NCBI RefSeq assembly: GCF_003350475.1 | Contig: NZ_QQAV01000013.1 | Span: forward strand, 62,001 to 126,000 | Direction of reading: 5' to 3' | From: Pseudacidovorax intermedius | GTDB lineage: Bacteria; Pseudomonadota; Gammaproteobacteria; Burkholderiales; Burkholderiaceae_C | DNA: 64,000 bases | Shown: positions 1 to 64,000 of the stretch, piece after piece | Layout of the letters: each line of letters starts with the position of its first letter | Position numbering within the stretch: the first letter of the stretch is position 1 | Program-made: the position numbers and the translations under genes | The notes under the pieces: generated by a model | What the model saw: the letters and a program-made list of their open reading frames with translations, nothing else | Databases searched by the model: none | What the model was told of the DNA's origin: nothing

Positions 1-742
1 CCGACTGCGCGACCGCCCGTCCCACGCCCTCGTACACCGGCCCGCGGAAGAGCTTGGCTGTGAAGACCTGGTGCGCCAACGCGGCAGGCACGCCGTGCGC
101 GCGCACCAGCGACATCGCCTCGGTCAGGGCGGCCACGGCACTGGCAATCAAGCCATTGCCCGCGAGCTTGACTGCACAGGCGGCGGCCGGGCCCGGCACC
201 TCGAAGACACGCGGCGCGAACGCCGCCAGCGCCTGGCGCACGGCCGCCAAGCGTTGGGCCGGCAGTGCGGGTGGCACGCCGACGACGGCCGTCAGATCGC
301 CGGCCCATGCCTCATCGGGACGGCCGAACACCGGGCAGGCGACGAAGTACTGGCCGGCCGCGTGGTGCCGCTCCGCCAGCGCCTCGGCGCACGCGCTGCC
401 GATGGTGCCGAGGCACACATGGACGCTGCCAGCCGGCAGGTGCGGGACGATGCCGGTCGCCATCCGGCCGTCGCCCTCCTCCTCACCCGCATCGCCGAAG
501 CAGACGGCACCCAGCGCGTCGCCATCGGTCACCGCGCTGAACCACAGGGCCGGCCCCGCTGGCCCGAGCGCCCCGCACAGCGCCTGCGCCGTCGCGCAGG
601 GCTCAGCCCCCTCGTCGCTGGCCAAGCCGGTGCGCGCCGGATCGATGTCCCAGGCCAGCGGTGCAAAGCCGTTGCGCGCCAGGCAGGCCGCCACCGCCAG
701 GCCCATGCGGCCGAGCCCGACCACCGCCACCCGGCCGCTCAC
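1..742 (-). CDS. 3-hydroxyisobutyrate dehydrogenase-like NAD(P)-binding protein (C-terminal end beyond window)
   Basis: The reading frame runs off the left edge, so the C-terminus is missing. It opens with a GTG at 742 that overlaps the TGA of the upstream flavoprotein gene (GTGA, 4 bases), which implies translational coupling. The N-terminus carries a Rossmann motif G-L-G-R-M-G at residues 9-14. Further on, a Lys followed by Asn four residues later (VKLAGN) matches the catalytic K-x3-N of the 3-hydroxyisobutyrate / tartronate-semialdehyde reductase superfamily. These enzymes oxidise or reduce a beta-hydroxyacid with NAD(P). A paralogue lies at 11225-12145 on the other arm of this divergent cluster. 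The substrate is unknown. Confidence 0.75.
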   Translation of the reverse strand, partial: MSGRVAVVGLGRMGLAVAACLARNGFAPLAWDIDPARTGLASDEGAEPCATAQALCGALGPAGPALWFSAVTDGDALGAVCFGDAGEEEGDGRMATGIVPHLPAGSVHVCLGTIGSACAEALAERHHAAGQYFVACPVFGRPDEAWAGDLTAVVGVPPALPAQRLAAVRQALAAFAPRVFEVPGPAAACAVKLAGNGLIASAVAALTEAMSLVRAHGVPAALAHQVFTAKLFRGPVYEGVGRAVAQS

Positions 743-2211
743 AGGGCCTCCGGCACTTCCACGCCCGACAGGCGCGGCGACACCAGCTCCGCCTCGCGGT
801 AGCCGTGCAGCGTGGGCAGCAGCGCGTCCTGCTGCTCGCGCATCAGCGCCCGCGTGATGCCGCCCACCAGACGCGGCACCGCGTACTTGTGGCCGCTGGA
901 GGACGTGGTGTGCGGCCCCATGCTCACCGTCGACGAGAAGTTGAAGGCATGCACGCGGCGCACCCACGCATCGCGAGCCGGGTCGAGCGGCTGGTATTCG
1001 AACCCGGTGCCCAGGTACGGGTACTCGCCCATGGCGTCGCTGCGCTCTGCCTCCGGCGGCATGTAGCGATGGCGCCAGCGCTGCACGCTGCCGCCGAGCG
1101 TGCGCAGTTCGTCGCGCGCGTCGTAGTCGACCACCGAGCCGGTGGCGCACAGCAGGTGGTCGAAGACGAAGTCAGCGTGGGGCGTGCGCACATGGATCTC
1201 GTCGCCCACCTGCCGCACGCGCGTCCACGGGGAGCCAGCATGCATGCGGAAGTTGCTGAAGGAATGCGCCAGGTCGAAACCATTCTGGGTGGGCGGCTGG
1301 TCGTGCACCTCGAAGAAGCGGTTGACCTGCCAGCGCGTGGCGTCGTCTAGCTCCGCGAAGTGCCGCAGAAAGCCCGAAAACTCGACGATGCGGTGCGGGT
1401 TGACCGTGGGCAGCTTCTCGCGCCGGAAGCACAGGTCGACCGACGCCGCGCCATGGGCCAGCAGCACGCAGGCGTTGTCGAAGGCCGATGCGCCGTGCCC
1501 CAGCACACCGACGCGCCGACCATTGAGCGCGGCGAAGTCGACCGGCCCGTTCGAATGGCTCACCTGGTGCGGCGCCACGGCGTCGGCGATGTGTGCGGGA
1601 ATGCGCCAGGCGCCCGCGCCGTCGTAACCCGTGGCCAGCACCACATGGCGGGCCAGCAGGGCTTCTTGCGGTGCATCTGCCGCGGCCGTCGAACGGATGC
1701 GCACCCGCAGCAGATCGCCCTCGGGCTCCAGCCCGACGCAGGCCGTGTCGTTGCGCACCGGCACACCGGTCATGCGCCGGAACCAGCGCAGGAACGCCAT
1801 CCACCGTGGCCGCTCGATGCGGTCGATGGCCGCCCAGGCGGCTTCGCCATAGCAGGCCCGGTAGAAGGCCGGCGCGGACAGGCTGGGCACGCCCGATTCG
1901 ATGCCGATGGTGCGCTTGGGCGTTCGCAGGTGCGACATGCGTGCAAAGTCTTCCCACACGCCCTCCTGCCCGGCGGGCCGGGCGTCGATCACCTGCACAT
2001 CGGCCACGCCCTCCCGCCGGAGCGCGAACGCAGCGGCCAGGCCCGCCTGGCCGCCCCCGACGACCAGCACGTCGTGCACATGTGCACCGGACGGGTGCGC
2101 GACAGGCCGCACCCAGTCGCGCCCCGGATAGGCCAGCAGGTCGAGTTCGGCCTGCACCTGGCGCTCCAGTTGGGCCAGGGTCGGGGCCTGCGGCTCAGCG
2201 TCGGTCGTCAT
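739..2211 (-). CDS. FAD/NAD(P)-dependent flavoprotein (monooxygenase-like), copy 1
   Basis: 490 aa. The ATG at 2211 is chosen because AAGGAG lies about 7 bases upstream; the frame stays open further upstream without a better site. A dinucleotide-binding motif G-G-G-Q-A-G at residues 52-57 is followed in mid-protein by a second one (G-H-G-A-S-A), the usual FAD-then-NADPH layout of flavin monooxygenase-like proteins. The protein is clearly paralogous to the product at 13009-14493: both begin with a LxYLAYP/LLAYPG-type segment ahead of the FAD motif. It is the penultimate gene of the minus-strand operon. The likely role is oxygenation or oxidation of the substrate imported by the adjacent ABC transporter. 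The substrate is not evident. Confidence 0.75.
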   Translation of the reverse strand: MTTDAEPQAPTLAQLERQVQAELDLLAYPGRDWVRPVAHPSGAHVHDVLVVGGGQAGLAAAFALRREGVADVQVIDARPAGQEGVWEDFARMSHLRTPKRTIGIESGVPSLSAPAFYRACYGEAAWAAIDRIERPRWMAFLRWFRRMTGVPVRNDTACVGLEPEGDLLRVRIRSTAAADAPQEALLARHVVLATGYDGAGAWRIPAHIADAVAPHQVSHSNGPVDFAALNGRRVGVLGHGASAFDNACVLLAHGAASVDLCFRREKLPTVNPHRIVEFSGFLRHFAELDDATRWQVNRFFEVHDQPPTQNGFDLAHSFSNFRMHAGSPWTRVRQVGDEIHVRTPHADFVFDHLLCATGSVVDYDARDELRTLGGSVQRWRHRYMPPEAERSDAMGEYPYLGTGFEYQPLDPARDAWVRRVHAFNFSSTVSMGPHTTSSSGHKYAVPRLVGGITRALMREQQDALLPTLHGYREAELVSPRLSGVEVPEAL

Positions 2212-2245
2212 GGTCGGCTCCTTGGGATTGAAGTGCTGCCGGGCC

Positions 2246-3028
2246 TCAGCCGTGCTGCGAGGCCTGCAGGAACTCGCGTGTGCGCGCGCTCTGCGGCGCG
2301 GTGAACATCGCCTCCGGCGTGCCAACCTCCACGATGCGGCCCTGCTCCATGAAGACGACGCGGTCGGCCACCTCGCGCGCGAAGCCGAGTTCGTGCGTCA
2401 CCACCAGCATCGTCATGCCCTCCTCGGCCAGCGCGCGCATCACGCGCAGCACCTCGCCCTTAAGTTCCGGGTCGAGCGAGGACGTGACCTCGTCGAAGAG
2501 CATCAGCTTGGGCCGCATGGCCAGAGCCCGGGCAATGGCGATGCGCTGCTGCTGCCCGCCCGACAGCGAGCGCGGATAGCTGTCGGCCTTGCTCGCCAGG
2601 CCGACCTTGTCGAGCAGCACCATCGCCTCGGCGCGCGCCACCGCGGGCGCAATGCCCTTGACGTGGATGGGTGCCTCGGTCACGTTCTGCAGCACCGTGA
2701 GATGCGGGAACAGGTTGAACTGCTGGAACACCATGCCGAGCTCGCGCCGCAGCAGGTTCAGCGCTTGTTCCGGCACGCGCTGGCGTATGGCGCCGCCGGC
2801 CGGCCCGTAGCCCACCGGGCGGCCATCGAACACCACCTCGCCGGCGTGGAAGGGTTCGAGAAAGTTCACGCAGGCCAGCAGGCTGCTCTTGCCCGAGCCC
2901 GAGGGGCCGATGACGACGACGACCTCGCCAGCCTGCACCGCGAGGTCGATGCCGTGCAGCACCTCGACCTCGCCATAGCGCTTGTGGAGGTTGGTGATGC
3001 GCAGGATGGGCGTGTTGGGCAATGTCAT
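2246..3028 (-). CDS. Polar amino acid-type ABC transporter, ATP-binding protein
   Basis: 260 aa, the usual length of GlnQ/HisP-type ATPases. Walker A is GPSGSGKSS at residues 41-49, followed by the signature LSGGQQQR and Walker [13 protein letters not shown]. It sits 9 bases downstream of the permease gene and forms a complete importer with the permease (3038-3691) and binding protein (4942-5700). The amidase gene is wedged between binding protein and permease, which ties transport to amide hydrolysis. By family, the substrate is a small polar, probably amino-acid-like or amide-containing molecule. The exact ligand cannot be read from sequence. Confidence 0.9.
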
Positions 3029-3037
3029 GGCGTCAGG

Positions 3038-3691
3038 TCACGTCACGCGGTAGCGCTTTTCGAGCCAGGCGTTGATGGCGATGAGCGGCAGCGTCAGCAG
3101 CAGGTAGCCCAGGGCCACGCCGGCGAAGGGGCTGAAGGTGTTGGCCTTCCAGCTCATGAAGTCCATGCCGGCGCGCAGCAGGTCGGAGATGGCGACGGTC
3201 GACACCAGCGAGGTGTTCTTGATGAGGCTGATCAGCTCATTGGTCACCGGCGGCAGCACGCGGCGCGCGGCCTGCGGCAGCACGATGCGGCGCATCGCCA
3301 GCGGGTAGGACATGCCGAGTGCGCGCGCCGCGCGCATCTGGCCGCCGTCGATCGACTCGATGCCGCCGCGCAGGATCTCGCTCATGTAGGCGCCGTTGGT
3401 GATGCCCAGGGCGAGCACGCCCACCGTGGTCGCATCGAGCAGCAGCCCGGCCGACGGCAGGCCGTAGTACAGGAAGAGCAGCGTGACCAGCACCGGCGTG
3501 GCGCGCATCAGCGTGACGTAGACCAGCGCCGGCAGCCGCAGCACACGCCGCGGCGACACGCGGGCCAGGCCGCCCAGGGTGCCGAGCACCAGCCCGACCA
3601 GCGCCGACAGCGCCGCGATCTGTGCGGTGACCACCATGCCCTTGAGCAGCGACGGAATCGCCGCCAGGAAGACGTCGAAGGAGAAATCCAT
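3038..3691 (-). CDS. Polar amino acid-type ABC transporter, permease
   Basis: 217 aa inner-membrane permease of the HisM/GlnP type with several hydrophobic segments. It contains the EAA-like loop with GALxMSYPLAMRRIVLPQA-type residues that couples to the ATPase. Only one permease gene is present, so the transporter probably works as a permease homodimer, as in GlnP-like systems. It lies 12 bases downstream of the amidase gene and 9 bases upstream of the ATPase gene in one transcription unit. Confidence 0.9.
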   Translation of the reverse strand: MDFSFDVFLAAIPSLLKGMVVTAQIAALSALVGLVLGTLGGLARVSPRRVLRLPALVYVTLMRATPVLVTLLFLYYGLPSAGLLLDATTVGVLALGITNGAYMSEILRGGIESIDGGQMRAARALGMSYPLAMRRIVLPQAARRVLPPVTNELISLIKNTSLVSTVAISDLLRAGMDFMSWKANTFSPFAGVALGYLLLTLPLIAINAWLEKRYRVT

Positions 3692-3703
3692 CCGCCCGGC
3701 CCG

Positions 3704-4945
3704 TCAGTGCGCGGCGCTTGCCAGGCCGAGCCGCTCCGACAGCAACCGCGCGCGCTGCAGAACGCCTTCGTCGTCGCCGCGCGCACCGATCACCGACAGG
3801 CCGACCGGCGCGCCCTCGCTGCGCATCCACGGCATGCTGAGCTGCGGCAGGCCGGCCAGGCCGGCGGGTGCGAGCATGCGGAAGGCGCGCGCGCGGATGT
3901 CGTTGACCGCGTCGAAGGACGCATCGAGGCTCGGCGCCGGCGTCGGCACCGTGGGCCAGACGATCACCGCGCCACCGGCCAGCACGCGCGCCATCGTGGC
4001 ATTGGCATCGACCCGCAGCCGCTGCATCTGGGCCACTTCGTCAAAGCGCACGCGCGCCGCGGCGTCGAAGCGCTGCGTCACGTCTTCGCCCATGTGCGGC
4101 TGTCGGCTGCGCACCCAGTCGCCCAGCTGCAGCCAGATCTCGCTCGCCTGCAGCACGCGGAAGGCGTTGGCCCAGTCGGCCAGTGGCAGCGTGCCCTCGG
4201 GCAGCATGGTGACGGGCGCCAGTTCACGCAACTGCGCAATGAGCGCCTCGTAGGCGGTACGCACCGGTGCGTCGAGCAATGGCATCACGTCGGCCGCGAC
4301 CACCAGGGGGCCGATGGCTCGCGCTTCCACGACGCGACTGCGCGCCAACTGCTCGAACACCCGGGCCATCGCATCGGCGTTGGTGGCGAACCAGCCCACG
4401 GTGTCGAAGCTGTGGGCCAGCGTGAAGCAGCCCTGGGCCGCGATGCGGCCGTGCGTGGGGCGCATGCCCCACACGCCGCAGTAGCTGGCAGGCAACCGCG
4501 TGGAGCCGCCGCAGTCGGTGCCCAGCGCGATGTCGGCATGACCAGCCGCAACGGCCACCACGGAGCCCGATGAGGAGCCGCCCGACAGCCGGTCCGGCAC
4601 CGCCGGGTTGGTCGGCTTGCCGTAGTGCGCGTTGTTGCCGGCCAGGCTGTAGGTCAGTTCGTCGGTGACGGTCTTGCCGACCCACTGCGCACCGGCATCG
4701 AGCAGAACGCGCACGGCCGGTGCCGATGACTTGGCCTCGGCCTGCTCGGCGAACCAGTCCGGCTGCCCCGCGCCCACACGCAGGCCTTCGACCTCGAACA
4801 CGTCCTTGACCGCGAGCCGCAGCCCGGCGAGCGGGCCGGCCTCGCCATGGACCTGCCTCAGCCGCAGGGCGCAGGCCTCATCGCTGCCATCGGAGACGAA
4901 GGCGCCGTGGCGTCCTGAAAGGGTCTGGAGCACGGCCGCGCTCAT
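3704..4945 (-). CDS. Amidase-signature family amidase
   Basis: 413 aa. The amidase-signature catalytic triad is visible: Lys47 in LAVKDVF, Ser124 in the GGSSSG loop (122-127), and the nucleophile Ser148 in GTDCGGSTR. Members hydrolyse a carboxamide to acid plus ammonia in the cytoplasm. The ATG at 4945 overlaps the TGA of the binding-protein gene (ATGA). The frame is open well beyond this point but reads through the binding-protein gene in another frame, so the overlapping ATG is the sensible start. Its position inside the ABC transporter operon suggests that the imported compound, or an early intermediate, is an amide or ureide. Confidence 0.88.
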   Translation of the reverse strand: MSAAVLQTLSGRHGAFVSDGSDEACALRLRQVHGEAGPLAGLRLAVKDVFEVEGLRVGAGQPDWFAEQAEAKSSAPAVRVLLDAGAQWVGKTVTDELTYSLAGNNAHYGKPTNPAVPDRLSGGSSSGSVVAVAAGHADIALGTDCGGSTRLPASYCGVWGMRPTHGRIAAQGCFTLAHSFDTVGWFATNADAMARVFEQLARSRVVEARAIGPLVVAADVMPLLDAPVRTAYEALIAQLRELAPVTMLPEGTLPLADWANAFRVLQASEIWLQLGDWVRSRQPHMGEDVTQRFDAAARVRFDEVAQMQRLRVDANATMARVLAGGAVIVWPTVPTPAPSLDASFDAVNDIRARAFRMLAPAGLAGLPQLSMPWMRSEGAPVGLSVIGARGDDEGVLQRARLLSERLGLASAAH

Positions 4946-5700
4946 TGGAACCACTTCGCGTCGAGCTTGTCGAGGAAGCCCTCGCGCTTGAGGTCGGCCA
5001 GGACGGCGTTCACCGCCTCCAGCAGACGCGTGTCGTCCATTCGGGTGTTGATGCCGACATCGCGCTTGTCCCAGGTCTCCGACACGGCCAGCTTGCTGGG
5101 GCGGCGCGCGGCGTTGTAGCGCACGGTGGGCAGCGTGTTGACCACGACGTCGGCCCGGCCGGCCTCCACATCCGCGAAGGCCAGCAGGAAGTCGTTGTAG
5201 GTCTTGACCTCCTTGGCGATGCCGAGGTCGCGCACGAAACGTTCGCCCGCGCTGCCTATCTGCACCGCCACCACCTTGCCCGCGATGTCGTTGGCCTTGA
5301 CGATGTTCGCGGCCGGCTTGGCCCCGCCCGCGATGCCGGAGTTGTAGTACGGCGTGGAGAAGGTGATGCGCTGCGCGCGTTCGGCGGTCCAGGTCATGGC
5401 GGTGACGAGCAGATCGACCCGCTTGGAGTTCAGCGCCGGGATGAGGCCGCTGAAGTCGATCTTCTCCCACTTGGGCTGCACGCCCAGGCGACGCGCCACC
5501 TCGTTGCCCAGGTCGATGTCGAAGCCGACCATGGTGCCGTTCTCGACATAGCCGAAGGGCGGATAGGCCCCGCCGTTGGCCATGACGAGCACGCCGTCCT
5601 TCTTGATCTTGTCCAGCGTGTCGGCCTGCACCGCCGTGGCCGCGCCGGCAATCAGCGCGGCGGCGAGGCAGGCGGAACGGAGAAGTTGTCTGCGATACAT
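4942..5700 (-). CDS. Polar amino acid-type ABC transporter, periplasmic substrate-binding protein
   Basis: 252 aa with a Sec signal peptide: Arg-rich start, then a hydrophobic stretch ending near ATAVQA (residues 21-26). The mature part begins DTLDKIKKDGVL and contains GFDIDLGNEVARRLG, the ligand-pocket segment of family 3 solute-binding proteins. The start at 5700 has AAGGA upstream. It is the first transporter gene of the minus-strand operon and captures the substrate in the periplasm for the permease and ATPase further downstream. Confidence 0.9.
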   Translation of the reverse strand: MYRRQLLRSACLAAALIAGAATAVQADTLDKIKKDGVLVMANGGAYPPFGYVENGTMVGFDIDLGNEVARRLGVQPKWEKIDFSGLIPALNSKRVDLLVTAMTWTAERAQRITFSTPYYNSGIAGGAKPAANIVKANDIAGKVVAVQIGSAGERFVRDLGIAKEVKTYNDFLLAFADVEAGRADVVVNTLPTVRYNAARRPSKLAVSETWDKRDVGINTRMDDTRLLEAVNAVLADLKREGFLDKLDAKWFQ

Positions 5701-5714
5701 GGATCGTCCTTCGG

Positions 5715-7211
5715 TTATCGGGAGAGGGGAAATGGGGAACGCTCGGCCGCGGCCAGGGCCAGCACGCGGCGCACCGCGTCGACCACGGGCCCGCCCGCGC
5801 TGCGACGGGCGAAGATGTCGTGGCGAAAGCGCTCGGCCGCCTCGGCGATCTCGTCGCGCAGGGCGCATTCGTCGACGCCAGTGGCACGCCCGTTGGCGAA
5901 GACCACGCGGCCGTCGACCACCACGGTGTGGACGGCGCTGCTCGTCGCCGCAAAGCACAGCTGGCGGCGCGGGTCGTGCAGCGGCACGAAGGCCAGGTCG
6001 CGCGCGTCGAGCAAGGTGAAGTCGGCGACCCGGCCCACGGCGATCTCGCCGGAGACGGCCGCGGTGCCCATGGTGGCGGCGCCATCGGCCGTGGCCATGC
6101 GCACGAGCCGGGCGGCGTCGGGCGCGGGGTGCGCGGCACTGGCGTCGAGCTTGTGGATGAGCGAGGCCATGCGCAGGCTGTCGAGGTAGTCGACGCTGTC
6201 GCCGGTCGCGGCGCCGTCGGTGCCGATGGCGACCTCCACGCCCGTGGCCAGCAGCCGACCGACCGGGCACCGCCCGCTGGCCAGCTTGAAGTTCGACAAC
6301 GGGTTGTGCACCACGCGCGCGCCTCGCCGGGCGATGCGTTCGATGTCGGCATCGGTCAGCCACACGGCATGGTTCATCGCCAGTTGCGGGCCGAGCAGCC
6401 CGGCCTCGTCGAGCACCTCGATGAAGCTGCGGCCGTACTGCTGTTGCGCGGTGACGGCCTGGGTGCGGGATTCGAGCACGTGCATGTGCACCGGCACCGC
6501 GTGTGCCGCGGCGGTGTCGGCCACGCGGCGCAACAACGCGGGCGTGCAGCGCTGCGGGCCGCGCGGCCCCAGCGACAGGCCGAGCCGCGAATGGCCACGC
6601 GCCGCCAGTGCATGGCGGGCGCGATGGAAGACGTCGAATTGCGCGTCCAGCGCGCGCGGCGGCTTGGCGTCCAGGCGTGCGCTCAGGTCAGGGCCGAACA
6701 CCGCGCGCGCAAACGGGAGCCCGTCGAGGTAAGCCCGGTCGGACAGCGTGACCGCCACCCGGGCGCGAAGGCCTGCGTCGTCGTAGGCATCGAGCACGGC
6801 CTGCAGCGCCGCTTCATCGCCACCGGGATTGAGGAAGTCGTCGTGCAGCGCGGCCACGCCCGAGCGCAGCGAACGCAGGGCCAGCATCATGGCCCGCAGG
6901 TAATGCCAGCGCACGGGAATGACGTCGCCGCCCAGCGGCGGATAGGCCAGCGCCAGCCAGACTTCGAGCGGCTCGCCATCGCAGCTGCCCTGTTCGAACA
7001 TCTCGTTCGAATGCGCATGCGCATTGACGAAGCCCGGGAAGGCGATGAGCCCGCTGCCGTCCAGGTCCGCAGGGCCGAACGGCCCCACGATGCTGCCGGC
7101 CGGGCCGATCGAGCGGATCAGGCCACCGTCGATGCCGATGTCCACGCGCGGCGCATCGGCCGGCGCGTCGCCGAGCCGGAGGTTGCGAAGGCTGCGCAGC
7201 GCCCGCGTCAT
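5715..7211 (-). CDS. Metal-dependent amidohydrolase (cytosine deaminase / SsnA / AtzB-like)
   Basis: 498 aa. The metal-binding H-x-H of the amidohydrolase superfamily is present in VNAHAHSNEMF. A further His occurs in PVHMHVLES and in MNHAVWL, and the late Asp in AIGTDGAATGDS. This ligand set is typical of the deaminase branch, which removes amino groups from purine, pyrimidine or triazine rings or cleaves related C-N bonds. The ATG at 7211 overlaps the TGA of the alpha/beta hydrolase gene by four bases, and the next gene follows after 14 bases. With the Rieske, RutB-like and AtzD-like proteins of the opposite arm, it fits a nitrogen-heterocycle pathway. The exact substrate is unknown. Confidence 0.82.
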   Translation of the reverse strand: MTRALRSLRNLRLGDAPADAPRVDIGIDGGLIRSIGPAGSIVGPFGPADLDGSGLIAFPGFVNAHAHSNEMFEQGSCDGEPLEVWLALAYPPLGGDVIPVRWHYLRAMMLALRSLRSGVAALHDDFLNPGGDEAALQAVLDAYDDAGLRARVAVTLSDRAYLDGLPFARAVFGPDLSARLDAKPPRALDAQFDVFHRARHALAARGHSRLGLSLGPRGPQRCTPALLRRVADTAAAHAVPVHMHVLESRTQAVTAQQQYGRSFIEVLDEAGLLGPQLAMNHAVWLTDADIERIARRGARVVHNPLSNFKLASGRCPVGRLLATGVEVAIGTDGAATGDSVDYLDSLRMASLIHKLDASAAHPAPDAARLVRMATADGAATMGTAAVSGEIAVGRVADFTLLDARDLAFVPLHDPRRQLCFAATSSAVHTVVVDGRVVFANGRATGVDECALRDEIAEAAERFRHDIFARRSAGGPVVDAVRRVLALAAAERSPFPLSR

Positions 7212-8140
7212 GCGGCGCTTTGCGCGGGTGCGATGCCCCGTGCCACAAAGGCACGCATCTGCGAATCGGGGGCGTTGAACTCCAGCGCCGCGTCGAAATG
7301 CGCGCGGCCCTCGATGCGCAGCAGACGGCTGTCGACGTCCAGGCTCTGCAGTCGCCAATCCAGCGCCTGCGCCTGCCGCAAGAACTCCGGCGACTCTTCA
7401 TCACCGACGGCAACCAGCACGGGTGGCAGCGTCGGCCGTTGCGCTGCCTTGGCCAAGGCTTCGAGTGTCAGCAGGGGGCTGCAGGCGATGGCCTCCTCCG
7501 GCGTGAAGCCGAGGGTGTCTTGGGGAATGCTTCGCGCCAGCGGCCGCAGGTCGTACATGCCACCGAGCAGCAGCACCGCACGCATGCAGCCCACCCACGG
7601 CTGCCCGCTCATCGCCGCCGACAGCGCGAGGTGCGCGCCCGACGAATGGCCCGCCAACGAGAGTGCGGCCGGATCGATGCCCAGGGCCTGCGCTTGCGCG
7701 ACGACCGCGGCAATGCCCGCTTCCACCTGCGCCACGATGGCCGGCAGACGGGCCTGGCCGAGCGCGGCGAAGTTGATGCCGACCCAGGCCATGCCCTGCC
7801 GCACGCAGGCATCGGCCCAGAAGGCCGTCTCGCGGCTGGTGTTCAGCCGCCAGCGACCGCCGTGCACGAAGACCATCGCCGGCACTGGCCCCCGCGCGCT
7901 GGGCGGCAGGAAGACGTCGACCCAGCCCTCGTCGCCGGCACTGAATCGATGCGTGGCATGCCCGATGCGGTGCGCAAAGGCGGCGGCCGACAGCGCGCGC
8001 AGGGCGGCCAGGTCGTTGGCATTGCGGGCCGCGCTGTTGTTGTCGTACTGCGCCGCCAGGGCCGCATCGCTCAGGGAAGGCGGCTCGATGAAAGGGTTGG
8101 GCGCGAAGGCATGCATGGGCGCTGCGGCCGCAAATTCCAT
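7208..8140 (-). CDS. Alpha/beta hydrolase, arylformamidase/esterase-like
   Basis: 310 aa. It has the oxyanion-hole motif HGGRW, the nucleophile elbow GHSSGAH and late Asp and His residues (VGDEES, GRAHFDA), as in kynurenine-formamidase-like and HSL-type hydrolases. The ATG at 8140 (MEFAAAAP) is preferred because AAAGG lies about 11 bases upstream; an internal ATG at 8116 has no ribosome-binding site. It is the first gene of the minus-strand arm and starts at the shared divergent promoter region. It probably cleaves an N-formyl, ester or similar bond in the pathway. Esterase versus amidase activity cannot be decided here. Confidence 0.8.
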   Translation of the reverse strand: MEFAAAAPMHAFAPNPFIEPPSLSDAALAAQYDNNSAARNANDLAALRALSAAAFAHRIGHATHRFSAGDEGWVDVFLPPSARGPVPAMVFVHGGRWRLNTSRETAFWADACVRQGMAWVGINFAALGQARLPAIVAQVEAGIAAVVAQAQALGIDPAALSLAGHSSGAHLALSAAMSGQPWVGCMRAVLLLGGMYDLRPLARSIPQDTLGFTPEEAIACSPLLTLEALAKAAQRPTLPPVLVAVGDEESPEFLRQAQALDWRLQSLDVDSRLLRIEGRAHFDAALEFNAPDSQMRAFVARGIAPAQSAA

Positions 8141-8371
8141 GCCCCGAGGCCCTTTGGCCGAGCCGCAGGGCCGTGCTGGGCGACAGCCATCCGATCTTCC
8201 TGTGAAGCTTCCCTGCGAAAAAGTCTGGGCATAGCCGACACCTATGGCTGACCTGCGCCCCGGCCGAAGGCTCCCAATTGCACCCTGCGGATGGCATGCG
8301 CTTTGCTGCGCGCCAAAGCGGCGCAAAGAGGCCGCCATAGGCCCTCTCAATGTTCTGCAGGATGGATTCCC
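8141..8371. promoter_or_regulatory. Divergent promoter region of the two catabolic arms
   Basis: 231 bases separate the divergent alpha/beta hydrolase (minus) and Rieske oxygenase (plus) genes, so promoters for both arms must lie here. There is no clear consensus -35/-10 pair. The most notable element is a CATAG-N7-CTATG dyad at 8230-8246. A weaker ATAG-N7-CAAT match lies at 8337-8351, just upstream of the Rieske start. Confidence 0.6.
8230..8246. promoter_or_regulatory. Candidate LysR-type operator (CATAG-N7-CTATG)
   Basis: Perfect 5-base inverted arms separated by 7 bases, containing the T-N11-A core (ATAG-N7-CTAT) typical of LysR-family sites. It lies in the middle of the divergent promoter region, where the LysR protein encoded at 12117-13019 would be expected to act. 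This is inferred from pattern and position only. Confidence 0.5.
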
Positions 8372-9559
8372 ATGGACGCGATCTTCGATTCGACCCGCTA
8401 CGACAACGTTCGGAAGCCTCTGCTGCAGGCGCATGGCCTGCCTGCCGATTGCTACCACGACGCCCGCTTCTTCCAACGCGAACTGGAGACCGTGTTCGCT
8501 CGCAGCTGGCTGATGGTGGGCCGTGCCGATCGCATTCCGAACACCGGCGACTTCTTCACGCATGACCAGGCGGGCCTGTCGCTGATCGTGATGCGAGACC
8601 GCGAAGGCGACATCCGCGCCTTCGTCAATGCATGCCGGCATCGCGGCGCGCGCCTTCTGGATGTGCCGGCAGGCCAGGCCTGCGGCAACGAGCGCGCCAT
8701 CGTCTGCCCGTATCACGCCTGGAGCTACAACCTCGAGGGCGAGCTGCGTGGATGTGCCGGCATGGAGGCGACGCAGGCTTTCGACCGCGCCGACTTCCCG
8801 CTGGTCGCTGCGCGCGTCGGCGTCAGCGATGGCTTCATCTGGGTCTGCCTCGACCACGGCGCGCCGCCGCTGCTCGAATGGCTGGGCGAGTTGCCCGACC
8901 GGCTGGCGATGTACCGGCTCGGCGACATGGTGGCCACGCGCATCGTCACGCACGACGTGGCCTGCAACTGGAAGGTGTGGGTCGAGAACTTCATGGAGGG
9001 CTACCACATCCCCACCGTGCACCGCGCCACCATCAGCAGCCACAAGGCCGTCAACCATCCCGAGGAGCCCAGCGGCAACGGCCAGTACACCGCCATCTTC
9101 GAGCAGCACGACGGCACGCTCGCCCTGCTTGACGGCGACGCCGGCTTTGCGCCCATCGAGAGCCTGCACGGCGAGTCGGTCCGCGGCAGCCGCTTCATGC
9201 TCGTCTACCCCGGCACCATGCTCGCGCTGACCATCGACACGATGTGGTCCTTTCAGTGCCTGCCGATGGGGCCGGAGCAGACGCGGATCGTCCACACCTC
9301 GATGTTCCCGCGCTCGCGCGTCGCGCAGCCCGACTTCGAGGAAGTCGCGCAGCGCTACTACAAGCGGCAGGACCGGGTGGTGGCCGAAGACAACGCCATC
9401 TCGGTGCAACAGCAGCGCGGCCTGCGCGCCGGCCCGGTGCATCCCGGGCGCTTCGCCGCCAAGGAACGCATCGTCCATGCACTGGACAACTGGGTCCTCG
9501 ACCGCGTGCTGGCACCAGCGCAGACCGCGACCATCCACCCGCTGAAGCGGAGCGCCTGA
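8372..9559 (+). CDS. Aromatic ring-hydroxylating (Rieske) oxygenase, alpha subunit
   Basis: 395 aa. The Rieske [2Fe-2S] ligands are Cys88/His90 (CRHRG) and Cys112/His115 (CPYHAW). The mononuclear iron site shows the NFMEGYHIPTVH motif with His212 and His217. Such proteins insert oxygen using electrons from a separate reductase. None is encoded nearby; the only reductase in the window, at 40397-41371, belongs to another operon. The ATG at 8372 follows a GGA-containing leader and is the first gene of the plus-strand arm. Its stop overlaps the next start by one base (TGATG). It may be a demethylase or hydroxylase rather than a dihydroxylating enzyme. Confidence 0.88.
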   Translation: MDAIFDSTRYDNVRKPLLQAHGLPADCYHDARFFQRELETVFARSWLMVGRADRIPNTGDFFTHDQAGLSLIVMRDREGDIRAFVNACRHRGARLLDVPAGQACGNERAIVCPYHAWSYNLEGELRGCAGMEATQAFDRADFPLVAARVGVSDGFIWVCLDHGAPPLLEWLGELPDRLAMYRLGDMVATRIVTHDVACNWKVWVENFMEGYHIPTVHRATISSHKAVNHPEEPSGNGQYTAIFEQHDGTLALLDGDAGFAPIESLHGESVRGSRFMLVYPGTMLALTIDTMWSFQCLPMGPEQTRIVHTSMFPRSRVAQPDFEEVAQRYYKRQDRVVAEDNAISVQQQRGLRAGPVHPGRFAAKERIVHALDNWVLDRVLAPAQTATIHPLKRSA

Positions 9560-10245
9560 TGGACGGCCCCCTCGCCATCGACGCGAGACCCGGCGCGGTG
9601 CATTGGCGCGCGGACGAGACCGCGCTGATCGTCGTCGACATGCAGAACGGCTTTCTCAAGCCGGGCGGGTACTTCGACAACGTGGGCTACGACCTGGCGC
9701 ATGCACCGCACACCGTGGCGCAGGTGGTGGCCGCCGTGGCGGCGGCGCGCCAGGTCGGCGTGCAGGTGATCTTCATCCAGAGCGGCTTCGACGCGATGCA
9801 CCTGTGCGTGGGCGGCGCCACCGCGCCGGTGTGGCACAAGTCGGAAGCGCAGGTGCTGATGCGCGAGCGTCCCGAGCTGGCACGCCGGCTCATCACCGAC
9901 GGCACCTGGGACTATGAACTGGTGGAAGAGATGGCGCCCGCGGCCGACGAGCCGGTGATCCGCAAGTCCCGCTACAGCGCCTTCGCCGGCACCAGCCTTG
10001 ACCAGCTCTTGCGCGCCCGGCGCATGCGCAACCTCGTCTTCTGCGGCGTGGCCGCGAACGTCTGCGTGGAGACCAGCCTGCGCGATGCCTACGGGCACGA
10101 GTACTTCGTGCTGCTGCTGGAAGACGCGACGCACCATGCCGGCCCCGACTTCCTGCGGCAGGCGACGCTGTGGAACGTGGAGCGCTTCTTCGGCTGGGTG
10201 GCGCCGGTGGCGGCCTGGCAGAGCGCGACCGGGGCCGCACGATGA
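9559..10245 (+). CDS. Isochorismatase-fold cysteine hydrolase, RutB-like (ureidoacrylate amidohydrolase-like)
   Basis: 228 aa. Its catalytic triad is Asp27 (IVVDMQNGF), Lys136 (IRKSRYSAF) and Cys169 (VAANVCVE). The sequence resembles E. coli RutB, as I recall it, over almost its full length: PGGY, HKS, WDYELV and DATHHAGP segments with NxExFFGWV near the C-terminus. RutB hydrolyses ureidoacrylate to carbamate and aminoacrylate in uracil breakdown. No RutA-type ring-opening monooxygenase or other Rut protein is encoded here, so the substrate may be another carbamoyl or ureido acid. The start overlaps the upstream stop (TGATG) and the stop overlaps the next ATG (ATGA). Confidence 0.85.
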   Translation: MDGPLAIDARPGAVHWRADETALIVVDMQNGFLKPGGYFDNVGYDLAHAPHTVAQVVAAVAAARQVGVQVIFIQSGFDAMHLCVGGATAPVWHKSEAQVLMRERPELARRLITDGTWDYELVEEMAPAADEPVIRKSRYSAFAGTSLDQLLRARRMRNLVFCGVAANVCVETSLRDAYGHEYFVLLLEDATHHAGPDFLRQATLWNVERFFGWVAPVAAWQSATGAAR

Positions 10246-11228
10246 GCGCCGCCGCCAAGATCATGGCCGGGCGCGAGAGCGTGCGCGTGGCCGTCGTCCA
10301 GACGCCGCCGGTCTTCCTCGACCTCGAGCGCTCCATCGACAAGGCCTGCCGCAAGATCGCCGAGGCGGCCGCGGGCGGTGCCTCGCTGGTGGTGTTCAGC
10401 GAGAGCTGGCTGGCCGGCTATCCCTACTGGGACGAAGGCTGGAACAGCAACTCGCACGCCTGGGTGGCCGTGCGCAGCCGCTTTTTCGACAACGCCCTGC
10501 TGATTCCCAGCGCGCAGAGCCAGCGCCTGTGCGAGGCGGCGGCGCAGAGCGGCGTGACGGTCGTCATCGGCTGCAACGAGCTCGACGCCCGCCCGGGCGT
10601 GCACACGCTCTACAACACGATGCTCACCATCGGCGACGACGGCCGCATCATGGGCAAGCACCGCAAGCTGCGGCCGACCTTCGTCGAATCGGCCTTCTGG
10701 GGCCAGGGCGCGGGCGACGACCTGTATGTGCACGAAACGGCCGTCGGCCGCGTGGGCGGACTGATCTGCGGCGAGCATGTGATGACCCTGGCGCGGGCGC
10801 GCATGATCTCGCAGGGCGAGGACTTCCACATCGCGCTCTATCCCGGCGCGTTCAACGTGTGGAGCGGCCCGAAGATGCAGGTGGAAGACCCGGACGGCAG
10901 CCACTTCATCGGCTATGCCTCGTGCCGGGCGCATGCCAACGAGGCCGGCGCCTTCGTGATCTGCGCGGTCGGGCTGATCGACGAGGCGTCGATTCCTGCC
11001 GACTTTCCGATGCGCGATTCGCTCAACATCTCGTATGCGCGCGGCGGCAGCATGGTGATCGCGCCGGCCGGCGTGCCGCTGGTCGGCCCGATGTACGGCG
11101 ACACCATCGTCTATGCCGATTGCCCGGCCCGCATGATCAAGCTGTCGAAGGCGATCATCGACACCAACGGGCACTATGGGCGGCCCGACGTTCTTTCGCT
11201 GCGCTACCACCCCGAGGAGCGCGCATGA
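10242..11228 (+). CDS. Nitrilase-superfamily carbon-nitrogen hydrolase
   Basis: 328 aa with the Glu-Lys-Cys triad of the nitrilase superfamily: Glu54 (VFSESW), Lys142 (KHRKLRPT) and Cys176 (LICGEHV). The residues around the Cys (C-G-E-H) and the GYPYWD segment after the Glu resemble the true nitrilase branch more than beta-ureidopropionase. Glycine replaces the Trp usually found after the catalytic Cys in nitrilases. The enzyme would hydrolyse a nitrile or an N-carbamoyl/amide group. It overlaps its neighbours by ATGA at both ends and follows the RutB-like gene directly. Confidence 0.87.
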   Translation: MSAAAKIMAGRESVRVAVVQTPPVFLDLERSIDKACRKIAEAAAGGASLVVFSESWLAGYPYWDEGWNSNSHAWVAVRSRFFDNALLIPSAQSQRLCEAAAQSGVTVVIGCNELDARPGVHTLYNTMLTIGDDGRIMGKHRKLRPTFVESAFWGQGAGDDLYVHETAVGRVGGLICGEHVMTLARARMISQGEDFHIALYPGAFNVWSGPKMQVEDPDGSHFIGYASCRAHANEAGAFVICAVGLIDEASIPADFPMRDSLNISYARGGSMVIAPAGVPLVGPMYGDTIVYADCPARMIKLSKAIIDTNGHYGRPDVLSLRYHPEERA

Positions 11229-12145
11229 ATGGGCCCGCCGCGGCCCATGTCGAAGGCGCCCTGTTCGGCCGCGCCGGGCTCGCCGACCACGCACCCGTGT
11301 TGGTTATCGGGCTTGGCACGATGGGCCTGCCGATTGCGCAGCGGCTACGCGCGGCCGGTGTGCCGGTCTGGGGCATGGACAGTCGGCCAGAGTTGCACGA
11401 CGCGCTCCCCGGCGCCCGGGTGCTCACGTCCGGACCGTTGCGCGACGCGGTGCACGCGAGCCGCGCCGCCACCGTCATCACCTGCGTCAGCGACGAAGCC
11501 GCACTGCAGCGCCTGTGGCAGGCACCGGGCGGGTTGCACGAGGCGCTCGTGCCCGGCCTCTGCGTCGTCGACCACACGACGACCTCGGTTCCCGCGGCAC
11601 TGCAGTTCGCCGCCGAGGCCGCGCAGGCGGGTGCGATGTGGGTCGATGCACCGCTCTCCGGCGCGGCCGCTGGCGCGCGCGCGGGAACGCTGTCCGCCAT
11701 GCTCGGCGGCGAGCCGGAAGCGGTCGAGCATGTGCGCGCCCTGCTCTCTGCCTACTGCGCCACCCTCACCCACCTGGGCCCGGCCGGCGCAGGCCAGGCG
11801 GGCAAGCTGACCAACCAGATCGCCATCGCGGGCATCAACGCCGGCCTGCTGGCCGCCACGGGCTTTGCGGCCCTGCAGGGCCTCGACATCGCGCGCTGCT
11901 TCGATGCAATGGCTGCCGGTAGCGCCCATTCCGTGCAGATGGCCCAGCACCGCGCGGCACTGACGCGGGCGCCGGCCGACAGCACCCTGTTCGACTGGCT
12001 CCGGCGCGACCTGGCGCTGGTGCTGGAACACCTTCCCGTCGACGAGGCTGCTGCGACGCGCGGCGCCTCGCAAGCCCTGCACGACCGGCTCCACGCCCTG
12101 AACCGAATGCTTCTCGATGGAACTGCGGCACCTCCGTTACTTTGA
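11225..12145 (+). CDS. 3-hydroxyisobutyrate dehydrogenase-like protein, copy 2
   Basis: 306 aa. The NAD(P) motif GLGTMG occurs at residues 29-34, the substrate-binding stretch DAPLSGA at 141-147, and the catalytic Lys194 with Asn197 in GKLTNQ. It belongs to the beta-hydroxyacid dehydrogenase family and is a paralogue of the partial gene at 1-742. The ATG overlaps the nitrilase TGA (ATGA). The 3' end overlaps the LysR gene by 29 bases. It probably handles a C3-C4 hydroxyacid or semialdehyde released after the amide-cleaving steps. Confidence 0.82.
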   Translation: MNGPAAAHVEGALFGRAGLADHAPVLVIGLGTMGLPIAQRLRAAGVPVWGMDSRPELHDALPGARVLTSGPLRDAVHASRAATVITCVSDEAALQRLWQAPGGLHEALVPGLCVVDHTTTSVPAALQFAAEAAQAGAMWVDAPLSGAAAGARAGTLSAMLGGEPEAVEHVRALLSAYCATLTHLGPAGAGQAGKLTNQIAIAGINAGLLAATGFAALQGLDIARCFDAMAAGSAHSVQMAQHRAALTRAPADSTLFDWLRRDLALVLEHLPVDEAAATRGASQALHDRLHALNRMLLDGTAAPPLL

Positions 12146-13019
12146 GGCGATCGCTGCGACCGGGAACGTCACCCGGGCCGCCGCCACGCTCCACATCTCG
12201 CAGCCTTCGCTGAGCCAGGCCATCAAGGAGCTGGAAGCCGAGGTGGGCATGCCGCTGCTGGTGCGGGGGCCGCGCGGCAGCGTGCTGACCGAAGCCGGGC
12301 GGGAGTTCATCAAGCACGCCAGCGACATCCTGGAGCGCGTGTCGGCCGCGCGCGATGCCAGCCGTCGCGCCGCGCATGGCGCCGCCGGCCAACTGGTGGT
12401 GGCCGTCACGGGCTCCAGCGTGTTCGACGTGGTGCCCGAGCTGATCCGCCAGGCCGCCGAGCACATGCCGGAGGTCTCGCTGCGGCTGGTCGAGATGCTG
12501 ACGGACAAGCAGATCGAGGCGCTGTACGCGCGGCGCGTCGACGTCGCCATCGGCCGGGCCCTGCGCAACGAGCCGGGCCTCACCTCGCGCGTGATCGCCA
12601 GGCGCTCCTTCATGGTCGCGGTGCACGTGCGGCATCCGCTGGCGCGGCAACGCAGCATCACGCTCGACGACCTGCGCAACGAGCCGCTCATCACCCCGCA
12701 GCGGCGGCTCGGCCCCGGCTTCCATGCGCAGCTGATGACGCTGCTCACGCGCGCCAAGCTCAATCTGCAGATCGCGCACGAGGTCACCCACATGCCCACC
12801 GTGCTGGGCCTGGTGGCGGCCGGCCTGGGCCTGGGCATCGTCAGCGACGAACTGCGCGACCTGGAAGTGCGGGACGTCGTCTACCGGCCACTGTTCGAAG
12901 GCCACGACGCGCTTGAACTCGCCGTGTCCTGGCGTCTGGACAACCCTTCCGTGGCGCTGGCGCAGTTCGTCGGCCTCTGTCGCAACCCTTCCTCCCTGGA
13001 GATTCCCCATGCCCCCTGA
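12117..13019 (+). CDS. LysR-family transcriptional regulator
   Basis: 300 aa with a canonical N-terminal winged HTH (residues 1-60, TRAAATLHISQPSLSQAIKELE) and a C-terminal effector domain. It is encoded inside the plus-strand catabolic arm rather than divergently. It overlaps the dehydrogenase by 29 bases upstream and the flavoprotein gene by 11 bases downstream, so regulator and enzymes are made from one message. The likely target is the 8141-8371 divergent promoter, which has a T-N11-A dyad at 8230-8246. The inducer is presumably a pathway intermediate. Confidence 0.88.
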   Translation: MELRHLRYFEAIAATGNVTRAAATLHISQPSLSQAIKELEAEVGMPLLVRGPRGSVLTEAGREFIKHASDILERVSAARDASRRAAHGAAGQLVVAVTGSSVFDVVPELIRQAAEHMPEVSLRLVEMLTDKQIEALYARRVDVAIGRALRNEPGLTSRVIARRSFMVAVHVRHPLARQRSITLDDLRNEPLITPQRRLGPGFHAQLMTLLTRAKLNLQIAHEVTHMPTVLGLVAAGLGLGIVSDELRDLEVRDVVYRPLFEGHDALELAVSWRLDNPSVALAQFVGLCRNPSSLEIPHAP

Positions 13020-14493
13020 CTCGCTCGAGGCGCTGAGCGCGCGCGTGCAGCGCGACCTCAGCTACCTGGCCTATCCCGCCAAGCCCTGGGTGCTCGACTT
13101 CGACGCCGCCCGGCTGCGTGACATGGGCGTCGACGCCGCGCCCGAGGCGGTGCTGCACTGCGCCATCGTCGGCGGCGGGCAGTTCGGCCTGACCATCGCG
13201 CATGGCCTGCGGCGCGAGTGCGTCGACCGCGTGCGGGTGTTCGAGAAGAACCCGCGCGGCCTCGAAGGACCATGGATGACCTTCGGCCGCATGAAGATGC
13301 TGCGCACGCCCAAGGATCCGACGGGCCATGACCTCGGCAACGCGAGCCTCACCTTCCGCGCCTGGTACGAGGCGCAGCACGGCGCCGAGGGCTGGGAGCA
13401 GCTCTTCCGCATCAATCGCCCCGACTGGCAGGCCTACCTGGGCTGGTACCGCGAGGTGACCGGCATCGACATGGTCAACGAGGTCGAGGTCACCGCCGTG
13501 GAGCCCTGGCCCAGCGCGGCCGACTGCCAGCTGTTCCGGCTCACGGTCCGCGGCAAGGACCGGACCGACACGGTGTGGGCCCGCACCGTGGTCTTTTCAG
13601 GGGGCGCGGAAGCCTCGGGCGGCCATGTCGTGCCGGAGTTCATCAGCGAGCACCTGCCCCAGAACCTCTATGCCCACACCAGCGATTGGCCGATCGACTT
13701 CCGCCGCTTCGAGGGCAAGCGGGTCGGCCTGCTCGGCTCCGGCGCGGCGGCCTTCGACGCCGCCATCGCCGCGCTGGAGGCGGGCGCGCGCGAGGCGGTG
13801 CTGTGCTTTCGCCGCCCCGCCCTGCCCCGGACGAACCCGCGGCGCTGGATGGAGTTCGCCGGCTTTCTGGCGCACTACCCCGAGCTGCCGGACGACCAGC
13901 GCTGGGCCTACATGCAGGAGCTCTACCGCATCGGCCAGCCACCCCCGGTGCCGACCTTCGACCGCGCGGTCAGCCTGCCCGGCTTCGTCATGAAGGCGTC
14001 GACGCCCTGGCTGGCCGTGCGCGAGGACGCGGGCCAGGTGCTGGTCGACACGCAGCAGGGCCAGGAGCGCTTCGACTTCGTCTTTGCGGCCACCGGCGCC
14101 TTCGTGGACCTGGCGCAGCGGCCGGAGTTTGCCGGGCTGCTGCCATACGCAGCGCTGTGGGCCGACCGCCATGTGCCGGCTGCCTCGAAGGCCGAACCTC
14201 GGCTGGGCCGCTTCCCCTACCTCGGCCGCTTCGGCGAGTTCACCGAGAAGACGCCGGGCTGCGCACCCTGGCTGGACCACCTGTTCACGACCACGCGGGG
14301 CGCGACGCTCTCGTTGGGCCCCAGCGCGGCATCGAACAGCAACATCAAGTACACGGCACCGCGCGTGATCTCCGGCGTGACGCGCGCACTCTTCCTGGAC
14401 GATGCCCCCGAGCATGGGCGCCGCTTCGCGACGGCCAACCACGACGAGCTGGCACCGGACAAGCTGCAGGCCATGATGGACCACGCCGCCTGA
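13009..14493 (+). CDS. FAD/NAD(P)-dependent flavoprotein (monooxygenase-like), copy 2
   Basis: 494 aa. The ATG at 13009 follows CTGGAG and overlaps the LysR stop by 11 bases. The FAD motif G-G-G-Q-F-G is at residues 55-60 and a second nucleotide-binding motif G-S-G-A-A-A occurs in mid-protein. It is paralogous to the product at 739-2211, with a shared N-terminal layout, an RxPKxxxG-type segment and a TRGAT/VSMGPHTTS-like C-terminal loop. Having one copy per arm suggests two related oxidation steps or two substrates. A gap of 8 bases separates it from the next gene. Confidence 0.78.
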   Translation: MPPDSLEALSARVQRDLSYLAYPAKPWVLDFDAARLRDMGVDAAPEAVLHCAIVGGGQFGLTIAHGLRRECVDRVRVFEKNPRGLEGPWMTFGRMKMLRTPKDPTGHDLGNASLTFRAWYEAQHGAEGWEQLFRINRPDWQAYLGWYREVTGIDMVNEVEVTAVEPWPSAADCQLFRLTVRGKDRTDTVWARTVVFSGGAEASGGHVVPEFISEHLPQNLYAHTSDWPIDFRRFEGKRVGLLGSGAAAFDAAIAALEAGAREAVLCFRRPALPRTNPRRWMEFAGFLAHYPELPDDQRWAYMQELYRIGQPPPVPTFDRAVSLPGFVMKASTPWLAVREDAGQVLVDTQQGQERFDFVFAATGAFVDLAQRPEFAGLLPYAALWADRHVPAASKAEPRLGRFPYLGRFGEFTEKTPGCAPWLDHLFTTTRGATLSLGPSAASNSNIKYTAPRVISGVTRALFLDDAPEHGRRFATANHDELAPDKLQAMMDHAA

Positions 14494-14501
14494 AGCGTGC
14501 G

Positions 14502-15551
14502 ATGACCGAAGTCCACTGGTTCGACATGGCACACCCGGCCGACTACGCCGGGCTGCAGGCCTTGATCGGCGACCCCGATTCGGTGGCGCGGCTGGCGGTG
14601 CTGGTCAAGACCGAGGGCCACACGGCCACCAACGACTTCGCTCGGCAACTGTCGCGCACCGCGTTGGATCCGCTGCTGGCGCCCTGGACTGTGGCCGGAC
14701 GCGCCGTCGCCGTGTTGGCCAATGGCTGCGAAGGCGTGGCGACCCCGGGCGGCTATGCGCTGATCGAGCGCCGCTCCGCGCGAGCGCATGACGGCCCGGG
14801 GCTGCGCCTGGGCATCGCGCGTTCGGCCGCGCTGCCACCGGCTGTCGTCGGCGAGCCCGAAGCCATCGATGCGGTCGCCGCCTGCGTGAGCGCCGCCTGT
14901 GCCGACGCCGGCCTCGCTGCGGACCAGGTCGCCCTCGCCATCCTGAAATGTCCGACGCTGCTCGCCAGCCGCTGCGCCGGCTCGCCGCACCGCAGCGACC
15001 AGCACCGCGGGCGCGCCATCGCCGCGCTCGGGGCCGCGGTGGCGTTGGGCGAGATCGACCGCGCCCGCATCGGGCCCGACGCGATCGCGAACGATCCGAC
15101 CCTGCGCAGCGCCAAGGCGATGACCTTTGCCGGCCCGGAACAGGAAGCGGTTGAGGCCGTCGTGCTCGGCCATGCCAACGGAACCAACGGCCGGCCGGGT
15201 GCGGTGCGCCTGGGCGTCTGCCATCCCCGCGACATGCTCGACACCGCCAGCATCCGTCGGCTGGCGATGTCGCTGGGCCTGCGTTTCGACGAGGCCGGCG
15301 AACTGACCGAGCCCAAGCGTCTGCTGGCCGTCTTCAGCAAGGCCGGGCCGACGCCGGACGGGCGGGTGCGTGGCGCCCGCACGGGTGTCTTCACCTCGGC
15401 GTACTCGCCGGACAGCCACATGCGCGCGGCGCAGTCGGGCCTGCTGGGTGGCCTGTTCGGCAGCACGCGCTTCTTCGTCTCCGGCGACCCCGTCCAGCAG
15501 GCTCCACCGGGCGGCGGCGTGGTCGCCCTGATCGTCAAAGGCCAGCCATGA
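14502..15551 (+). CDS. Ring-opening amidohydrolase of the cyanuric acid hydrolase / barbiturase (AtzD) family, divergent
   Basis: 349 aa, the usual length of this family. The three-fold repeated domains each keep the expected Lys: Lys36 (VLVKTEG), Lys149 (ILKCP) and Lys280 (FSKAGPTPDG). The third-domain Ser327 (VSGDPVQQAPPGGG) is also kept. The equivalents of the first and second catalytic serines appear replaced: ANGCEG (Ala73) where I recall SGGTEG in AtzD, and FAG (Phe209) where I recall SAG. Family members hydrolyse cyclic amides such as cyanuric acid or barbiturate. This protein may open a different ring or have altered chemistry. The stop overlaps the next ATG (ATGA). Confidence 0.82.
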   Translation: MTEVHWFDMAHPADYAGLQALIGDPDSVARLAVLVKTEGHTATNDFARQLSRTALDPLLAPWTVAGRAVAVLANGCEGVATPGGYALIERRSARAHDGPGLRLGIARSAALPPAVVGEPEAIDAVAACVSAACADAGLAADQVALAILKCPTLLASRCAGSPHRSDQHRGRAIAALGAAVALGEIDRARIGPDAIANDPTLRSAKAMTFAGPEQEAVEAVVLGHANGTNGRPGAVRLGVCHPRDMLDTASIRRLAMSLGLRFDEAGELTEPKRLLAVFSKAGPTPDGRVRGARTGVFTSAYSPDSHMRAAQSGLLGGLFGSTRFFVSGDPVQQAPPGGGVVALIVKGQP

Positions 15552-16459
15552 CCGAACCTGCTTCGCCCCTGCGCATACTGCCCACGCACGGGCGCTACGA
15601 CTATTCGCCCATCGTCGACCGCCCAACCTACCAATGGCCCAACGGCGCCCGGCTCGCCTTCTATGTCGCCTTGAACATCGAGGCCTTCCCCTTCGGCGAG
15701 GGCATGGGCCCCGAGCTGAACCCGCGCCAGCCCGAGCCCGACGTGGTGAACCACACCTGGCGCGACTGGGGCAACCGCGTGGGCATCTGGCGGCTGGTGG
15801 AACTGCTCGATGAGTTCGACCTGCCCGCCAGCGCCCTGCTCAACACTGCCATTTACGACAGCTGCCCGCAGATCGCGCAGGCGCTGCGGCGGCGCGGCGA
15901 CGAGATCGTGGGCCACGGCCACACCAACGCCGAGCGCCAGGCCGAGATGGATGCGGAAGCCGAAGCGCGCATGATCGAGAACGTCACCGCCCGGCTCCGC
16001 GCCGAAGAAGGCAAAGCGCCGAAGGGATGGATGGGCCCGTGGGTCAACGAAACCGTGCGCACGCCCGACCTGCTGGCGCGCAACGGCTACGCCTACGTCA
16101 TGGACTGGATGATGGACGACCAGCCGGTGATGCTGCGTACCGCACACGGACCCCTGGTGGCGCTGCCCTACGCCCGGCCGACGAACGACATCACGGCGCT
16201 GCACGGCGCCAAATGGACGCCCCAGGAATGGGCCGACATGCTCATCGACCAGGTGGACGAGATGCTGCGGCAGTCACGGCGGCAGCCGCTGGTCTTCAAT
16301 GTGTCGTTGCATCCCTATTTGATGCACGCCTTTCGGCTCAAGCACCTGCGGCGATTCTTCGAATACCTGGCGACCGTGCGCAATGAGCTGTGGGTGGCGC
16401 GGTGTGCGGATATTGCGCTGTTTGCCAAAGCGGAAATGGAGGGGTTGGGCGGCAGATGA
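15548..16459 (+). CDS. Polysaccharide deacetylase-fold hydrolase (PuuE-like)
   Basis: 303 aa. The NodB-type barrel is suggested by GHGHTNAERQ, GWMGPW and VFNVSLHPYLMHAFR segments. The canonical first metal motif (TFDDG) is absent; a NIEAF segment stands in its place, as in PuuE-like allantoinases and related cyclic-imide hydrolases rather than sugar deacetylases. It is the last gene of the plus-strand arm and overlaps the AtzD-like gene by ATGA. In this setting a hydrolytic step on a cyclic ureide or imide is more plausible than cell-wall work. It ends 34 bases from the convergent catB-like gene. Confidence 0.8.
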   Translation: MTEPASPLRILPTHGRYDYSPIVDRPTYQWPNGARLAFYVALNIEAFPFGEGMGPELNPRQPEPDVVNHTWRDWGNRVGIWRLVELLDEFDLPASALLNTAIYDSCPQIAQALRRRGDEIVGHGHTNAERQAEMDAEAEARMIENVTARLRAEEGKAPKGWMGPWVNETVRTPDLLARNGYAYVMDWMMDDQPVMLRTAHGPLVALPYARPTNDITALHGAKWTPQEWADMLIDQVDEMLRQSRRQPLVFNVSLHPYLMHAFRLKHLRRFFEYLATVRNELWVARCADIALFAKAEMEGLGGR

Positions 16460-16493
16460 TTCGCAGTGCAGCCATGAGATGCCGATCCGGGAG

Positions 16494-17123
16494 TCACGCC
16501 CCTGACCGCCAATGTTCATGAAGTCCCTGGATGTCTCCTGAGCAAAGCAGGGGCATGGCGGCTTCGATGGCGGGCAGAGGCCAATCCCACCACTGCCTTT
16601 CGAGCAACATCTGAACCTGTTCCGTCGGGAAGCGCCTGCGAATCTCCTTGGCGGGGTTCCCCGCCACGATGGCATAGGGCGCCACGTCACGGGTGACAAC
16701 CGCCCTGCTGCCGATGACAGCGCCATGCCCGATTGAGACACCCGGCAGGACCATCGCCTCGGCGCCGATCCACACGTCGTTGCCGATCACCGTATTACCG
16801 GCCGGAATGAAAGCGTCTCGCGCGGCCGCAAAGGCAGGCTCATGCTGCATGTAGAAGAACGGGTATGAGGATGCCCAGTCCGCCCGGTGCCCTTGGTTCC
16901 CCGCCATGATGAAGGACGCCCCTGAGCCTATGGAACAGAAGCTGCCGATGATGAGCCTGTCCACGTCATCGCGGTCCGGCAGGAGATAGCGTGCGCAGTC
17001 GTCAAAGCTGTGCCCGTGGTAGTAGCCCGAGTAGTAGCTGAAGCGCCCGACTTCAATGTTGGGGTTCGTGACCTGCTCGCTCAGCAGCCTGCCTTTGAAT
17101 GGACTCTCGAAGAAGTTGCTCAT
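16494..17123 (-). CDS. catB: Type B chloramphenicol O-acetyltransferase (xenobiotic acetyltransferase) homologue
   Basis: 209 aa, the standard CatB length. The N-terminal [20 protein letters not shown] and [19 protein letters not shown] stretches, His79 in NQGHRADW (the family catalytic His), and the hexapeptide repeats leading to [14 protein letters not shown] are all characteristic of the left-handed beta-helix acetyltransferases. CatB proteins transfer acetyl from acetyl-CoA to chloramphenicol. No integron attC site or integrase was recognised around it, so it looks like a chromosomal copy. It is a single gene, convergent with the catabolic arm. Confidence 0.9.
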
Positions 17124-17322
17124 GCGCGCGAGTTTGCATCACCGCCACGCGCGGCTGAAAGACCGTGGTAGGCCTGTCGCCGTCAACAGCGTGCAACCGT
17201 GTAGGGCGACATTCAGGCACGGAGGCCCTTGCGAAATGAGAGGCGCCGATCGCGCACGGCCCGTCCAAGCCGGAGGGATGCCCAAGGCCAATCAAGAACA
17301 CGGCCCGGCTCGCCGCACGGGC

Positions 17323-18210
17323 TCACCGCTTTTCTCTGAGTTGCTCCCCCACCAACCCCACCAACGCATCCGCCAAACTCGAAGGCGGCATCGCCCCATG
17401 ACGCACAGCCAGCACCGGCTGCGTCGGTGCCGCCGCAATCGGCCGCCACGCCAGCCGCTCGTTCCGCCAGGCCCGCGCCGTCAGGTCGTCGACCAGCGCC
17501 AGGCCCGCACCGCTGGCCACCAGGGCGCAGGCCGCCTGGCCCGAGCGCACTTCGATGCGTGAGGCCGGCACCTGCCCGGCCTTCTCCGCCGCCTTGCGCA
17601 TCAGCTGCCCTTGCGGCGTGTCCTCGCTGAAGGCGATCAGCGGCTCGCGCAGCAGGTCGGCCATGCGCACGGTGCGCCGCTGGGCGAAGGCGTGGTCGGC
17701 CGGAAAGACGCAGCCCATCGTCCAGTGCCCGAGCGTCTGCGCCGTCAATAGCGGATGCGTCACGGGCAGCGTGCAGATGGCGACGTCGGCTTCGTGGTGC
17801 ACCAGCTGGCCCACCATCTCGCGGGCGCGCAGCGTCTCCATGTAGAGCTGGGCGGATGGAAAGCGCTGCGACAGCGCCTGCAGCGCCCGCGGCACCAGTT
17901 CCAGCCCGGCGCTGGGGCTGCACAGCACGCGCAGGCGCAGGCCTGTGCCGTCGCGCAGCGCCTGGGCGCGGGTCTCGATGCCGCGCACGCCGCGGTAGAC
18001 CGATTCGACCTCTTCATACAGCGCCTGCGCTTCGGGCGTGGGCCGCAGCCGGCCGCGGCCACGCTCGAAGAGCTTGAGGCCCAGCTGCAGTTCGATGTGC
18101 GACAGCATGCGGCTGATGCCGGGCTGAGACACATGCAGCAGCCGGGCGGCATCGGTGATGGAGCCGGCCAGCATCACGGCGCGGAAGACTTCGATCTGGC
18201 GCAGGTTCAT
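17323..18210 (-). CDS. LysR-family transcriptional regulator
   Basis: 295 aa. The N-terminal HTH (MNLRQIEVFRAVMLAGSITDAARLLHVSQPGISR region) is followed by a substrate-binding domain. It is divergent from a Bug-type binding protein gene at 18334. The 123-base gap holds a perfect palindrome at 18232-18252 with a T-N11-A core, which strongly suggests that this protein controls the Bug/oxidoreductase pair and itself. The C-terminal half resembles the SsuR/CysB-like or general LysR effector fold; the inducer is unknown. Confidence 0.88.
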   Translation of the reverse strand: MNLRQIEVFRAVMLAGSITDAARLLHVSQPGISRMLSHIELQLGLKLFERGRGRLRPTPEAQALYEEVESVYRGVRGIETRAQALRDGTGLRLRVLCSPSAGLELVPRALQALSQRFPSAQLYMETLRAREMVGQLVHHEADVAICTLPVTHPLLTAQTLGHWTMGCVFPADHAFAQRRTVRMADLLREPLIAFSEDTPQGQLMRKAAEKAGQVPASRIEVRSGQAACALVASGAGLALVDDLTARAWRNERLAWRPIAAAPTQPVLAVRHGAMPPSSLADALVGLVGEQLREKR

Positions 18211-18231
18211 GGTCGGCGAGAGGGGCGGGGG

Positions 18232-18252
18232 TGCATAACGGCATGTTATGCA
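18232..18252. promoter_or_regulatory. Perfect palindromic LysR operator
   Basis: TGCATAAC-N5-GTTATGCA, with 8-base perfect arms and a 5-base spacer. It contains ATAAC-N5-GTTAT, which satisfies T-N11-A. It is centred 32 bases upstream of the LysR start and 92 bases upstream of the Bug protein start, the classic position for a LysR autoregulatory and activating site. Confidence 0.7.
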
Positions 18253-18333
18253 GATCGCGCGTCTTGGTATTTCACGGCAAGCCCGCAAGCGGCCATGATC
18301 CCGGCCGTTGCGAAAGACGGAGACACGCATTCC

Positions 18334-19320
18334 ATGACCCCTCGATTCACCCGCCGGGCTGCGCTCGGCTGGCTCGCCGCCTCTGGCGCGGGCGCCCTGC
18401 CCTTCACCACCCACGCCCAGGCCGATTGGCCCACCAAGACCGTGCGGATCATCGTGCCCTTCGCGCCCGGCGGCGGCGCGGACAGTTCGGCCCGCGTGCT
18501 GGGCGACCTGTTGTCGCCACTGCTCGGCCAGGCCGTGATCGTCGAGAACAAGCCCGGCGCCGGCAGCGCCATCGGCGTGATGGCCGCGGCCCAGGCGCGC
18601 GACGGCCATACGCTGCTGATGGCCAGCAACAGCATGGTCATCAACCCTGCGCTCAATCCGCAGATCGGTTACGACCCCATTGCCGACTTCGATGCCGTGG
18701 GCATGGTCTCCGACCAGCCACTGGTGCTGGTGGTGCCGGCCAGCTCGCCCATCCGATCGATGCAGGAGTTGGTGGCGCAGGCCAAGGCCAAGCCGGGACA
18801 GTTGAGTGCCGGCAACAGCGGCAACGGCACGCTGGCGCACATCGCCTCGGAGATCTTCGCGGGCCAGGTGGGCGCGGAGATCGTGCCCGTGGCCTACAAG
18901 GGCGAAAGTGCGCTCATGCCCGACCTGATCAGCGGTCTGCTGGGCTTCGGCTTCCTCAACCTGCCCAGCGTGGCGCCGCACATCAAGGCGGGCAAGCTGC
19001 GGGCGCTGGCGGTGTCCTCCTCGCAGCCGGTGGCCGATCTGCCGGGTGTGCCGACGGTCAAATCGCTGGGCTATCCGGCGCTGGAGGTGCGCGGCTGGGC
19101 GGCCCTGTTGGCCCCGCACGGCAGCATTGCGCCGGCCGGGCTGGCAAGGCTCGAAGCCGCGCTGGCCAAGGTGCTGGCGTCGGAAACGGTCAAGTCCAAG
19201 TTCGCCATGCTCAATGTGGAGCCCGTGGTGATGGACCGCCAGGCCACCGCCCGCTTCCTGCAGGCCGAGACGCGCCGCTATGCCGACATCGTGAAGTCGC
19301 GCGGCATCAAGGCGGGCTGA
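18334..19320 (+). CDS. Bug/TctC-type tripartite tricarboxylate transporter substrate-binding protein
   Basis: 328 aa. The N-terminal signal (TPRFTRRAALGWLAASGAGA, ending near THAQA) includes a twin Arg and may be Tat or Sec. The mature protein shows PTKTVRIIVPFAPGGGADSSAR and VENKPGAGS, hallmark ligand-loop segments of Bug proteins. The ATG at 18334 has GGAG about 12 bases upstream; an in-frame ATG at 18295 is less likely. No TctA/TctB membrane partners are nearby, which is common for Bug proteins in Burkholderiales. It is co-transcribed with the FAD oxidoreductase (gap 4 bases) and controlled by the divergent LysR. Confidence 0.9.
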   Translation: MTPRFTRRAALGWLAASGAGALPFTTHAQADWPTKTVRIIVPFAPGGGADSSARVLGDLLSPLLGQAVIVENKPGAGSAIGVMAAAQARDGHTLLMASNSMVINPALNPQIGYDPIADFDAVGMVSDQPLVLVVPASSPIRSMQELVAQAKAKPGQLSAGNSGNGTLAHIASEIFAGQVGAEIVPVAYKGESALMPDLISGLLGFGFLNLPSVAPHIKAGKLRALAVSSSQPVADLPGVPTVKSLGYPALEVRGWAALLAPHGSIAPAGLARLEAALAKVLASETVKSKFAMLNVEPVVMDRQATARFLQAETRRYADIVKSRGIKAG

Positions 19321-19324
19321 GTCG

Positions 19325-20641
19325 ATGACGCTGACGACGCCAAATCTGGCCGAAACGCTGCCCGCCATCGAGGCCGACGTGCTGGTCTGCGGCGGCGGCG
19401 TGGCCGGCACGGTGGCGGCCGTGGCCGCCGCGCGCCAGGGTGCCCGCACCGTGCTGATGGAGCGCTACGGCTTCCTGGGCGGCAATGCCACGGCCGGCGC
19501 CGTCGCGCAGTTCAACAGCTGGCAGACCGCCGCCGGCCGCCGCGTGGTCGCCGGCCTGGCGCAGGAGGTGGTGGAGCGCCTGCGCGGCTACGGCGGCGCT
19601 GGCGAGCACCACAGCTTCGTCATGTCCACCGGCCACCGGATGGACCGGGTCGAATACGCGCCCGAGCTGCTCAAGCTGGTGCTGGACGACCTGGTGCGTG
19701 AGGCCGGCGTGCAGCCGCTGCTGCATGCCACGCTGCTGGACGTGCAGCGCGAAGGCCGGCGCATCGCATCGGCGCGCGTGCTGACCAAGGGCGGCCCGCG
19801 CACCGTTCGGCCGCAGGTGCTGATCGACACCTCGGGCGACATGGACGCCATGAAGCACGCCAGCGCCACCTTCCTCGAACTGGGCGATGGCGAGGCCCTG
19901 CAGCCCGCGACCATGATGTTCCGCTTCGGCCCCATCGACTTCGCGCGGCTCGACGCCTTGAGCAGCGAAGAGAAGGAGGCCATCGCGCGCCGCGGCTTCG
20001 AGCAGGGCGAGCTGGCCCGGGCAGCGCTGCATCTGGCGCGCGATCCCTTCTCCGACGACGGCTGGTTCAACATCAGCCGCCTCGGCATCGACGCCACCGA
20101 CCCCATGGCCCTGGGCCGGGCCGAGATCGAAGGCCGCCGCCAGGCCTGGCGCGCCGCGGCCTTCCTGCAGCGCGCACTGCCGGGCTGCGAACGTGGCCGG
20201 CTGCTGAACTTCGGCACCCAGGTCGGCATCCGCGAGACGCGCCGCGTGGCCGGCGACCACGTGCTGACCGCCGAAGAACTGCTGCGGCCCGAGCCCTTCG
20301 CCGACGCGATTGCGGCCGGGGCCTATCCCATCGACATCCATCCCGCCGCGGGTGGCGGGCTGACCTACCGCGCGCTGGGGGAGGAGCATGCCTACCGCAT
20401 CCCGCTGCGCAGCCTGATCCCGCGCGGGCTGGACAACGCTCTGGTGGCCGGCCGCGGCATCTCGGCCACGCATGAGGCGCTGGCCGCGGTGCGGGTGATG
20501 ACCATCTGCATGGCGATGGGCCAGGCGGCCGGCACGGCGGCGGCGATGGCGGTGCGCGCGGACGGTGGCGCCGACCTGCGCGCCATCGACGTGCAGGCGC
20601 TGCGGCGCCAGCTGCTGGGCGACGGCGCCTGCCTGGCCTGA
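19325..20641 (+). CDS. FAD-dependent oxidoreductase (FAD_oxidored family)
   Basis: 438 aa. The N-terminal FAD motif VLVCGGGVAGTVAAVAAAR is followed by the family signature YGFLGGNATAG, and C-terminal GRGISATHEALAAVRVMTICMAMGQAAGTAAA binds the flavin. Members include uncharacterised dehydrogenases acting on carboxylic acids. It starts 4 bases after the Bug gene, so the pair probably imports and then oxidises one carboxylate. The reaction is not assignable from sequence. Confidence 0.82.
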   Translation: MTLTTPNLAETLPAIEADVLVCGGGVAGTVAAVAAARQGARTVLMERYGFLGGNATAGAVAQFNSWQTAAGRRVVAGLAQEVVERLRGYGGAGEHHSFVMSTGHRMDRVEYAPELLKLVLDDLVREAGVQPLLHATLLDVQREGRRIASARVLTKGGPRTVRPQVLIDTSGDMDAMKHASATFLELGDGEALQPATMMFRFGPIDFARLDALSSEEKEAIARRGFEQGELARAALHLARDPFSDDGWFNISRLGIDATDPMALGRAEIEGRRQAWRAAAFLQRALPGCERGRLLNFGTQVGIRETRRVAGDHVLTAEELLRPEPFADAIAAGAYPIDIHPAAGGGLTYRALGEEHAYRIPLRSLIPRGLDNALVAGRGISATHEALAAVRVMTICMAMGQAAGTAAAMAVRADGGADLRAIDVQALRRQLLGDGACLA

Positions 20642-20687
20642 CGCGGCCGGGCGCGCTGGATGTCGGCCTCCCCCGATAATCCGCCCC

Positions 20688-21896
20688 ATGAATCCCCTGC
20701 TCGACAGGCTGCAGCCCTATCCCTTCGAACGGCTGCGGCAGCTCTTTGCTGGCGTCACGCCCAGCCCCGCCTACTCGCCCATCAGCCTGGGCATCGGCGA
20801 ACCCAAGCATCCCACCCCGCCCTTCATCAAGCAGGCCCTGATCGAGGGCCTCGATTCGCTCTCCGGCTACCCGGCCACGGCCGGCGACCTGAAGCTGCGC
20901 ACCGCCTTCACCAACTGGCTGAGCAAGCGCTACGGCCTGGCGCTCGATCCGGCCACGCAGGTGCTGCCGGTCAACGGCTCGCGCGAGGCGCTGTTCGCGC
21001 TGGCGCAGACGGTGGTCGACAGCAGCCGCACGCCGCGGCCCATCGTCGTCTCGCCCAATCCCTTCTATCAGATCTACGAAGGCTCGGCCCTGCTGGCCGG
21101 CGCCGACGTCTGGTACGCACCCAGCGACCCGGCCCGCAACTTCGCGGTGGACTGGGACAGCGTGCCGGCCGAGGTGTGGCAGCGGACCCAGCTGGTGTAC
21201 GTCTGCTCGCCCGGCAATCCGACCGGCGCCGTGATGCCGCTGGATGAGTGGCGCAAGCTCTTCGCGCTCTCGGACGAGCACGGCTTCGTCATCGCCTCGG
21301 ACGAGTGCTACAGCGAGATCTACTTCCGCGACGAGCCCCCGCTGGGTGGCCTGGAGGCCGCGGCCAAGCTGGGCCGCGATTTCCGCCGGCTGATCGCGCT
21401 CACGTCGCTTTCCAAGCGCAGCAACGTGCCCGGCCTGCGCAGCGGCTTCGTGGCGGGCGACGCCGAGATCATCAAGCGCTTCCTGCTCTACCGCACCTAC
21501 CACGGCAGCGCCATGAGCGGCCTCGTGGCCGCCGCCAGCATCGCGGCCTGGGCCGACGAGACCCATGTGGTCGACAACCGCGAGCAGTACCGCCGCAAGT
21601 TCGCGGCCGTCACGCCGATCCTGGAGCCGGTGCTGGACGTGCGCCTGCCCGACGCCAGCTTCTACCTCTGGGCCGGCGTGCCCGCAGCCTGGAACGGCGA
21701 CGACGCGGCCTTCGCCCGCGCCCTGTACGCTCAATACAATGTGACGGTGCTGCCCGGCAGCTACCTGGCGCGCGAGGCGCAAGGCAGCAATCCCGGCCGC
21801 GGCCGCGTGCGGATGGCCCTGGTGGCCGACACCGCCGAATGCACCGAAGCCGCGCGCCGCATCGCCGAATTCGCCATCCAGGCACCTTCGGCCTGA
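20688..21896 (+). CDS. dapC: Succinyldiaminopimelate transaminase
   Basis: 402 aa fold-type I PLP aminotransferase. The PLP-binding Lys243 lies in [16 protein letters not shown], and the SPGNPTG motif is at residues 174-180. The sequence matches the DapC branch of Burkholderiales ([19 protein letters not shown] start). It converts N-succinyl-L-2-amino-6-oxopimelate and glutamate to N-succinyl-LL-2,6-diaminopimelate in lysine and peptidoglycan precursor synthesis. dapD follows after 34 bases and dapE lies further downstream, supporting the call. Confidence 0.93.
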
Positions 21897-21930
21897 GCCG
21901 CTTCCCCTCTTTCTTCGATCACAAGATCCC

Positions 21931-22764
21931 ATGACCCAGCAACTGCAACAGATCATCGACGCCGCGTGGGAAGACCGCGCCGCCCTCTCCCCCAGCCAGG
22001 CGCCCAAGGAAGTGGCCGACGCGGTCGAGCATGTGATCGTCCAGCTCAACAACGGCAGCCTGCGCGTGGCCACCCGCGAAGGCGTCGGCCAGTGGACGGT
22101 GCACCAGTGGGTCAAGAAGGCCGTGCTGCTGTCCTTCCGACTCAAGGACAACGAGCAGATCCAGGCCGGCAGCCTGGGCTTCTACGACAAGGTGCAGACC
22201 AAGTTCTCGCACCTCTCGGCCGACGAGCTCAAGCAGGCCGGCGTGCGCATCGTGCCGCCCGCCGTGGCCCGTCGCGGCAGCTACATCGCCAAGGGCGCGA
22301 TCCTGATGCCCAGCTACGTCAACATCGGCGCCTACGTCGACGAAGGCACCATGGTCGACACCTGGGCCACCGTGGGCAGTTGCGCCCAGGTGGGCAAGAA
22401 CGTGCACCTGTCCGGCGGCGTGGGCCTGGGCGGCGTGCTGGAGCCCCTGCAGGCCAACCCGACCATCATCGAGGACAACTGCTTCATCGGCGCCCGCTCC
22501 GAAGTGGTCGAAGGCGTGATCGTCGAAGAGAACTCGGTGCTGGGCATGGGCGTGTACATCGGCCAGAGCACGCCGATCTTCAACCGCGACACCGGCGAGA
22601 TCAGCTACGGCCGCGTGCCCTCGGGCAGCGTGGTCATCAGCGGCAGCCTGCCCAAGAAGACCAAGTCGGGCCAGGACTACAGCACCTACGCCGCCATCAT
22701 CGTCAAGACGGTGGATGCGCAGACCCGCTCCAAGACCAGCCTCAACGACCTGTTGCGCGACTGA
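21931..22764 (+). CDS. dapD: 2,3,4,5-tetrahydropyridine-2,6-dicarboxylate N-succinyltransferase
   Basis: 277 aa, the normal DapD length. An N-terminal helical domain is followed by left-handed beta-helix hexapeptide repeats ([25 protein letters not shown] region) and the C-terminal [23 protein letters not shown] stretch. It transfers succinyl from succinyl-CoA to tetrahydrodipicolinate. It lies downstream of dapC and is followed by a rho-independent terminator. Confidence 0.96.
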
Positions 22765-22778
22765 TCCTGCCGGGCAGC

Positions 22779-22802
22779 GGCCGCCTGCGGGCGGCCTTTT
22801 TC
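22779..22802 (+). terminator. Rho-independent terminator after dapD
   Basis: GGCCGCC (22779-22785), loop TGCG, GGCGGCC (22790-22796), followed by five T residues. It lies 15 bases after the dapD stop and separates dapCD from the ATPase gene downstream. Confidence 0.8.
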
Positions 22803-22846
22803 TTGCAAGCCCCACCACCACACGCCGATTTCACTCTGGAGCTGCC

Positions 22847-24001
22847 ATGGGAACGATGGAGCGCATTCTTCGCCTGATGGCCGAGCGGCAGGCATCCGAC
22901 GTCTACCTGTCGCCCAAGGCGGCAGCGCTGATCCGCATCAATGGCCAGTGCATGCCCATCAATGGGCAGGTGCTGCCGGTGTCGGCACCGCTGGAGTTGC
23001 TGCGCGAAATCATCGACGAGAAGCGCATGGCCGAGTTCGAGCGCACGGGCGAGCTCAACACCGCCGTGCCGCTGCGCGACGTGGGCAGTTTTCGCGTCAG
23101 CGCGATGCGCCAGCGGGGCAGCTGCGCCGTGGTGGTGCGCTTCATTCCCGTCACCGTGCCGGCCTTCGACACGCTGGCCCTGCCCCCGGTCCTCAAGACG
23201 CTGATCATGGAGCGCCGCGGCCTCATCCTGATGGTGGGTGCCACGGGTTCGGGCAAGTCGACCACGCTCGCCTCGATGATCGACCTGCGCAACGAGAGCA
23301 CGCCGGGCCACATCCTCACGATCGAGGAACCGATCGAGTTCGCCTTCCAGAACAAGAAGTCGGTGGTCAACCAGCGCGAGGTGGGCCACGACACGGCCAC
23401 GCTGGAGACCGCCTTGAAGAACGCCTTGCGTCAAGCGCCCGACGTGATCCTGATCGGCGAGATCCGCGACCGCGAGACGATGACCGCCGCGCTGGCCTAC
23501 GCGCAGTCCGGCCACCTGGTGCTGGCGACGCTGCATGCCAACAACGCCTACCGCGCGCTCAACCGCATCCAGAGCTTCTACCCGCTGGAGGTGCGCTCGA
23601 CGCTGCTCAACGACATGGCCAGCGGCCTGCGTGCCGTGATCGCCCAGCGCCTGCTGCGCACGCCGCAGGGCGCGCGCGTGCCGGCGGTAGAGGTGATGCT
23701 CAACACCGCGCTGGTGCGCGACCTGATCGAGCGCGGCGACTTCGACGGCATCAAGGACGCCATGGAACACTCCATGGCCGAGGGCTCGCAGACGTTCGAG
23801 GAAGCCATCGCCAAGCTGGTGCTGGAGGGCAAGGTCAGCCGCGACGAGGCCGTGGTGCATGCAGATTCGCCGGCCAACCTGATGTGGCGGCTGCAGAACG
23901 AGAACCGTCCGCGGGAGGCCGGCAAGGCCGAGCCCACGCTGATGCAGCAGACCGAGGCGCCGACATTCACGGACATCACGCTGGATGTGCATCCGGGGTG
24001 A
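22847..24001 (+). CDS. pilU: PilT/PilU-family type IV pilus retraction ATPase
   Basis: 384 aa. The Walker A GATGSGKST is at residues 131-139, with the Asp box ILTIEEPIEF, Walker B LIGEIRDRETM and the His box ATLHANNAYRALNRI. Length and C-terminal acidic tail favour PilU over the roughly 345-aa PilT, but PilT itself cannot be excluded. It powers pilus retraction at the inner membrane. A good CTGGAG ribosome site precedes the ATG. It sits between dapD and dapE, an arrangement common in relatives, without other pil genes. Confidence 0.85.
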   Translation: MGTMERILRLMAERQASDVYLSPKAAALIRINGQCMPINGQVLPVSAPLELLREIIDEKRMAEFERTGELNTAVPLRDVGSFRVSAMRQRGSCAVVVRFIPVTVPAFDTLALPPVLKTLIMERRGLILMVGATGSGKSTTLASMIDLRNESTPGHILTIEEPIEFAFQNKKSVVNQREVGHDTATLETALKNALRQAPDVILIGEIRDRETMTAALAYAQSGHLVLATLHANNAYRALNRIQSFYPLEVRSTLLNDMASGLRAVIAQRLLRTPQGARVPAVEVMLNTALVRDLIERGDFDGIKDAMEHSMAEGSQTFEEAIAKLVLEGKVSRDEAVVHADSPANLMWRLQNENRPREAGKAEPTLMQQTEAPTFTDITLDVHPG

Positions 24002-24012
24002 TGAGCGTTCAC

Positions 24013-24136
24013 CCCCCATGCCGCTTCGCGGCTCCCCCCTCTCTTGCGCCTTCGGCTTGGAGGGGGGCGCACCCAGAGGCCTGGCGAAGCCAGTTCCTCG
24101 GGTGCTCTGGGGTGGCCTGCTCCGCGGCCTTCTGAT
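24013..24136 (+). repeat. Dispersed intergenic repeat, copy A
   Basis: About 124 bases between the pilU-like gene and dapE that recur in opposite orientation at 49752-49876 with roughly 85-90% identity by eye. It contains short dyads (GCCGC-TTC-GCGGC at 24020-24032, and CGCCTTCGGCTTGGAGG) and the shared core GCGCACCCAGAGGCCTGGC. It has no coding potential and resembles a REP/MITE-like intergenic element. The remaining 24137-24263 shows no clear feature beyond the dapE leader. Confidence 0.8.
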
Positions 24137-24263
24137 GACTCGGTAAATTGCGGCTTCTGGCGCTTTCGTCCGCGCGCCGGATCGCTCGCGCCAAGGGCCT
24201 GTGCCCTAGCCATTTTTTCGGGGACACCAAAGCTCATGGCGTCCCTTTCATTCCGCCATTGCC

Positions 24264-25433
24264 ATGACCCAAACCCTGCAACTCGCCGAAGAACTGATTG
24301 CCTGCCCTTCCGTCACGCCCGATGACGCGCAGTGCCAGCAGATCCTGGGCGAACGCCTGGCGCGTCTGGGCTTTTCGCTCGAGACCATCGTGAGCGGGCC
24401 CGAGGACTTCCGCGTGACCAACCTGTGGGCGGTGCGCGGCGCGCCGACGGCGCCGACGCTGGTCTTTGCCGGCCACACCGATGTAGTGCCGACGGGGCCG
24501 CTGGACCAGTGGACCAGCCCGCCGTTCACGCCCACGCACCGGGGCGGCAAACTCTACGGCCGGGGCGCCTGCGACATGAAGAGCTCGCTGGCGGGCTTCG
24601 TCGTCGCCATCGAGGAATTCCTGACGGCCCATCCCGACCCCGCGCTGCGCCTGGCGCTGCTGCTGACCAGCGACGAGGAAGGCCCCGGCGTCGATGGCAC
24701 CGTGGTGGTCTGCAACCAGCTGGCGGCGCGGGGCGAACGGCTGGACTACTGCATCGTCGGCGAGCCCACCTCGGTCAGCCGCTGCGGCGACATGATCAAG
24801 AACGGCCGGCGCGGAACGATGAGCGGCAAGCTGACGGTGCACGGCGTGCAGGGCCACATCGCTTACCCGCATCTTGCGAAGAACCCCGTGCATGCCTTCG
24901 CCCCGGCCCTGGCCGATCTGGTGGCCATCAACGCCGCTGGCGGCTGGGACCCGAAGCCCAACCCCTACTTCCAGCCGACCAGCTGGCAGATCAGCAACAT
25001 CCACGCGGGCACGGGCGCGAGCAACGTGATCCCGGGCAATGCGGTGATCGACTTCAACTTCCGCTTTTCCACCGAGGTGACGCCCGAGGCGCTGCAGCAA
25101 CGGGTGCAGTCGGTGCTGGATGCCCACGGCGTCGAGTACGACCTCAAGTGGACCATCGGCGGCCTGCCCTTCCTGACCACGCCCGGCGCGCTGGTCGAGG
25201 CCGTGCAGGCCGCCATCCGCGACGAGGCCGGCATCGAGACCGAGCTGTCCACCAGCGGCGGGACCAGCGATGCGCGCTTCATCGCCAAGGTCTGCGCGCA
25301 AGTGGTGGAGCTGGGCCCGGTCAATGCCAGCATCCACAAGATTGACGAGCACATCGAGGTCGAGGCCATCGAGACGCTCAAGAACATGTACCGCCGCACC
25401 ATCGAGCGGCTGGAGGCCGGCGCGCATGTCTGA
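24264..25433 (+). CDS. dapE: Succinyl-diaminopimelate desuccinylase
   Basis: 389 aa M20-family di-zinc hydrolase. GHTDVVPTG carries the first metal His and catalytic Asp, [10 protein letters not shown] the bridging Asp, and [11 protein letters not shown] the general-base Glu pair. Late [11 protein letters not shown] carries the substrate-binding loop. It releases succinate from N-succinyl-LL-diaminopimelate in lysine/mDAP synthesis. It overlaps prmB by 8 bases. Confidence 0.96.
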
Positions 25434-26313
25434 CGACGCCACGCTCACCGTGATGGCCCTGGTGCAGGAGGCCGAGCAGCGCCTGGCCCAGGCCCGCGTC
25501 GCCTTCGGCCACGGCACCACCAACGCCTTCGACGAGGCCGCCTGGCTGGTGCTGTGGCGCCTGCGGCTTCCGCTGGATCAGCTGGACGAGAACGCCGAAC
25601 GTGCCGTGTCGCCGGGCGCCGCCGCGCAGGTGCGCGCCCTGGTCGAGGAACGCATCGCCACCCGCAAGCCCGCCGCCTACCTGACCAAGGAAGCCTGGCT
25701 GCAGGGCGTGGACTTCTACGTGGACGAGCGCGCCATCGTGCCGCGCAGCTTCATCGCCGAACTGCTGGCCGACGCCAGCATCGACAACTGGCTGGGCGCG
25801 CACACGCAGCGCGTGCTGGATCTGTGTACCGGCAACGGCAGCCTGGCCGTGCTGGCCGCCATGGCCTGGCCCGAGGTGCAGGTCGATGCGGCCGACATTT
25901 CGCCCGAAGCACTGGAGGTAGCGGCCATCAACGTCGCGCGCCACCAGCTCGATGCCCGGGTGCGTCTGCTGCCGTCCGACGGGCTGGCGGGCGTGGACGG
26001 CGTGTACGACCTGATCCTGTGCAACCCGCCCTACGTCAACGCCGCCAGCATGGCCGCGCTGCCGCAGGAATACCGTGCCGAGCCCGAACTCGCCCTGGCC
26101 GGCGGCAGCGACGGCATGGACTTCGTGCGCCGCCTGCTCGCCGAGGCCCCCGCCCGCATGAGCGAACACGCCGTGCTGGTGCTGGAGATCGGCAACGAGC
26201 GGCCTTTCTTCGAGGCCGCCTTTCCCCAACTCGAGGCCGTCTGGCTCTCGACCAGCGCCGGCGACGACCAGGTGCTGCTGCTGACCCGCGACGCCCTCGT
26301 CGCCCACTCATGA
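25426..26313 (+). CDS. prmB: Ribosomal protein L3 N5-glutamine methyltransferase
   Basis: 295 aa. The SAM-binding motif [16 protein letters not shown] and the catalytic [10 protein letters not shown] (NPPY, binding the target glutamine side chain) identify the HemK/PrmB family. The RPAAYLT-like N-terminal domain ([22 protein letters not shown]) favours PrmB over PrmC. It methylates a Gln of ribosomal protein L3. It overlaps dapE (8 bases) and the ABC-F gene (ATGA). Confidence 0.92.
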
Positions 26314-28367
26314 TCATCCTGAACAACGTCGTCCTGCGCCGCGGCACCAAGGTGCTGCTCGACAGCGCGAGCGTCACCCTCAATCCTGGCGAGAAAGTCG
26401 GCCTGGTCGGCCGCAACGGCGCCGGCAAGTCCACCCTGTTCGCCCTGCTCAACGGCACCCTGCACGAGGACGGCGGCGACTTCAGCATCCCGAAGCAGTG
26501 GCGCATGGCCCAGGTGGCCCAGCACATGCCCGAGACCGAGGACTCGGCCACCGACTTCGTGGTGGCCGGCGACACGCGCCTGGCCGAAGCCCGCGAGGCC
26601 CTGGCCAAGGCCGAAGCCCTGCACGCCGCCAACCCCGACGATGCCGATGCCGGCATGGCCCTGGGCCAGGCCTACAGCGACATCGCCGATGCCGGCGAGC
26701 ACGATGCCGTGCCGCGGGCGCAGGCGCTGATCATGGGCCTGGGCTTCAAGCTGCACGAGCTGGACCGGCCGGTCAACAGCTTCTCCGGCGGCTGGCGCAT
26801 GCGCCTGCAGCTGGCCCGCGCGCTGATGTGCCCCAGCGACCTGCTGCTGCTGGACGAGCCCACCAACCACCTGGACCTGGACGCCCTGGTCTGGCTCGAG
26901 GCCTGGCTGCAGAAGTACGACGGCACCATGCTCGTCATCAGCCATGACCGCGAGTTCCTGGACGCGGTGACCAACGTCACCGTGCACATCGAGCAAGCCA
27001 AGCTGACGCGCTACGGCGGCAACTACAGCAAGTTCGAGGACATGCGCGCGCTGCGCATGGAACAGCAGCAGATCGCCCACGAGCGCCAGCAGGAAAAGAT
27101 CGCCCACCTGCAGAAATTCATCGACCGCTTCAAGGCCAAGGCCAGCAAAGCCAAGCAGGCGCAGAGCCGCGTCAAGGCGTTGGCCCGCATGGAGCGCGTG
27201 GCGCCTCTGCTGGCCGAGGCCGAGTTCACCTTCAGCTTCAAGGAGCCGGCCAACCTGCCCAACCCGATGCTCAGCATCACGGATGCCAGCTTCGGCTACC
27301 TGCAGGAGGACGGCAGCGCCACCACCATCCTGTCGGGCGTGAGCCGCGGCGTGCTGGCCGGGCAGCGCATCGGCATCCTGGGCGCCAACGGCCAGGGCAA
27401 GTCCACCTTCGTGAAGACGGTGGCGCACGACCTGCCGCTGGTGTCCGGCACCGTGACCGAGGGCAAAGGCCTGGCCATCGGCTACTTCGCCCAGCAGGAG
27501 CTGGACGTGCTGCACGAGACCAGCAACCCGCTGGAGCACATGGTGCGCCTGGCGCGCGAACTGGGCTCCGCCGCACCGGCCGCCCGCACCGAGCAGGACC
27601 TGCGCGGCTTCCTGGGCAGCTTCAACTTCAGCGGCGACATGGTCAAGCAGCCGGTGGGCACCATGAGCGGCGGCGAGAAGGCGCGGCTGGTGCTGGCCAT
27701 GATGGTGTGGCAGCGCCCCAACCTGCTGCTGCTGGATGAGCCGACCAACCACCTGGACCTGGCCACGCGCGAGGCCCTGGCCATGGCTCTGAACGAGTTC
27801 GAAGGCACGCTGATGCTGGTCAGCCACGACCGGGCCCTGCTGCGCACCGTGTGCGACGAGTTCTGGCTCGTGGGCCGCGGCGAGGTGCGCGACTTCGACG
27901 GCGACCTTGACGACTACCAGCGCTACCTGCTGGACGAATCCAAGCGGCTGCGCGAAGAGGCCAAGCAGGCGAATGCGGCGGAGGTGGCGGCGGCTGCGCC
28001 GGCGCCTGCCAAGGCTGTGGCGCCTATGGCATCCGCAGCAGTCACAACCACCACCGCTTCTCCTGTCGCCGCTTCGGCGCCGGCGGCACCCGCCGTGGAC
28101 GGCCGTACGCAGCGCCAGAACGACGCCCGCGAGCGCCAGCGCCTCGCCGAGCAGAGTCGTCCGCTGCGCAAGGAACTGGCAAGTCTCGACCAGCGCATGG
28201 CCCAGGCCAATGCCGAGAAGAGCGCCCTGGAAGCGCGCCTTGCCAGCGCGCTGCCGCCCGCCGAGATCGCGGAAGCCGGCAAGCGCCTCAAGCAACTCGG
28301 CGACGAGATCGAGGCCATGGAAGAGCGCTGGCTGGAGCTGTCCGAAGCGCTGGAAGCGCTGGCCTGA
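26310..28367 (+). CDS. ABC-F family ATPase (YheS/Uup-like)
   Basis: 685 aa, soluble, with two ABC domains and no membrane segments. Walker A motifs are GRNGAGKST and GANGQGKST, signatures are FSGGWRMR and MSGGEKAR, and each half has LLLDEPTNHLDL. A charged linker between the halves and a C-terminal Ala-rich spacer plus coiled coil (residues about 590-685) fit YheS- or Uup-type proteins that act on the ribosome. It overlaps prmB by ATGA, suggesting joint expression with translation-related functions. Confidence 0.9.
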   Translation: MIILNNVVLRRGTKVLLDSASVTLNPGEKVGLVGRNGAGKSTLFALLNGTLHEDGGDFSIPKQWRMAQVAQHMPETEDSATDFVVAGDTRLAEAREALAKAEALHAANPDDADAGMALGQAYSDIADAGEHDAVPRAQALIMGLGFKLHELDRPVNSFSGGWRMRLQLARALMCPSDLLLLDEPTNHLDLDALVWLEAWLQKYDGTMLVISHDREFLDAVTNVTVHIEQAKLTRYGGNYSKFEDMRALRMEQQQIAHERQQEKIAHLQKFIDRFKAKASKAKQAQSRVKALARMERVAPLLAEAEFTFSFKEPANLPNPMLSITDASFGYLQEDGSATTILSGVSRGVLAGQRIGILGANGQGKSTFVKTVAHDLPLVSGTVTEGKGLAIGYFAQQELDVLHETSNPLEHMVRLARELGSAAPAARTEQDLRGFLGSFNFSGDMVKQPVGTMSGGEKARLVLAMMVWQRPNLLLLDEPTNHLDLATREALAMALNEFEGTLMLVSHDRALLRTVCDEFWLVGRGEVRDFDGDLDDYQRYLLDESKRLREEAKQANAAEVAAAAPAPAKAVAPMASAAVTTTTASPVAASAPAAPAVDGRTQRQNDARERQRLAEQSRPLRKELASLDQRMAQANAEKSALEARLASALPPAEIAEAGKRLKQLGDEIEAMEERWLELSEALEALA

Positions 28368-28592
28368 CGTCGGAACGCCGGACGTCTGCTTTGGATGCAA
28401 TCAGGGCCCGCATCCGTCTCTTTGGATACAAACACTCTTTGAAGTCAGCCTGAATGGCCGTTTTCTGGGCATTTTTTGGGCTTTATGGATATCCCCTAGT
28501 TGCTTTGGATACATCCGGTGAGAGGATGCGGCCGCAGCAGGTCGTGACTCCGCCGCCCTTTCCGGTCGGCGGCTCAACCAAGGAGATCGCCG
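28368..28592 (+). promoter_or_regulatory. Promoter region with iterated CTTTGGATACA motif
   Basis: The 225-base gap before the ribose-type ABC operon holds three copies of CTTTGGATRCA at 28389-28399, 28420-28430 and 28503-28513. The middle copy extends to TTTGGATACAAA, a TTTG-N4-CAAA dyad resembling GntR-family (FCD) operators. The GntR protein encoded at 35529-36266 in the same operon is the natural candidate binder. The transporter gene has AAGGAG upstream of its ATG. Confidence 0.5.
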
Positions 28593-29582
28593 ATGTCCAG
28601 GACGCAAGGGCCCGTTCCGCGCAAGAAACCCAGCCAGGCCATGGCCGTGCTCGGCATCTGCGCCGTGGTGTTCATTGGCTTCAGCCTCACGCTCCCCGGC
28701 TTTCTCTCCTTCGGCAATCTCCTCGCGCTGGCGCGCAACATCTCCATCCTCGGCGTGCTGGCGCTGGGCATGGCCATCGTCGTGATCGCACGTGGGCTGG
28801 ACCTCTCGCAAGTGGCCTCGATGGCCTGCTCGACGGCGGTCACGCTGATCCTCATGAACGACGGCTGGCCCACGCCCCTGGCCCTGGCCGCAGGCCTGTG
28901 CATTGCGGTGGCGGTGGGTCTGGTCAACGGTTGGCTCATCTCGGTGGTCGAGATGCCGGCGCTGCTCACCACACTGGCGTCGGGCCTGGCCGTGCTGGGC
29001 ATCACGCGTTCGACAGCCGTGCAGCATTTCGTGGTCAATCTCGGCCCGGGCCATGAGCAGTTCCTGCGCCTGGGCGGCAACCTGCCGGGCGGCGTGCCGG
29101 CGTCGCTGGTGGTGTTTGTGGCGGCCGTGGTGCTGGTCCACCTCTTCCTGTCGCGCACGGTGCTGGGCCGGTTCATCTACGCCCATGGCGACAACCCCGA
29201 GGGGGCACGCCTCACCGGCCTGCCGACACGGCCGCTCACGATGCTGGAGTACGCGCTGTGCGCCGGCATCGGCTACGTCGGGGGCGTCGTGATGATTGCG
29301 CAGACGGCGCTGATGCACCTGCAGGTGGTCGAAGGCACGCTGATCTTCGACGTCATCCTCGTGGTGGTGCTCGGCGGAGTCAGCCTTACCGGCGGTCGGG
29401 GCAACGTGGCCAGCGTCGTGGTGGGCACGCTGCTCATCGGCGTGCTCCTCAACGGCATGACGATCATGGACCTGGACATCCAGACGCAGAACATCGTCAA
29501 GGGCATCGTCCTGCTGGGCGCCATCGTGCTGGACTCGGTGCTCCACCCGCGCGACGAAGAAACCTCGAAACAGGGCGACTGA
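28593..29582 (+). CDS. Ribose-type (RbsC-like) ABC transporter permease
   Basis: 329 aa with about 8-10 hydrophobic segments. The conserved loop GDNPEGARLTGLP and the GGVSLTGGRGNVASVVVGTLLIGVL stretch are hallmarks of branched sugar/autoinducer permeases (BPD_transp_2). It is the first gene of an operon containing a second permease, a binding protein and a double-domain ATPase, so the channel is probably a heterodimer. By family the ligand would be a sugar or polyol. The downstream lactonase-like propellers and acyl-CoA ligase suggest something less ordinary. Confidence 0.9.
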   Translation: MSRTQGPVPRKKPSQAMAVLGICAVVFIGFSLTLPGFLSFGNLLALARNISILGVLALGMAIVVIARGLDLSQVASMACSTAVTLILMNDGWPTPLALAAGLCIAVAVGLVNGWLISVVEMPALLTTLASGLAVLGITRSTAVQHFVVNLGPGHEQFLRLGGNLPGGVPASLVVFVAAVVLVHLFLSRTVLGRFIYAHGDNPEGARLTGLPTRPLTMLEYALCAGIGYVGGVVMIAQTALMHLQVVEGTLIFDVILVVVLGGVSLTGGRGNVASVVVGTLLIGVLLNGMTIMDLDIQTQNIVKGIVLLGAIVLDSVLHPRDEETSKQGD

Positions 29583-29649
29583 CACGGGGTCGGTCGGCTG
29601 CAAACGGCTGCGGCACAAGCACCGTGGCCTACAACTGAAGGAGACAGCG

Positions 29650-30681
29650 ATGAGACGGTGGGACAGTCTGTGGGCAAGGAAGGCGCTGTGCAGCGCCACG
29701 GCAGCCGCGCTGGCGGCGGCGACGCTGGGCATCGCCGGCGGCGCGCATGCGGCAGAACCGCGCGAAGAGCTGCGGGCCGCTTTCGACAAGGCACTCAAAG
29801 GCAAGAAGGTGGCCTGGTCGCCGGTCTGGATGGGGGTGCTCGAGTCCGAATGGACGCGCAACATGAAGGCGCACTTCGACGACTACGGCATCCAGTTCGT
29901 CACGCGCGACGCCAACTTCAAGTCCGACGTGCAGCTGCAGACCGTCAGCCAATTCATCAACGAGAAGCCCGACGTGCTGATCGTGCAGAACCCCAACGTG
30001 ACGCTGCTGGCACGCGAGCTCAAGCGGGCCATGGATGCCGGCATCTACGTCATCCAGGTGAACATGGCCTCCAACCAGCTCACGGACGCCTACGTGGGCG
30101 TGGACGCCAAGGACATGGGCCGACGCCTGGCGCGGGACGTGGTGGCCGAATGTGGTGGCGGCAAAGGCTCCGGCCAGATCGCGATCCTCGAAGGCGAGGC
30201 CACGGCCGCGTATTCGCTGGACATGAAGCGCGGCGCGATGGAGATCTTCAACACCGACAAGTCCATCAAGGTGGTGTCGTCACAGCCGACCAACTGGGAC
30301 GCCAACAAGGCCGGCGAAGTCACCACCACCGTGTTGCAGCAGAACCCCAACCTCTGCGGCATCCTGAGCGTGTGGGGCCCGCAAACGGCCGGTGCCGCGC
30401 AGGCAGTCAAGGCGGCGGGTAAGACGGGCAAGGTCAAGGTCTGGGTTGCCAGCGACGGCCAGCCGGCCGACTGCGACATGCTGGAGCAGGGCCTGTTCAC
30501 CAAGAACCTGTCGTATCGCGCGGATACGCAGGGCGAGGCCATCGTGGCTGCCGCACTGGCACTGATCCAGAGCGGCGAAAAACCCGGCGCCAAGCGCATG
30601 GCCTTCTATACGGTGCCCTACTGGGTGAACAGCAAGGCCGACCGGCAGTACTGCTTCAGCGTGCCACAGGCCGCCAAGTAG
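29650..30681 (+). CDS. Ribose-type ABC transporter, periplasmic substrate-binding protein
   Basis: 343 aa. The signal peptide (residues 1-34) has a hydrophobic core ATAAALAAATLGIAGG and cleavage near AHA-AEP. The mature protein has the periplasmic-binding-protein type I layout (VAWSPVWMGVLES, INEKPDVLIVQNPN, ILSVWGPQTAGAAQAV). A good GAAGGAGA ribosome site precedes the ATG. A strong hairpin follows the gene, which may raise its mRNA level relative to the membrane genes. Confidence 0.9.
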   Translation: MRRWDSLWARKALCSATAAALAAATLGIAGGAHAAEPREELRAAFDKALKGKKVAWSPVWMGVLESEWTRNMKAHFDDYGIQFVTRDANFKSDVQLQTVSQFINEKPDVLIVQNPNVTLLARELKRAMDAGIYVIQVNMASNQLTDAYVGVDAKDMGRRLARDVVAECGGGKGSGQIAILEGEATAAYSLDMKRGAMEIFNTDKSIKVVSSQPTNWDANKAGEVTTTVLQQNPNLCGILSVWGPQTAGAAQAVKAAGKTGKVKVWVASDGQPADCDMLEQGLFTKNLSYRADTQGEAIVAAALALIQSGEKPGAKRMAFYTVPYWVNSKADRQYCFSVPQAAK

Positions 30682-30719
30682 GCCGCCCACGCCGCCCGCG
30701 GCGTTCACTGACGCGAGCT

Positions 30720-30744
30720 GCGCAGCCCCACGGCGGGGCTGCGC
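30720..30744 (+). other. Intercistronic hairpin after the binding-protein gene
   Basis: GCGCAGCCCC (30720-30729), 5-base loop, GGGGCTGCGC (30735-30744), a perfect 10-base stem without a T run. It lies 38 bases after the binding-protein stop and 52 bases before the fused permease gene. This position suits an mRNA-stabilising or partial-attenuation element. Confidence 0.6.
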
Positions 30745-30796
30745 CGGCCGCGCCGTGGGCACCGCATTCCGCCGATCCGTCGATGCACCCTCTTCC

Positions 30797-32926
30797 ATGA
30801 CAAACCTCCAGCGTCTGTGGCACCGGCATTCGCCGCAAGTCTTCCTCGGGGAGCTCCTCGAGAAGCGGTGGATGGAGCCGGTCATTCCCTTCACGCTGAC
30901 CATCCTGGTCTTCGTGAGCTTCGCGTTGCTCATTCCGGGCTTCGCAAGCGCCTCCAGCCTGCGACAGTTGTCGCTGAGCTTTGCCGAGCAGGCGATGGTG
31001 GCGGGCGCAATGGCCATCGCGGTGCTTTCGGGCGGCATCGACCTGTCGGTGGGTGCCATCTTCGCGATGGCGAACTTCCTGACGCTGTATGTCTACCTGG
31101 TCAAGGATGTGCCGCTGCCGCTGGTGATTGCGCTCGTGGTGATCTTCGGCGCTGCGGTGGGTGCGATCAATGGGGGACTCATCGCCTATGGGCGCACCCG
31201 CCCCTTCCTGACCACGCTGGTCACGCTGATCGTGCTGCGTGCGCTCTACAACAAGCTCACCGCCGCAGCCACGGACGAGCTGGCCAGCGTCGCGCCCGAC
31301 AGTCCGGCATGGGACTTTCTGGGGGCGGGCTCGGTGCTGGGCGTTCCGACCAACATGGCGGCACTCATCGTCGTGGCGGTGTGCGCACATTTCTTTCTGA
31401 CCCGCGTGCGACCCGGCGTGCACATCATGGCCGTGGGCTCCAGCCGCAAGGCGGCCCGGCATGCGGGGGTCAACGTCAAGCGCACGCTGTTCTCGGCCTA
31501 TGTGCTGTCGGGAGCCCTGGCCGCGCTGGCAGGCGTGTTCTACGCCGCACGGCAAAACAGTTCGGGCACCGACACCGGCCTGGGCTGGGAGATCAATGCC
31601 CTGGCCGCCGTGGTGCTCGGCGGTATCAGCCTGGCGGGCGGGCGCGGCACCATCGCCCGCGCCATGATGGGCGCCGCCATCATCTTCATGCTGGTCAGCG
31701 GCCTGGTGCGCATGGGCGCCTCGGGCAACATCACCACGGCCCTGGTCGGCCTGATCCTGCTGGTTGCCGTAGGCTTCAACGTCAAATGGGTCAAGAACAA
31801 GGGCAAGGTGCAGCAGAAGGTCTACGTGGTGCCCAGCTGGGTCGACTTCACGCCGCCGCCATCCATCGAGCGCGGCAGCGGCACTCCCTTTGCCGAGAAC
31901 GACCGCCTCAAGGGCGCCGAGGCCATCGCCCTGGGCGAGATCGAGGGACCCGAGGACATCATCCTCGACCGCAACGATCACCTCTACGCCGTCACACGCA
32001 ACGGCTCGATCATGCGGTTCCTGGCCCCCGACTATTCGCGCCGCGAGGAGTTCGCCCGAATCGGCGGCCGTCCGCTGGGCATGGCCTTCGACCGCGACGA
32101 AAACCTCATCTGCTGCGTGGCCGGCATGGGTGTCTACGGCGTGCGGCCTGACCGCACCGTCTTCAAGGTGACCGACCGCACCAACCGCACCCGCACCCGT
32201 CTGAAGGACGACTCGCGGCTGTACCTGGCGGACGACCTCGACATCGCGCCTGACGGGCGCATCTACTTCAGCGAAGCCACCACACGCTACGAGTTGACCG
32301 ACTGGGCGCTGGACGGATTCGAGGGCAGGGGCAACGGCCGGCTGATCTGTCACGACCCCGCCACCGGTCAGACGCGCACCATCCTCAAGAACCTCACCTT
32401 TCCCAACGGCGTGTGCGTGTCGCACGATGGCAAATCCGTGCTGTGGGCCAGCACATGGCTGTGCCAGATCAATCGCTACTGGCTCGAAGGCCCCAAGGCC
32501 GGCACCAGCGAAGTGCTGATCGACAACCTGCCCGGCTACTGCGACAACATCAACCGCGCCAGCGACGGCAGCTATTGGCTGGCGCTGGTAGGCCTGCGCT
32601 CGCCGGTCTATGACCTGGCCATGGCATCGCCGGACTTCCGCATCCACATGGTCAAGCAGATCCCGCCTGACGAATGGCTCTGCCCCGGCATCAACTACGG
32701 CTGCATCGTGAAGTTCGACGACCACGGCACGGTGCTCGAGTCGCTGTGGGATCCGGGGGGCCAGTCGCATCCCACCATCACCTCGGTGCGCGAGCACAAG
32801 GGCTGGCTCTACATCGGCGGGCTGGAGAACAACCGGATCGGCCGCGTGCGGCTGCCGGATGCCGATCCGCAGTGGAACGGCTGGGATTCGTACTGGAAGG
32901 GAGGCGCCGATGGCACTGCTGCGTGA
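30797..32926 (+). CDS. Fusion: RbsC-like ABC permease + strictosidine-synthase/SMP-30-like beta-propeller
   Basis: 709 aa, about twice a normal permease. Residues 1-335 form an RbsC-type membrane domain (AGAMAIAVLSGGIDLSVG, GGISLAGGRGT). A linker follows to about 375, then a soluble beta-propeller of the strictosidine synthase / SMP-30 gluconolactonase superfamily (RLYLADDLDIAPDGRIYFSE, FPNGVCVSHDGKSVLWASTW). The two parts are in one uninterrupted frame. With the permease C-terminus expected in the cytoplasm, the propeller would face inside and could hydrolyse or bind the substrate on entry. The next gene overlaps by 17 bases and encodes a related propeller. The substrate is unknown. Confidence 0.85.
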   Translation: MTNLQRLWHRHSPQVFLGELLEKRWMEPVIPFTLTILVFVSFALLIPGFASASSLRQLSLSFAEQAMVAGAMAIAVLSGGIDLSVGAIFAMANFLTLYVYLVKDVPLPLVIALVVIFGAAVGAINGGLIAYGRTRPFLTTLVTLIVLRALYNKLTAAATDELASVAPDSPAWDFLGAGSVLGVPTNMAALIVVAVCAHFFLTRVRPGVHIMAVGSSRKAARHAGVNVKRTLFSAYVLSGALAALAGVFYAARQNSSGTDTGLGWEINALAAVVLGGISLAGGRGTIARAMMGAAIIFMLVSGLVRMGASGNITTALVGLILLVAVGFNVKWVKNKGKVQQKVYVVPSWVDFTPPPSIERGSGTPFAENDRLKGAEAIALGEIEGPEDIILDRNDHLYAVTRNGSIMRFLAPDYSRREEFARIGGRPLGMAFDRDENLICCVAGMGVYGVRPDRTVFKVTDRTNRTRTRLKDDSRLYLADDLDIAPDGRIYFSEATTRYELTDWALDGFEGRGNGRLICHDPATGQTRTILKNLTFPNGVCVSHDGKSVLWASTWLCQINRYWLEGPKAGTSEVLIDNLPGYCDNINRASDGSYWLALVGLRSPVYDLAMASPDFRIHMVKQIPPDEWLCPGINYGCIVKFDDHGTVLESLWDPGGQSHPTITSVREHKGWLYIGGLENNRIGRVRLPDADPQWNGWDSYWKGGADGTAA

Positions 32927-34040
32927 CGTGATCGACCGCGTGCTTTTCCCCAATCGGGACGTGCATGCCATCCCAGTGCTGGACGGCGCTTTCTCCCCCA
33001 ATACGCGGCTCGACAAGGCGCGGCGACTCGGCGCGCCCATCGAGCGGCCGGACGATCTGGCGGCTGGTCCGGATGGTGCGCTCTACATCTCCAGCGGCCG
33101 TCAGATCCTGCGCTGCACCGGTGCAGACTTCGAGTACCGCACCCTGTTCGCCACGGCGGAGTCGCTGGTTGGGCCGCTCGCCGTGGCGGCCGACGGGCGG
33201 GTGTTTGCCGGCGTCTCCGGCCAGGGCGTCGTGGCCTTCGACGCCGAAGGACGGCCTCTGGCGGCGCTCAAGGCGGTCGACAGCGAAGCCCTCGCGTGTC
33301 CGACGGCGATTGCGCTGGCCTACGACGGCTCGCTGATCCTGACCGACGGCTCGCGGCGTCATCGGCCAGAGGACTGGCTGCCCGACCTGATGAGCCGGCT
33401 GCCGCCCAGTGGCAGGCTCGTGATGTGCGATGCCAGCCTGCGCCAGGCCCGCGTGGTGGCGGACCGGCTCGACTGGCCGTCCGGCGTGGCGGTGGCCTGT
33501 GCAGGCGGGCCGATCCATGTGTCCGAGGCCTGGGCGCACCGCCTCAGCACCGTCGACCCCGGCAGCGGCGCGCGCCGTGTCGTGGTCAAGAACTTTGCCG
33601 GCTATCCCGCACGCCTCACGGCCGACCCGGTGGATGGCGGCTGGTGGATGGCCTTCTTCGGCATGCGAACGCAACTGATCGAGTTCGTGCTGCGCGAGCG
33701 CAGGTTCTGCGAGGACATGATGCGCCGCGTACCGCGCGACCTGTGGATCGGGCCCAGCCTGGAAGGCCGTTTCGACTACCGCGAGCCCACCCAGATCGGC
33801 CGCATCAAGAAGCTCGGCATTCAGAAGCCCTGGGCGCCACCCCGTTCCTATGGTCTGGTCGCCCGGCTGAACAGCCAAGGCGAGCCCGCGGCCAGCTGGC
33901 ACAGCCGGGTAGACGGCCAGGTGCATGGCATCACCGCGGTGCGCCGTCTGGGCAGACGCGTCATCGCCGTCTCCAAGGGCCGCAACCTGCTGGTGGAACT
34001 GCCGGAAGCACCGACCGGCGCGCAAGGAGCCATGCAATGA
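32910..34040 (+). CDS. SMP-30/strictosidine-synthase-like beta-propeller protein
   Basis: 376 aa with no signal peptide. Repeated blades such as PDDLAAGPDGALYIS, GPLAVAADGRVFAG and DWPSGVAVACAGGPIHVSE resemble the SMP-30/gluconolactonase and strictosidine synthase superfamily, and the protein is a distant relative of the propeller half of the preceding fusion. These folds commonly carry calcium-dependent lactonase activity, but the metal ligands cannot be assigned with certainty here. It overlaps the fusion gene by 17 bases and the ATPase gene by ATGA, so all three are translationally linked. Confidence 0.75.
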   Translation: MALLRDVIDRVLFPNRDVHAIPVLDGAFSPNTRLDKARRLGAPIERPDDLAAGPDGALYISSGRQILRCTGADFEYRTLFATAESLVGPLAVAADGRVFAGVSGQGVVAFDAEGRPLAALKAVDSEALACPTAIALAYDGSLILTDGSRRHRPEDWLPDLMSRLPPSGRLVMCDASLRQARVVADRLDWPSGVAVACAGGPIHVSEAWAHRLSTVDPGSGARRVVVKNFAGYPARLTADPVDGGWWMAFFGMRTQLIEFVLRERRFCEDMMRRVPRDLWIGPSLEGRFDYREPTQIGRIKKLGIQKPWAPPRSYGLVARLNSQGEPAASWHSRVDGQVHGITAVRRLGRRVIAVSKGRNLLVELPEAPTGAQGAMQ

Positions 34041-35545
34041 CCCATGAGAACGTCGCGCAGCCGCTGCTGCGCATCGAGCAGGGCAGCAAGGTCTATGGCG
34101 GGCTGCACGCCATCGAGAAGGTCGACTTCGAACTGCGCGCCGGCGAGATCCACGCCCTGCTCGGCGAGAACGGGGCCGGCAAGTCCACGCTGTGCAAGGC
34201 CATCGCCGGTGCCATCCAGCTGAGCACGGGCCGCTATCTGATCGAGGGCCGCGAGGTCTCCTTCGCTTCGCCGCGGGAGGCCCTGGCCGGCGGCGTGGCC
34301 ATGGTCTATCAGGAGTCGAGCCTCGTGCCCTCGATGACCGTGGCCCAGAACCTGGAGCTGGGCATGGAGGACTTCGTCACCCGTTACAGCAAGATCAACA
34401 TTGCCGCCACGCAGTCGCTGCAGTCACTCAACTTCAATGTCGATGCGCTGCAGCTGGTGGAGAACCTTGGCACGGCCAAGCGCCAGATGGTCGAGATCGT
34501 GCGAGCGGTGCGCCACCACGCCAAGGTGTTCATCTTCGACGAGCCGACGGCCTCGCTCACGCCTGAGGAGACGCAGCATCTGTTCCATCTGCTGCGCACC
34601 CTGCGCGAGCGAGGGGCCGGGATCATCTTCATCTCGCACGCACTCGAAGAAGCGCTGGAACTGGCCGATCGCATCACCGTGCTTCGGGACGGCCACCACG
34701 TGGCCACTGTCGCCGCGCGCGATGTGACCCGCGAAGGGCTGGTGCGGATGATGATCGGGCGCGACGTGGTGGTCGAACGCGCAGCGGCGGCATCTGCCGC
34801 GCCGCCCCGCGGCGAGAAGGTGCTGTCGGTGGAGAACATCACCATGGGCAGTGTGGTGAAGAACATGTCCTTCTCGATGTTCGCGGGCGAGGTGGTCGGC
34901 GTCTTCGGCCTGGTGGGCGCGGGCCGCAGCGAGGCGGCGCAAGTGGTGTGCGGCGCGCGCAAACGCAACTTCCTGCGCGGCGGCATGATCTACCTGCGCG
35001 ACAAGGCGGTGCGCTACCGCGTGCCCCGGCAGGCGGTGCGAGACGGCATTGCCTACATCACCGAGGACCGCAAGGTCGACGGCTTCTTCGAGACGATGAC
35101 CGTGGACCAGAACATCTACCTGGGCTGGCTGGCTTCGCCGCGGGTGCGGCGATGGTGGTTCTCTGCCCGCGAGATGAAGCAGGTGGCAGATCGGTGGATC
35201 GAGGCCCTCAAGATCTCGGCACTCAAGCGCAGCCTGAAGATCATCGAGTACTCCGGCGGCAACCAGCAGAAGGTGGTGGTGGCCAAGTCCCTGGCGCAGG
35301 AGCCGTCCATCGTCATCTTCGACGAGCCCACGCGCGGTGTGGATGTCAGCGCCATCCCGCAGATCCATGCGGCCATTCGCGAACTTGCCGCCCAGGGCAA
35401 GGCCGTCATGGTCATCACGTCGTACCTGCCCGAGGTGCTCGCGGTGTCCGACCGTATCCTCGTCGCCCGGGGCGGGCGCATCGTCGAGGAGATGTCCGCC
35501 GCGGACGCCACCCAGGAAAAGATCATGTATGCCGCCATTCACTAG
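34037..35545 (+). CDS. Ribose-type (RbsA-like) ABC transporter, double-domain ATP-binding protein
   Basis: 502 aa with two fused ABC domains. The first has Walker A GENGAGKST (residues 43-51) and VFIFDEPTASLTPEE. The second has the degenerate Walker A-like GLVGAGRSE, the signature YSGGNQQKV and IVIFDEPTRGVDV, as normal in RbsA/MglA. It overlaps the propeller gene by ATGA and the GntR gene by 17 bases and energises the two-permease importer. Confidence 0.93.
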   Translation: MTHENVAQPLLRIEQGSKVYGGLHAIEKVDFELRAGEIHALLGENGAGKSTLCKAIAGAIQLSTGRYLIEGREVSFASPREALAGGVAMVYQESSLVPSMTVAQNLELGMEDFVTRYSKINIAATQSLQSLNFNVDALQLVENLGTAKRQMVEIVRAVRHHAKVFIFDEPTASLTPEETQHLFHLLRTLRERGAGIIFISHALEEALELADRITVLRDGHHVATVAARDVTREGLVRMMIGRDVVVERAAAASAAPPRGEKVLSVENITMGSVVKNMSFSMFAGEVVGVFGLVGAGRSEAAQVVCGARKRNFLRGGMIYLRDKAVRYRVPRQAVRDGIAYITEDRKVDGFFETMTVDQNIYLGWLASPRVRRWWFSAREMKQVADRWIEALKISALKRSLKIIEYSGGNQQKVVVAKSLAQEPSIVIFDEPTRGVDVSAIPQIHAAIRELAAQGKAVMVITSYLPEVLAVSDRILVARGGRIVEEMSAADATQEKIMYAAIH

Positions 35546-36266
35546 CGCCACGACCTCACCGCCCCCCGCCGTTGCCACTGGCGGCACGGCCGAGGACAGC
35601 ACTGTCCTGCTGTCAGTGCGCATTGCCGACGAGATCCGCCGCGCGGTACTCGACGGCGAGATGCTGCCTGGCACACGGCTGGGTCAGGAGTGGCTGGCCG
35701 CCAAGTTCGGCGCCAGCCGGATTCCCGTGCGAGAGGCGCTTCGCCAGCTGCAGGACGAAGGGCTGGTGGTGCTGGCCCCCAACCGCGGCACCTGGATCGC
35801 CGACGTCAACTCGCAGGAATCGCTCGAGGTCTACAAGATCCGCGAGGCGCTGGAGCCATTGGCCATGGCCGAGAGCGTGCCGCACCTGTCGGCCGAGACG
35901 ATCGCGCAACTGGAACTGATGGTGACGCGGCTGGAGCAGGTCGCCGACGTGCAGGAGTACATCCAGCTGGACCGCGCCTTCCACTTGGCGACCTATTCGG
36001 CCGCGCCGATGCCGCAGTTGCTGCGCATGATCGAGCGCTACTGGAACAGCACGCAACATTTCCGGCGCTGGTTCGTGAAGGACTCGCTGGCCAAGGGCGG
36101 ACTGCCCTTCTCCGACCCGCAGCACCTGATGCTCTACGAGATGATCCGCAACCGGGATGCCGAGGGGGCTGCCGCCATCGTGCGCCTACACATCCGCCGC
36201 ACCCGGCTGCTGATCGAGAACCTGGTGATGCAGGCGCCCGATCGGGCTGCGGCGCCAAAGCCCTGA
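35529..36266 (+). CDS. GntR-family (FCD) transcriptional regulator
   Basis: 245 aa. The N-terminal winged HTH (LGQEWLAAKFGASRIPVREALRQLQDEGLV) is followed by an all-helical FCD effector domain with metal-type residues (LDRAFHLATY, HLMLYEMI, LHIRRT). It is embedded in the transport operon with a 17-base overlap with the ATPase gene. It likely regulates the operon from the CTTTGGATACA motifs at 28389-28513, with the imported acid or lactone product as effector. Confidence 0.88.
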   Translation: MPPFTSATTSPPPAVATGGTAEDSTVLLSVRIADEIRRAVLDGEMLPGTRLGQEWLAAKFGASRIPVREALRQLQDEGLVVLAPNRGTWIADVNSQESLEVYKIREALEPLAMAESVPHLSAETIAQLELMVTRLEQVADVQEYIQLDRAFHLATYSAAPMPQLLRMIERYWNSTQHFRRWFVKDSLAKGGLPFSDPQHLMLYEMIRNRDAEGAAAIVRLHIRRTRLLIENLVMQAPDRAAAPKP

Positions 36267-36280
36267 AGGACGCTGCCGCC

Positions 36281-37972
36281 ATGGACCTTCCTGCTTCGTC
36301 GGCATCCCTCTGGGAGGAAGCCGCCCGCCATCGACCCTGGCGGCAGCCACTGGGGCCCCTGGCCGCCCCCGTGGCGCCCGAAAGGCGCACGGCGCTGGAT
36401 CTCTTCCTCGACGCCGACCCGGAGGCCGCCGCCCTCGCCTACTTCGATGGCCGGCTGAGCTACCGTGCATTGCAGACACAGGCCCGGCAACTGGCCGCCT
36501 ACTGGGCCAAGGCAGGCGTGCAGGCGGGCGACCGCGTCGCCCTGGTGCTGCAGAACACGCCGGCCTTCGCACTGGGCGTGCTGGCCACCTGGATGCTCGG
36601 GGGCATCGTGGTGCCGATCAATCCCATGTACAAGGCGGCGGAACTCGGGCGGCTGTTCGACGACTGCAGCCCTGCGGCACTGCTGTGTCACGACGATCAC
36701 TGGGGGGTGGCGCAGGGCGTTGCACAAGGCCATATGCCGCTGTCGTGCATGCTGTGGAGTTCGCCGCGCGAAGGCCAGACGCAGGACGACGCCCGCGTGC
36801 TGCCGCCAATGCCGGCGGTCTCTGCGCCGGCCGGGCAATCGCTCGCGGGCCTGCTGGATTCGGCAGCGACGCCTGCAGCGCCGGTCCAGGGGCGTTCGCG
36901 CTCGCCGGACGACGTTGCGGTGCTGCTCTACACCTCGGGCACCACGGGCGCGCCCAAGGGGGCGATGCTCACCCACGCCAACCTGGTGCTCAATGCCCGC
37001 ACAACCGCGCGCCATTTCGGGCTGCATGCCGGTTCACGCCTCTATGGCCTGGCGCCGCTGTTTCACGTCACGGGCTTCGAGCTGCATCTGGTGTGTGCCT
37101 TCGCCGTCTCCGCGCAACTCGTGCTGGCTTACCGCTTCCAGCCCGCGGTGGTGCTCGACGCCTTCATCACGCACCGGCCCACCTTCATCATCGGTGCCAT
37201 CACGGCCTTCATCGCGCTGATGAACCAGCCGGCCGCCACGCCGACCCATTTCGAGAGCTTCGATGCCCTGTACTCCGGCGGCGCGCCCATCGCGCCGGCC
37301 GTGGTGCAGGCCTTCGAAGCGCGCTTTGGCCGGTCGATCCGCAGCACGTACGGCATGACGGAGCTGTGCGCGCCCAGCCATCTCTCGCCGCCGGAAGGCG
37401 AGATTCCCGTCGATCCCGCGTCGGGCGCACTCTCCATCGGGATGCCGACCTCGGCCGTGGACGTGATCGTGATCGACGAGATGGGTCGGCCTCTGGGGCC
37501 TCGGGAGCCGGGTGAACTGCTGGTGCGGGGGCCGGCCGTGATGGCCGGCTACTGGAACAAGCCCACCGAGACGGCCGAGGCCCTGGCCGGTGGCTGGATG
37601 CACACGGGCGACATCGGCTTCGTCGACGAAGCGGGCTGGTTCTACCTGGTCGACCGCAAGAAGGACATGATCTGCGCCTCGGGCTTCAAGGTGTGGCCTC
37701 GCGAGGTGGAGGATGTGCTCTATGCCCATCCCGGTGTGCTGGAGGCGGCGGTCGTCGGCGCACCCGACGCCTACCGCGGCGAGACCGTGGTCGCGTTCGT
37801 CTCCGCCCGGGGCGGCCAGCAGCTGGACCCGGACGCCCTCCTGCGGCACTGCCGGGATCGACTGGCCGCCTACAAGTGCCCGACCGCGGTGCACGTACTC
37901 GATGCGCTGCCCAAGACCGAGACCGGCAAGATCACCCGCGTGACACTGGCCCGCGCACTGAGGCAAGTCTGA
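36281..37972 (+). CDS. Acyl-CoA synthetase (AMP-forming ligase)
   Basis: 563 aa ANL-superfamily ligase. The P-loop-like YTSGTTGAPKGAMLTH, YGMTE, the hinge region GWMHTGDIGF...DRKKDMI and the C-terminal catalytic Lys in PKTETGKITR are all visible. It activates a carboxylic acid with ATP and CoA. It starts 14 bases after the GntR gene and closes the operon, implying that the imported compound is converted to an acid (perhaps through lactone opening by the propeller proteins) and then to a CoA thioester. Confidence 0.9.
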   Translation: MDLPASSASLWEEAARHRPWRQPLGPLAAPVAPERRTALDLFLDADPEAAALAYFDGRLSYRALQTQARQLAAYWAKAGVQAGDRVALVLQNTPAFALGVLATWMLGGIVVPINPMYKAAELGRLFDDCSPAALLCHDDHWGVAQGVAQGHMPLSCMLWSSPREGQTQDDARVLPPMPAVSAPAGQSLAGLLDSAATPAAPVQGRSRSPDDVAVLLYTSGTTGAPKGAMLTHANLVLNARTTARHFGLHAGSRLYGLAPLFHVTGFELHLVCAFAVSAQLVLAYRFQPAVVLDAFITHRPTFIIGAITAFIALMNQPAATPTHFESFDALYSGGAPIAPAVVQAFEARFGRSIRSTYGMTELCAPSHLSPPEGEIPVDPASGALSIGMPTSAVDVIVIDEMGRPLGPREPGELLVRGPAVMAGYWNKPTETAEALAGGWMHTGDIGFVDEAGWFYLVDRKKDMICASGFKVWPREVEDVLYAHPGVLEAAVVGAPDAYRGETVVAFVSARGGQQLDPDALLRHCRDRLAAYKCPTAVHVLDALPKTETGKITRVTLARALRQV

Positions 37973-37978
37973 GACACA

Positions 37979-39232
37979 TCAGTCGCCGCGCGAACGCTCC
38001 AGCCACCACAGCAGCAGCCCACAGGCGCACACCACCGCCTGCGTACCGATCAGCATGCCGAAGCCGGCGAAGAAGCCGGCCGCCGAGCCTGCGGGCACCG
38101 AGGCGATCACGCTGCCCATCAGCGCCGGCATGAAGCCCGCCACCAGGCTGCCCGTGCCGTTGACCACACCGTAGGCGCTGGCCACGTGCTCCGGCCTTGC
38201 GAAATGCTGCACCGTGCTGGGGATGGCCGGGCTCATCAGGCCCCAGAAGAAGTTGGCGGCGATGAGCGTGAAGGCTGCCGCGTAGCGGTCCTGCACGGCG
38301 ATGGCCAGCCACACGGCCAGCGCCACGCCAATGCCGCCCACGACGAAGATCAGCGGCACATGCCGCCGCGCGACCCGGTCGATGAGTACGCCACCCACCA
38401 GCACCGCCACGACGGACGCGTATTGCGGCAGCGACGCCAGCCAGCCCATCTCGCGCAGCGAGAAGCCCCGCGCCTCGCGCAGATAGGCCGGCAACCAGTT
38501 GCTGCTGCCCCAGAGATAGGCCAGGAAGGCCGCGGTCAGCACCGTCACCAGCAGCAGATGCCGCGTCTGCAACGCACCGCGCACGATCTCGCCGACCTGC
38601 CGCAGCGCCGGCGTTTTGCCGGGCGCCGAGGCGGCTGCGCCCGGCGCGGGCATGCGCACAAAGGCCAGCACCAGCGGAATGCCCAGTACGATGTTGATGA
38701 GGCCCAGCACATGGAAGGACGTCGCCCAGTCGTGGCCCGCCACCAGGTAACCCACCAGCGGATAGCCCACCGCCAGGCCCAGCCCGGTGCCCATGTTGAC
38801 CAGCGCATTGGGCTTGCCGTTCTCGCGGCTTTCGAAATGTGCCTTGATGTACGAAGCCGCGAGCGAGAACAGCGGCCCTTCCGACACCCCGAGCAGGGTG
38901 CGCGAGGCCAGCAGCAGCCCATAGCTGCTCAGCATCGGTGACGCGAAGGTCACCACGCCCCACAGCAACAACCCGCCAATGAGGCTGCGGCGCACGCCCA
39001 GCAAGGCCGCCGCGAAAGGTGTGAGCACGAAGGACGAGATGCCGTAGCCCACCATGAAGGCCGTGGCAAGCAGGCCCTGCCGCACCCGGTCGTTGGCGGC
39101 GAGGCCGACATGGTCCAGGAAATCGCGGTCGGTGATCAGGATCGAGATGTTGATGCGGTCCACGTAGGAGATGGCAACGATCAGGAAGATCGTCACCACA
39201 CCCCACCAGCGCGCGGCGCGGGAGTCGGTCAT
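37979..39232 (-). CDS. MFS transporter (anion:cation symporter / ACS-like)
   Basis: 417 aa with about 12 hydrophobic segments. An early YVDRINISI segment and the RTLLGVSEGPLFSL motif after transmembrane segment 4 are typical of the ACS (phthalate/hexuronate) branch, which imports organic anions. The ATG at 39232 is the first Met of the membrane domain. It is the last gene of the long minus-strand operon, 37 bases after the porin gene, and converges with the acyl-CoA synthetase gene (gap 6 bases). Confidence 0.88.
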   Translation of the reverse strand: MTDSRAARWWGVVTIFLIVAISYVDRINISILITDRDFLDHVGLAANDRVRQGLLATAFMVGYGISSFVLTPFAAALLGVRRSLIGGLLLWGVVTFASPMLSSYGLLLASRTLLGVSEGPLFSLAASYIKAHFESRENGKPNALVNMGTGLGLAVGYPLVGYLVAGHDWATSFHVLGLINIVLGIPLVLAFVRMPAPGAAASAPGKTPALRQVGEIVRGALQTRHLLLVTVLTAAFLAYLWGSSNWLPAYLREARGFSLREMGWLASLPQYASVVAVLVGGVLIDRVARRHVPLIFVVGGIGVALAVWLAIAVQDRYAAAFTLIAANFFWGLMSPAIPSTVQHFARPEHVASAYGVVNGTGSLVAGFMPALMGSVIASVPAGSAAGFFAGFGMLIGTQAVVCACGLLLWWLERSRGD

Positions 39233-39269
39233 GGCAGCGGTTTCGCCGATATTCCGGCGCCAGGAAGTC

Positions 39270-40301
39270 TCAGAAGAAATGGCGGATGCCGAGGTCGAAG
39301 CCGGTCGACTTGCCGCCGAGATTGGTGCCGGAAGCGGCCACGCCCTGGGCACCGATGGCACGTTGCGCCCCGGCCCCGTTGTGGACGCGCGCCACGGCGC
39401 CGTAGACCTGCGTGCGGCGCGACAGGTTGTGGCCATAGCCCAGCGCCACCTTGGTCCAGTCGGCATTGCTGCCCACGGTGTCGTAACGGCTCACCTGGGC
39501 GCGGATCTCGCCAGCGCCCACGGGCACCTTCACACCCAGCTGCGTGGCGCGGAGCTCGACCGTGCCGCGTTTCTCGCTGGCCCACAGCAGCATGGGCGTG
39601 GCCACGCCGAAGTCGTAGCTGGCGCCGAGGTTGCGGATGCGCACATCCAGCGCCTGCGTCGTGCCCTGCAGCTTGGCCAGCGAACCCGACACATGGAAGG
39701 CCCCGCCCCGCCAGCCGAAGCGCGCACCGTTGTATTCGCCAGCCGCCGTCGGTGCAGTGTCGAGTTGCTCGCCGGCCGCATGCTGAACCTGGCCGTAGAA
39801 GCCGCCCAGATTCGGTGGCAGGAAGTAGCTGATGGCATTGCTGAGCTGGATCGGCGCGCCGTTCATGACGAAGGCGTTCGTGCCGCCCACGCCGTTGGTC
39901 AGAAAGGGATCGAAGATCAGCGTATTGAGGAAGGTGGCCGAGTCGTCGCGGCCCAGACGGATCTCGCCGAAAGGGCCCATCAGGCTCACCGTCGAGCGGC
40001 GATTGAAGGCCAGCCCACCGCCGCTGGCCGAGCCCAGCCCCGTGTCCGGGGCAAGCCCGGATTCAAGCCAGAAGCCTGCCGACAGGCCCCCGCCCAGGTC
40101 TTCCGTGCCGCGAAAGCCAATGCGGCTGATGTTGGCACCACTGTGCGACAGGCCCGTGCGCGAGCTGTTGTCGCCGTTCACGTGGGCGATGCCCACGTCC
40201 AGCGTGCCGAAGAGCGTGACGGAAGACTGGGCCCAGCCGACGGCAGGCAGCGCCGAAGCTGCTGCGATCGTCGCTGCGGCGCGCAGGAACGGAATGGACA
40301 T
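39270..40301 (-). CDS. Outer-membrane porin (Burkholderiales type)
   Basis: 343 aa. It has a signal peptide (hydrophobic stretch to LPAVGWA-QSS), then the SSVTLFGTLDVGIAHVN start, the SRIGFRGTEDLGGGLSAGFWLESG segment, the RRSTVSLMGPFGEIRLGR strand pair and a C-terminal Phe (GIRHFF), all typical of 16-stranded trimeric Gram-negative porins. Placed between the oxygenase system and the MFS gene, it probably lets the operon's aromatic acid cross the outer membrane. Confidence 0.92.
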   Translation of the reverse strand: MSIPFLRAAATIAAASALPAVGWAQSSVTLFGTLDVGIAHVNGDNSSRTGLSHSGANISRIGFRGTEDLGGGLSAGFWLESGLAPDTGLGSASGGGLAFNRRSTVSLMGPFGEIRLGRDDSATFLNTLIFDPFLTNGVGGTNAFVMNGAPIQLSNAISYFLPPNLGGFYGQVQHAAGEQLDTAPTAAGEYNGARFGWRGGAFHVSGSLAKLQGTTQALDVRIRNLGASYDFGVATPMLLWASEKRGTVELRATQLGVKVPVGAGEIRAQVSRYDTVGSNADWTKVALGYGHNLSRRTQVYGAVARVHNGAGAQRAIGAQGVAASGTNLGGKSTGFDLGIRHFF

Positions 40302-40339
40302 CGGGAGACCCTGGACGAAAAAAGACGAAGGCTGCCGCC

Positions 40340-40359
40340 GGCCCTGCCATTGCAGGGCC
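40340..40359 (-). other. Hairpin between reductase and porin genes
   Basis: GGCCCTGC, loop of 4, GCAGGGCC: a perfect 8-base stem. Read on the minus strand, a T6 run follows about 17 bases later, too far for a standard intrinsic terminator. It may attenuate read-through from the oxygenase genes into the porin and MFS genes. Confidence 0.45.
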
Positions 40360-40396
40360 CGCACGCGCGATGGAGAAATGGAAAGAAAGAAGGGTC

Positions 40397-41371
40397 TCAG
40401 ACGTCCAGCACCAGCCGCTTGCCGGTGCATCGGGAGACGCAGATCATCATGGTCTTGCCCGACTGGCGCTCGATCTTGGTAAGGATGCCGTCCTGGTGGT
40501 CCAGTTCGCCGTCGAAGTCGAGCACGGGCGTCTCGCAGGCGCCGCAGACGCCTTCCTTGCAGCTGTGGTCGGGGTTGAGGCCGGCGTCGATCAGCGCGTC
40601 CAGGATGGACTTGCCGCCGGGCACCGGCACGGTCTGGCCGCTCTTCTCGCAGACCACCTCGAAGCCGTGCGTCTCCACCGGCGACTCGACCACCACGGCG
40701 GCAAAGCGTTCGATGTGGGCGTTGGCGTAGCCCAGTTGTTCGCAGGCCTTCTCGAAGGCGTCGAGCATGGGCGTGGGACCGCAGCAATAGAAATGGCTGT
40801 CGGCACCGCGGCCTTCCAGCAGTTGGGCCAGCTTGGGCGGGCCGCCCTGCTCGTCGTCGAAGTGCCAGGTCACGGGCACCTTGGCCTCGGCGGCCAGGGC
40901 GGTGATGGGCTCGATGAAGGCGGCCTCCTTGCGGGTGCGGGCGCAGTAGACCACCTCCGCCGGCCGGCCCAGGGCGACCAGGCGCTGCAGCATGCAGAAG
41001 ATCGGCGTCACGCCGATTCCGCCGGCCACCAGCACGCTCTTCGGTGCATCCTCGTGCAGTTCGAAGTTGTTGCGCGGGGCGGAGATGTCGATCACCTGCC
41101 CCACGCGCAACTGCTGGTGCACAAACTTCGAGCCGCCGCGGCTGTTGCGGTCGTTGAGCACGCCCACCACGTAGCGGCCGCTGTCGCTGCAGGGGTTGCA
41201 CAGCGAGTAGCTGCGCACCAGGCCGTTGGACAAATGCAGGTCGATGTGCGAGCCGGCAGCAAAGGCCGGGAAGCTCACGCCGGCCGTGGCCGGGCGGAAT
41301 TCGACGCTGACGATGCCATCGGCCTCGTGGCGCATCGTGTGGACCAGGGCTTTGAGCGTGGGGGCGGACAT
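40397..41371 (-). CDS. Phthalate/vanillate-type oxygenase reductase (FMN, NADH, [2Fe-2S])
   Basis: 324 aa. A ferredoxin-NADP reductase-like N-terminal half (VRSYSLCNP flavin loop, LVAGGIGVTPIFCMLQ and FYCCGPTPMLDAF nucleotide motifs) is followed by a C-terminal plant-type ferredoxin with the cluster motif C-x4-C-x2-C (CKEGVCGAC) and a late Cys (MICVSRC). This is the class IA phthalate dioxygenase reductase / VanB layout. It supplies electrons to the Rieske oxygenase encoded just upstream (41533-42570). Confidence 0.92.
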   Translation of the reverse strand: MSAPTLKALVHTMRHEADGIVSVEFRPATAGVSFPAFAAGSHIDLHLSNGLVRSYSLCNPCSDSGRYVVGVLNDRNSRGGSKFVHQQLRVGQVIDISAPRNNFELHEDAPKSVLVAGGIGVTPIFCMLQRLVALGRPAEVVYCARTRKEAAFIEPITALAAEAKVPVTWHFDDEQGGPPKLAQLLEGRGADSHFYCCGPTPMLDAFEKACEQLGYANAHIERFAAVVVESPVETHGFEVVCEKSGQTVPVPGGKSILDALIDAGLNPDHSCKEGVCGACETPVLDFDGELDHQDGILTKIERQSGKTMMICVSRCTGKRLVLDV

Positions 41372-41532
41372 GGCGGAGATCTCTCTGGACTTGTCGGTGT
41401 AGGGAAGGAGGAAGCGCGCCCTTCCTTCTGAGGGCCGGCGGGGCGGCGGCGGGCATGCAGCACCCGGATCATAGGCAGCGAGCAAGCCGTATGCCGCCCG
41501 CTGCCGCTCCGCCCCCCGGCCTCGGGGGCTGT

Positions 41533-42570
41533 TCAGGCCTGGGCCGTCTGCTTCGCCTCGATCTGCTGCTGCGCCAGATTGCGCAGGTGGCGACGCAGCC
41601 GCACGATGCCCAGGTCGTGCTGGTACAGGTTCTCGTGCTGGTTGGCGTCGGGCTCCATGTCCTCCAGCATCACGCGGTCCTGCTCCAGCACGCGCCAGTG
41701 GCGCTGCTCCAGGCGGTTGCGGTACAGGAAGCGCCAGGTGTCGCGCTCCCAGCCCTTGGGCAGCTTGCGCACGCGCCAGTGGAAGACCGCCGCCAGGCCG
41801 GTCGAGATGGGCGTGTAGCTGCCGACGATGATGAAGTTGCCGCCGGGGCCGCCGGTCTTCGGGTACGGGATCTCCAGACGCATCCAGTGGATGCCGGTGT
41901 CGCCCCACTCCGTCCAGTCGAAGTTGACGTTGCGCTGGCCTTCCTTCTCGAAGACGAAGCCGGTGTCGGTGGCACGGATGCCGAACTTGGCCTTCGAATC
42001 GCCCTCGGCCATCGAGTGCGACTGCTTGTGCAGGAAGGTGCCGTGCATCGGGTCCATGACGTTGTCGAGCACGTAGCGATAGTCGCCCTTCCACTCCGTG
42101 TAGCAGAGGAAGTGGCCGTACTCAGCGTCGTTGGTCAGCTCCTCGGGCAGCACCAGCGGCGGCGGCTCGTCGACCGGCTCGCTGCTGTTGTAGAGGAAGA
42201 CGGCGCCGGCCGCTTCCTTGACATGGAAGTGGCGCGTGGCGCGCGTGCCTTCGAGCTTGCAGCCGGGGCTGCCCGGCACGCGGGTGGTCACGCCGTCACA
42301 GCGCACTTCGACGCCGTGGTAGGGACAGGACAGGCGGTCGCCCAGCACCACGCCCTGCGACAGCGGCGCGCCGCGGTGGGGGCAGCGGTCTTCCAGCGCG
42401 TGCAGCACGCCGTCGAAGTCGCGCCAGAAGGCGAGCTTGCGGCCCAGGCGGCGCAGCGAAACGGGCTTTTCCTTGATGAAGGAGGATGGGCAGATCGGGT
42501 ACCAGAGGTCCTTGAGACCGACTTCGAGCAGCTGGTCGACCGGATCGGCGTGGATGGCGATGGTGGTCAT
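41533..42570 (-). CDS. Rieske oxygenase, phthalate/vanillate-type terminal oxygenase
   Basis: 345 aa. Rieske ligands are Cys63/His65 (CPHRG) and Cys82/His85 (CPYHG); the mononuclear iron site is DNVMDPMHGTFLH with His176 and His181. The short single-subunit form and adjacent VanB-like reductase point to O-demethylation or ring hydroxylation of an aromatic acid. GAGGAA precedes the ATG. A GC-rich dyad (CCCCCG/CGGGGG, about 41513-41527) lies just after the stop in the 161-base gap to the reductase gene; otherwise that gap shows nothing recognisable. Confidence 0.9.
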   Translation of the reverse strand: MTTIAIHADPVDQLLEVGLKDLWYPICPSSFIKEKPVSLRRLGRKLAFWRDFDGVLHALEDRCPHRGAPLSQGVVLGDRLSCPYHGVEVRCDGVTTRVPGSPGCKLEGTRATRHFHVKEAAGAVFLYNSSEPVDEPPPLVLPEELTNDAEYGHFLCYTEWKGDYRYVLDNVMDPMHGTFLHKQSHSMAEGDSKAKFGIRATDTGFVFEKEGQRNVNFDWTEWGDTGIHWMRLEIPYPKTGGPGGNFIIVGSYTPISTGLAAVFHWRVRKLPKGWERDTWRFLYRNRLEQRHWRVLEQDRVMLEDMEPDANQHENLYQHDLGIVRLRRHLRNLAQQQIEAKQTAQA

Positions 42571-42598
42571 GGGGTGTTCCTCGCGGGCGTCGTAGGGT

Positions 42599-42823
42599 TC
42601 AGGGCTGTTCCGACAGGATGGCGATTTCCTGGCGGTAGACCTCTTCGGTCCAGGGCTTGCCGCTGGGGCTGGCCAGGCCGCTGTCGTTGAGCGCCTGCAC
42701 CAGGCCGGGCAGGTCGTGCACGCCGGCGCCAAAGGCGCGCTCGATGGCATCGCCCAGCAGGTCTTCGTAGGTGGTGGGGTTGCGCTTGCGCGCCTGGTGG
42801 GGCTCGAGGTAGCGGTCGGTCAT
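42599..42823 (-). CDS. Small recombinase-like helix-turn-helix protein
   Basis: 74 aa. The ATG at 42823 has GGAG about 9 bases upstream; an in-frame ATG at 42835 has none. The segment LNDSGLASPSGKPWTEEVYRQEIAIL resembles the HTH found in the recombinase domain of large serine recombinases (LN-x-G-x-x-T-P-x-G-x-W), but there is no resolvase catalytic domain. It sits between a Bug gene and a Rieske oxygenase gene in a catabolic operon, 28 bases before the oxygenase. It may be a DNA-binding or adaptor protein; no function is assigned. Confidence 0.75.
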   Translation of the reverse strand: MTDRYLEPHQARKRNPTTYEDLLGDAIERAFGAGVHDLPGLVQALNDSGLASPSGKPWTEEVYRQEIAILSEQP

Positions 42824-42879
42824 GGTGTGCTCCATCGGGGGGGCGGGAATGCGTTGTTGGTCGAAGGCGGTGCGCCGGC

Positions 42880-43869
42880 TCACTCGGCCTTGATGCCGCG
42901 GCTCTTGATGACGCCGGCCCACACGGCTGTCTCGTCCTTCATGGCCTTGGCGAAGGCGGCGGGCGCCATGGTGGCCTGGGTCATGCCCTGGGCCTTGAGC
43001 TTGTCCTGGATTTCGGGCTGCGCCAGGATCTCGGCGGCGTCCTTGGCCAGCTGCTCGGCCACGGCGGGCGGCGTGCCGGCCGGGGCCAGCAGGCCGTACC
43101 ACGACGTGACGTTCACGCCCTGGATGCCCTGCTCCGCCAACGTCGGAATCTCCGGCGCCACGGGCGTGCGCTGGGCCTCGGTGATGCCCACGGCCACCAG
43201 CTTGCCGCTGTTGATGAAGGGCAGCGCGGCCGGCAGGTTGGTGAACATCAGCGGCACGATGCCGGCCACGGTGTCGTTGAGGGCCGGTGCCGTGCCCTTG
43301 TAGGCCACGTGCAGCATGTCGATGCCCGCCTGCTGCTTGAACAGCTCGCCCGCCAGGTGCAGGCCGCTGCCGATGCCCGGCGAGGCATACGACAGCGCGC
43401 CCGGCTTGGCCTTGGCCTGGGCGATCAGGTCCTTCGCGTTCTTGATGCCCGACGCCGGCGAGGCCACCACCACGTTGGGCGCCTTGGCCAGCATGGTGAT
43501 CGGCACGAAGTCCTTCTCGATGTTGAACGGGAAGTTCGTCATCAGCGTCGGGTTGATCGTGAGGTTGCCCGCGGGCACCACCAGCAGGTTGTGGCCGTCG
43601 GCCTTGGCGCGCTTGATCTTGTCGATGCCGATGTTGCCGGCCGCGCCCACGGCGTTCTCCACCACGGCCGGCTGGCCGTAGCGCTTGCTGAGGCCGTCGG
43701 CCAGGAAGCGCGCCAGCGCATCCACCGGGCCGCCCGCCGGGAAGGGCGAGACGATGTTGAAGCGCTCGCTGGCGAGCTGCTTGTGCACCTCTGCAGGCGT
43801 CTGGGCCCAGGCGGCGGCGGTAGCGAACAGGCCGCACAGCGTGGCGGCCAGGAAGGACTTGCGTTGCAT
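42880..43869 (-). CDS. Bug/TctC-type tripartite tricarboxylate transporter substrate-binding protein
   Basis: 329 aa. A Sec signal (AATLCGLFATAAAWA-QTP) is followed by FNIVSPFPAGGPVDALARFLA and VVENAVGAAGNIG, the Bug ligand loops, and ends WAGVIKSRGIKAE, a typical Bug C-terminus. It differs clearly from the Bug protein at 18334. It is within the aromatic operon and probably binds the aromatic acid in the periplasm, although uptake could equally use the MFS protein at the operon end. Confidence 0.9.
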   Translation of the reverse strand: MQRKSFLAATLCGLFATAAAWAQTPAEVHKQLASERFNIVSPFPAGGPVDALARFLADGLSKRYGQPAVVENAVGAAGNIGIDKIKRAKADGHNLLVVPAGNLTINPTLMTNFPFNIEKDFVPITMLAKAPNVVVASPASGIKNAKDLIAQAKAKPGALSYASPGIGSGLHLAGELFKQQAGIDMLHVAYKGTAPALNDTVAGIVPLMFTNLPAALPFINSGKLVAVGITEAQRTPVAPEIPTLAEQGIQGVNVTSWYGLLAPAGTPPAVAEQLAKDAAEILAQPEIQDKLKAQGMTQATMAPAAFAKAMKDETAVWAGVIKSRGIKAE

Positions 43870-43874
43870 GGCGA

Positions 43875-44843
43875 TCACTTCTTTTCTGTGAGGAACTTGC
43901 CCGAGGCGTCCACGCCCCTCTGCCGCCGCGTGTGGCCATCCAGGCCGCCGTCCACGGCCCATTCGGCGAACACCGTCGGGCCCGGCTCGAAGTCGCGCGC
44001 GGCCCACTCGGCCGTCAGCTGGTCCTCGTCGGCGTAATACTCGATCAGGCCGCCGGCCGGGTTCTTGAAGTACCAGAAGTAGGCCGAGGAGATCGGATGC
44101 CGGCCCGGGCCCAGTTGGGTTTCCCAGCCGCAGCGGGAGAAATGCAGGCCACCGCCGAACACCTCGTGGATGTCGCGCACGGTGAAGGCCACATGGTTGA
44201 TGCCGCGCTTGCCCGTGGGCAGCTGCAGCAGGAACAGGTCATGGTGGCCGCCGATGTCGGCGCAGCGCAGGAAGGCGCCGCGGCCCGGATAGCGGTCGGA
44301 GGCGACGAAGCCGAAGCGGCTGGCATAGAAGGCCTCGCAGGCCTTCACGTCGGCCACGAAGAAGACCACGTGGCCCACCTCGATGGGCGTGGCCCGGTCG
44401 TAGATCGGGCTGGGTTGGTTGACACGGGCCTTTTCGGTCCAGGTGTTCACGCGGGCGCAGTCGATGTCGATGGCCTTCTTGCGGCTGACCTGCAGGCGCA
44501 CGGCCAGGCCGTTGGGATCGGTGCAGCCGATGCGGCGGCCGCCGGCCACCTCGCCGTCGACGAAGCCCGCATCGCCGCGGATGGCGTCGGCATAACGGTC
44601 GAGGTCGGCGGCGCTTTCCACGCCCCAGACCACCTCGCGCAGCGTGGGGCCCTCCTCGATGGCGGGCGGCAGGCCGGCCTTGTCCATGGCGGCCACCACG
44701 ATGCGGCAGCCGTTGAGGCTTTCGAACACCAGCTCGTCCGCGCCCTCGTGGGCCAGGGTCAGGCCCCAGTCCAGGAAGAAGCGGCGGCTGGTGGCGAGGT
44801 CGTCCGTGCCGTAGGTGATCTGATCGATGCCGAGAACGCTCAT
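43875..44843 (-). CDS. VOC-family extradiol dioxygenase-like protein
   Basis: 322 aa with two vicinal-oxygen-chelate domains. The C-terminal domain has the metal triad pattern: His in EVGHVVFFV, His in GINHVAFTV and Glu in GGLIEYYAD, with HPISSAYFWYFKNPAG preceding it. This is the arrangement of catechol 2,3-dioxygenase-like extradiol enzymes, so ring cleavage of a diol made by the Rieske system is plausible. The gap to the Bug gene is 5 bases. A glyoxalase-type role is a less likely alternative. Confidence 0.82.
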   Translation of the reverse strand: MSVLGIDQITYGTDDLATSRRFFLDWGLTLAHEGADELVFESLNGCRIVVAAMDKAGLPPAIEEGPTLREVVWGVESAADLDRYADAIRGDAGFVDGEVAGGRRIGCTDPNGLAVRLQVSRKKAIDIDCARVNTWTEKARVNQPSPIYDRATPIEVGHVVFFVADVKACEAFYASRFGFVASDRYPGRGAFLRCADIGGHHDLFLLQLPTGKRGINHVAFTVRDIHEVFGGGLHFSRCGWETQLGPGRHPISSAYFWYFKNPAGGLIEYYADEDQLTAEWAARDFEPGPTVFAEWAVDGGLDGHTRRQRGVDASGKFLTEKK

Positions 44844-44862
44844 TGCTTGCTTTCCAGTTTGT

Positions 44863-46338
44863 TCACTTGGCCCACGGGATCGGCTGCTCGTTGGTTCCCC
44901 AGTACATGCTCTTCTGCTCCATGTACTGGAAGATGCCTTCGCGACCCTTCTCGCGGCCCAGGCCGGAGTCGCGCCAGCCGCCGAAAGGCGTGGAGACCGA
45001 GAACTGCTTGTAGGTGTTGACCCAGACGGTGCCCGCCTGCACCGCGCGGCCCAGACGCCACGCGCGCTTGAAGTCGCGGCTCCACACGCCGGCCGCCAGC
45101 GCATAGACGCTGTCGTTGGCCTGGGCGATCAGCTCCTCTTCGCTGTCGAAGGGCATGGCCACCAGCACCGGCCCGAAGATCTCTTCCTGCGTGATGCGGG
45201 CACTGTTGGTGAGGCCTTCGAGGATGGTGGGCGTGTAGAAATAGCCCTTGTCGAAGGCCGCCCCCTGCGGACGCACGCCGCCGGTGCGGATGCGACCGCC
45301 TTCGCTCACGCCCAGGTCCACATAGCGCTCGATGCCCTCGCGGTGCTTCGCGGTGATCAGCGGGCCCATCTGCGTGCGCTCGTCCGCCGGGTCGCCCACA
45401 CGCAGGTTCTTGGCAGCCTCGGCCACGCGGGTGACGAACTCGTCGTAGATGCCGCGTGCCACGAACAGGCGCGAGCCCGCGATGCACGACTCGCCCGAGC
45501 TGCTGAAGATGCCGTAGAGCACGCCGGCCACCGCATGGTCCAGGTCGGCGTCCTCCAGCACCATGGTGGGCGACTTGCCACCCAGTTCCAGCGAGACCGG
45601 CATCATCTTGTCGGCCGCGATGTGGGCGATGTGCTTGCCGGTGGTGGTGCCGCCAGTGAAGGACACGCGCTTGACCAGCGGATGCTTGGTGATGGCATCG
45701 CCGATCACCGAGCCCTTGCCCGGCAGCACGCTGACGATGCCCTTGGGCACACCGGCTTCTTCGCAGATCTTCGCCAGCTCCAGCGCCATCAGCGGCGTGA
45801 CCTCGGCCGGCTTGACCACCACGGCGTTGCCGGCGGCCAGCGCGGGCGCGAGCTTCTGCGCCTCGCTGGCGATGGGCGAGTTCCACGGCGTGATGGCGGC
45901 CACGACACCCATGGGCTCGTGCACGCTCATCGTCACGTAGGGGCCGCGCGAGGGCGTGATGGTGTCTTCCAGCGTCTCCAGCGCAGCGGCGAAGAACTGG
46001 AAGGTGCCGGCGGCGCTGGCGACCAGCGCACGGGTCTCGCTGATGGGCTTGCCGTTGTCCAGGCGCTGCTTCTGCGCCAGGTCTTCGGCGCGCTCGCGGA
46101 TGAGGGCGGCCACACGGTGCAGCACGGCGGCGCGCACATGCGGCAGCATCTGGGCCCAGCCGCTGGTGCGGAAGGCCACGTCCGCGCGGGCGATGGCTTC
46201 TTCCACGTCGGCCAGGCTGGCGGCGCGCAGGCGGGCGATGGGCTCGCCAGTCGCCGGGTACAGGCTCTGGTACTCATCGCCGCCGCCCAGGCGCCATTCG
46301 CCGGCCACGTTGATGGGGAGCAGTTCCAGGTTGGGCAT
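44863..46338 (-). CDS. NAD(P)-dependent aldehyde dehydrogenase
   Basis: 491 aa. The catalytic Cys285 lies in SGESCIAGSR, the general base Glu251 in SLELGGKSP and the oxyanion Asn153 in TPWNSP. It belongs to the betaine/hydroxymuconic-semialdehyde dehydrogenase branch, consistent with oxidation of a semialdehyde released by extradiol ring cleavage in the same operon. It is 19 bases upstream of the VOC gene. Confidence 0.92.
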   Translation of the reverse strand: MPNLELLPINVAGEWRLGGGDEYQSLYPATGEPIARLRAASLADVEEAIARADVAFRTSGWAQMLPHVRAAVLHRVAALIRERAEDLAQKQRLDNGKPISETRALVASAAGTFQFFAAALETLEDTITPSRGPYVTMSVHEPMGVVAAITPWNSPIASEAQKLAPALAAGNAVVVKPAEVTPLMALELAKICEEAGVPKGIVSVLPGKGSVIGDAITKHPLVKRVSFTGGTTTGKHIAHIAADKMMPVSLELGGKSPTMVLEDADLDHAVAGVLYGIFSSSGESCIAGSRLFVARGIYDEFVTRVAEAAKNLRVGDPADERTQMGPLITAKHREGIERYVDLGVSEGGRIRTGGVRPQGAAFDKGYFYTPTILEGLTNSARITQEEIFGPVLVAMPFDSEEELIAQANDSVYALAAGVWSRDFKRAWRLGRAVQAGTVWVNTYKQFSVSTPFGGWRDSGLGREKGREGIFQYMEQKSMYWGTNEQPIPWAK

Positions 46339-46365
46339 CGGGGGCTTCTCTCTCGTGTTTCGTCG

Positions 46366-47169
46366 TCAGATGACCAGGGGCGCCACACGGCTGCGCAGCG
46401 CGCGCACCGCGCTGTACACGGTCAGCGCCGAGGTCTTGGGATTGGCGGCCAGCGGCTGGTTGCGCATGGTCAGCTCGAAGCGGCCGAAGGCGCCCTCGGC
46501 CTCCACCTGGTGCACGTTCTCGGTCACGGCCGGGTCGGCGATCAGGCGCACCGTGGTGCGGTCCAGGCCCAGGCCTGCGAGCGACACGGTGGCCGCCACG
46601 TTGGCGTTCTTCGGAAAGAGGCGCGCGGCATCGCGGGCACTGCCTTCAAAGATCACGGCCTCGGCGGCCAGCGTGTCGAGGTCGCGGCCCTCTTCGGCCG
46701 GCGTGCCCTTCCAGGCGCGGGGCGGCTTGCGGCCGGTGTAGCGCACCGTCTCCAGCCCGCCGACGCGGGCGGCGGCCAGGGCATCGATGGCGCCGATGGC
46801 GCCGGCGATCAGCTGCACCTGCGTGCCGCCCTCGCGGGCTGCGGCTTCGAGCTGCTCCGGTAGGCCGGGCGCCGACAGCGCACCGACCGAGGCCACGATG
46901 GCGGGAATACCGCGCTTCAGGGCCGGCAGCACGTGCTGCTCGATGGCCGCATGGCCCGCGGCCTCGACGACCAGGTCGATGCTTTCGGCCGGCACGGCCT
47001 GCAGCACCTGCGCATCGGGCGCGAGCCGCCCTGCGACGTCCTGTGCCGCCGCCTCGCTGCCTGCGGGCACCACGATGGCAGCCGCAGCCAGGCCGGCGTC
47101 GTTCTTCACCAGTTCCAGCAGCGCGGTGCCGATGGCGCCGCAGCCGATCAGGGCGAATTTCAGGGCCAT
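46366..47169 (-). CDS. nadX: Aspartate dehydrogenase-like protein
   Basis: 267 aa. The NAD motif GCGAIG is at residues 9-14, GAIGAIDALAAARVGGL and YTGRKPPRAWKGTPAE match the NadX family, and VTENVHQVEAEG carries the conserved His. Such enzymes convert L-aspartate to iminoaspartate reversibly with NAD(P). In a catabolic operon it is more likely to handle an amino or imino acid intermediate than NAD synthesis. It is 27 bases upstream of the ALDH gene. Confidence 0.85.
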   Translation of the reverse strand: MALKFALIGCGAIGTALLELVKNDAGLAAAAIVVPAGSEAAAQDVAGRLAPDAQVLQAVPAESIDLVVEAAGHAAIEQHVLPALKRGIPAIVASVGALSAPGLPEQLEAAAREGGTQVQLIAGAIGAIDALAAARVGGLETVRYTGRKPPRAWKGTPAEEGRDLDTLAAEAVIFEGSARDAARLFPKNANVAATVSLAGLGLDRTTVRLIADPAVTENVHQVEAEGAFGRFELTMRNQPLAANPKTSALTVYSAVRALRSRVAPLVI

Positions 47170-47176
47170 GATGTGC

Positions 47177-48868
47177 TCAAGCTGCAGGTGCGGCCGGCAC
47201 CTGGTCCATCTTGTTCACCGGCGGGCCGGCGAAGTTGGTCTTGAAGCCGCCGATGGCGCGCATGTCGATCTCGAGCAGGAAGGGGCCCTTGCGCGACCAG
47301 GCGCCGTCGAGCACGCCGGGCAGCTCGGCCAGGTCCGTCACCCGTGCATGCGGCAGCTGGATCGAGGCGCACAGCTGCGCATAGTCGGGCGTGTGCAGCT
47401 CGACATAGCAGCGGCGGCCGCCATAGGAGGCATCCTGGATGTTCTGGATCACGCCGTAGCGCTGGTCGTTCATCAGCACGATGAGGGCATCGCACTCTTC
47501 CTGCACCAGCGTGGCCAGCTCGCCCAGGTTGAGGATGAAGCCGCCATCGCCGGCCAGGGCCAGCGTCTTGCGGCCGGAGCCGGTCACCGCCGCGCCGACT
47601 GCCGCACCGATGGCCATCGGCATGCCCATGCCGATACCGCCGCCCGTGGCATGCACGCCGGCATTGGCCTCGAAGAAGCGCAGCTCGCGGTTGCCCCAGG
47701 TGCTGTTGGAGACCGTGACGTCGCGCACCCAGTTGAACTGGCGGCCTGCCTGCTTCTGCAGCTGCTGCACCAGCGCGGTGTAGGGCCCCAGGCCGTCGTG
47801 GAGGGTGGCCACGACTTCGTCATGCGTCTTGCGCAGGTCGGCCAGCAGTTCCGGATCGGCCTTCCAGCCGCGGGCTTCCAGGCGGTCGGCCAGGCCGTTC
47901 AGCACAAGGGCGGAATCTCCCCACACGAAGCCGTCGTCGGCATAGCAGCGGCCCTGCTGGGCGGCATCGGCGTCGATGCGCAGCAGGGGGCGCGGCAGCT
48001 TGAGTTCGTACTTCAGCGTCTCGTTGCTGCGCAGGCGCGAGCCCACCACCAGCATGGCGTCGCAGCGCTGGTAGAAGGCCTCGACCGGCTTCTGGATGTT
48101 GTAGGCGCCCAGCGAGGCCGGGTCGTCCTCGGCCACGATGCCGCGGCCCTGCACCGTGCTGACGATGCCGAAGCCCAGCGCCTTGAGGCGCGCCACGGCC
48201 GCGCCGGCATGGCGGGCGCCGCCGCCCAGCCACAGCAGCGGACGGCGCTTGGCGGCCAGCTGTTCGGCCAGCGCGTCGATGGCCGCTTCGCTCGGCACCG
48301 GCACCGTGATGGGCAGCGGCGACAGGTCGGCCGGCATCTCGATCAGCGACTGCTGGATGTCGATCGGGATCTCCACGCTCACCGGGCCGGTGGGCGCGGT
48401 CTGCGCGGCCTGCACGGCGGCCTTGAGCGTCGAGAGGCAGGTCTCGGCATTGCGCACACGGAAGGCGGCCTTGGAGACGGCCGTCAGCATGGCCAGCTGG
48501 TCGGGCGCCTCGTGGATGTACGCCAGGTTCTGGTCCAGGTACTGGGTCTCGATCTGGCCGGTGATGTGCAGCAGCGGCGTCCCGGCGTTGCGCGCCTCGA
48601 CCAGGCTGCCGGCGATGTTGCCGGCGGCTGGGCCGGTGCTGGTGATGCACACGCCCAGGCTGGAGGTGGAGCGGGCATAGGCGTCGGCCATGTTGCCGGC
48701 GCCGGCCTCGCCGCGGGCCATGACGAAGCGCGTCTGGCCGCGCAGCGCGAAGGCGTCCAGGATCGGCATGTTGTGGATCGAGATCACGCCGAAGGCGGCC
48801 TTGACCCCGCACTGTTCGAGGAAGGCGGCGACGACCGTGCCGACGGTGACTTTGGGGGTGGAGGTCAT
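47177..48868 (-). CDS. Thiamine diphosphate-dependent enzyme (acetolactate synthase / benzoylformate decarboxylase family)
   Basis: 563 aa. The cofactor-activating Glu lies in ARGEAGAGNMADAYAR and the ThDP/Mg motif is GDGGFILNLGELATLVQEECDALIVLMND (GDG...ND). Length and three-domain layout fit decarboxylases and carboligases of 2-oxoacids. It starts 31 bases after the SDR gene and ends 7 bases before the aspartate dehydrogenase gene. The probable role is decarboxylation of a 2-oxoacid to an aldehyde that the neighbouring ALDH oxidises. Confidence 0.88.
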   Translation of the reverse strand: MTSTPKVTVGTVVAAFLEQCGVKAAFGVISIHNMPILDAFALRGQTRFVMARGEAGAGNMADAYARSTSSLGVCITSTGPAAGNIAGSLVEARNAGTPLLHITGQIETQYLDQNLAYIHEAPDQLAMLTAVSKAAFRVRNAETCLSTLKAAVQAAQTAPTGPVSVEIPIDIQQSLIEMPADLSPLPITVPVPSEAAIDALAEQLAAKRRPLLWLGGGARHAGAAVARLKALGFGIVSTVQGRGIVAEDDPASLGAYNIQKPVEAFYQRCDAMLVVGSRLRSNETLKYELKLPRPLLRIDADAAQQGRCYADDGFVWGDSALVLNGLADRLEARGWKADPELLADLRKTHDEVVATLHDGLGPYTALVQQLQKQAGRQFNWVRDVTVSNSTWGNRELRFFEANAGVHATGGGIGMGMPMAIGAAVGAAVTGSGRKTLALAGDGGFILNLGELATLVQEECDALIVLMNDQRYGVIQNIQDASYGGRRCYVELHTPDYAQLCASIQLPHARVTDLAELPGVLDGAWSRKGPFLLEIDMRAIGGFKTNFAGPPVNKMDQVPAAPAA

Positions 48869-48899
48869 GGGTATTCCGGAATCGAAGACGAGGGCTGTT

Positions 48900-49730
48900 T
48901 CAGGCTGCTCTGGAATGGCCGCCGGAGACATCGATGTGGCTGCCGCTCGTGTACGACGAGAAGGGCGAAACCAGGAAGGCCAGCGCGCGCGCCGCTTCCA
49001 CCGGCAGGCCCAGGCGGCCCAACGGGATGTGCTTCTTGGTGGCCAGGTCGGCGCTCCACGTGGCCCAGTCCTGCGACTTGTCCTCGCGCGCTTCGAAGCG
49101 GCGGCGCCATTGGCCCGACTCGACCAGGCCGATGAGGATGCCGTTGACGCGCACACCCTGCGGCGCGAACTCGGTGGCCAGCGAACGCACCAGGTTCAGG
49201 ATGCCGGCGCGCGCGGCCGAGGTGGCGACCATGTGCGGCTCGGGCTGGCGGGCCAGCAGCGAGTTAGCGCAGGCGATGGCGGCATCGCCCAGCCGCTGGC
49301 GCTCGGCCACCAGCTGCGGCAGGAAGGCGCGGGTGGGATGGATGATCGAGAAGAACTTGAGCTTGAGCTCGTCCATCCAGGCCTGGTCGTCGGTGTCGGC
49401 GAAGGTGGAGACCCGCCCCTGCCCCGCGTTGTTGACCAGCATGGCGGCCGGGCCCAGCGCGGCCTGGCTCTCGGCGGCAAAGGCCCTGACCGACTCGGCG
49501 TCGAGCACGTCGCAGGTGCGGGCGAAAAGCTTCGCACCGGGGAACTGCTCGCGCAGGCCGGCGACGGCCCCGTCGAGCCGCTCGGCATTGCGGCCACACA
49601 GCGCGACGGCGGCGCCGGCCGACAGCAGCACCTGCACGGTGGCGAGGCCGATGCCCGAGGAGCCGCCGGTGACGACGGCCGTACGGCCAGCCAGGGCGTC
49701 CGCGGCGAGGAAGGAAGACAGAACGTTCAT
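48900..49730 (-). CDS. Atypical short-chain dehydrogenase/reductase
   Basis: 276 aa. The cofactor motif TGGSSGIG (residues 21-28) and NNAG (100-103) are intact and a candidate catalytic Ser157 remains. The Y-x3-K pair is replaced by Thr170 and Arg174 (VATSAARAG), so classical SDR chemistry is doubtful. The C-terminus (YTSGSHIDVSGG) is normal. It is the first gene after the 156-base gap that carries the dispersed repeat. It may be an SDR with different chemistry or a binding partner. Confidence 0.8.
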   Translation of the reverse strand: MNVLSSFLAADALAGRTAVVTGGSSGIGLATVQVLLSAGAAVALCGRNAERLDGAVAGLREQFPGAKLFARTCDVLDAESVRAFAAESQAALGPAAMLVNNAGQGRVSTFADTDDQAWMDELKLKFFSIIHPTRAFLPQLVAERQRLGDAAIACANSLLARQPEPHMVATSAARAGILNLVRSLATEFAPQGVRVNGILIGLVESGQWRRRFEAREDKSQDWATWSADLATKKHIPLGRLGLPVEAARALAFLVSPFSSYTSGSHIDVSGGHSRAA

Positions 49731-49751
49731 GAGCAAAGGTCTGAACAGAAT

Positions 49752-49876
49752 CAAATGGCCGCGGAGCAGGCCATGCCAGAGCACCCGAGGAACCGGCTTT
49801 GCCAGGCCTCTGGGTGCGCCCTCCTCCAAGCCGAAGGCGCCAGGGAGGAGGGAGCCGCGAAGCGGCTTGGGAGGTG
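49752..49876 (-). repeat. Dispersed intergenic repeat, copy B
   Basis: Inverted relative copy of the element at 24013-24136, sharing the core GCGCACCCAGAGGCCTGGC and flanking dyads. It fills most of the gap between the IclR gene and the atypical SDR gene inside the minus-strand operon, so it is transcribed if the operon is continuous and could form several hairpins. Confidence 0.8.
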
Positions 49877-49886
49877 CCCTTTCATG

Positions 49887-50729
49887 TCATCGGCGCAAGG
49901 GGATGACCTTGCGCGTCATGCCCGGATGGGCGCCGTCGAGCAGGCCGGAGATCTCGTCAGCAGCCGCGCGGACGCGGCTCACCAGCTGGTCCACCGGACC
50001 TTCGTCGATGTGCGCGGTGGTGAAGGTGGCACCCAGTGCCGCGATGGTGTGTCCGGCACGGTCGCGCACCGGCGCGGCGATGGTGGAGATGTTGCTTTCG
50101 AAGAAGCCCTCGCCCAGGACGTAGCCGTGGTCACGCACGGTCTGCACCATGTCGAACAGGGCGTTGACGGTGCGCGGCGTGTTGTCCGAGAAGACCTCGA
50201 GCTTGTCCTCGGGGTACAGCGCGCGCAGCTGCGGCAGGCTGAGGTCCGCCAGCAGCACATGGCCGAGCACGGTGGCATGGGCGGGCAGGCGCGTACCCAC
50301 CGTGACCGCGCTGCGGAAGGGCGTGGGCGAGGCGGTCTTGGCCACGTAGACGATGGAGCGGCCATCGCGCACCACCATGTTGCAGGCATGACCGATGTCC
50401 TCCGACAGGCGGGTGAGCACCGGCAGGCCCAGCTCGGTCAGCTCCAGCGAGGCCAGGTATTCGAAGCCCAGGCGCAGCACGGCCAGGCCCAGGCGGTAGT
50501 CGCGGCCACTCTCGGTCTTCTCGATGAAGCCCATGTTCTCCAGCGTGGAGAGCAGGCGGAAGACGGTGGAACGCGGCAGGTTGAAGCGGCGGGCCAGCTC
50601 GGGCGCGGAGAGTGTGGGCGTCTCGCGGCTGAACTCGCACAGCAGGCGCAGGCCCCGCTCCAGCGCGGGCACGTTGTAGCGGTCGCCGCTGTCGTCGCTG
50701 GGGGCGTCGGGGGTGTCGTTCTGGCTCAT
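49887..50729 (-). CDS. IclR-family transcriptional regulator
   Basis: 280 aa. An N-terminal winged HTH (LSAPELARRFNLPRSTVFRLLSTLENMGFI) is followed by the IclR effector domain (LGLPVLTRLSEDIGHACNMVVRDG). A strong AGGAGG ribosome site precedes the ATG. It is carried inside the operon between an alpha/beta hydrolase and the repeat. Its likely operator is the GTTCAT-N7-ATGAAC dyad at 53106-53124, upstream of the first gene. Confidence 0.9.
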   Translation of the reverse strand: MSQNDTPDAPSDDSGDRYNVPALERGLRLLCEFSRETPTLSAPELARRFNLPRSTVFRLLSTLENMGFIEKTESGRDYRLGLAVLRLGFEYLASLELTELGLPVLTRLSEDIGHACNMVVRDGRSIVYVAKTASPTPFRSAVTVGTRLPAHATVLGHVLLADLSLPQLRALYPEDKLEVFSDNTPRTVNALFDMVQTVRDHGYVLGEGFFESNISTIAAPVRDRAGHTIAALGATFTTAHIDEGPVDQLVSRVRAAADEISGLLDGAHPGMTRKVIPLRR

Positions 50730-50746
50730 GGCGTCTCTCCTCCTCG

Positions 50747-51631
50747 TCAGGCGTCTTGTTCTTGTGCGGCGGCCAGCAGCAGGCGGGCCACCGGCTCCGG
50801 CTGCTCGACGTAACAAGCGTGGCCGGCACCGGGCAGCAAGGCAAGTTCCACGCCGCAGGCCCGGGCCACCTCGCCGCAGGCCAGGGGCGTGGTGACCACG
50901 TCCTCGCTGCCGCAGAGCACCTGCACCGGCATGGCCGGCGGCAGGTAGGCCAGCAGGTCGTCATCGGTCAGCAGTTCGACGGCCTGGCGGTAGCCGGCTT
51001 CGTTGAGCCGGCCCATGTTCCAGCGCACCCACTGGCGGGCACGCTCGCTGGCGTCGTCGGACACCAGCCGCGCGCTGCGCTGCGTGGCCATGCCGGCGAT
51101 GCCCAACTGGTCGAGCGTGGCCAGGCGCTCGGTGCGCACCTTCTGCGCCTGGGACTCGCGGCCGGCTGCGCCATAGCCGCGGGCCGGGCTCATCAGCACC
51201 AGCCGCGCGATGCGGCCGGCCAGGGGCGCCCCGGCATGCACGGCGCCGCCGGCCATCAGCGCGCCCAGCGAATGGCCGACGAGCACGCAGCGCGCGATGC
51301 CAAGCGCGTCCAGCAGGCCCGCCAGGCGCGCGGCGTAGTCGGTGGCGCGCGGCGCCGGCCGGGCCAGGGGCGTGGAGGTGCCATAGCCGGGCGCGTCCCA
51401 GGCGATCAGCCGGGCGCCGCCTTCGAGCGCGTCGGCCACGCCCAGCCACGAGGCCGAGCCGGAGCCGATGCCGTGCAGGCACACCAGCGGCAGGCCACCT
51501 GCACCCTGCCCCGCCTCGCGCACGGCCACGACGCCGCCCTGGGCCAGGGCCACCTCACGGACGGGGAAGCGGCGGTCGAGGGCCTCGACTTCGGCTTCGG
51601 GCAGCGGAGCGGGGGCGGCAGCAGCGGTCAT
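50747..51631 (-). CDS. Alpha/beta hydrolase (meta-cleavage product hydrolase-like)
   Basis: 294 aa. The oxyanion motif HGIGSGSASW, the nucleophile elbow GHSLGA, the acid in LCGSEDVVTTP and the His in PGAGHACYVEQPE are all present, the pattern of BphD/PcaD-like enzymes. The ATG at 51631 is used; a TTG 21 bases further upstream is an alternative. With the extradiol-type VOC protein it fits hydrolysis of a ring-cleavage product. It lies 17 bases before the IclR gene. Confidence 0.87.
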   Translation of the reverse strand: MTAAAAPAPLPEAEVEALDRRFPVREVALAQGGVVAVREAGQGAGGLPLVCLHGIGSGSASWLGVADALEGGARLIAWDAPGYGTSTPLARPAPRATDYAARLAGLLDALGIARCVLVGHSLGALMAGGAVHAGAPLAGRIARLVLMSPARGYGAAGRESQAQKVRTERLATLDQLGIAGMATQRSARLVSDDASERARQWVRWNMGRLNEAGYRQAVELLTDDDLLAYLPPAMPVQVLCGSEDVVTTPLACGEVARACGVELALLPGAGHACYVEQPEPVARLLLAAAQEQDA

Positions 51632-51670
51632 GGGCAAGCTCGGGTCGGCCAATGTCGGGGCAGCGGGCGA

Positions 51671-52222
51671 TCAGCCGCGCTTGACCTTGGTCAGCGGATG
51701 GTCGGCGGGGTAGGTCGGCGTGATGGGCTTCTTGGCGCCCAGCATCACGCACATCAGCGCGTCTTCGTCGCCGATGTTGATCTCCTCGCGGTACACGCCG
51801 GGCGGCACCGAGATCAGGTCGCGGTCGGTCATGACGGTCTCGTAACGCTCGCCTTCGGGCGTGGTCAGCACCACCTTGAGCTTGCCGCGGATCAGGAAGA
51901 AGACCTCTTCCACATCGATGTGCAGGTGCGACGGGCCTTCGTGGCCGGCCGGGATCACCATGGTCGAGAAGGTGAAGTGCTCGGCCGGCACGGTGTTGTT
52001 GTCCGAGGCGACGCCGGTGCCGCCGGTGCCCACGTAGCGCATCTGGGCGCGGCGGTACTTGGGATCGAAATCGGCCTGGAACTTCAGGGCGTCCCAGTCG
52101 TACTGGCGGGTGGAATAACGCGCGATGCGCGTGTTCATCCACTGCTCCAGGCTGGCGCCTTCGGGGCGCTCCCAGCTGGGCTTGGAAGGATCGAGTTGCT
52201 GCTGCACGGACAGGTCGGTCAT
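51671..52222 (-). CDS. Cupin-domain protein
   Basis: 183 aa single-cupin protein. The metal motif is GPSHLHIDVEEVFFLIRGKLKV, with a His pair and Glu. AGGAG precedes the ATG. It could be a small dioxygenase, isomerase or a binding protein; nothing in the sequence decides. It is the second gene of the minus-strand aromatic operon, between the SDR and the alpha/beta hydrolase. Confidence 0.82.
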   Translation of the reverse strand: MTDLSVQQQLDPSKPSWERPEGASLEQWMNTRIARYSTRQYDWDALKFQADFDPKYRRAQMRYVGTGGTGVASDNNTVPAEHFTFSTMVIPAGHEGPSHLHIDVEEVFFLIRGKLKVVLTTPEGERYETVMTDRDLISVPPGVYREEINIGDEDALMCVMLGAKKPITPTYPADHPLTKVKRG

Positions 52223-52263
52223 GGGGCTCTCCTACAAACGGGTTCGGGGACGGAAGGCGGGAA

Positions 52264-53070
52264 TCAATTGAGCACGAAGCCGCCGTTGACGGGCAGCAAC
52301 TGGCCGGTGACGAAGCGCGACAGCGGCGACAGCGCGAACAGCACCGCGCCGCACACATCGGCCGCCTGCTGCTCGCGCGGCAGGGCGCGGCCTTCGAGGT
52401 ATTTGTCGTGGCGGGCCTTGGGCACGTATTCGGTGGCCTCGACCAGCGTGAGGCCGGGCGCGATGGCATTGACCGTGATGTTGGCACCGCCCCATTCACG
52501 CGCCAGCGAACGGGTCATGGCCGCCACGGCGCCCTTGCTGGCCACGTAGGCCAGCAGGTTCTGGGCGCCCCACAGAGCGGTGTCGGAGGCCAGGTTGACG
52601 ATGGCGCCACGACCGCTGGCGGCCAGCGCGCCGTGGCAGGCGCGGCTCATGAGCCAGGTGCCGCGGACGTTGACGTCCATCACGCGGTCCCACATCTCGA
52701 TCTCCAGCGCGTGCGGATCGCGGCCACCGGAATTGGTGATGGCGCCGTTGTTGACCAGCCCGTCCAGTCCGCCGAGCAGGCGCACGGCCTCGTCGGCGCA
52801 GGCGGTGACGGAGGTGGGATCGGTCAGATCCAGCGCCAGCGCATGCACCTCGTGGCCCTGCCCGCGCAGCGCGGCCGCTTCGCTGGCGGCCAGCTCGGCC
52901 AGGATGTCCGCGATGACCACGCGCCCACCGGCCTGTGCAATGCACTTGGCAAAGGCCAGCCCCAGCCCACGTGCCCCGCCCGTCACCAGCACGCGCCGGC
53001 CGGCCAGCAGGGTGGGCGGAATCTCGGCCATCAGGCTGCGCAGGCTCTCGGGGTCGGGCGTCATGTTCAT
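52264..53070 (-). CDS. Short-chain dehydrogenase/reductase
   Basis: 268 aa classical SDR. The cofactor motif is TGGARGLG, followed by NNGA, the catalytic Ser in VNLASDTA and Tyr/Lys in YVASKGAVAAM, so unlike the other SDR of this operon it has a full active site. It is the first gene of the operon, starting 36 bases from a candidate IclR operator, and probably dehydrogenates a diol or alcohol intermediate. Confidence 0.9.
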   Translation of the reverse strand: MNMTPDPESLRSLMAEIPPTLLAGRRVLVTGGARGLGLAFAKCIAQAGGRVVIADILAELAASEAAALRGQGHEVHALALDLTDPTSVTACADEAVRLLGGLDGLVNNGAITNSGGRDPHALEIEMWDRVMDVNVRGTWLMSRACHGALAASGRGAIVNLASDTALWGAQNLLAYVASKGAVAAMTRSLAREWGGANITVNAIAPGLTLVEATEYVPKARHDKYLEGRALPREQQAADVCGAVLFALSPLSRFVTGQLLPVNGGFVLN

Positions 53071-53105
53071 CGGGCGAATCCGTTTGTTTCTTTAGAGAAA
53101 CGCAT

Positions 53106-53124
53106 GTTCATATATGGAATGAAC
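53106..53124. promoter_or_regulatory. Candidate IclR operator (GTTCAT-N7-ATGAAC)
   Basis: Perfect 6-base inverted arms with a 7-base spacer; the centre TTCATATATGGAA is itself nearly palindromic. It is located upstream of the first gene (52264-53070) of the operon that encodes an IclR regulator. The rest of 53071-53334 also has a TTGACA at 53292-53297 and a TGCCT-C-AGGCA dyad at 53301-53311 ahead of the lipoprotein gene on the plus strand. Confidence 0.55.
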
Positions 53125-53334
53125 GGAGATTAATGCAGCGGTTTGCGGCCGTCAAGCAGGCCGGGCCAAGGCGTCACGCGAGGGAAGCCTGCCTATCCCC
53201 CAAATGGATGAAGCTGCGGCACAACAGCCGCAACGCCCGAACCGCAGACCCTCCCTACACTGCGCCCGCCGCCTCTGGCGGACACACTTTGTTGACAATT
53301 TGCCTCAGGCAAGAAAAGAAAGAGGGGCGCTCAC

Positions 53335-54726
53335 ATGCGCAATGGGAATCCAAGGAGAACTGCCGGCCTGAAATGGGCCATTGGGCTGGGCTGCGTGCTC
53401 GCACTGGCGGCCTGTGGGGGCGGAGGCGGCGGCGGTGGCGGAGGCTTCTTCCTGCCGCCGGCCGCCGCCCCGCAGGCCCCGCAACTGGCCGTCGTGGCCG
53501 ACGGGACGACCGTCGCTGCCGAGGGGGACGCCTATGTGGTGAAGCCCGGCCAGGTGATCACGGTGAAGTCCAACCAGACCGTGAGCTGGAGCGGCAGCTC
53601 GCCCAGCGGCAAGGTGACCGCCGTGGGCACCAGCAGCAGTGACCAGCAATGGCAGGCGCGCCTGGCCAACGCCAACCCGGGCGCCACCGAGGACTATCCG
53701 CTGGTGGCCACGGCCAACTCGGGCCAAACGACCACGGTGCGCCTCAAGGTGCGGGCAGGCGACAGCCGCAATGGCCAGTACATGGCCTACGTGTCCAACG
53801 GCAGCCGCCAGCAGCTCAAGGCGGACTTCGACCTGGGCAGCCTCGAGTTCGTCGATACGTCGGGCGCAAGCAATGTGGGCACCCTCGTGAAGCCGGCCAG
53901 CGGCAGCGCCGTCTACGGGCTGCTTTCGAACCGCGAGACCACGGCGCAGCGCATTTCCGGGCTGCAGGTGCTGCCCGATACGCTGGTGGGCAGCTTCCCC
54001 TTCCCCGTCCTGGGCGCCAACCCTGTGACCTACGCGCCCTTCCTTTTTGTCGCCACGCGTGCGCTGATCACAACCGCTGCCGATCTGGACGGCACCTACA
54101 ACCGCTTCCGGGTCAACTACAGCAGCAACGGAGCCGTCAAGGACTCCGCCATCAGCCAGGTGCAGTTTTCGGGCGCTGGGGCGTTCTTCGTCCGCTGCAA
54201 TGAGGTGGCCATCACCCGCGTGGACATCTGCCCGACAGGGTCGCTGAGCACCGCAACGCTGGCGCCCGATCCGACCACGCCCGGCCTGTGGCGCGTCACG
54301 AACAGCAGCGGCGTCTACGAAGGCCGCGTCGGCGTCGCTCGCGTCGGCAACGAGAAGATGCTGATCCTGGCAGGCCCCGGGGCGACCGACCCGACCACGG
54401 CGCAGTTCAGCGTCGGTCTGCAGGAACAGCCGGGCTGGAGCGCCTTCAACAACGCCTTCGGCTGGTCCATCCTCGGCACGCAGGATCAGTCCACGGCCGA
54501 CCTGAGCACCTACACGCTGAGATCCGCATCGGCCGCCGGCGTCGTCCAGACCGCGCTGACGCTGAACACCCTGGGCTCGGTCGGGCCCACGGGCATGATG
54601 GGAAGTTCCACGGGAGACGGCCGCTACTACTTCGTCGCCCGCTCCGCGCAACTCGAGATGGTGATCGGCGCGCGGGGCAACACCGCCACCGCCGGCTTCT
54701 TCCACCTGGGCGTGATCAGCAACTGA
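53335..54726 (+). CDS. Predicted lipoprotein of unknown function
   Basis: 463 aa. The N-terminal signal has a lipobox L-A-A-C with Cys27, immediately followed by a run of ten Gly (28-37), a common flexible tether in Burkholderiales lipoproteins. The rest is rich in beta-forming Ser/Thr/Gly/Val segments with no motif I recognise and only two other Cys (near RCNEV and DICPTG), which could form a disulfide. It is a single gene divergent from the aromatic operon, with TTGACA upstream but no convincing -10. Confidence 0.8.
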   Translation: MRNGNPRRTAGLKWAIGLGCVLALAACGGGGGGGGGGFFLPPAAAPQAPQLAVVADGTTVAAEGDAYVVKPGQVITVKSNQTVSWSGSSPSGKVTAVGTSSSDQQWQARLANANPGATEDYPLVATANSGQTTTVRLKVRAGDSRNGQYMAYVSNGSRQQLKADFDLGSLEFVDTSGASNVGTLVKPASGSAVYGLLSNRETTAQRISGLQVLPDTLVGSFPFPVLGANPVTYAPFLFVATRALITTAADLDGTYNRFRVNYSSNGAVKDSAISQVQFSGAGAFFVRCNEVAITRVDICPTGSLSTATLAPDPTTPGLWRVTNSSGVYEGRVGVARVGNEKMLILAGPGATDPTTAQFSVGLQEQPGWSAFNNAFGWSILGTQDQSTADLSTYTLRSASAAGVVQTALTLNTLGSVGPTGMMGSSTGDGRYYFVARSAQLEMVIGARGNTATAGFFHLGVISN

Positions 54727-54770
54727 TCCTCGGCCCTGCCGCGGCCGCCCACGCTGCCGCGCCGCAGGGA

Positions 54771-56066
54771 TCAGCCGAAACGCGCCGGGTCGAAGGGCGC
54801 GAGGGCCGCCGGACGCTCCGCCCGCCCCAGCAACTCGGCCACCCATTGGCCGGTCCTGGCCGATCCGCCCAGGCCCACATGGCCGTGGCCGAAGGCGAGG
54901 ACCACATCCGGCGTGGCACGCGCATGGCCGATGCAGGGCAGCCCGTCGGGCAGGCTGGGGCGGTGCCCCAGCCAGTGCCGCACGACAAGCGCCTCGCCCG
55001 CCGCGCCGTCGCCCAGGGCCGGGAACATCGAAACGAGATGCCGGCGCAGGATCTCCGCACGGCGCCAGTCCGGCTCGGCCACCAGGCCGGCGATCTCTAC
55101 CTGGCCCGCTGCACGCAGGCCCGGCACCATGGCATGCACGATCAGCTTGCCATCCGCGGCCATCATGGGCGTACGTGGGCCCACCGGCACCGCGCCTTCC
55201 AGCATCACGTGGTAGCCCCGCTCCGACTCGAGCGGCACCGGCGAGCCGGCCGCCCGGGCCAGCGCCGCGGAACGCGCCCCCGCGCTGATGACAGCGGCGT
55301 CGCAGGCGATGTCGCCGGCGGTCGTTCTCACTGCCCGCAGGCGGCCGCCTTCGATCTGCAGTCCTGTCGCCAGCGCCTTGACCAGGCGGGCACCCGTAGC
55401 CTGCGCATGGCGCGCCAGGGCCGCAACGTAGGCGCCGGGATGCCGACAGTGCCCGGCCTCGGCCACATGGATGCCCAGGGTGTAGCGTCGGTCCAGGTCC
55501 GGCTCTTCGGCGGCCAGCCGAGCGGCGTCCCACTCGGTCCACTGCACGCCGGTGCGTGCCCGCACGCGCCAGGCGAGGGACTCGGATTCGAACTCGGCCC
55601 GTGAGCGGTACACATGCAGCAGGCCCCGATGCTCGATCAACCCGGGCACGCCGGCGTCGGCCGCCAGCCGTGCGTGGAGCACGGGCGAATCCGCGAGCAT
55701 CAGCCGCAGCGCATCGGCCGTGCGCTGCACGCGTTCCTCGGTCCAGCCCGAGGCCAGGTAGCGCAGCAGCCAGGGCAAGGCGCGGGGCAGATGGCGCCAG
55801 CGCAAGGCCAGCGGACCCAGCGGGTCGAGCAGCCAGGCCGGAACCTTGCGCCAGGCACCCGGCAGCGCGGGCGGGATCACCGAATGCGAGGACAGCCAGC
55901 CCGCATTGCCATAACTCGTCGCCTGCTCGCCGCCGGGCTCGCCGGGCTCCAGCAGCGTCACGCGCCAGCCCCGGCGCAGCGCCTCGATGGCGCTCGCACA
56001 CCCCACCGCCCCGGCACCGATCACCACCACATGGTGCCCCGTGCGCCCTTCGATCGTCGATTGCAT
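54771..56066 (-). CDS. dadA: D-amino-acid dehydrogenase-like FAD oxidoreductase
   Basis: 431 aa DAO-family flavoprotein. The FAD motif VVVIGAGAVGCASAIEALRRG is followed by EQATSYGNAGWLSSHSVIPPALPG, matching the DadA N-terminal region, and the C-terminal GHGHVGLGGSARTG flavin contact. DadA deaminates D-amino acids to 2-oxoacids at the inner membrane. It is divergent from a P1-family aminopeptidase gene with a 58-base gap, suggesting a link to D- or beta-amino acid peptides. Confidence 0.85.
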   Translation of the reverse strand: MQSTIEGRTGHHVVVIGAGAVGCASAIEALRRGWRVTLLEPGEPGGEQATSYGNAGWLSSHSVIPPALPGAWRKVPAWLLDPLGPLALRWRHLPRALPWLLRYLASGWTEERVQRTADALRLMLADSPVLHARLAADAGVPGLIEHRGLLHVYRSRAEFESESLAWRVRARTGVQWTEWDAARLAAEEPDLDRRYTLGIHVAEAGHCRHPGAYVAALARHAQATGARLVKALATGLQIEGGRLRAVRTTAGDIACDAAVISAGARSAALARAAGSPVPLESERGYHVMLEGAVPVGPRTPMMAADGKLIVHAMVPGLRAAGQVEIAGLVAEPDWRRAEILRRHLVSMFPALGDGAAGEALVVRHWLGHRPSLPDGLPCIGHARATPDVVLAFGHGHVGLGGSARTGQWVAELLGRAERPAALAPFDPARFG

Positions 56067-56124
56067 CCGCGCATCGTAGAGGGCGGTCTGTCGCCCATGG
56101 GGCGCCGCCCATAATCGGCGCCCT

Positions 56125-57165
56125 ATGTCAGCCCCTGCCCTTCCCGACCTGCCCTATTCGGGCGCCATCACCGACGTCGCCGGCATCGAGGTCGGCCACC
56201 ACACCGACAGCCGTCGCCCCACCGGCAGCACCGTCATCCTGGCGCGCGAGGGCGCCGTGGCGGGCGTGGACGTGCGCGGCGCTGCCCCCGGCACCCGCGA
56301 GACGGACCTGCTTTCTCCCGGCAACTTCGTCCAGGAGGTGCACGCCATCCTGCTGGCCGGCGGCAGTGCCTGGGGGCTGGCGGCGGCCGACGGCGTGGTG
56401 CGCTGGCTGGAGGAGCGTGGCGTGGGCCTGGACGTGCGCTTCGGCCGCCTGCCCATCGTGCCCGGCGCGGTGCTCTTCGACCTGCCCGTGGGCGACGCCC
56501 GCATCCGTCCTGACGCGGCCAGCGGCTACGCGGCCTGCGAGGCCGCCTCCATCGCCGCGCCCGCCGAAGGCAATGTGGGCGCCGGTGCAGGCGCGCTGGT
56601 GGGCAAGCTCTTCGGCGCCCAGCATGCGATGAAGGGCGGCATCGGTACCGCCTCGGTCAAGGTGGGCGGCGTGACGGTCGGTGCCCTGATCGCCTGCAAT
56701 GCGCTGGGCGACGTGCTGGACCCGGAAACCGGCGAACTGCTGGCCGGATCGCGCACGGACGATGGCCGCGCCCTGCGCGACACCCGCCGCAGCCTGCTGC
56801 GCGGCGAGCTGCCCAAGCCCTTGCTGGCCGGCACCAACACCACCATCGGCGTGATCGCCACCGACGCCGTGCTGACCAAGGTGCAGGCCCAGCGGCTGGC
56901 CGCGGTCGCCCACGACGGCCTGGCCCGCGCCATCAACCCGGTGCACACCATGAGCGACGGCGACACGCTGTTCGCCCTGGCGACCGGCCGCGTGGCGCTG
57001 AAGGACGAAGCGCCGGGCATGACGGTGCTCTCGACCCTGGCGGCCGAGGTGGCGGCCCAGGCCACGGTGCGCGCCGTGCTCGCCGCGCGGGCCATCGCCA
57101 CGGCGGAGCTGTCGATCCCGGCCGCGCGCGACTGGCCGCAGCGCCAGGACGGACACGTGCGATGA
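56125..57165 (+). CDS. P1-family (DmpA/BapA-like) aminopeptidase
   Basis: 346 aa Ntn-type hydrolase made as a proenzyme. ITDVAGIEVGHHT at the N-terminus and ILLAGGSAWGLAAADGVVRWLEE are typical. The autocleavage site is expected at Asn238-Thr239 in AGTNTTIGVIATDA, with Thr239 as the new N-terminal nucleophile (many relatives have Ser). Relatives release N-terminal D- or beta-amino acids from peptides. There is no signal peptide. The stop overlaps the next ATG (ATGA). Confidence 0.88.
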   Translation: MSAPALPDLPYSGAITDVAGIEVGHHTDSRRPTGSTVILAREGAVAGVDVRGAAPGTRETDLLSPGNFVQEVHAILLAGGSAWGLAAADGVVRWLEERGVGLDVRFGRLPIVPGAVLFDLPVGDARIRPDAASGYAACEAASIAAPAEGNVGAGAGALVGKLFGAQHAMKGGIGTASVKVGGVTVGALIACNALGDVLDPETGELLAGSRTDDGRALRDTRRSLLRGELPKPLLAGTNTTIGVIATDAVLTKVQAQRLAAVAHDGLARAINPVHTMSDGDTLFALATGRVALKDEAPGMTVLSTLAAEVAAQATVRAVLAARAIATAELSIPAARDWPQRQDGHVR

Positions 57166-58541
57166 AGCGCCTCTCGCACAGCCTGATGCTGGCCCTGCTG
57201 GGCCTGCGCGACCTGCTGCTGTCGGCCGGACCGCTGGCGCTGATCGCGGTGGGCGTGCTGGTCGCGGCCTACATCTACCTGGATCCGCAGCCTCCGCGCA
57301 CGGTGCGGCTGGCGACCGGGCCGCAGGGCAGCGCCTACGCGACATTCGGCGAGCGCTACGCCGCGGCCCTCAAACCCAACGGCATCCAGGTGGAGCTGAT
57401 TCCAACGGAAGGCTCGCTCGAAAACCTGCGCCTGCTGCGCGAGGGTCGCGCCGACCTGGGCTTCGTGCGCGGCGGCGTGGCCGATCCCGTGGCCGACCCC
57501 GAGGCCGGCATCCTGTCGCTGGGTGCCCTGTTCTACGAGCCACTGTGGGTGTTCTACCGGCCCAACGCCGTGCGCCGGCCCGAAACCCTGCGCAGTTCCG
57601 GCGCCGAGCGGCGGGAGGGCCTGGCGCAGGCCGAGTTGTCCTCACTGGCCGGACTGCGCCTCCTGCGTCTGGGTACCGACCGCCCCGGCAGCGGCGTTCC
57701 GGAGCTGGTGGCACGCATGCTGTCGGCCAACCGGATCGACGCCAAACGCATGCGAATCACCGCCGAGACCCCCGACGACGCGGCCGCCGCCCTCATCGCC
57801 GGACGGCTGGACGCCATCGTCCTGGCCTCGGCACCCGAATCACCACGCGTGCAGCAGTTGCTGCGCTCGCCCGGCATTGCCCTCCTGGACCTGGGCCAGG
57901 CCGAGGCCTACACCCGCATCTTTCCCTTCCTCACCGCAGTGACGCTGCCACGTGGCGTGGTCGACCTGGCGTCGGATGTCCCGCCGAAGGATGTGTCGCT
58001 GGTGGCCACCACCACCTCGCTGCTCACCCGCGAGGACACGCATCCGGCGCTGCGCCAGCTCTTCGCGCAGGCGGCGCAGACCCTCCATGGCCATGCCGGC
58101 TGGTTCAACCGGGCGCGGGAATTTCCCAACACCCGGGCGAGCGAGCTGCCCGTCAGCACCGAGGGCGATCGCGCCATCAATGGCACCCCGCCCGTCTGGC
58201 AACGCTGGCTGCCCTTCTGGGCCAGCAACCTGCTGGAGCGCATGTGGCTGGTGATCGGCGGCCTGATCGTGCTGCTGCTGCCGCTGTCGCGGGTGGTGCC
58301 GCCGCTCTACACCTTCCGCGTGCGGCGGCGGGTGTTCCGCTGGTACGCACGGCTGCGGGACATCGAGGCACGCATGGAGTCCGACCCCGGCGCGCGCGAC
58401 GTCCTGCTCGACGAGCTGGACGAACTCGACCGCGTGGCCAACAAGGTGACGGTGCCGCTGTCCTATGCCGAGGAGTTGTACGCCTTGCGCCACAACATCG
58501 AGCAGGCGCGGCGGCGCCTGCTTGCGCGGCCCAGAGGCTGA
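57162..58541 (+). CDS. Membrane-anchored TAXI-family TRAP solute-binding protein
   Basis: 459 aa, longer than a soluble TAXI protein (about 320). An N-terminal membrane segment (residues about 18-40) precedes the TAXI domain (RLATGPQGSAYATFGERYAAAL, GRADLGFVRGG). A second membrane segment lies at 362-382, followed by a basic cytoplasmic tail of about 75 residues with a coiled-coil-like region. The two anchors place the binding domain in the periplasm. No TRAP permease gene is adjacent. It is coupled to the P1 peptidase gene by ATGA, so it may sense or bind a product of that enzyme. Confidence 0.8.
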   Translation: MKRLSHSLMLALLGLRDLLLSAGPLALIAVGVLVAAYIYLDPQPPRTVRLATGPQGSAYATFGERYAAALKPNGIQVELIPTEGSLENLRLLREGRADLGFVRGGVADPVADPEAGILSLGALFYEPLWVFYRPNAVRRPETLRSSGAERREGLAQAELSSLAGLRLLRLGTDRPGSGVPELVARMLSANRIDAKRMRITAETPDDAAAALIAGRLDAIVLASAPESPRVQQLLRSPGIALLDLGQAEAYTRIFPFLTAVTLPRGVVDLASDVPPKDVSLVATTTSLLTREDTHPALRQLFAQAAQTLHGHAGWFNRAREFPNTRASELPVSTEGDRAINGTPPVWQRWLPFWASNLLERMWLVIGGLIVLLLPLSRVVPPLYTFRVRRRVFRWYARLRDIEARMESDPGARDVLLDELDELDRVANKVTVPLSYAEELYALRHNIEQARRRLLARPRG

Positions 58542-58590
58542 GGGCGGTCTGCGTCTTGGGGCTGCCGCCCACGCACGGCGGGCTGCGGGT

Positions 58591-58611
58591 GGCGGGCGGC
58601 GGGCGGCGGGC
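58591..58611. repeat. Tandem repeat, 3 x 7 bases (GGCGGGC)
   Basis: Three perfect copies of GGCGGGC in the 360-base gap 58542-58901. It lies just upstream of a second, 8-base tandem array. Apart from these two arrays the gap contains no recognisable gene and no clear promoter. Confidence 0.85.
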
Positions 58612-58620
58612 TGCGCAGAC

Positions 58621-58673
58621 GCTCGGAGGCTCGGAGGCTCGGAGGCTCGGAGGCTCGGAGGCTCGGAGGCTCG
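58621..58673. repeat. Tandem repeat, 6.6 x 8 bases (GCTCGGAG)
   Basis: Six perfect copies of GCTCGGAG plus a partial seventh. It begins 79 bases after the TAXI gene stop and ends about 230 bases before the response regulator gene. A perfect octamer array is a likely slippage site. Its length is not a multiple of three but it lies outside any confident gene. Confidence 0.9.
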
Positions 58674-58901
58674 CCATGGTGGGCGATGGCGACGCGTGGC
58701 GCCGTGGTGGCCGGCGCTCCAACTGGCTGCTCAGCGGCGCCCGACTCACTCTTGCCACATCCGGCGCCTCTGCTTCTGAATATCATCGGCGGTTAACCAA
58801 AATTAACATCTAAACGGCATTTCCCGCCGTTCGACCACCGCCATGACCTGCTGCTGCCGGCGCCGCGCGCGCCTGCTGGCGCCCACCTCCCGGGGGCGCT
58901 C

Positions 58902-59534
58902 ATGATCCATGTCATCACCTGTGACCCCTTCGGCGTCGTGCGCCGCGGCATCCGCGAATTCCTGGCGGAAGCGGTGGACGTGCGGCTCAGCGGCGAGGCG
59001 GCCAGTGCCGAGGAACTCAAGCGGATGCTGCGCACCACCCAGTGCGACGTCCTGCTGTTGGCCCTGGCCCTGCCCGGCCGAAGCGGGTTGGACGTGCTGG
59101 CCGATCTGGTGGAGGCCGGCTCGACGGTCAAGGTGCTGGTGTATTCGGGCGAGCCGGAACAGCAGTACGCCGTGCGATGCCTGCGTGCCGGCGCCTACGG
59201 CTTCCTGTCGAAGGCGTCCGACCCGCGGCTGCTGGTCACGGCCGTGCGCATGGTGGGCCAGGGTCAGAAGTACCTGAGCCCCGAGGCCACCCAGTTGCTG
59301 GCCGACACGGTGGCCCGCCCCGACGCCGAGGCGCCGGCGCACCAGCTGCTGTCCAACCGCGAACTGGAGACGCTGGTGCGCATCGCCTCGGGCAAGACCA
59401 TGGCGGACATCGCGCGCGAGTTCATGCTCAGCCCGAAGACCGTCAACGTCTACCGCATGCGAGTGCGCGAGAAGCTGCACCTGAACAACGATGCAGCGCT
59501 GACGGCCTATGCCATCCGCAACCAGCTGATCTGA
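58902..59534 (+). CDS. NarL/FixJ-type response regulator lacking the phospho-acceptor Asp
   Basis: 210 aa. The N-terminal receiver domain is followed by a LuxR-type HTH (LSNRELETLVRIASGKTMADIAREFMLSPKTVNVYRMRV). In the receiver, the residue aligned with the phosphorylated Asp is Ala54 (DVLLLALALPGRSG). Of the acidic pair only Asp7 remains (TCDPFG), and the conserved Lys104 (FLSKAS) is kept. It should therefore not be activated by normal phosphotransfer. No histidine kinase gene is adjacent. It is a monocistronic gene downstream of the tandem repeats. Confidence 0.88.
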   Translation: MIHVITCDPFGVVRRGIREFLAEAVDVRLSGEAASAEELKRMLRTTQCDVLLLALALPGRSGLDVLADLVEAGSTVKVLVYSGEPEQQYAVRCLRAGAYGFLSKASDPRLLVTAVRMVGQGQKYLSPEATQLLADTVARPDAEAPAHQLLSNRELETLVRIASGKTMADIAREFMLSPKTVNVYRMRVREKLHLNNDAALTAYAIRNQLI

Positions 59535-59555
59535 GACAGCCGTGGCGCTGCCAGG

Positions 59556-60800
59556 TCAGGCCTGGCGCCGCAACCAGTCCGAGGCGCCTTCCGCCGCAAC
59601 AACGCCGCTGGCCATGCAGGCGTTGAGCAGGTAGCCGCCGGTGGGCGCTTCCCAGTCCAGCATCTCGCCGGCGCAGAAGACGCCGGGCAGCCCGCGCAGC
59701 ATCAGCCCTTCGTCCAGGTCGTCGAAGCGCACGCCGCCGGCGGTGCTGATCGCCTCGTCGACCGGGCGGGGCCGCAGCAGGGTCAGCGGCAAGGCCTTGA
59801 GCGTCGCGGCCACGCGTGCGGCGTCCTGCATGGCCGCCTTGTCCAGCACCTCGTGCAGCAGCGCGGAACGCACGGCATCGAGGTTGAGCCGGCTCTTGAG
59901 ATGACTGCCCATGGAACGGCTGCCGCGCGGATGGGCCACCGCGGCCAGCACGCGCTCGGGCGTCCAGTCGGACAACAGGTCCAGGGTGACCGTCGCCTGG
60001 CCGATGGCCGCGATCTCGTCGCGCAGCAGGGCCGAGGCCGCATAGACCAGGCTGCCTTCCACGCCCGTGGACGTCACGACGAACTCGCCCTTGCGGCGGA
60101 AGTGGCGGCCATCGCGGTCCCGCACGTCGAGCACCACCGACTTGAGCGGCTGGCCCGCGAAGCGCTCGGCGAAGAAGGATGTCCAGGCCACGTCGAAGCC
60201 GCAGTTGGCCGGCCGTAGCGGCGCGGCGGTGACGCCACGCGCGTGCAGCGGACCGACCCACGCCCCGTCCGAGCCCAGCCGCGGCCAACTGGCGCCGCCG
60301 CAGGCCAGGATGAGTGCATCCGCACGCACCGTCGTCCCGCCCTGCGGCGTGTCGAAGCGCAGCGCACCGTCGTCCTGCCAGCCCGTCCAGCGATGGCGCA
60401 TGTGCAGGCGCACGCCGCTCGCGCGGAGGCGATGCAACCAGGCGCGCAGCAGCGGCGCCGCCTTCATCTCGCGCGGGAAGACGCGACCCGAGGTGCCTAC
60501 GAAGGTCTCGATACCCAGCGCGTGCGTCCAGGCGCGCAGCGCATCGGCATCGAAGCGCCTGAGCAGCGGCTCGACCTGCGCACGACGCTCGCCATAGCGC
60601 GAGGCAAAGGCATCGAAGGGTTCGGAGTGGGTGAGGTTAAGGCCGCCGCGGCCGGCGAGCAGGAACTTGCGACCCACGGAGGGCATGGCGTCGTAGAGGT
60701 CGACGGTGCAGCCCGCGGCGACGAGGCGCTCGGCCGCCATCAGGCCGGCCGGGCCGCCGCCGATCACGGCCACATTCGAAAGCTTGGTCATCGCGGGCAT
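59556..60800 (-). CDS. HI0933/BaiN-family NAD(P)/FAD-dependent flavoprotein
   Basis: 414 aa. The FAD motif NVAVIGGGPAGLMAAERL at the N-terminus, GRKFLLAGRGGLNLTH (the family signature), LILACGGASWPRLGSDG and the C-terminal FCAGEMLDWEAPTGGYLLNACMASG identify the HI0933 family, whose members include BaiN; most are uncharacterised. ATG 60800 and the in-frame ATG 60791 are equally possible as neither has a clear ribosome site. It is convergent with the response regulator gene. Confidence 0.85.
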   Translation of the reverse strand: MPAMTKLSNVAVIGGGPAGLMAAERLVAAGCTVDLYDAMPSVGRKFLLAGRGGLNLTHSEPFDAFASRYGERRAQVEPLLRRFDADALRAWTHALGIETFVGTSGRVFPREMKAAPLLRAWLHRLRASGVRLHMRHRWTGWQDDGALRFDTPQGGTTVRADALILACGGASWPRLGSDGAWVGPLHARGVTAAPLRPANCGFDVAWTSFFAERFAGQPLKSVVLDVRDRDGRHFRRKGEFVVTSTGVEGSLVYAASALLRDEIAAIGQATVTLDLLSDWTPERVLAAVAHPRGSRSMGSHLKSRLNLDAVRSALLHEVLDKAAMQDAARVAATLKALPLTLLRPRPVDEAISTAGGVRFDDLDEGLMLRGLPGVFCAGEMLDWEAPTGGYLLNACMASGVVAAEGASDWLRRQA

Positions 60801-60942
60801 TGTCGCGTCGGCCAGACTTCGGCTATCGGTGGCATAGCCGCAGGCTGCCGCGCCGCAGGGGGCTTTCTGTCACAATGAAATCGATCTTTCGCCGCTCCCC
60901 GCGAGCATCCCTTTCACCGCGAACGTAGCCAAGGCAGACATC

Positions 60943-61275
60943 ATGGCCAGCGAACTCATCAAGCACATCTCCGACTCCTCCTTCGAAGCCGACGTCCTGC
61001 AGTCCGACAAGCCCGTGCTGGTCGACTACTGGGCCGAGTGGTGCGGCCCCTGCAAGATGATCGCGCCCATCCTGGACGAGGTCTCCAACACCTACGACGG
61101 CAAGCTGCAGATCGCCAAGATGAACGTGGACGAGAACCGCGAGATCCCCGCCAAGTTCGGCATCCGCGGCATCCCCACGCTGATGCTGTTCAAGAACGGC
61201 CAGCTCGCCGCCACCAAGGTCGGCGCCATGAGCAAGGCGCAACTCACTGCCTTCATCGACCAGCAGCTCGCCTGA
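60943..61275 (+). CDS. trxA: Thioredoxin 1
   Basis: 110 aa, standard length. The redox motif WCGPC lies in [16 protein letters not shown], and the cis-Pro in [12 protein letters not shown]. It reduces protein disulfides in the cytoplasm together with thioredoxin reductase. It is followed by a rho-independent terminator and then rho, the usual order in many beta- and gammaproteobacteria. Confidence 0.97.
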
Positions 61276-61295
61276 TCGCCTCCTGCTCCGAATGA

Positions 61296-61332
61296 AAAGG
61301 CCGACGCATCCTTGCGCCGGCCTTTGTTTTTT
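61296..61332 (+). terminator. Rho-independent terminator after trxA
   Basis: A 13-base stem with one mismatch (61296-61308 and 61313-61325), loop TCCT, then GT6. It begins 20 bases after the trxA stop. The following leader contains a direct repeat of ATTCCTGTCAT-like sequence around 61331-61352 and leads into rho. Confidence 0.85.
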
Positions 61333-61473
61333 CCTGTCATAATTCCTGTCATTCGCCGGCCCCAACACAAGGGCACGGTTCGAGTCCAAGGCTTCCGGGG
61401 CATCTCTCTCGCCCTGACGCAAGCCCCCTCCTCTCCCACCGTCACCAAGCATCTCCGCCCGCGGGGCCATTCC

Positions 61474-62739
61474 ATGCACCTGAACGAACTCAAGGCACTG
61501 CACGTCTCCGAACTCCTGAAGCAGGCCGAAGCGCTCGAGATCGAAAACGTCGGCCGCATGCGCAAGCAGGAGCTGATGTTCGCCATCATCAAGAAGCGGG
61601 CGAAGGCCGGCGAGCAGGTGTTTGCGGACGGCGTGCTGGAGATCCTGCCCGACGGCTTCGGCTTTTTGCGCAGCCCGGACACCAGCTTCACGGCCAGCAC
61701 CGACGACATCTACATCAGCCCCAGCCAGGTGCGGCGCTTCAACCTGCACACCGGCGACATGATCGAGGGCGAGGTGCGGATTCCCAAGGACGGCGAGCGC
61801 TATTTCGCGCTGACCAAGCTGGACAAGGTGAACGACGGCGCGCCCGAGGCGAACAAGCACAAGGTGATGTTCGAGAACCTCACGCCGCTGTTCCCCAAGG
61901 AGCAGATGAAGCTGGAGCGCGACAACTTCAAAAGCGAAGAGAACATCACCGGGCGGGTGATCGACATCATCGCGCCCATCGGCAAGGGCCAGCGCGCGCT
62001 GCTGGTGGCGCCGCCCAAGAGCGGCAAGACGGTGATGATGCAGCACATCGCGCACGCCATCGCCGCCAACTACCCCGAGATCCACATGATGGTTCTGCTC
62101 GTGGACGAGCGGCCCGAAGAAGTGACCGAGATGCAGCGCTCGGTCAAGGCCGAGGTGATCGCCTCCACCTTCGACGAGCCCGCTGCCCGCCACGTGCACG
62201 TGGCCGAGATGGTGATCGAGCGCGCCAAGCGCCTGGTCGAGCTCAAGAAGGACGTGGTGATCCTGCTGGACTCCATCACCCGCCTTGCCCGTGCCTACAA
62301 CAACGTGGTGCCCTCCTCCGGCAAGGTGCTAACCGGCGGCGTGGACGCCAATGCCCTGCAGCGGCCCAAGCGCTTCCTGGGCGCGGCCCGCAACGTGGAA
62401 GAAGGCGGCTCGCTCACCATCATCGGCACCGCGCTGGTCGACACCGGCAGCCGCATGGACGAAGTGATCTTCGAAGAGTTCAAGGGCACCGGCAACTGCG
62501 AGATTCACCTCGACCGCCGTCTGTACGAAAAGCGTGTGTTCCCCTCGATCCAGCTCAACCGCTCGGGCACCCGCCGCGAAGAACTCCTGCTGGCGCCTGA
62601 AGTGCTGCAGAAGACCCGCATCCTGCGCCAGTTCATGTACAACATGGACGAGATCGAGTCCATGGAGATGGTGCTCAAGAGCATGAAGGCCACCAAGACC
62701 AACGTCGAGTTCTTCGACATGATGCGCCGCGGCGGCTGA
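61474..62739 (+). CDS. rho: Transcription termination factor Rho
   Basis: 421 aa, typical length. The start [19 protein letters not shown] is the Rho N-terminal helical domain. GFGFLRS and [13 protein letters not shown] form the primary RNA-binding OB fold. The ATPase has Walker A APPKSGKT, the [13 protein letters not shown] stretch and [14 protein letters not shown] (Walker B and Q/R loop region). The ATG at 61474 is chosen because the protein then matches known Rho N-termini; upstream in-frame sequence is leader. A terminator follows at 62767. Confidence 0.97.
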
Positions 62740-62766
62740 GCCGCCGACCATCCCCCCGTCCTCATG

Positions 62767-62793
62767 ACGCCGCGCCCTTCGCGCGGCGTTTTT
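62767..62793 (+). terminator. Rho-independent terminator after rho
   Basis: ACGCCGCGC (62767-62775), 5-base loop, GCGCGGCGT (62781-62789), then a run of T residues. It starts 27 bases after the rho stop. Confidence 0.85.
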
Positions 62794-62930
62794 CATTGGT
62801 GCGTGCGCTTCTTGCAGGTGCGCGGATGCACCAGGCTCGGCGCATCGCGCCCGACCAGACCCGGTTTTTCGTGCCCGTACTGAGGGAAATCAAGGATCTG
62901 CAATCTGGCACGCATCATGCGTAATGTCAT

Positions 62931-62940
62931 CTGTCGACAG
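62931..62940. promoter_or_regulatory. Candidate operator palindrome CTGTCGACAG
   Basis: A perfect 10-base palindrome, followed directly by CTGACAG, lies 27 bases upstream of the aldolase ATG in the gap after rho. TGTC/GACA arms are common in repressor sites such as those of GntR proteins. No regulator gene is visible before the window ends. Confidence 0.4.
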
Positions 62941-62966
62941 CTGACAGTAATTGACGGAGCGTTGTG

Positions 62967-63755
62967 ATGCTGATGCAGGACCTGACCCCCAAGACCTTCT
63001 CCGATGCCGAGCGCCAGGTGCGCGAGGACCTGGCCGCCGCCTATCGGCTGGTCGCTCACTACGGCATGGAGGACAGCATCTACACGCACATCTCCGCGCG
63101 CGTACCGGGCGCCGAGGACCAGTTCCTCATCAACCCGTTCGGCATGCTGTTCCGGGACATCACGGCGTCGTCGCTGGTGAAGATCGACACTGAAGGCCGG
63201 ATCCTGGAGCCCTCGCCCTACGACGTGAACCCCGCCGGCTTCACGATCCATAGCGCCGTGCACATGGCGCGGCATGACGCCATGTGCGTGCTCCACACGC
63301 ACACGGTGGCCGGCGTGGCCGTCTCATCGCTCGCCTGCGGGCTGCAGCCCTGCAACCAGTGGGCGCTGCAGTTCCACAACCGCGTCGTCTACCACGACTT
63401 CGAGGGCATCGCGCTGGACCACGGCGAGCGCGAGCGCCTGATCGCCGACCTGGGCCCCACCGCCCGCGTGCTGATCCTGCGCAACCACGGCCTGGTGACG
63501 CTGGGCCGCACGGTGGCCGAGGCCTTCATCCTGATGCACAACCTGGAGCGTGCCTGCCGCGTGCAACTGGCCATCCAGGCCAGCGGCCAGCCGATCCACC
63601 CCGTGTCTGAGGAAGTCTGCGAACTCACCGCCCGCCAGTACGAAAGCGGCGACAGCAACCGCCTGCCCGGCGCCGCCGATCCAGATGCGCGCGAATGGCG
63701 TGCCCTGCTCCAACGCCTGGAGCAGCCCACGGCCTCCGCCTCGTTCCGCGACTGA
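62967..63755 (+). CDS. Class II aldolase/adducin-family protein
   Basis: 262 aa. Zinc-binding His residues appear in VLHTHTVAG and in LRNHGLVTLG, and the early THISARVPG segment is typical. The catalytic Glu of fuculose-phosphate aldolase cannot be placed with certainty. The ATG at 62967 has GGAG upstream; GTG 62964 is one codon earlier. Relatives include aldolases, epimerases and decarboxylases. It begins a new operon with a peptide-type binding protein gene 51 bases downstream, so it probably acts on the compound that transporter imports. Confidence 0.85.
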   Translation: MLMQDLTPKTFSDAERQVREDLAAAYRLVAHYGMEDSIYTHISARVPGAEDQFLINPFGMLFRDITASSLVKIDTEGRILEPSPYDVNPAGFTIHSAVHMARHDAMCVLHTHTVAGVAVSSLACGLQPCNQWALQFHNRVVYHDFEGIALDHGERERLIADLGPTARVLILRNHGLVTLGRTVAEAFILMHNLERACRVQLAIQASGQPIHPVSEEVCELTARQYESGDSNRLPGAADPDAREWRALLQRLEQPTASASFRD

Positions 63756-63806
63756 TCCCCATCCCCTCTTCAACACCCTCTTGCGCTGACTGAAAGGAAG
63801 CCTGAC

Positions 63807-64000
63807 ATGCAACGTCGTCGACTCATCCAACTGGGCGCCACCGGCCTGGGCGTCTCCATCGCGGGCGTGCCGCTGCACCTGCTGGCGCAGGAAAAGCGTA
63901 GCGGCACCATCAACGTGCTGGTGCAGCCCGAGCCGCCGGGCCTGATGCTGGGCATCGTGCAGAACGGCCCCACGCAGATGATCGCCGGCAACATCTACGA
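63807..64000 (+). CDS. Peptide/nickel-type ABC transporter substrate-binding protein (start only)
   Basis: Only the first 64 or so residues are in the window. A signal peptide with consecutive Arg residues (MQRRRLIQLGATGLGVSIAG, cleavage near LLA-QEK) could be Tat- or Sec-dependent. The mature start TINVLVQPEPPGLMLGI...GPTQMIAGNIYE resembles family 5 (oligopeptide/nickel) solute-binding proteins. AAGGAAG precedes the ATG. Confidence 0.7.
   Translation, partial: MQRRRLIQLGATGLGVSIAGVPLHLLAQEKRSGTINVLVQPEPPGLMLGIVQNGPTQMIAGNIY

What the first reader, a model, noticed from the sequence alone, without database searches (positions are those of the whole stretch)
1..16459. Divergent cluster predicted to degrade an unidentified nitrogen heterocycle
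Seen: two arms from one promoter region carry a Rieske oxygenase, two flavoproteins, five kinds of C-N hydrolase (amidase, amidohydrolase, RutB-like, nitrilase, AtzD/barbiturase-like), a PuuE-like deacetylase fold, two beta-hydroxyacid dehydrogenases, an ABC importer and a LysR regulator, nearly all with overlapping starts and stops. Known: RutB, AtzD/barbiturase and PuuE families act on ureido acids and cyclic ureides. Inference: the cluster imports, oxidises, ring-opens and deaminates a cyclic amide/ureide (pyrimidine-, barbiturate- or imide-like). I know of no described pathway with this gene set.
Basis: partly seen in the sequence, partly recalled or inferred. Interest (0 to 1): 0.8.

Follow-up and report, generated by a model that had tools for sequence, protein, structure and literature searches.

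The report
Unknown nitrogen-ring degradation gene module
About thirteen bacterial genes, found together in differing order in several genomes, probably break down an unidentified nitrogen-rich ring compound, in part through a nitrile; the searches made here found no description of this combination.

Summary
The gene set is real. Two divergent arms share a 231-bp gap with a perfect LysR-type dyad, CATAG-N7-CTATG. The cluster runs past the window's left edge; an NMT1-type binding protein and an AllA-like gene belong to it.

Of ten loci with a 53-98% Rieske relative, nine carry the module, in other orders in six. Of 71 loci with only a distant Rieske relative, none carries its diagnostic genes.

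New points: (1) the slot of the nitrilase holds a fused nitrile hydratase in three loci, which suggests a nitrile intermediate. (2) FMO1 resembles amine N-hydroxylases in predicted fold. (3) The AtzD-fold protein has lost the catalytic serine of cyanuric acid hydrolase/barbiturase in ten of ten copies. (4) The RutB-, PuuE-, AllA- and AtzD-like proteins miss their NCBIfam cut-offs.

Best reading: a catabolic module, not found described, for an amine-bearing cyclic ureide, with an oxime/nitrile branch and a RutB-like decarbamoylation. Substrate unknown; no activity shown; two loci lack the nitrile branch.

The parts
1..742 (-). HADH1, beta-hydroxyacid dehydrogenase family (NAD_binding_2); GTG start at 742, runs about 0.24 kb past the window's left edge (L005:13762-14742)
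   Evidence: Pfam; full gene; below the NCBIfam cut-offs listed (L-threonate dehydrogenase 81 bits vs 350, HIBADH 75 vs 292); 44-56% in G056, L047, L049, L051
739..2211 (-). FMO1, FAD/NAD(P)H monooxygenase with a predicted fold nearest to amine N-hydroxylases
   Evidence: Pfam; AlphaFold pLDDT 87.8, pTM 0.88; Foldseek ranks 1-46 of the 50 shown are SidA/PvdA/KtzI/DfoA/DesB/putrescine-hydroxylase entries
2246..3028 (-). ABC importer ATPase
   Evidence: Pfam; 62-65% in L045, L047, L048
3038..3691 (-). ABC importer permease
   Evidence: Pfam; 68-69% in L045, L048
3704..4945 (-). Amidase-signature hydrolase (passes NF006169 'amidase', 495 bits vs 391)
   Evidence: among the ten loci found only in L043 and L044
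4942..5700 (-). Periplasmic binding protein, SBP_bac_3 family
   Evidence: 59-60% in L045, L047, L048
5715..7211 (-). Amidohydrolase of the TRZ/ATZ deaminase type (below the cut-offs of the 25 NCBIfam families shown)
   Evidence: 45-47% in L045, L048
7208..8140 (-).
   Evidence: 42-52% in G056, L047, L049, L051
8141..8371 (.). 231-bp divergent intergenic region (with the Rieske start taken at 8372)
   Evidence: gene starts
8230..8246 (.). LysR-type dyad CATAG-N7-CTATG (T-N11-A form, recalled), presumed operator for both arms
   Evidence: 1 match in window, 0 in 100 shuffles; perfect in L043, L044, one mismatch in G056
8337..8351 (.). Second, imperfect ATAG-N7-CTAT match (one mismatch) in the same gap
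   Evidence: also one mismatch at the same place in L043 and L044; not tested against chance
8372..9559 (+). Rieske non-haem iron oxygenase alpha subunit; no reductase gene recognised in the cluster
   Evidence: Pfam; Rieske CxH and CxxH and the His-x4-His region kept in ten of ten copies compared
9559..10245 (+). RutB-like isochorismatase-fold amidohydrolase, the most conserved enzyme of the set (71-82% in seven loci outside the genus)
   Evidence: RutB equivalog 270 bits vs cut-off 378
10242..11228 (+). Branch-1 nitrilase; the slot is taken by a fused nitrile hydratase in L047, L049, L051
11225..12145 (+). HADH2, 3-hydroxyisobutyrate/tartronate-semialdehyde reductase family
   Evidence: 40-50% in seven loci outside the genus
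12117..13019 (+). LysR-family regulator
   Evidence: 71% in G056; in L045 and L047-L051 nothing nearer than one 25% match
13009..14493 (+). FMO2, paralogue of FMO1 (about 36-42% between the groups)
   Evidence: 58-73% in seven loci outside the genus and in G253
14502..15551 (+). AtzD/TrzD (Toblerone) fold protein with two of three active-site serines lost
15548..16459 (+). PuuE-like polysaccharide-deacetylase-fold protein, candidate cyclic amide hydrolase
   Evidence: (87 bits vs cut-off 425); 58-76% in G056, L045, L047-L050

Best explanation
This is a LysR-controlled catabolic module for one nitrogen-rich heterocycle, most likely an amine-bearing cyclic ureide. Shown by sequence: an importer (and, just outside the window, a second binding protein), a Rieske oxygenase, two flavoprotein monooxygenases of which one was modelled and resembles amine N-hydroxylases, a nitrilase or nitrile hydratase, several C-N hydrolases and two beta-hydroxyacid dehydrogenases, kept together in the window's genus and seven other genomes. 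Inferred: the substrate is imported; the Rieske enzyme and FMO2 oxidise it; FMO1 N-hydroxylates an amine which, by way of an oxime, becomes a nitrile that the nitrilase (or the nitrile hydratase) turns into acid (or amide); PuuE-like and AtzD-fold proteins open or process the ring; the RutB-like enzyme splits the resulting ureido acid into carbamate and amine; the AllA-like protein acts on a ureido intermediate; the dehydrogenases reduce the leftover semialdehyde, as happens at the end of the uracil (Rut) pathway (recalled). Order of steps and substrate are not shown.
For: Module in nine of ten related loci, in other orders in six of them. Of 71 control loci (Rieske at most 35%; 8 of them shorter than 10 kb) none has FMO1, FMO2, RutB-like, AtzD, PuuE-like, AllA-like, nitrilase, nitrile hydratase, NMT1 binding protein or alpha/beta hydrolase by the criterion used. 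Nitrilase and fused nitrile hydratase occupy the same slot between the RutB-like and HADH2 genes, with 4-base overlaps on both sides in the window and in L047 (coordinates); the hydratase has the CTLCSC motif in three of three. Seven of seven loci with the nearer FMO1 group have a nitrile enzyme in the cluster (three of the seven are one genus). FMO1 model: Foldseek ranks 1-46. RutB-like residues kept in nine of nine further copies, with a uniformly changed loop. LysR dyad.
Against: No activity, expression or metabolite data. No aldoxime dehydratase was recognised in the cluster, so the oxime-to-nitrile step has no enzyme. L045 and L048 carry the core without FMO1 or a nitrile enzyme in the stretches read (L048 is cut by a contig end), so the nitrile branch is not obligatory. 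FMO1 copies of the farther group in G253, L182 and L184 have no nitrile enzyme in the stretches read. Sequence search of FMO2 hit Baeyer-Villiger enzymes, weakly (best E 2.3e-6); N-hydroxylation rests on fold rank for FMO1 alone. The wider FMO family occurs in other contexts. No reductase for the Rieske enzyme was recognised. The hydratase scores below the NCBIfam alpha-subunit cut-off (228 vs 250) and also matches thiocyanate hydrolase gamma (187 vs 291).
Confidence: 0.5

Rival explanations
1. A variant of pyrimidine (Rut-like or oxidative barbiturate) catabolism: the substrate is uracil, thymine or barbiturate, opened and decarbamoylated by the RutB-like enzyme.
For: RutB is the nearest solved relative (E 2.7e-65) and plasmid genes annotated RutB match at 48-50%; catalytic residues kept; hydroxyacid dehydrogenases fit a malonate-semialdehyde end (recalled); the NMT1 protein's best PDB hit binds a thiamin-type pyrimidine (E 1.2e-12).
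Against: No RutA, C, D or F recognised in the arms. RutB equivalog cut-off missed (270 vs 378); the loop QNGWDEQYVEAGG of RutB is QSGFDAxHLxVGG in ten of ten copies. Barbiturase nucleophile lost. Does not need a nitrile enzyme.
Confidence: 0.13
2. Catabolism of a man-made nitrile or nitrile-forming compound (pesticide or drug) by a recently assembled cluster.
For: Nitrile enzymes; patchy distribution (2 of 150 family genomes, the own one included, have a close Rieske orthologue); gene order varies.
Against: Copies outside the genus are mostly 40-82% identical and vary in order and in nitrile enzyme, which suggests an old natural substrate. No transposase among the arm genes scanned, though no dedicated search for mobile elements was made.
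Confidence: 0.12
3. Two or more separate pathways that merely lie together: a core (Rieske, RutB-like, HADH2, FMO2, AtzD-fold, PuuE-like, AllA-like) and an independent nitrile branch (FMO1, HADH1, alpha/beta hydrolase, nitrile enzyme).
For: L045 and L048 have the core alone, and their FMO1-like genes (49-50%) lie elsewhere in their genomes, within 10 kb of molybdenum-hydroxylase genes in L182 and its near copy L184; G253 has FMO1, FMO2 and PuuE-like genes without the rest nearby.
Against: The nitrilase overlaps core genes on both sides; branch and core occur together in seven of seven loci with the nearer FMO1 group; one gap with LysR-type dyads serves both arms.
Confidence: 0.15

Closest known systems
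Rut pyrimidine pathway (RutABCDEFG)
   Same: RutB-like amidohydrolase with the catalytic residues kept; reduction of a semialdehyde is a plausible end step (recalled)
   Different: No RutA/C/D/F recognised; RutB cut-off not met; changed loop; nitrile enzymes, two FMOs and a Rieske oxygenase added
Cyanuric acid hydrolase/barbiturase (AtzD/TrzD, Toblerone fold)
   Same: Same predicted fold over the full length (TM 0.83-0.86 for the ten best matches); the three Lys and the Arg residues kept
   Different: Nucleophile Ser (Ser226 in PMC4051656, Ser231 in PMC6557486) is Phe (4 copies), Ile (5) or Val (1); domain-A Ser is Ala in ten of ten; only the domain-C Ser-Lys pair remains
Urate/allantoin pathway (PuuE allantoinase, AllA ureidoglycolate lyase)
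   Same: PuuE- and AllA-like proteins; one FMO relative (L153) adjoins OHCU decarboxylase and lies near a PuuE-like gene
   Different: No urate-oxidation or OHCU genes recognised in the cluster; PuuE 87 vs 425 bits and AllA 36 vs 230 bits
Aldoxime-nitrile pathways (oxime, then nitrilase or nitrile hydratase/amidase; recalled)
   Same: An FMO with N-hydroxylase-like fold together with a nitrilase or nitrile hydratase, and an amidase in the window
   Different: No aldoxime dehydratase recognised; embedded among ureide-type enzymes

Membership tests
Cyanuric acid hydrolase/barbiturase | Toblerone fold | tested here: met
   AlphaFold pLDDT 86.1, pTM 0.90; Foldseek best 4nq3, TM 0.84; Pfam Amido_AtzD_TrzD 199 bits vs 25
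Cyanuric acid hydrolase/barbiturase | Ser226-Lys156 dyad, absolutely conserved in the 119 family members examined by PMC4051656 (passages read) | tested here: not met
   Ser is Phe in 4, Ile in 5, Val in 1 of ten copies; Lys kept; both own-genome paralogues keep Ser
Cyanuric acid hydrolase/barbiturase | NCBIfam cut-offs (NF052395 360 bits, TIGR02714 153 bits) | tested here: not met
   196 and 142 bits
RutB ureidoacrylate amidohydrolase | Catalytic Asp-Lys-Cys (residues recalled) | tested here: met
   Asp of VDMQN, Lys of KSRY and Cys of GVAAN(V/A)C kept in the window and nine of nine further copies
RutB ureidoacrylate amidohydrolase | TIGR03614 equivalog cut-off 378 bits | tested here: not met
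   270 bits
Rut pathway | RutA, RutC, RutD, RutF beside RutB | tested here: not met
   none recognised among the arm genes scanned with Pfam; the rest of the genome was not searched for them
PuuE allantoinase | TIGR03212 cut-off 425 bits | tested here: not met
   87 bits; best PDB match is PuuE 3cl6, E 7e-20
AllA ureidoglycolate lyase | NCBIfam cut-offs of the eight models matched, 160-315 bits | tested here: not met
   at most 36 bits
Branch-1 nitrilase | Glu-Lys-Cys residues and nitrilases as nearest solved relatives | tested here: met
   PDB hits 1-13 of 31 are nitrilases, cyanide dihydratases/hydratases and NIT4; motifs; Nit6803-family equivalog cut-off missed, 190 vs 503 bits
Branch-1 nitrilase | hydrolyses a nitrile | not testable with these tools
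   no assay
Nitrile hydratase (L047, L049, L051) | alpha-subunit motif CxxCSC, alpha and beta parts | tested here: met
   CTLCSC in 3 of 3; Pfam alpha and beta_N, run on L047 only
Nitrile hydratase (L047) | TIGR01323 alpha-subunit cut-off 250 bits | tested here: not met
   228 bits; thiocyanate hydrolase gamma 187 bits vs 291
Amine N-hydroxylating monooxygenase (FMO1) | fold nearest to the SidA/PvdA class | tested here: met
   Foldseek ranks 1-46 of 50 shown, TM 0.61-0.65 by query length, 14-17% identity; second aligner not available
Amine N-hydroxylating monooxygenase (FMO1) | hydroxylates an amine nitrogen | not testable with these tools
   no assay
HpyO urate hydroxylase | homology to Xanthomonas HpyO | not tested
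   HpyO sequence not at hand; PMC4562309 passages say it is an FAD enzyme using NAD(P)H, of another family than HpxO

The most novel reading that the evidence does not exclude
The module degrades a modified nucleobase that carries an aminomethyl group or a nitrile, for example a 7-deazaguanine (preQ1, preQ0, queuine) or a 5-aminomethyluracil from tRNA: FMO1 turns the amine into a nitrile, the nitrilase or hydratase removes it, and purine/pyrimidine-type ring openers finish the job, with a Toblerone-fold enzyme whose active site has moved to its third Ser-Lys pair. I know of no described route for breaking down such bases (recalled; the one search on it gave three papers that by title do not concern this).
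Probability: 0.12. Interest if true: 0.85.

Novelty: new variant of a known kind. Interest (0 to 1): 0.6.

Why it matters
The window's genus and seven other genomes keep a set of divergent C-N hydrolases with a Rieske oxygenase and flavoprotein monooxygenases for a substrate that is not known. If the nitrile step is real, it joins ureide and nitrile chemistry in one pathway and says which chemical group to look for in the substrate. The AtzD-fold copies without the serine that a published analysis found invariant in the family are a directly testable case of an enzyme that changed its active site, and name transfer by fold or Pfam would wrongly suggest a cyanuric acid hydrolase or barbiturase.

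Tried and rejected
Barbiturase/cyanuric acid reading: rejected on the lost nucleophile. Rut operon: rejected on missing rut genes in the arms and the failed cut-off. FMOs as urate hydroxylases of the HpyO type: one relative (L153) adjoins OHCU decarboxylase and lies near a PuuE-like gene, but of the 28 matches in the 34-41% tier I fetched 21 (L151-L155, L166-L181; several short) and it is the only one with these genes adjacent (L166 has a 28% OHCU-like match about 6 kb away), so the family is not diagnostic. Genome-wide nitrile hydratase as evidence: 7 of 7 genomes without the nitrilase orthologue have one and 0 of 4 with it do, but 70 of 300 genomes of the order have one anyway, so I rely only on the copies inside the cluster. 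Plasmid collection: 580 records match the RutB-like protein, all below 60%. Literature: no paper holds all three terms or four of five terms; the listings show no paper that by title describes this gene set. Passages were read of PMC4562309, PMC4051656 and PMC6557486; no paper was read whole. Papers outside the library, preprints included, are not covered. The Rieske scan needs exact short peptide matches and can miss orthologues. L148 (G253) and L186 are partial sets and are not counted among the nine.
Full report
Observation. The window is positions 62001-126000 of contig C13 (156,764 bp) of a 5.98-Mb genome. Two Pseudacidovorax records carry the cluster at 83-99% protein identity, so the host is probably that genus (inference). 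An alpha/beta hydrolase heads the left arm and was not listed. The left arm ends outside the window; next to it, convergent, lie an AllA-like gene and an NMT1-type binding protein. I count both as part of the module because relatives lie inside the cluster in other loci: both in G056, where they follow the PuuE-like gene, AllA-like in eight and NMT1-type in nine of the nine module loci (the NMT1 matches in L045, L047, L048, L049 and L051 are only 34-37%). Nine of 14 gene junctions overlap and five have gaps of 8-34 bp (amidase start corrected by eye).

Regulation. The 231-bp gap between the arms holds CATAG-N7-CTATG, a dyad of the T-N11-A form typical of LysR proteins (recalled). It is the only match in 64 kb and none occurs in 100 shuffles. 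It is perfect in L043 and L044 and has one mismatch in G056; a second match with one mismatch lies at 8337-8351 of the window, and likewise in L043 and L044. These four have the LysR gene. L045 and L047-L051 have no LysR match nearer than one at 25%, and their few one-mismatch dyads do not lie in gaps between divergent module genes (gene coordinates).

Conservation. A Rieske search of 150 genomes of the family, the own one included, found a close orthologue (72%) only in G056; the one other genome of the genus drawn has none. A scan of one genome per species kept the best 80 of 394 loci: nine at 53-98% identity and 71 at 35% or less. Of the nine plus G056, nine carry the module. The tenth, L046, has the Rieske gene but no other query gene in its 6 kb, while its genome holds FMO2, AllA-like, binding-protein and ATPase relatives (48-69%) on a 3.4-kb contig. 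Of the 71 control loci, 8 are shorter than 10 kb; none has FMO1, FMO2, RutB-like, AtzD, PuuE-like, AllA-like, nitrilase, nitrile hydratase, NMT1, SBP3, permease, amidase, HADH1 or alpha/beta hydrolase; 35 have a LysR, 19 an ATPase, two a weak HADH2 and one a weak amidohydrolase match. Gene order in L045, L047, L048, L049, L050 and L051 differs from the window's. In L051 the PuuE match is a distant one (31%) and no AllA-like gene was found in the stretch. The PAAT-type importer, amidase and amidohydrolase of the window are missing in G056. An FMO2 search of 399 genomes of the order found copies at 60-68% in three besides the own genome: two are the genomes of L049 and L050, the third, G253, has PuuE-like, FMO2 and FMO1 genes and no other query gene in 34 kb.

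Nitrile step. The window nitrilase has nitrilases and cyanide-converting enzymes as its 13 best PDB hits. In L047 the gene between the RutB-like and HADH2 genes, overlapping both by 4 bases, is a single-chain protein with nitrile hydratase beta-N and alpha parts (coordinates); L049 and L051 have relatives at 70-75% in the same slot. L050 has a more distant nitrilase (37%) between FMO2 and AtzD. Two unrelated families that share nitriles as substrates in one slot is the argument for a nitrile intermediate (inference). Against it: L045 and L048 have none in the stretches read, L048 being cut by a contig end, and the hydratase is below the NCBIfam cut-off and also resembles thiocyanate hydrolase gamma.

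FMO1 and the nitrile enzymes. FMO1 copies fall into a nearer group (61-97% to the window: L043, L044, G056, L047, L049, L051) and a farther one near 50% (L050, G253, and the genomes of L045 and L048 at L182 and L184). The seven loci of the nearer group, the window included, all have a nitrile enzyme in the cluster; three of the seven are one genus. Of the four of the farther group only L050 has one in the stretch read. In L182 a xanthine-dehydrogenase-type enzyme and a VanA-type Rieske gene lie within 10 kb of FMO1; L184 is a near copy. The FMO1 model has amine N-hydroxylases at Foldseek ranks 1-46 of the 50 shown. Together this suggests amine to oxime to nitrile to acid or amide (inference; no aldoxime dehydratase recognised). 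FMO2 was not modelled; its sequence search gave weak Baeyer-Villiger hits.

AtzD-fold protein. Ten of ten module copies lost the domain-A serine (Ala) and the domain-B serine (Phe in the window, G056, L043, L044; Ile in L045, L047, L048, L049, L051; Val in L050), while 5t13, 6bum and both own-genome paralogues keep them. By 6bum numbering the latter is Ser231, given as the strictly conserved nucleophile (PMC6557486, passages); in the Azorhizobium enzyme the matching Ser226 dyad is the only absolutely conserved one and S226A loses about 10^9-fold activity (PMC4051656, passages). The domain-C serine, the lysines and the arginines remain, and the predicted fold is intact. So the protein may use its third Ser-Lys pair or do other chemistry.

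Other enzymes. The RutB-like protein keeps the catalytic residues (recalled) but differs from RutB in one loop in all ten copies. RutB-, PuuE-, AllA-, AtzD- and nitrilase-type proteins miss the NCBIfam cut-offs; of the ten proteins of that call only the amidase passes one, an unspecific model. The NMT1 protein's best PDB match is a thiamin-pyrimidine-binding protein, followed by THI5-type enzymes; this is weak evidence on the ligand.

Verdict. A real and conserved module, not found described by the searches made, most likely for one amine-bearing cyclic ureide with a nitrile branch. Substrate and step order remain open; confidence 0.5.

Noticed in passing
L006:13320-14384 and L007:10489-11658 (own genome, contig C1): Two further AtzD-family genes with intact Ser-Lys dyads, one near NMT1 binding proteins, isochorismatases and an amidohydrolase, the other near a PuuE-like gene and an amidase.
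   Followed up: partly
L047:11882-12934: Single-chain protein with nitrile hydratase beta-N and alpha parts in a catabolic gene row.
   Followed up: partly
L153:3539-12191: FMO1 relative (41%) in a row with OHCU decarboxylase, PuuE-like, class-V aminotransferase, M20 peptidase, gamma-glutamyltranspeptidase and amidase genes; a candidate urate-type operon.
   Followed up: partly
L182:2788-17571 and L184: Farther-group FMO1 gene within about 12 kb of a xanthine-dehydrogenase-type molybdenum enzyme, VanA-type Rieske, metallo-beta-lactamase-fold and TRAP transporter genes.
   Followed up: partly
L046 and L186: A genome titled Rhodospirillales holds a 53% Rieske relative beside an NMT1 protein and an M24 peptidase, and FMO2/AllA-like/binding-protein relatives on another contig.
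   Followed up: no
L166:9920 onward (own genome, contig C6): A third FMO paralogue (38-39%) with two ABC ATPase genes downstream.
   Followed up: no
window 17755-20641: TctC-type receptor followed by a FAD_oxidored protein downstream of the right arm, on the same strand; relation to the module unknown.
   Followed up: no
L005:10930-11814: A 294-aa open frame without a Pfam match at the threshold used, left of the NMT1 gene.
   Followed up: no
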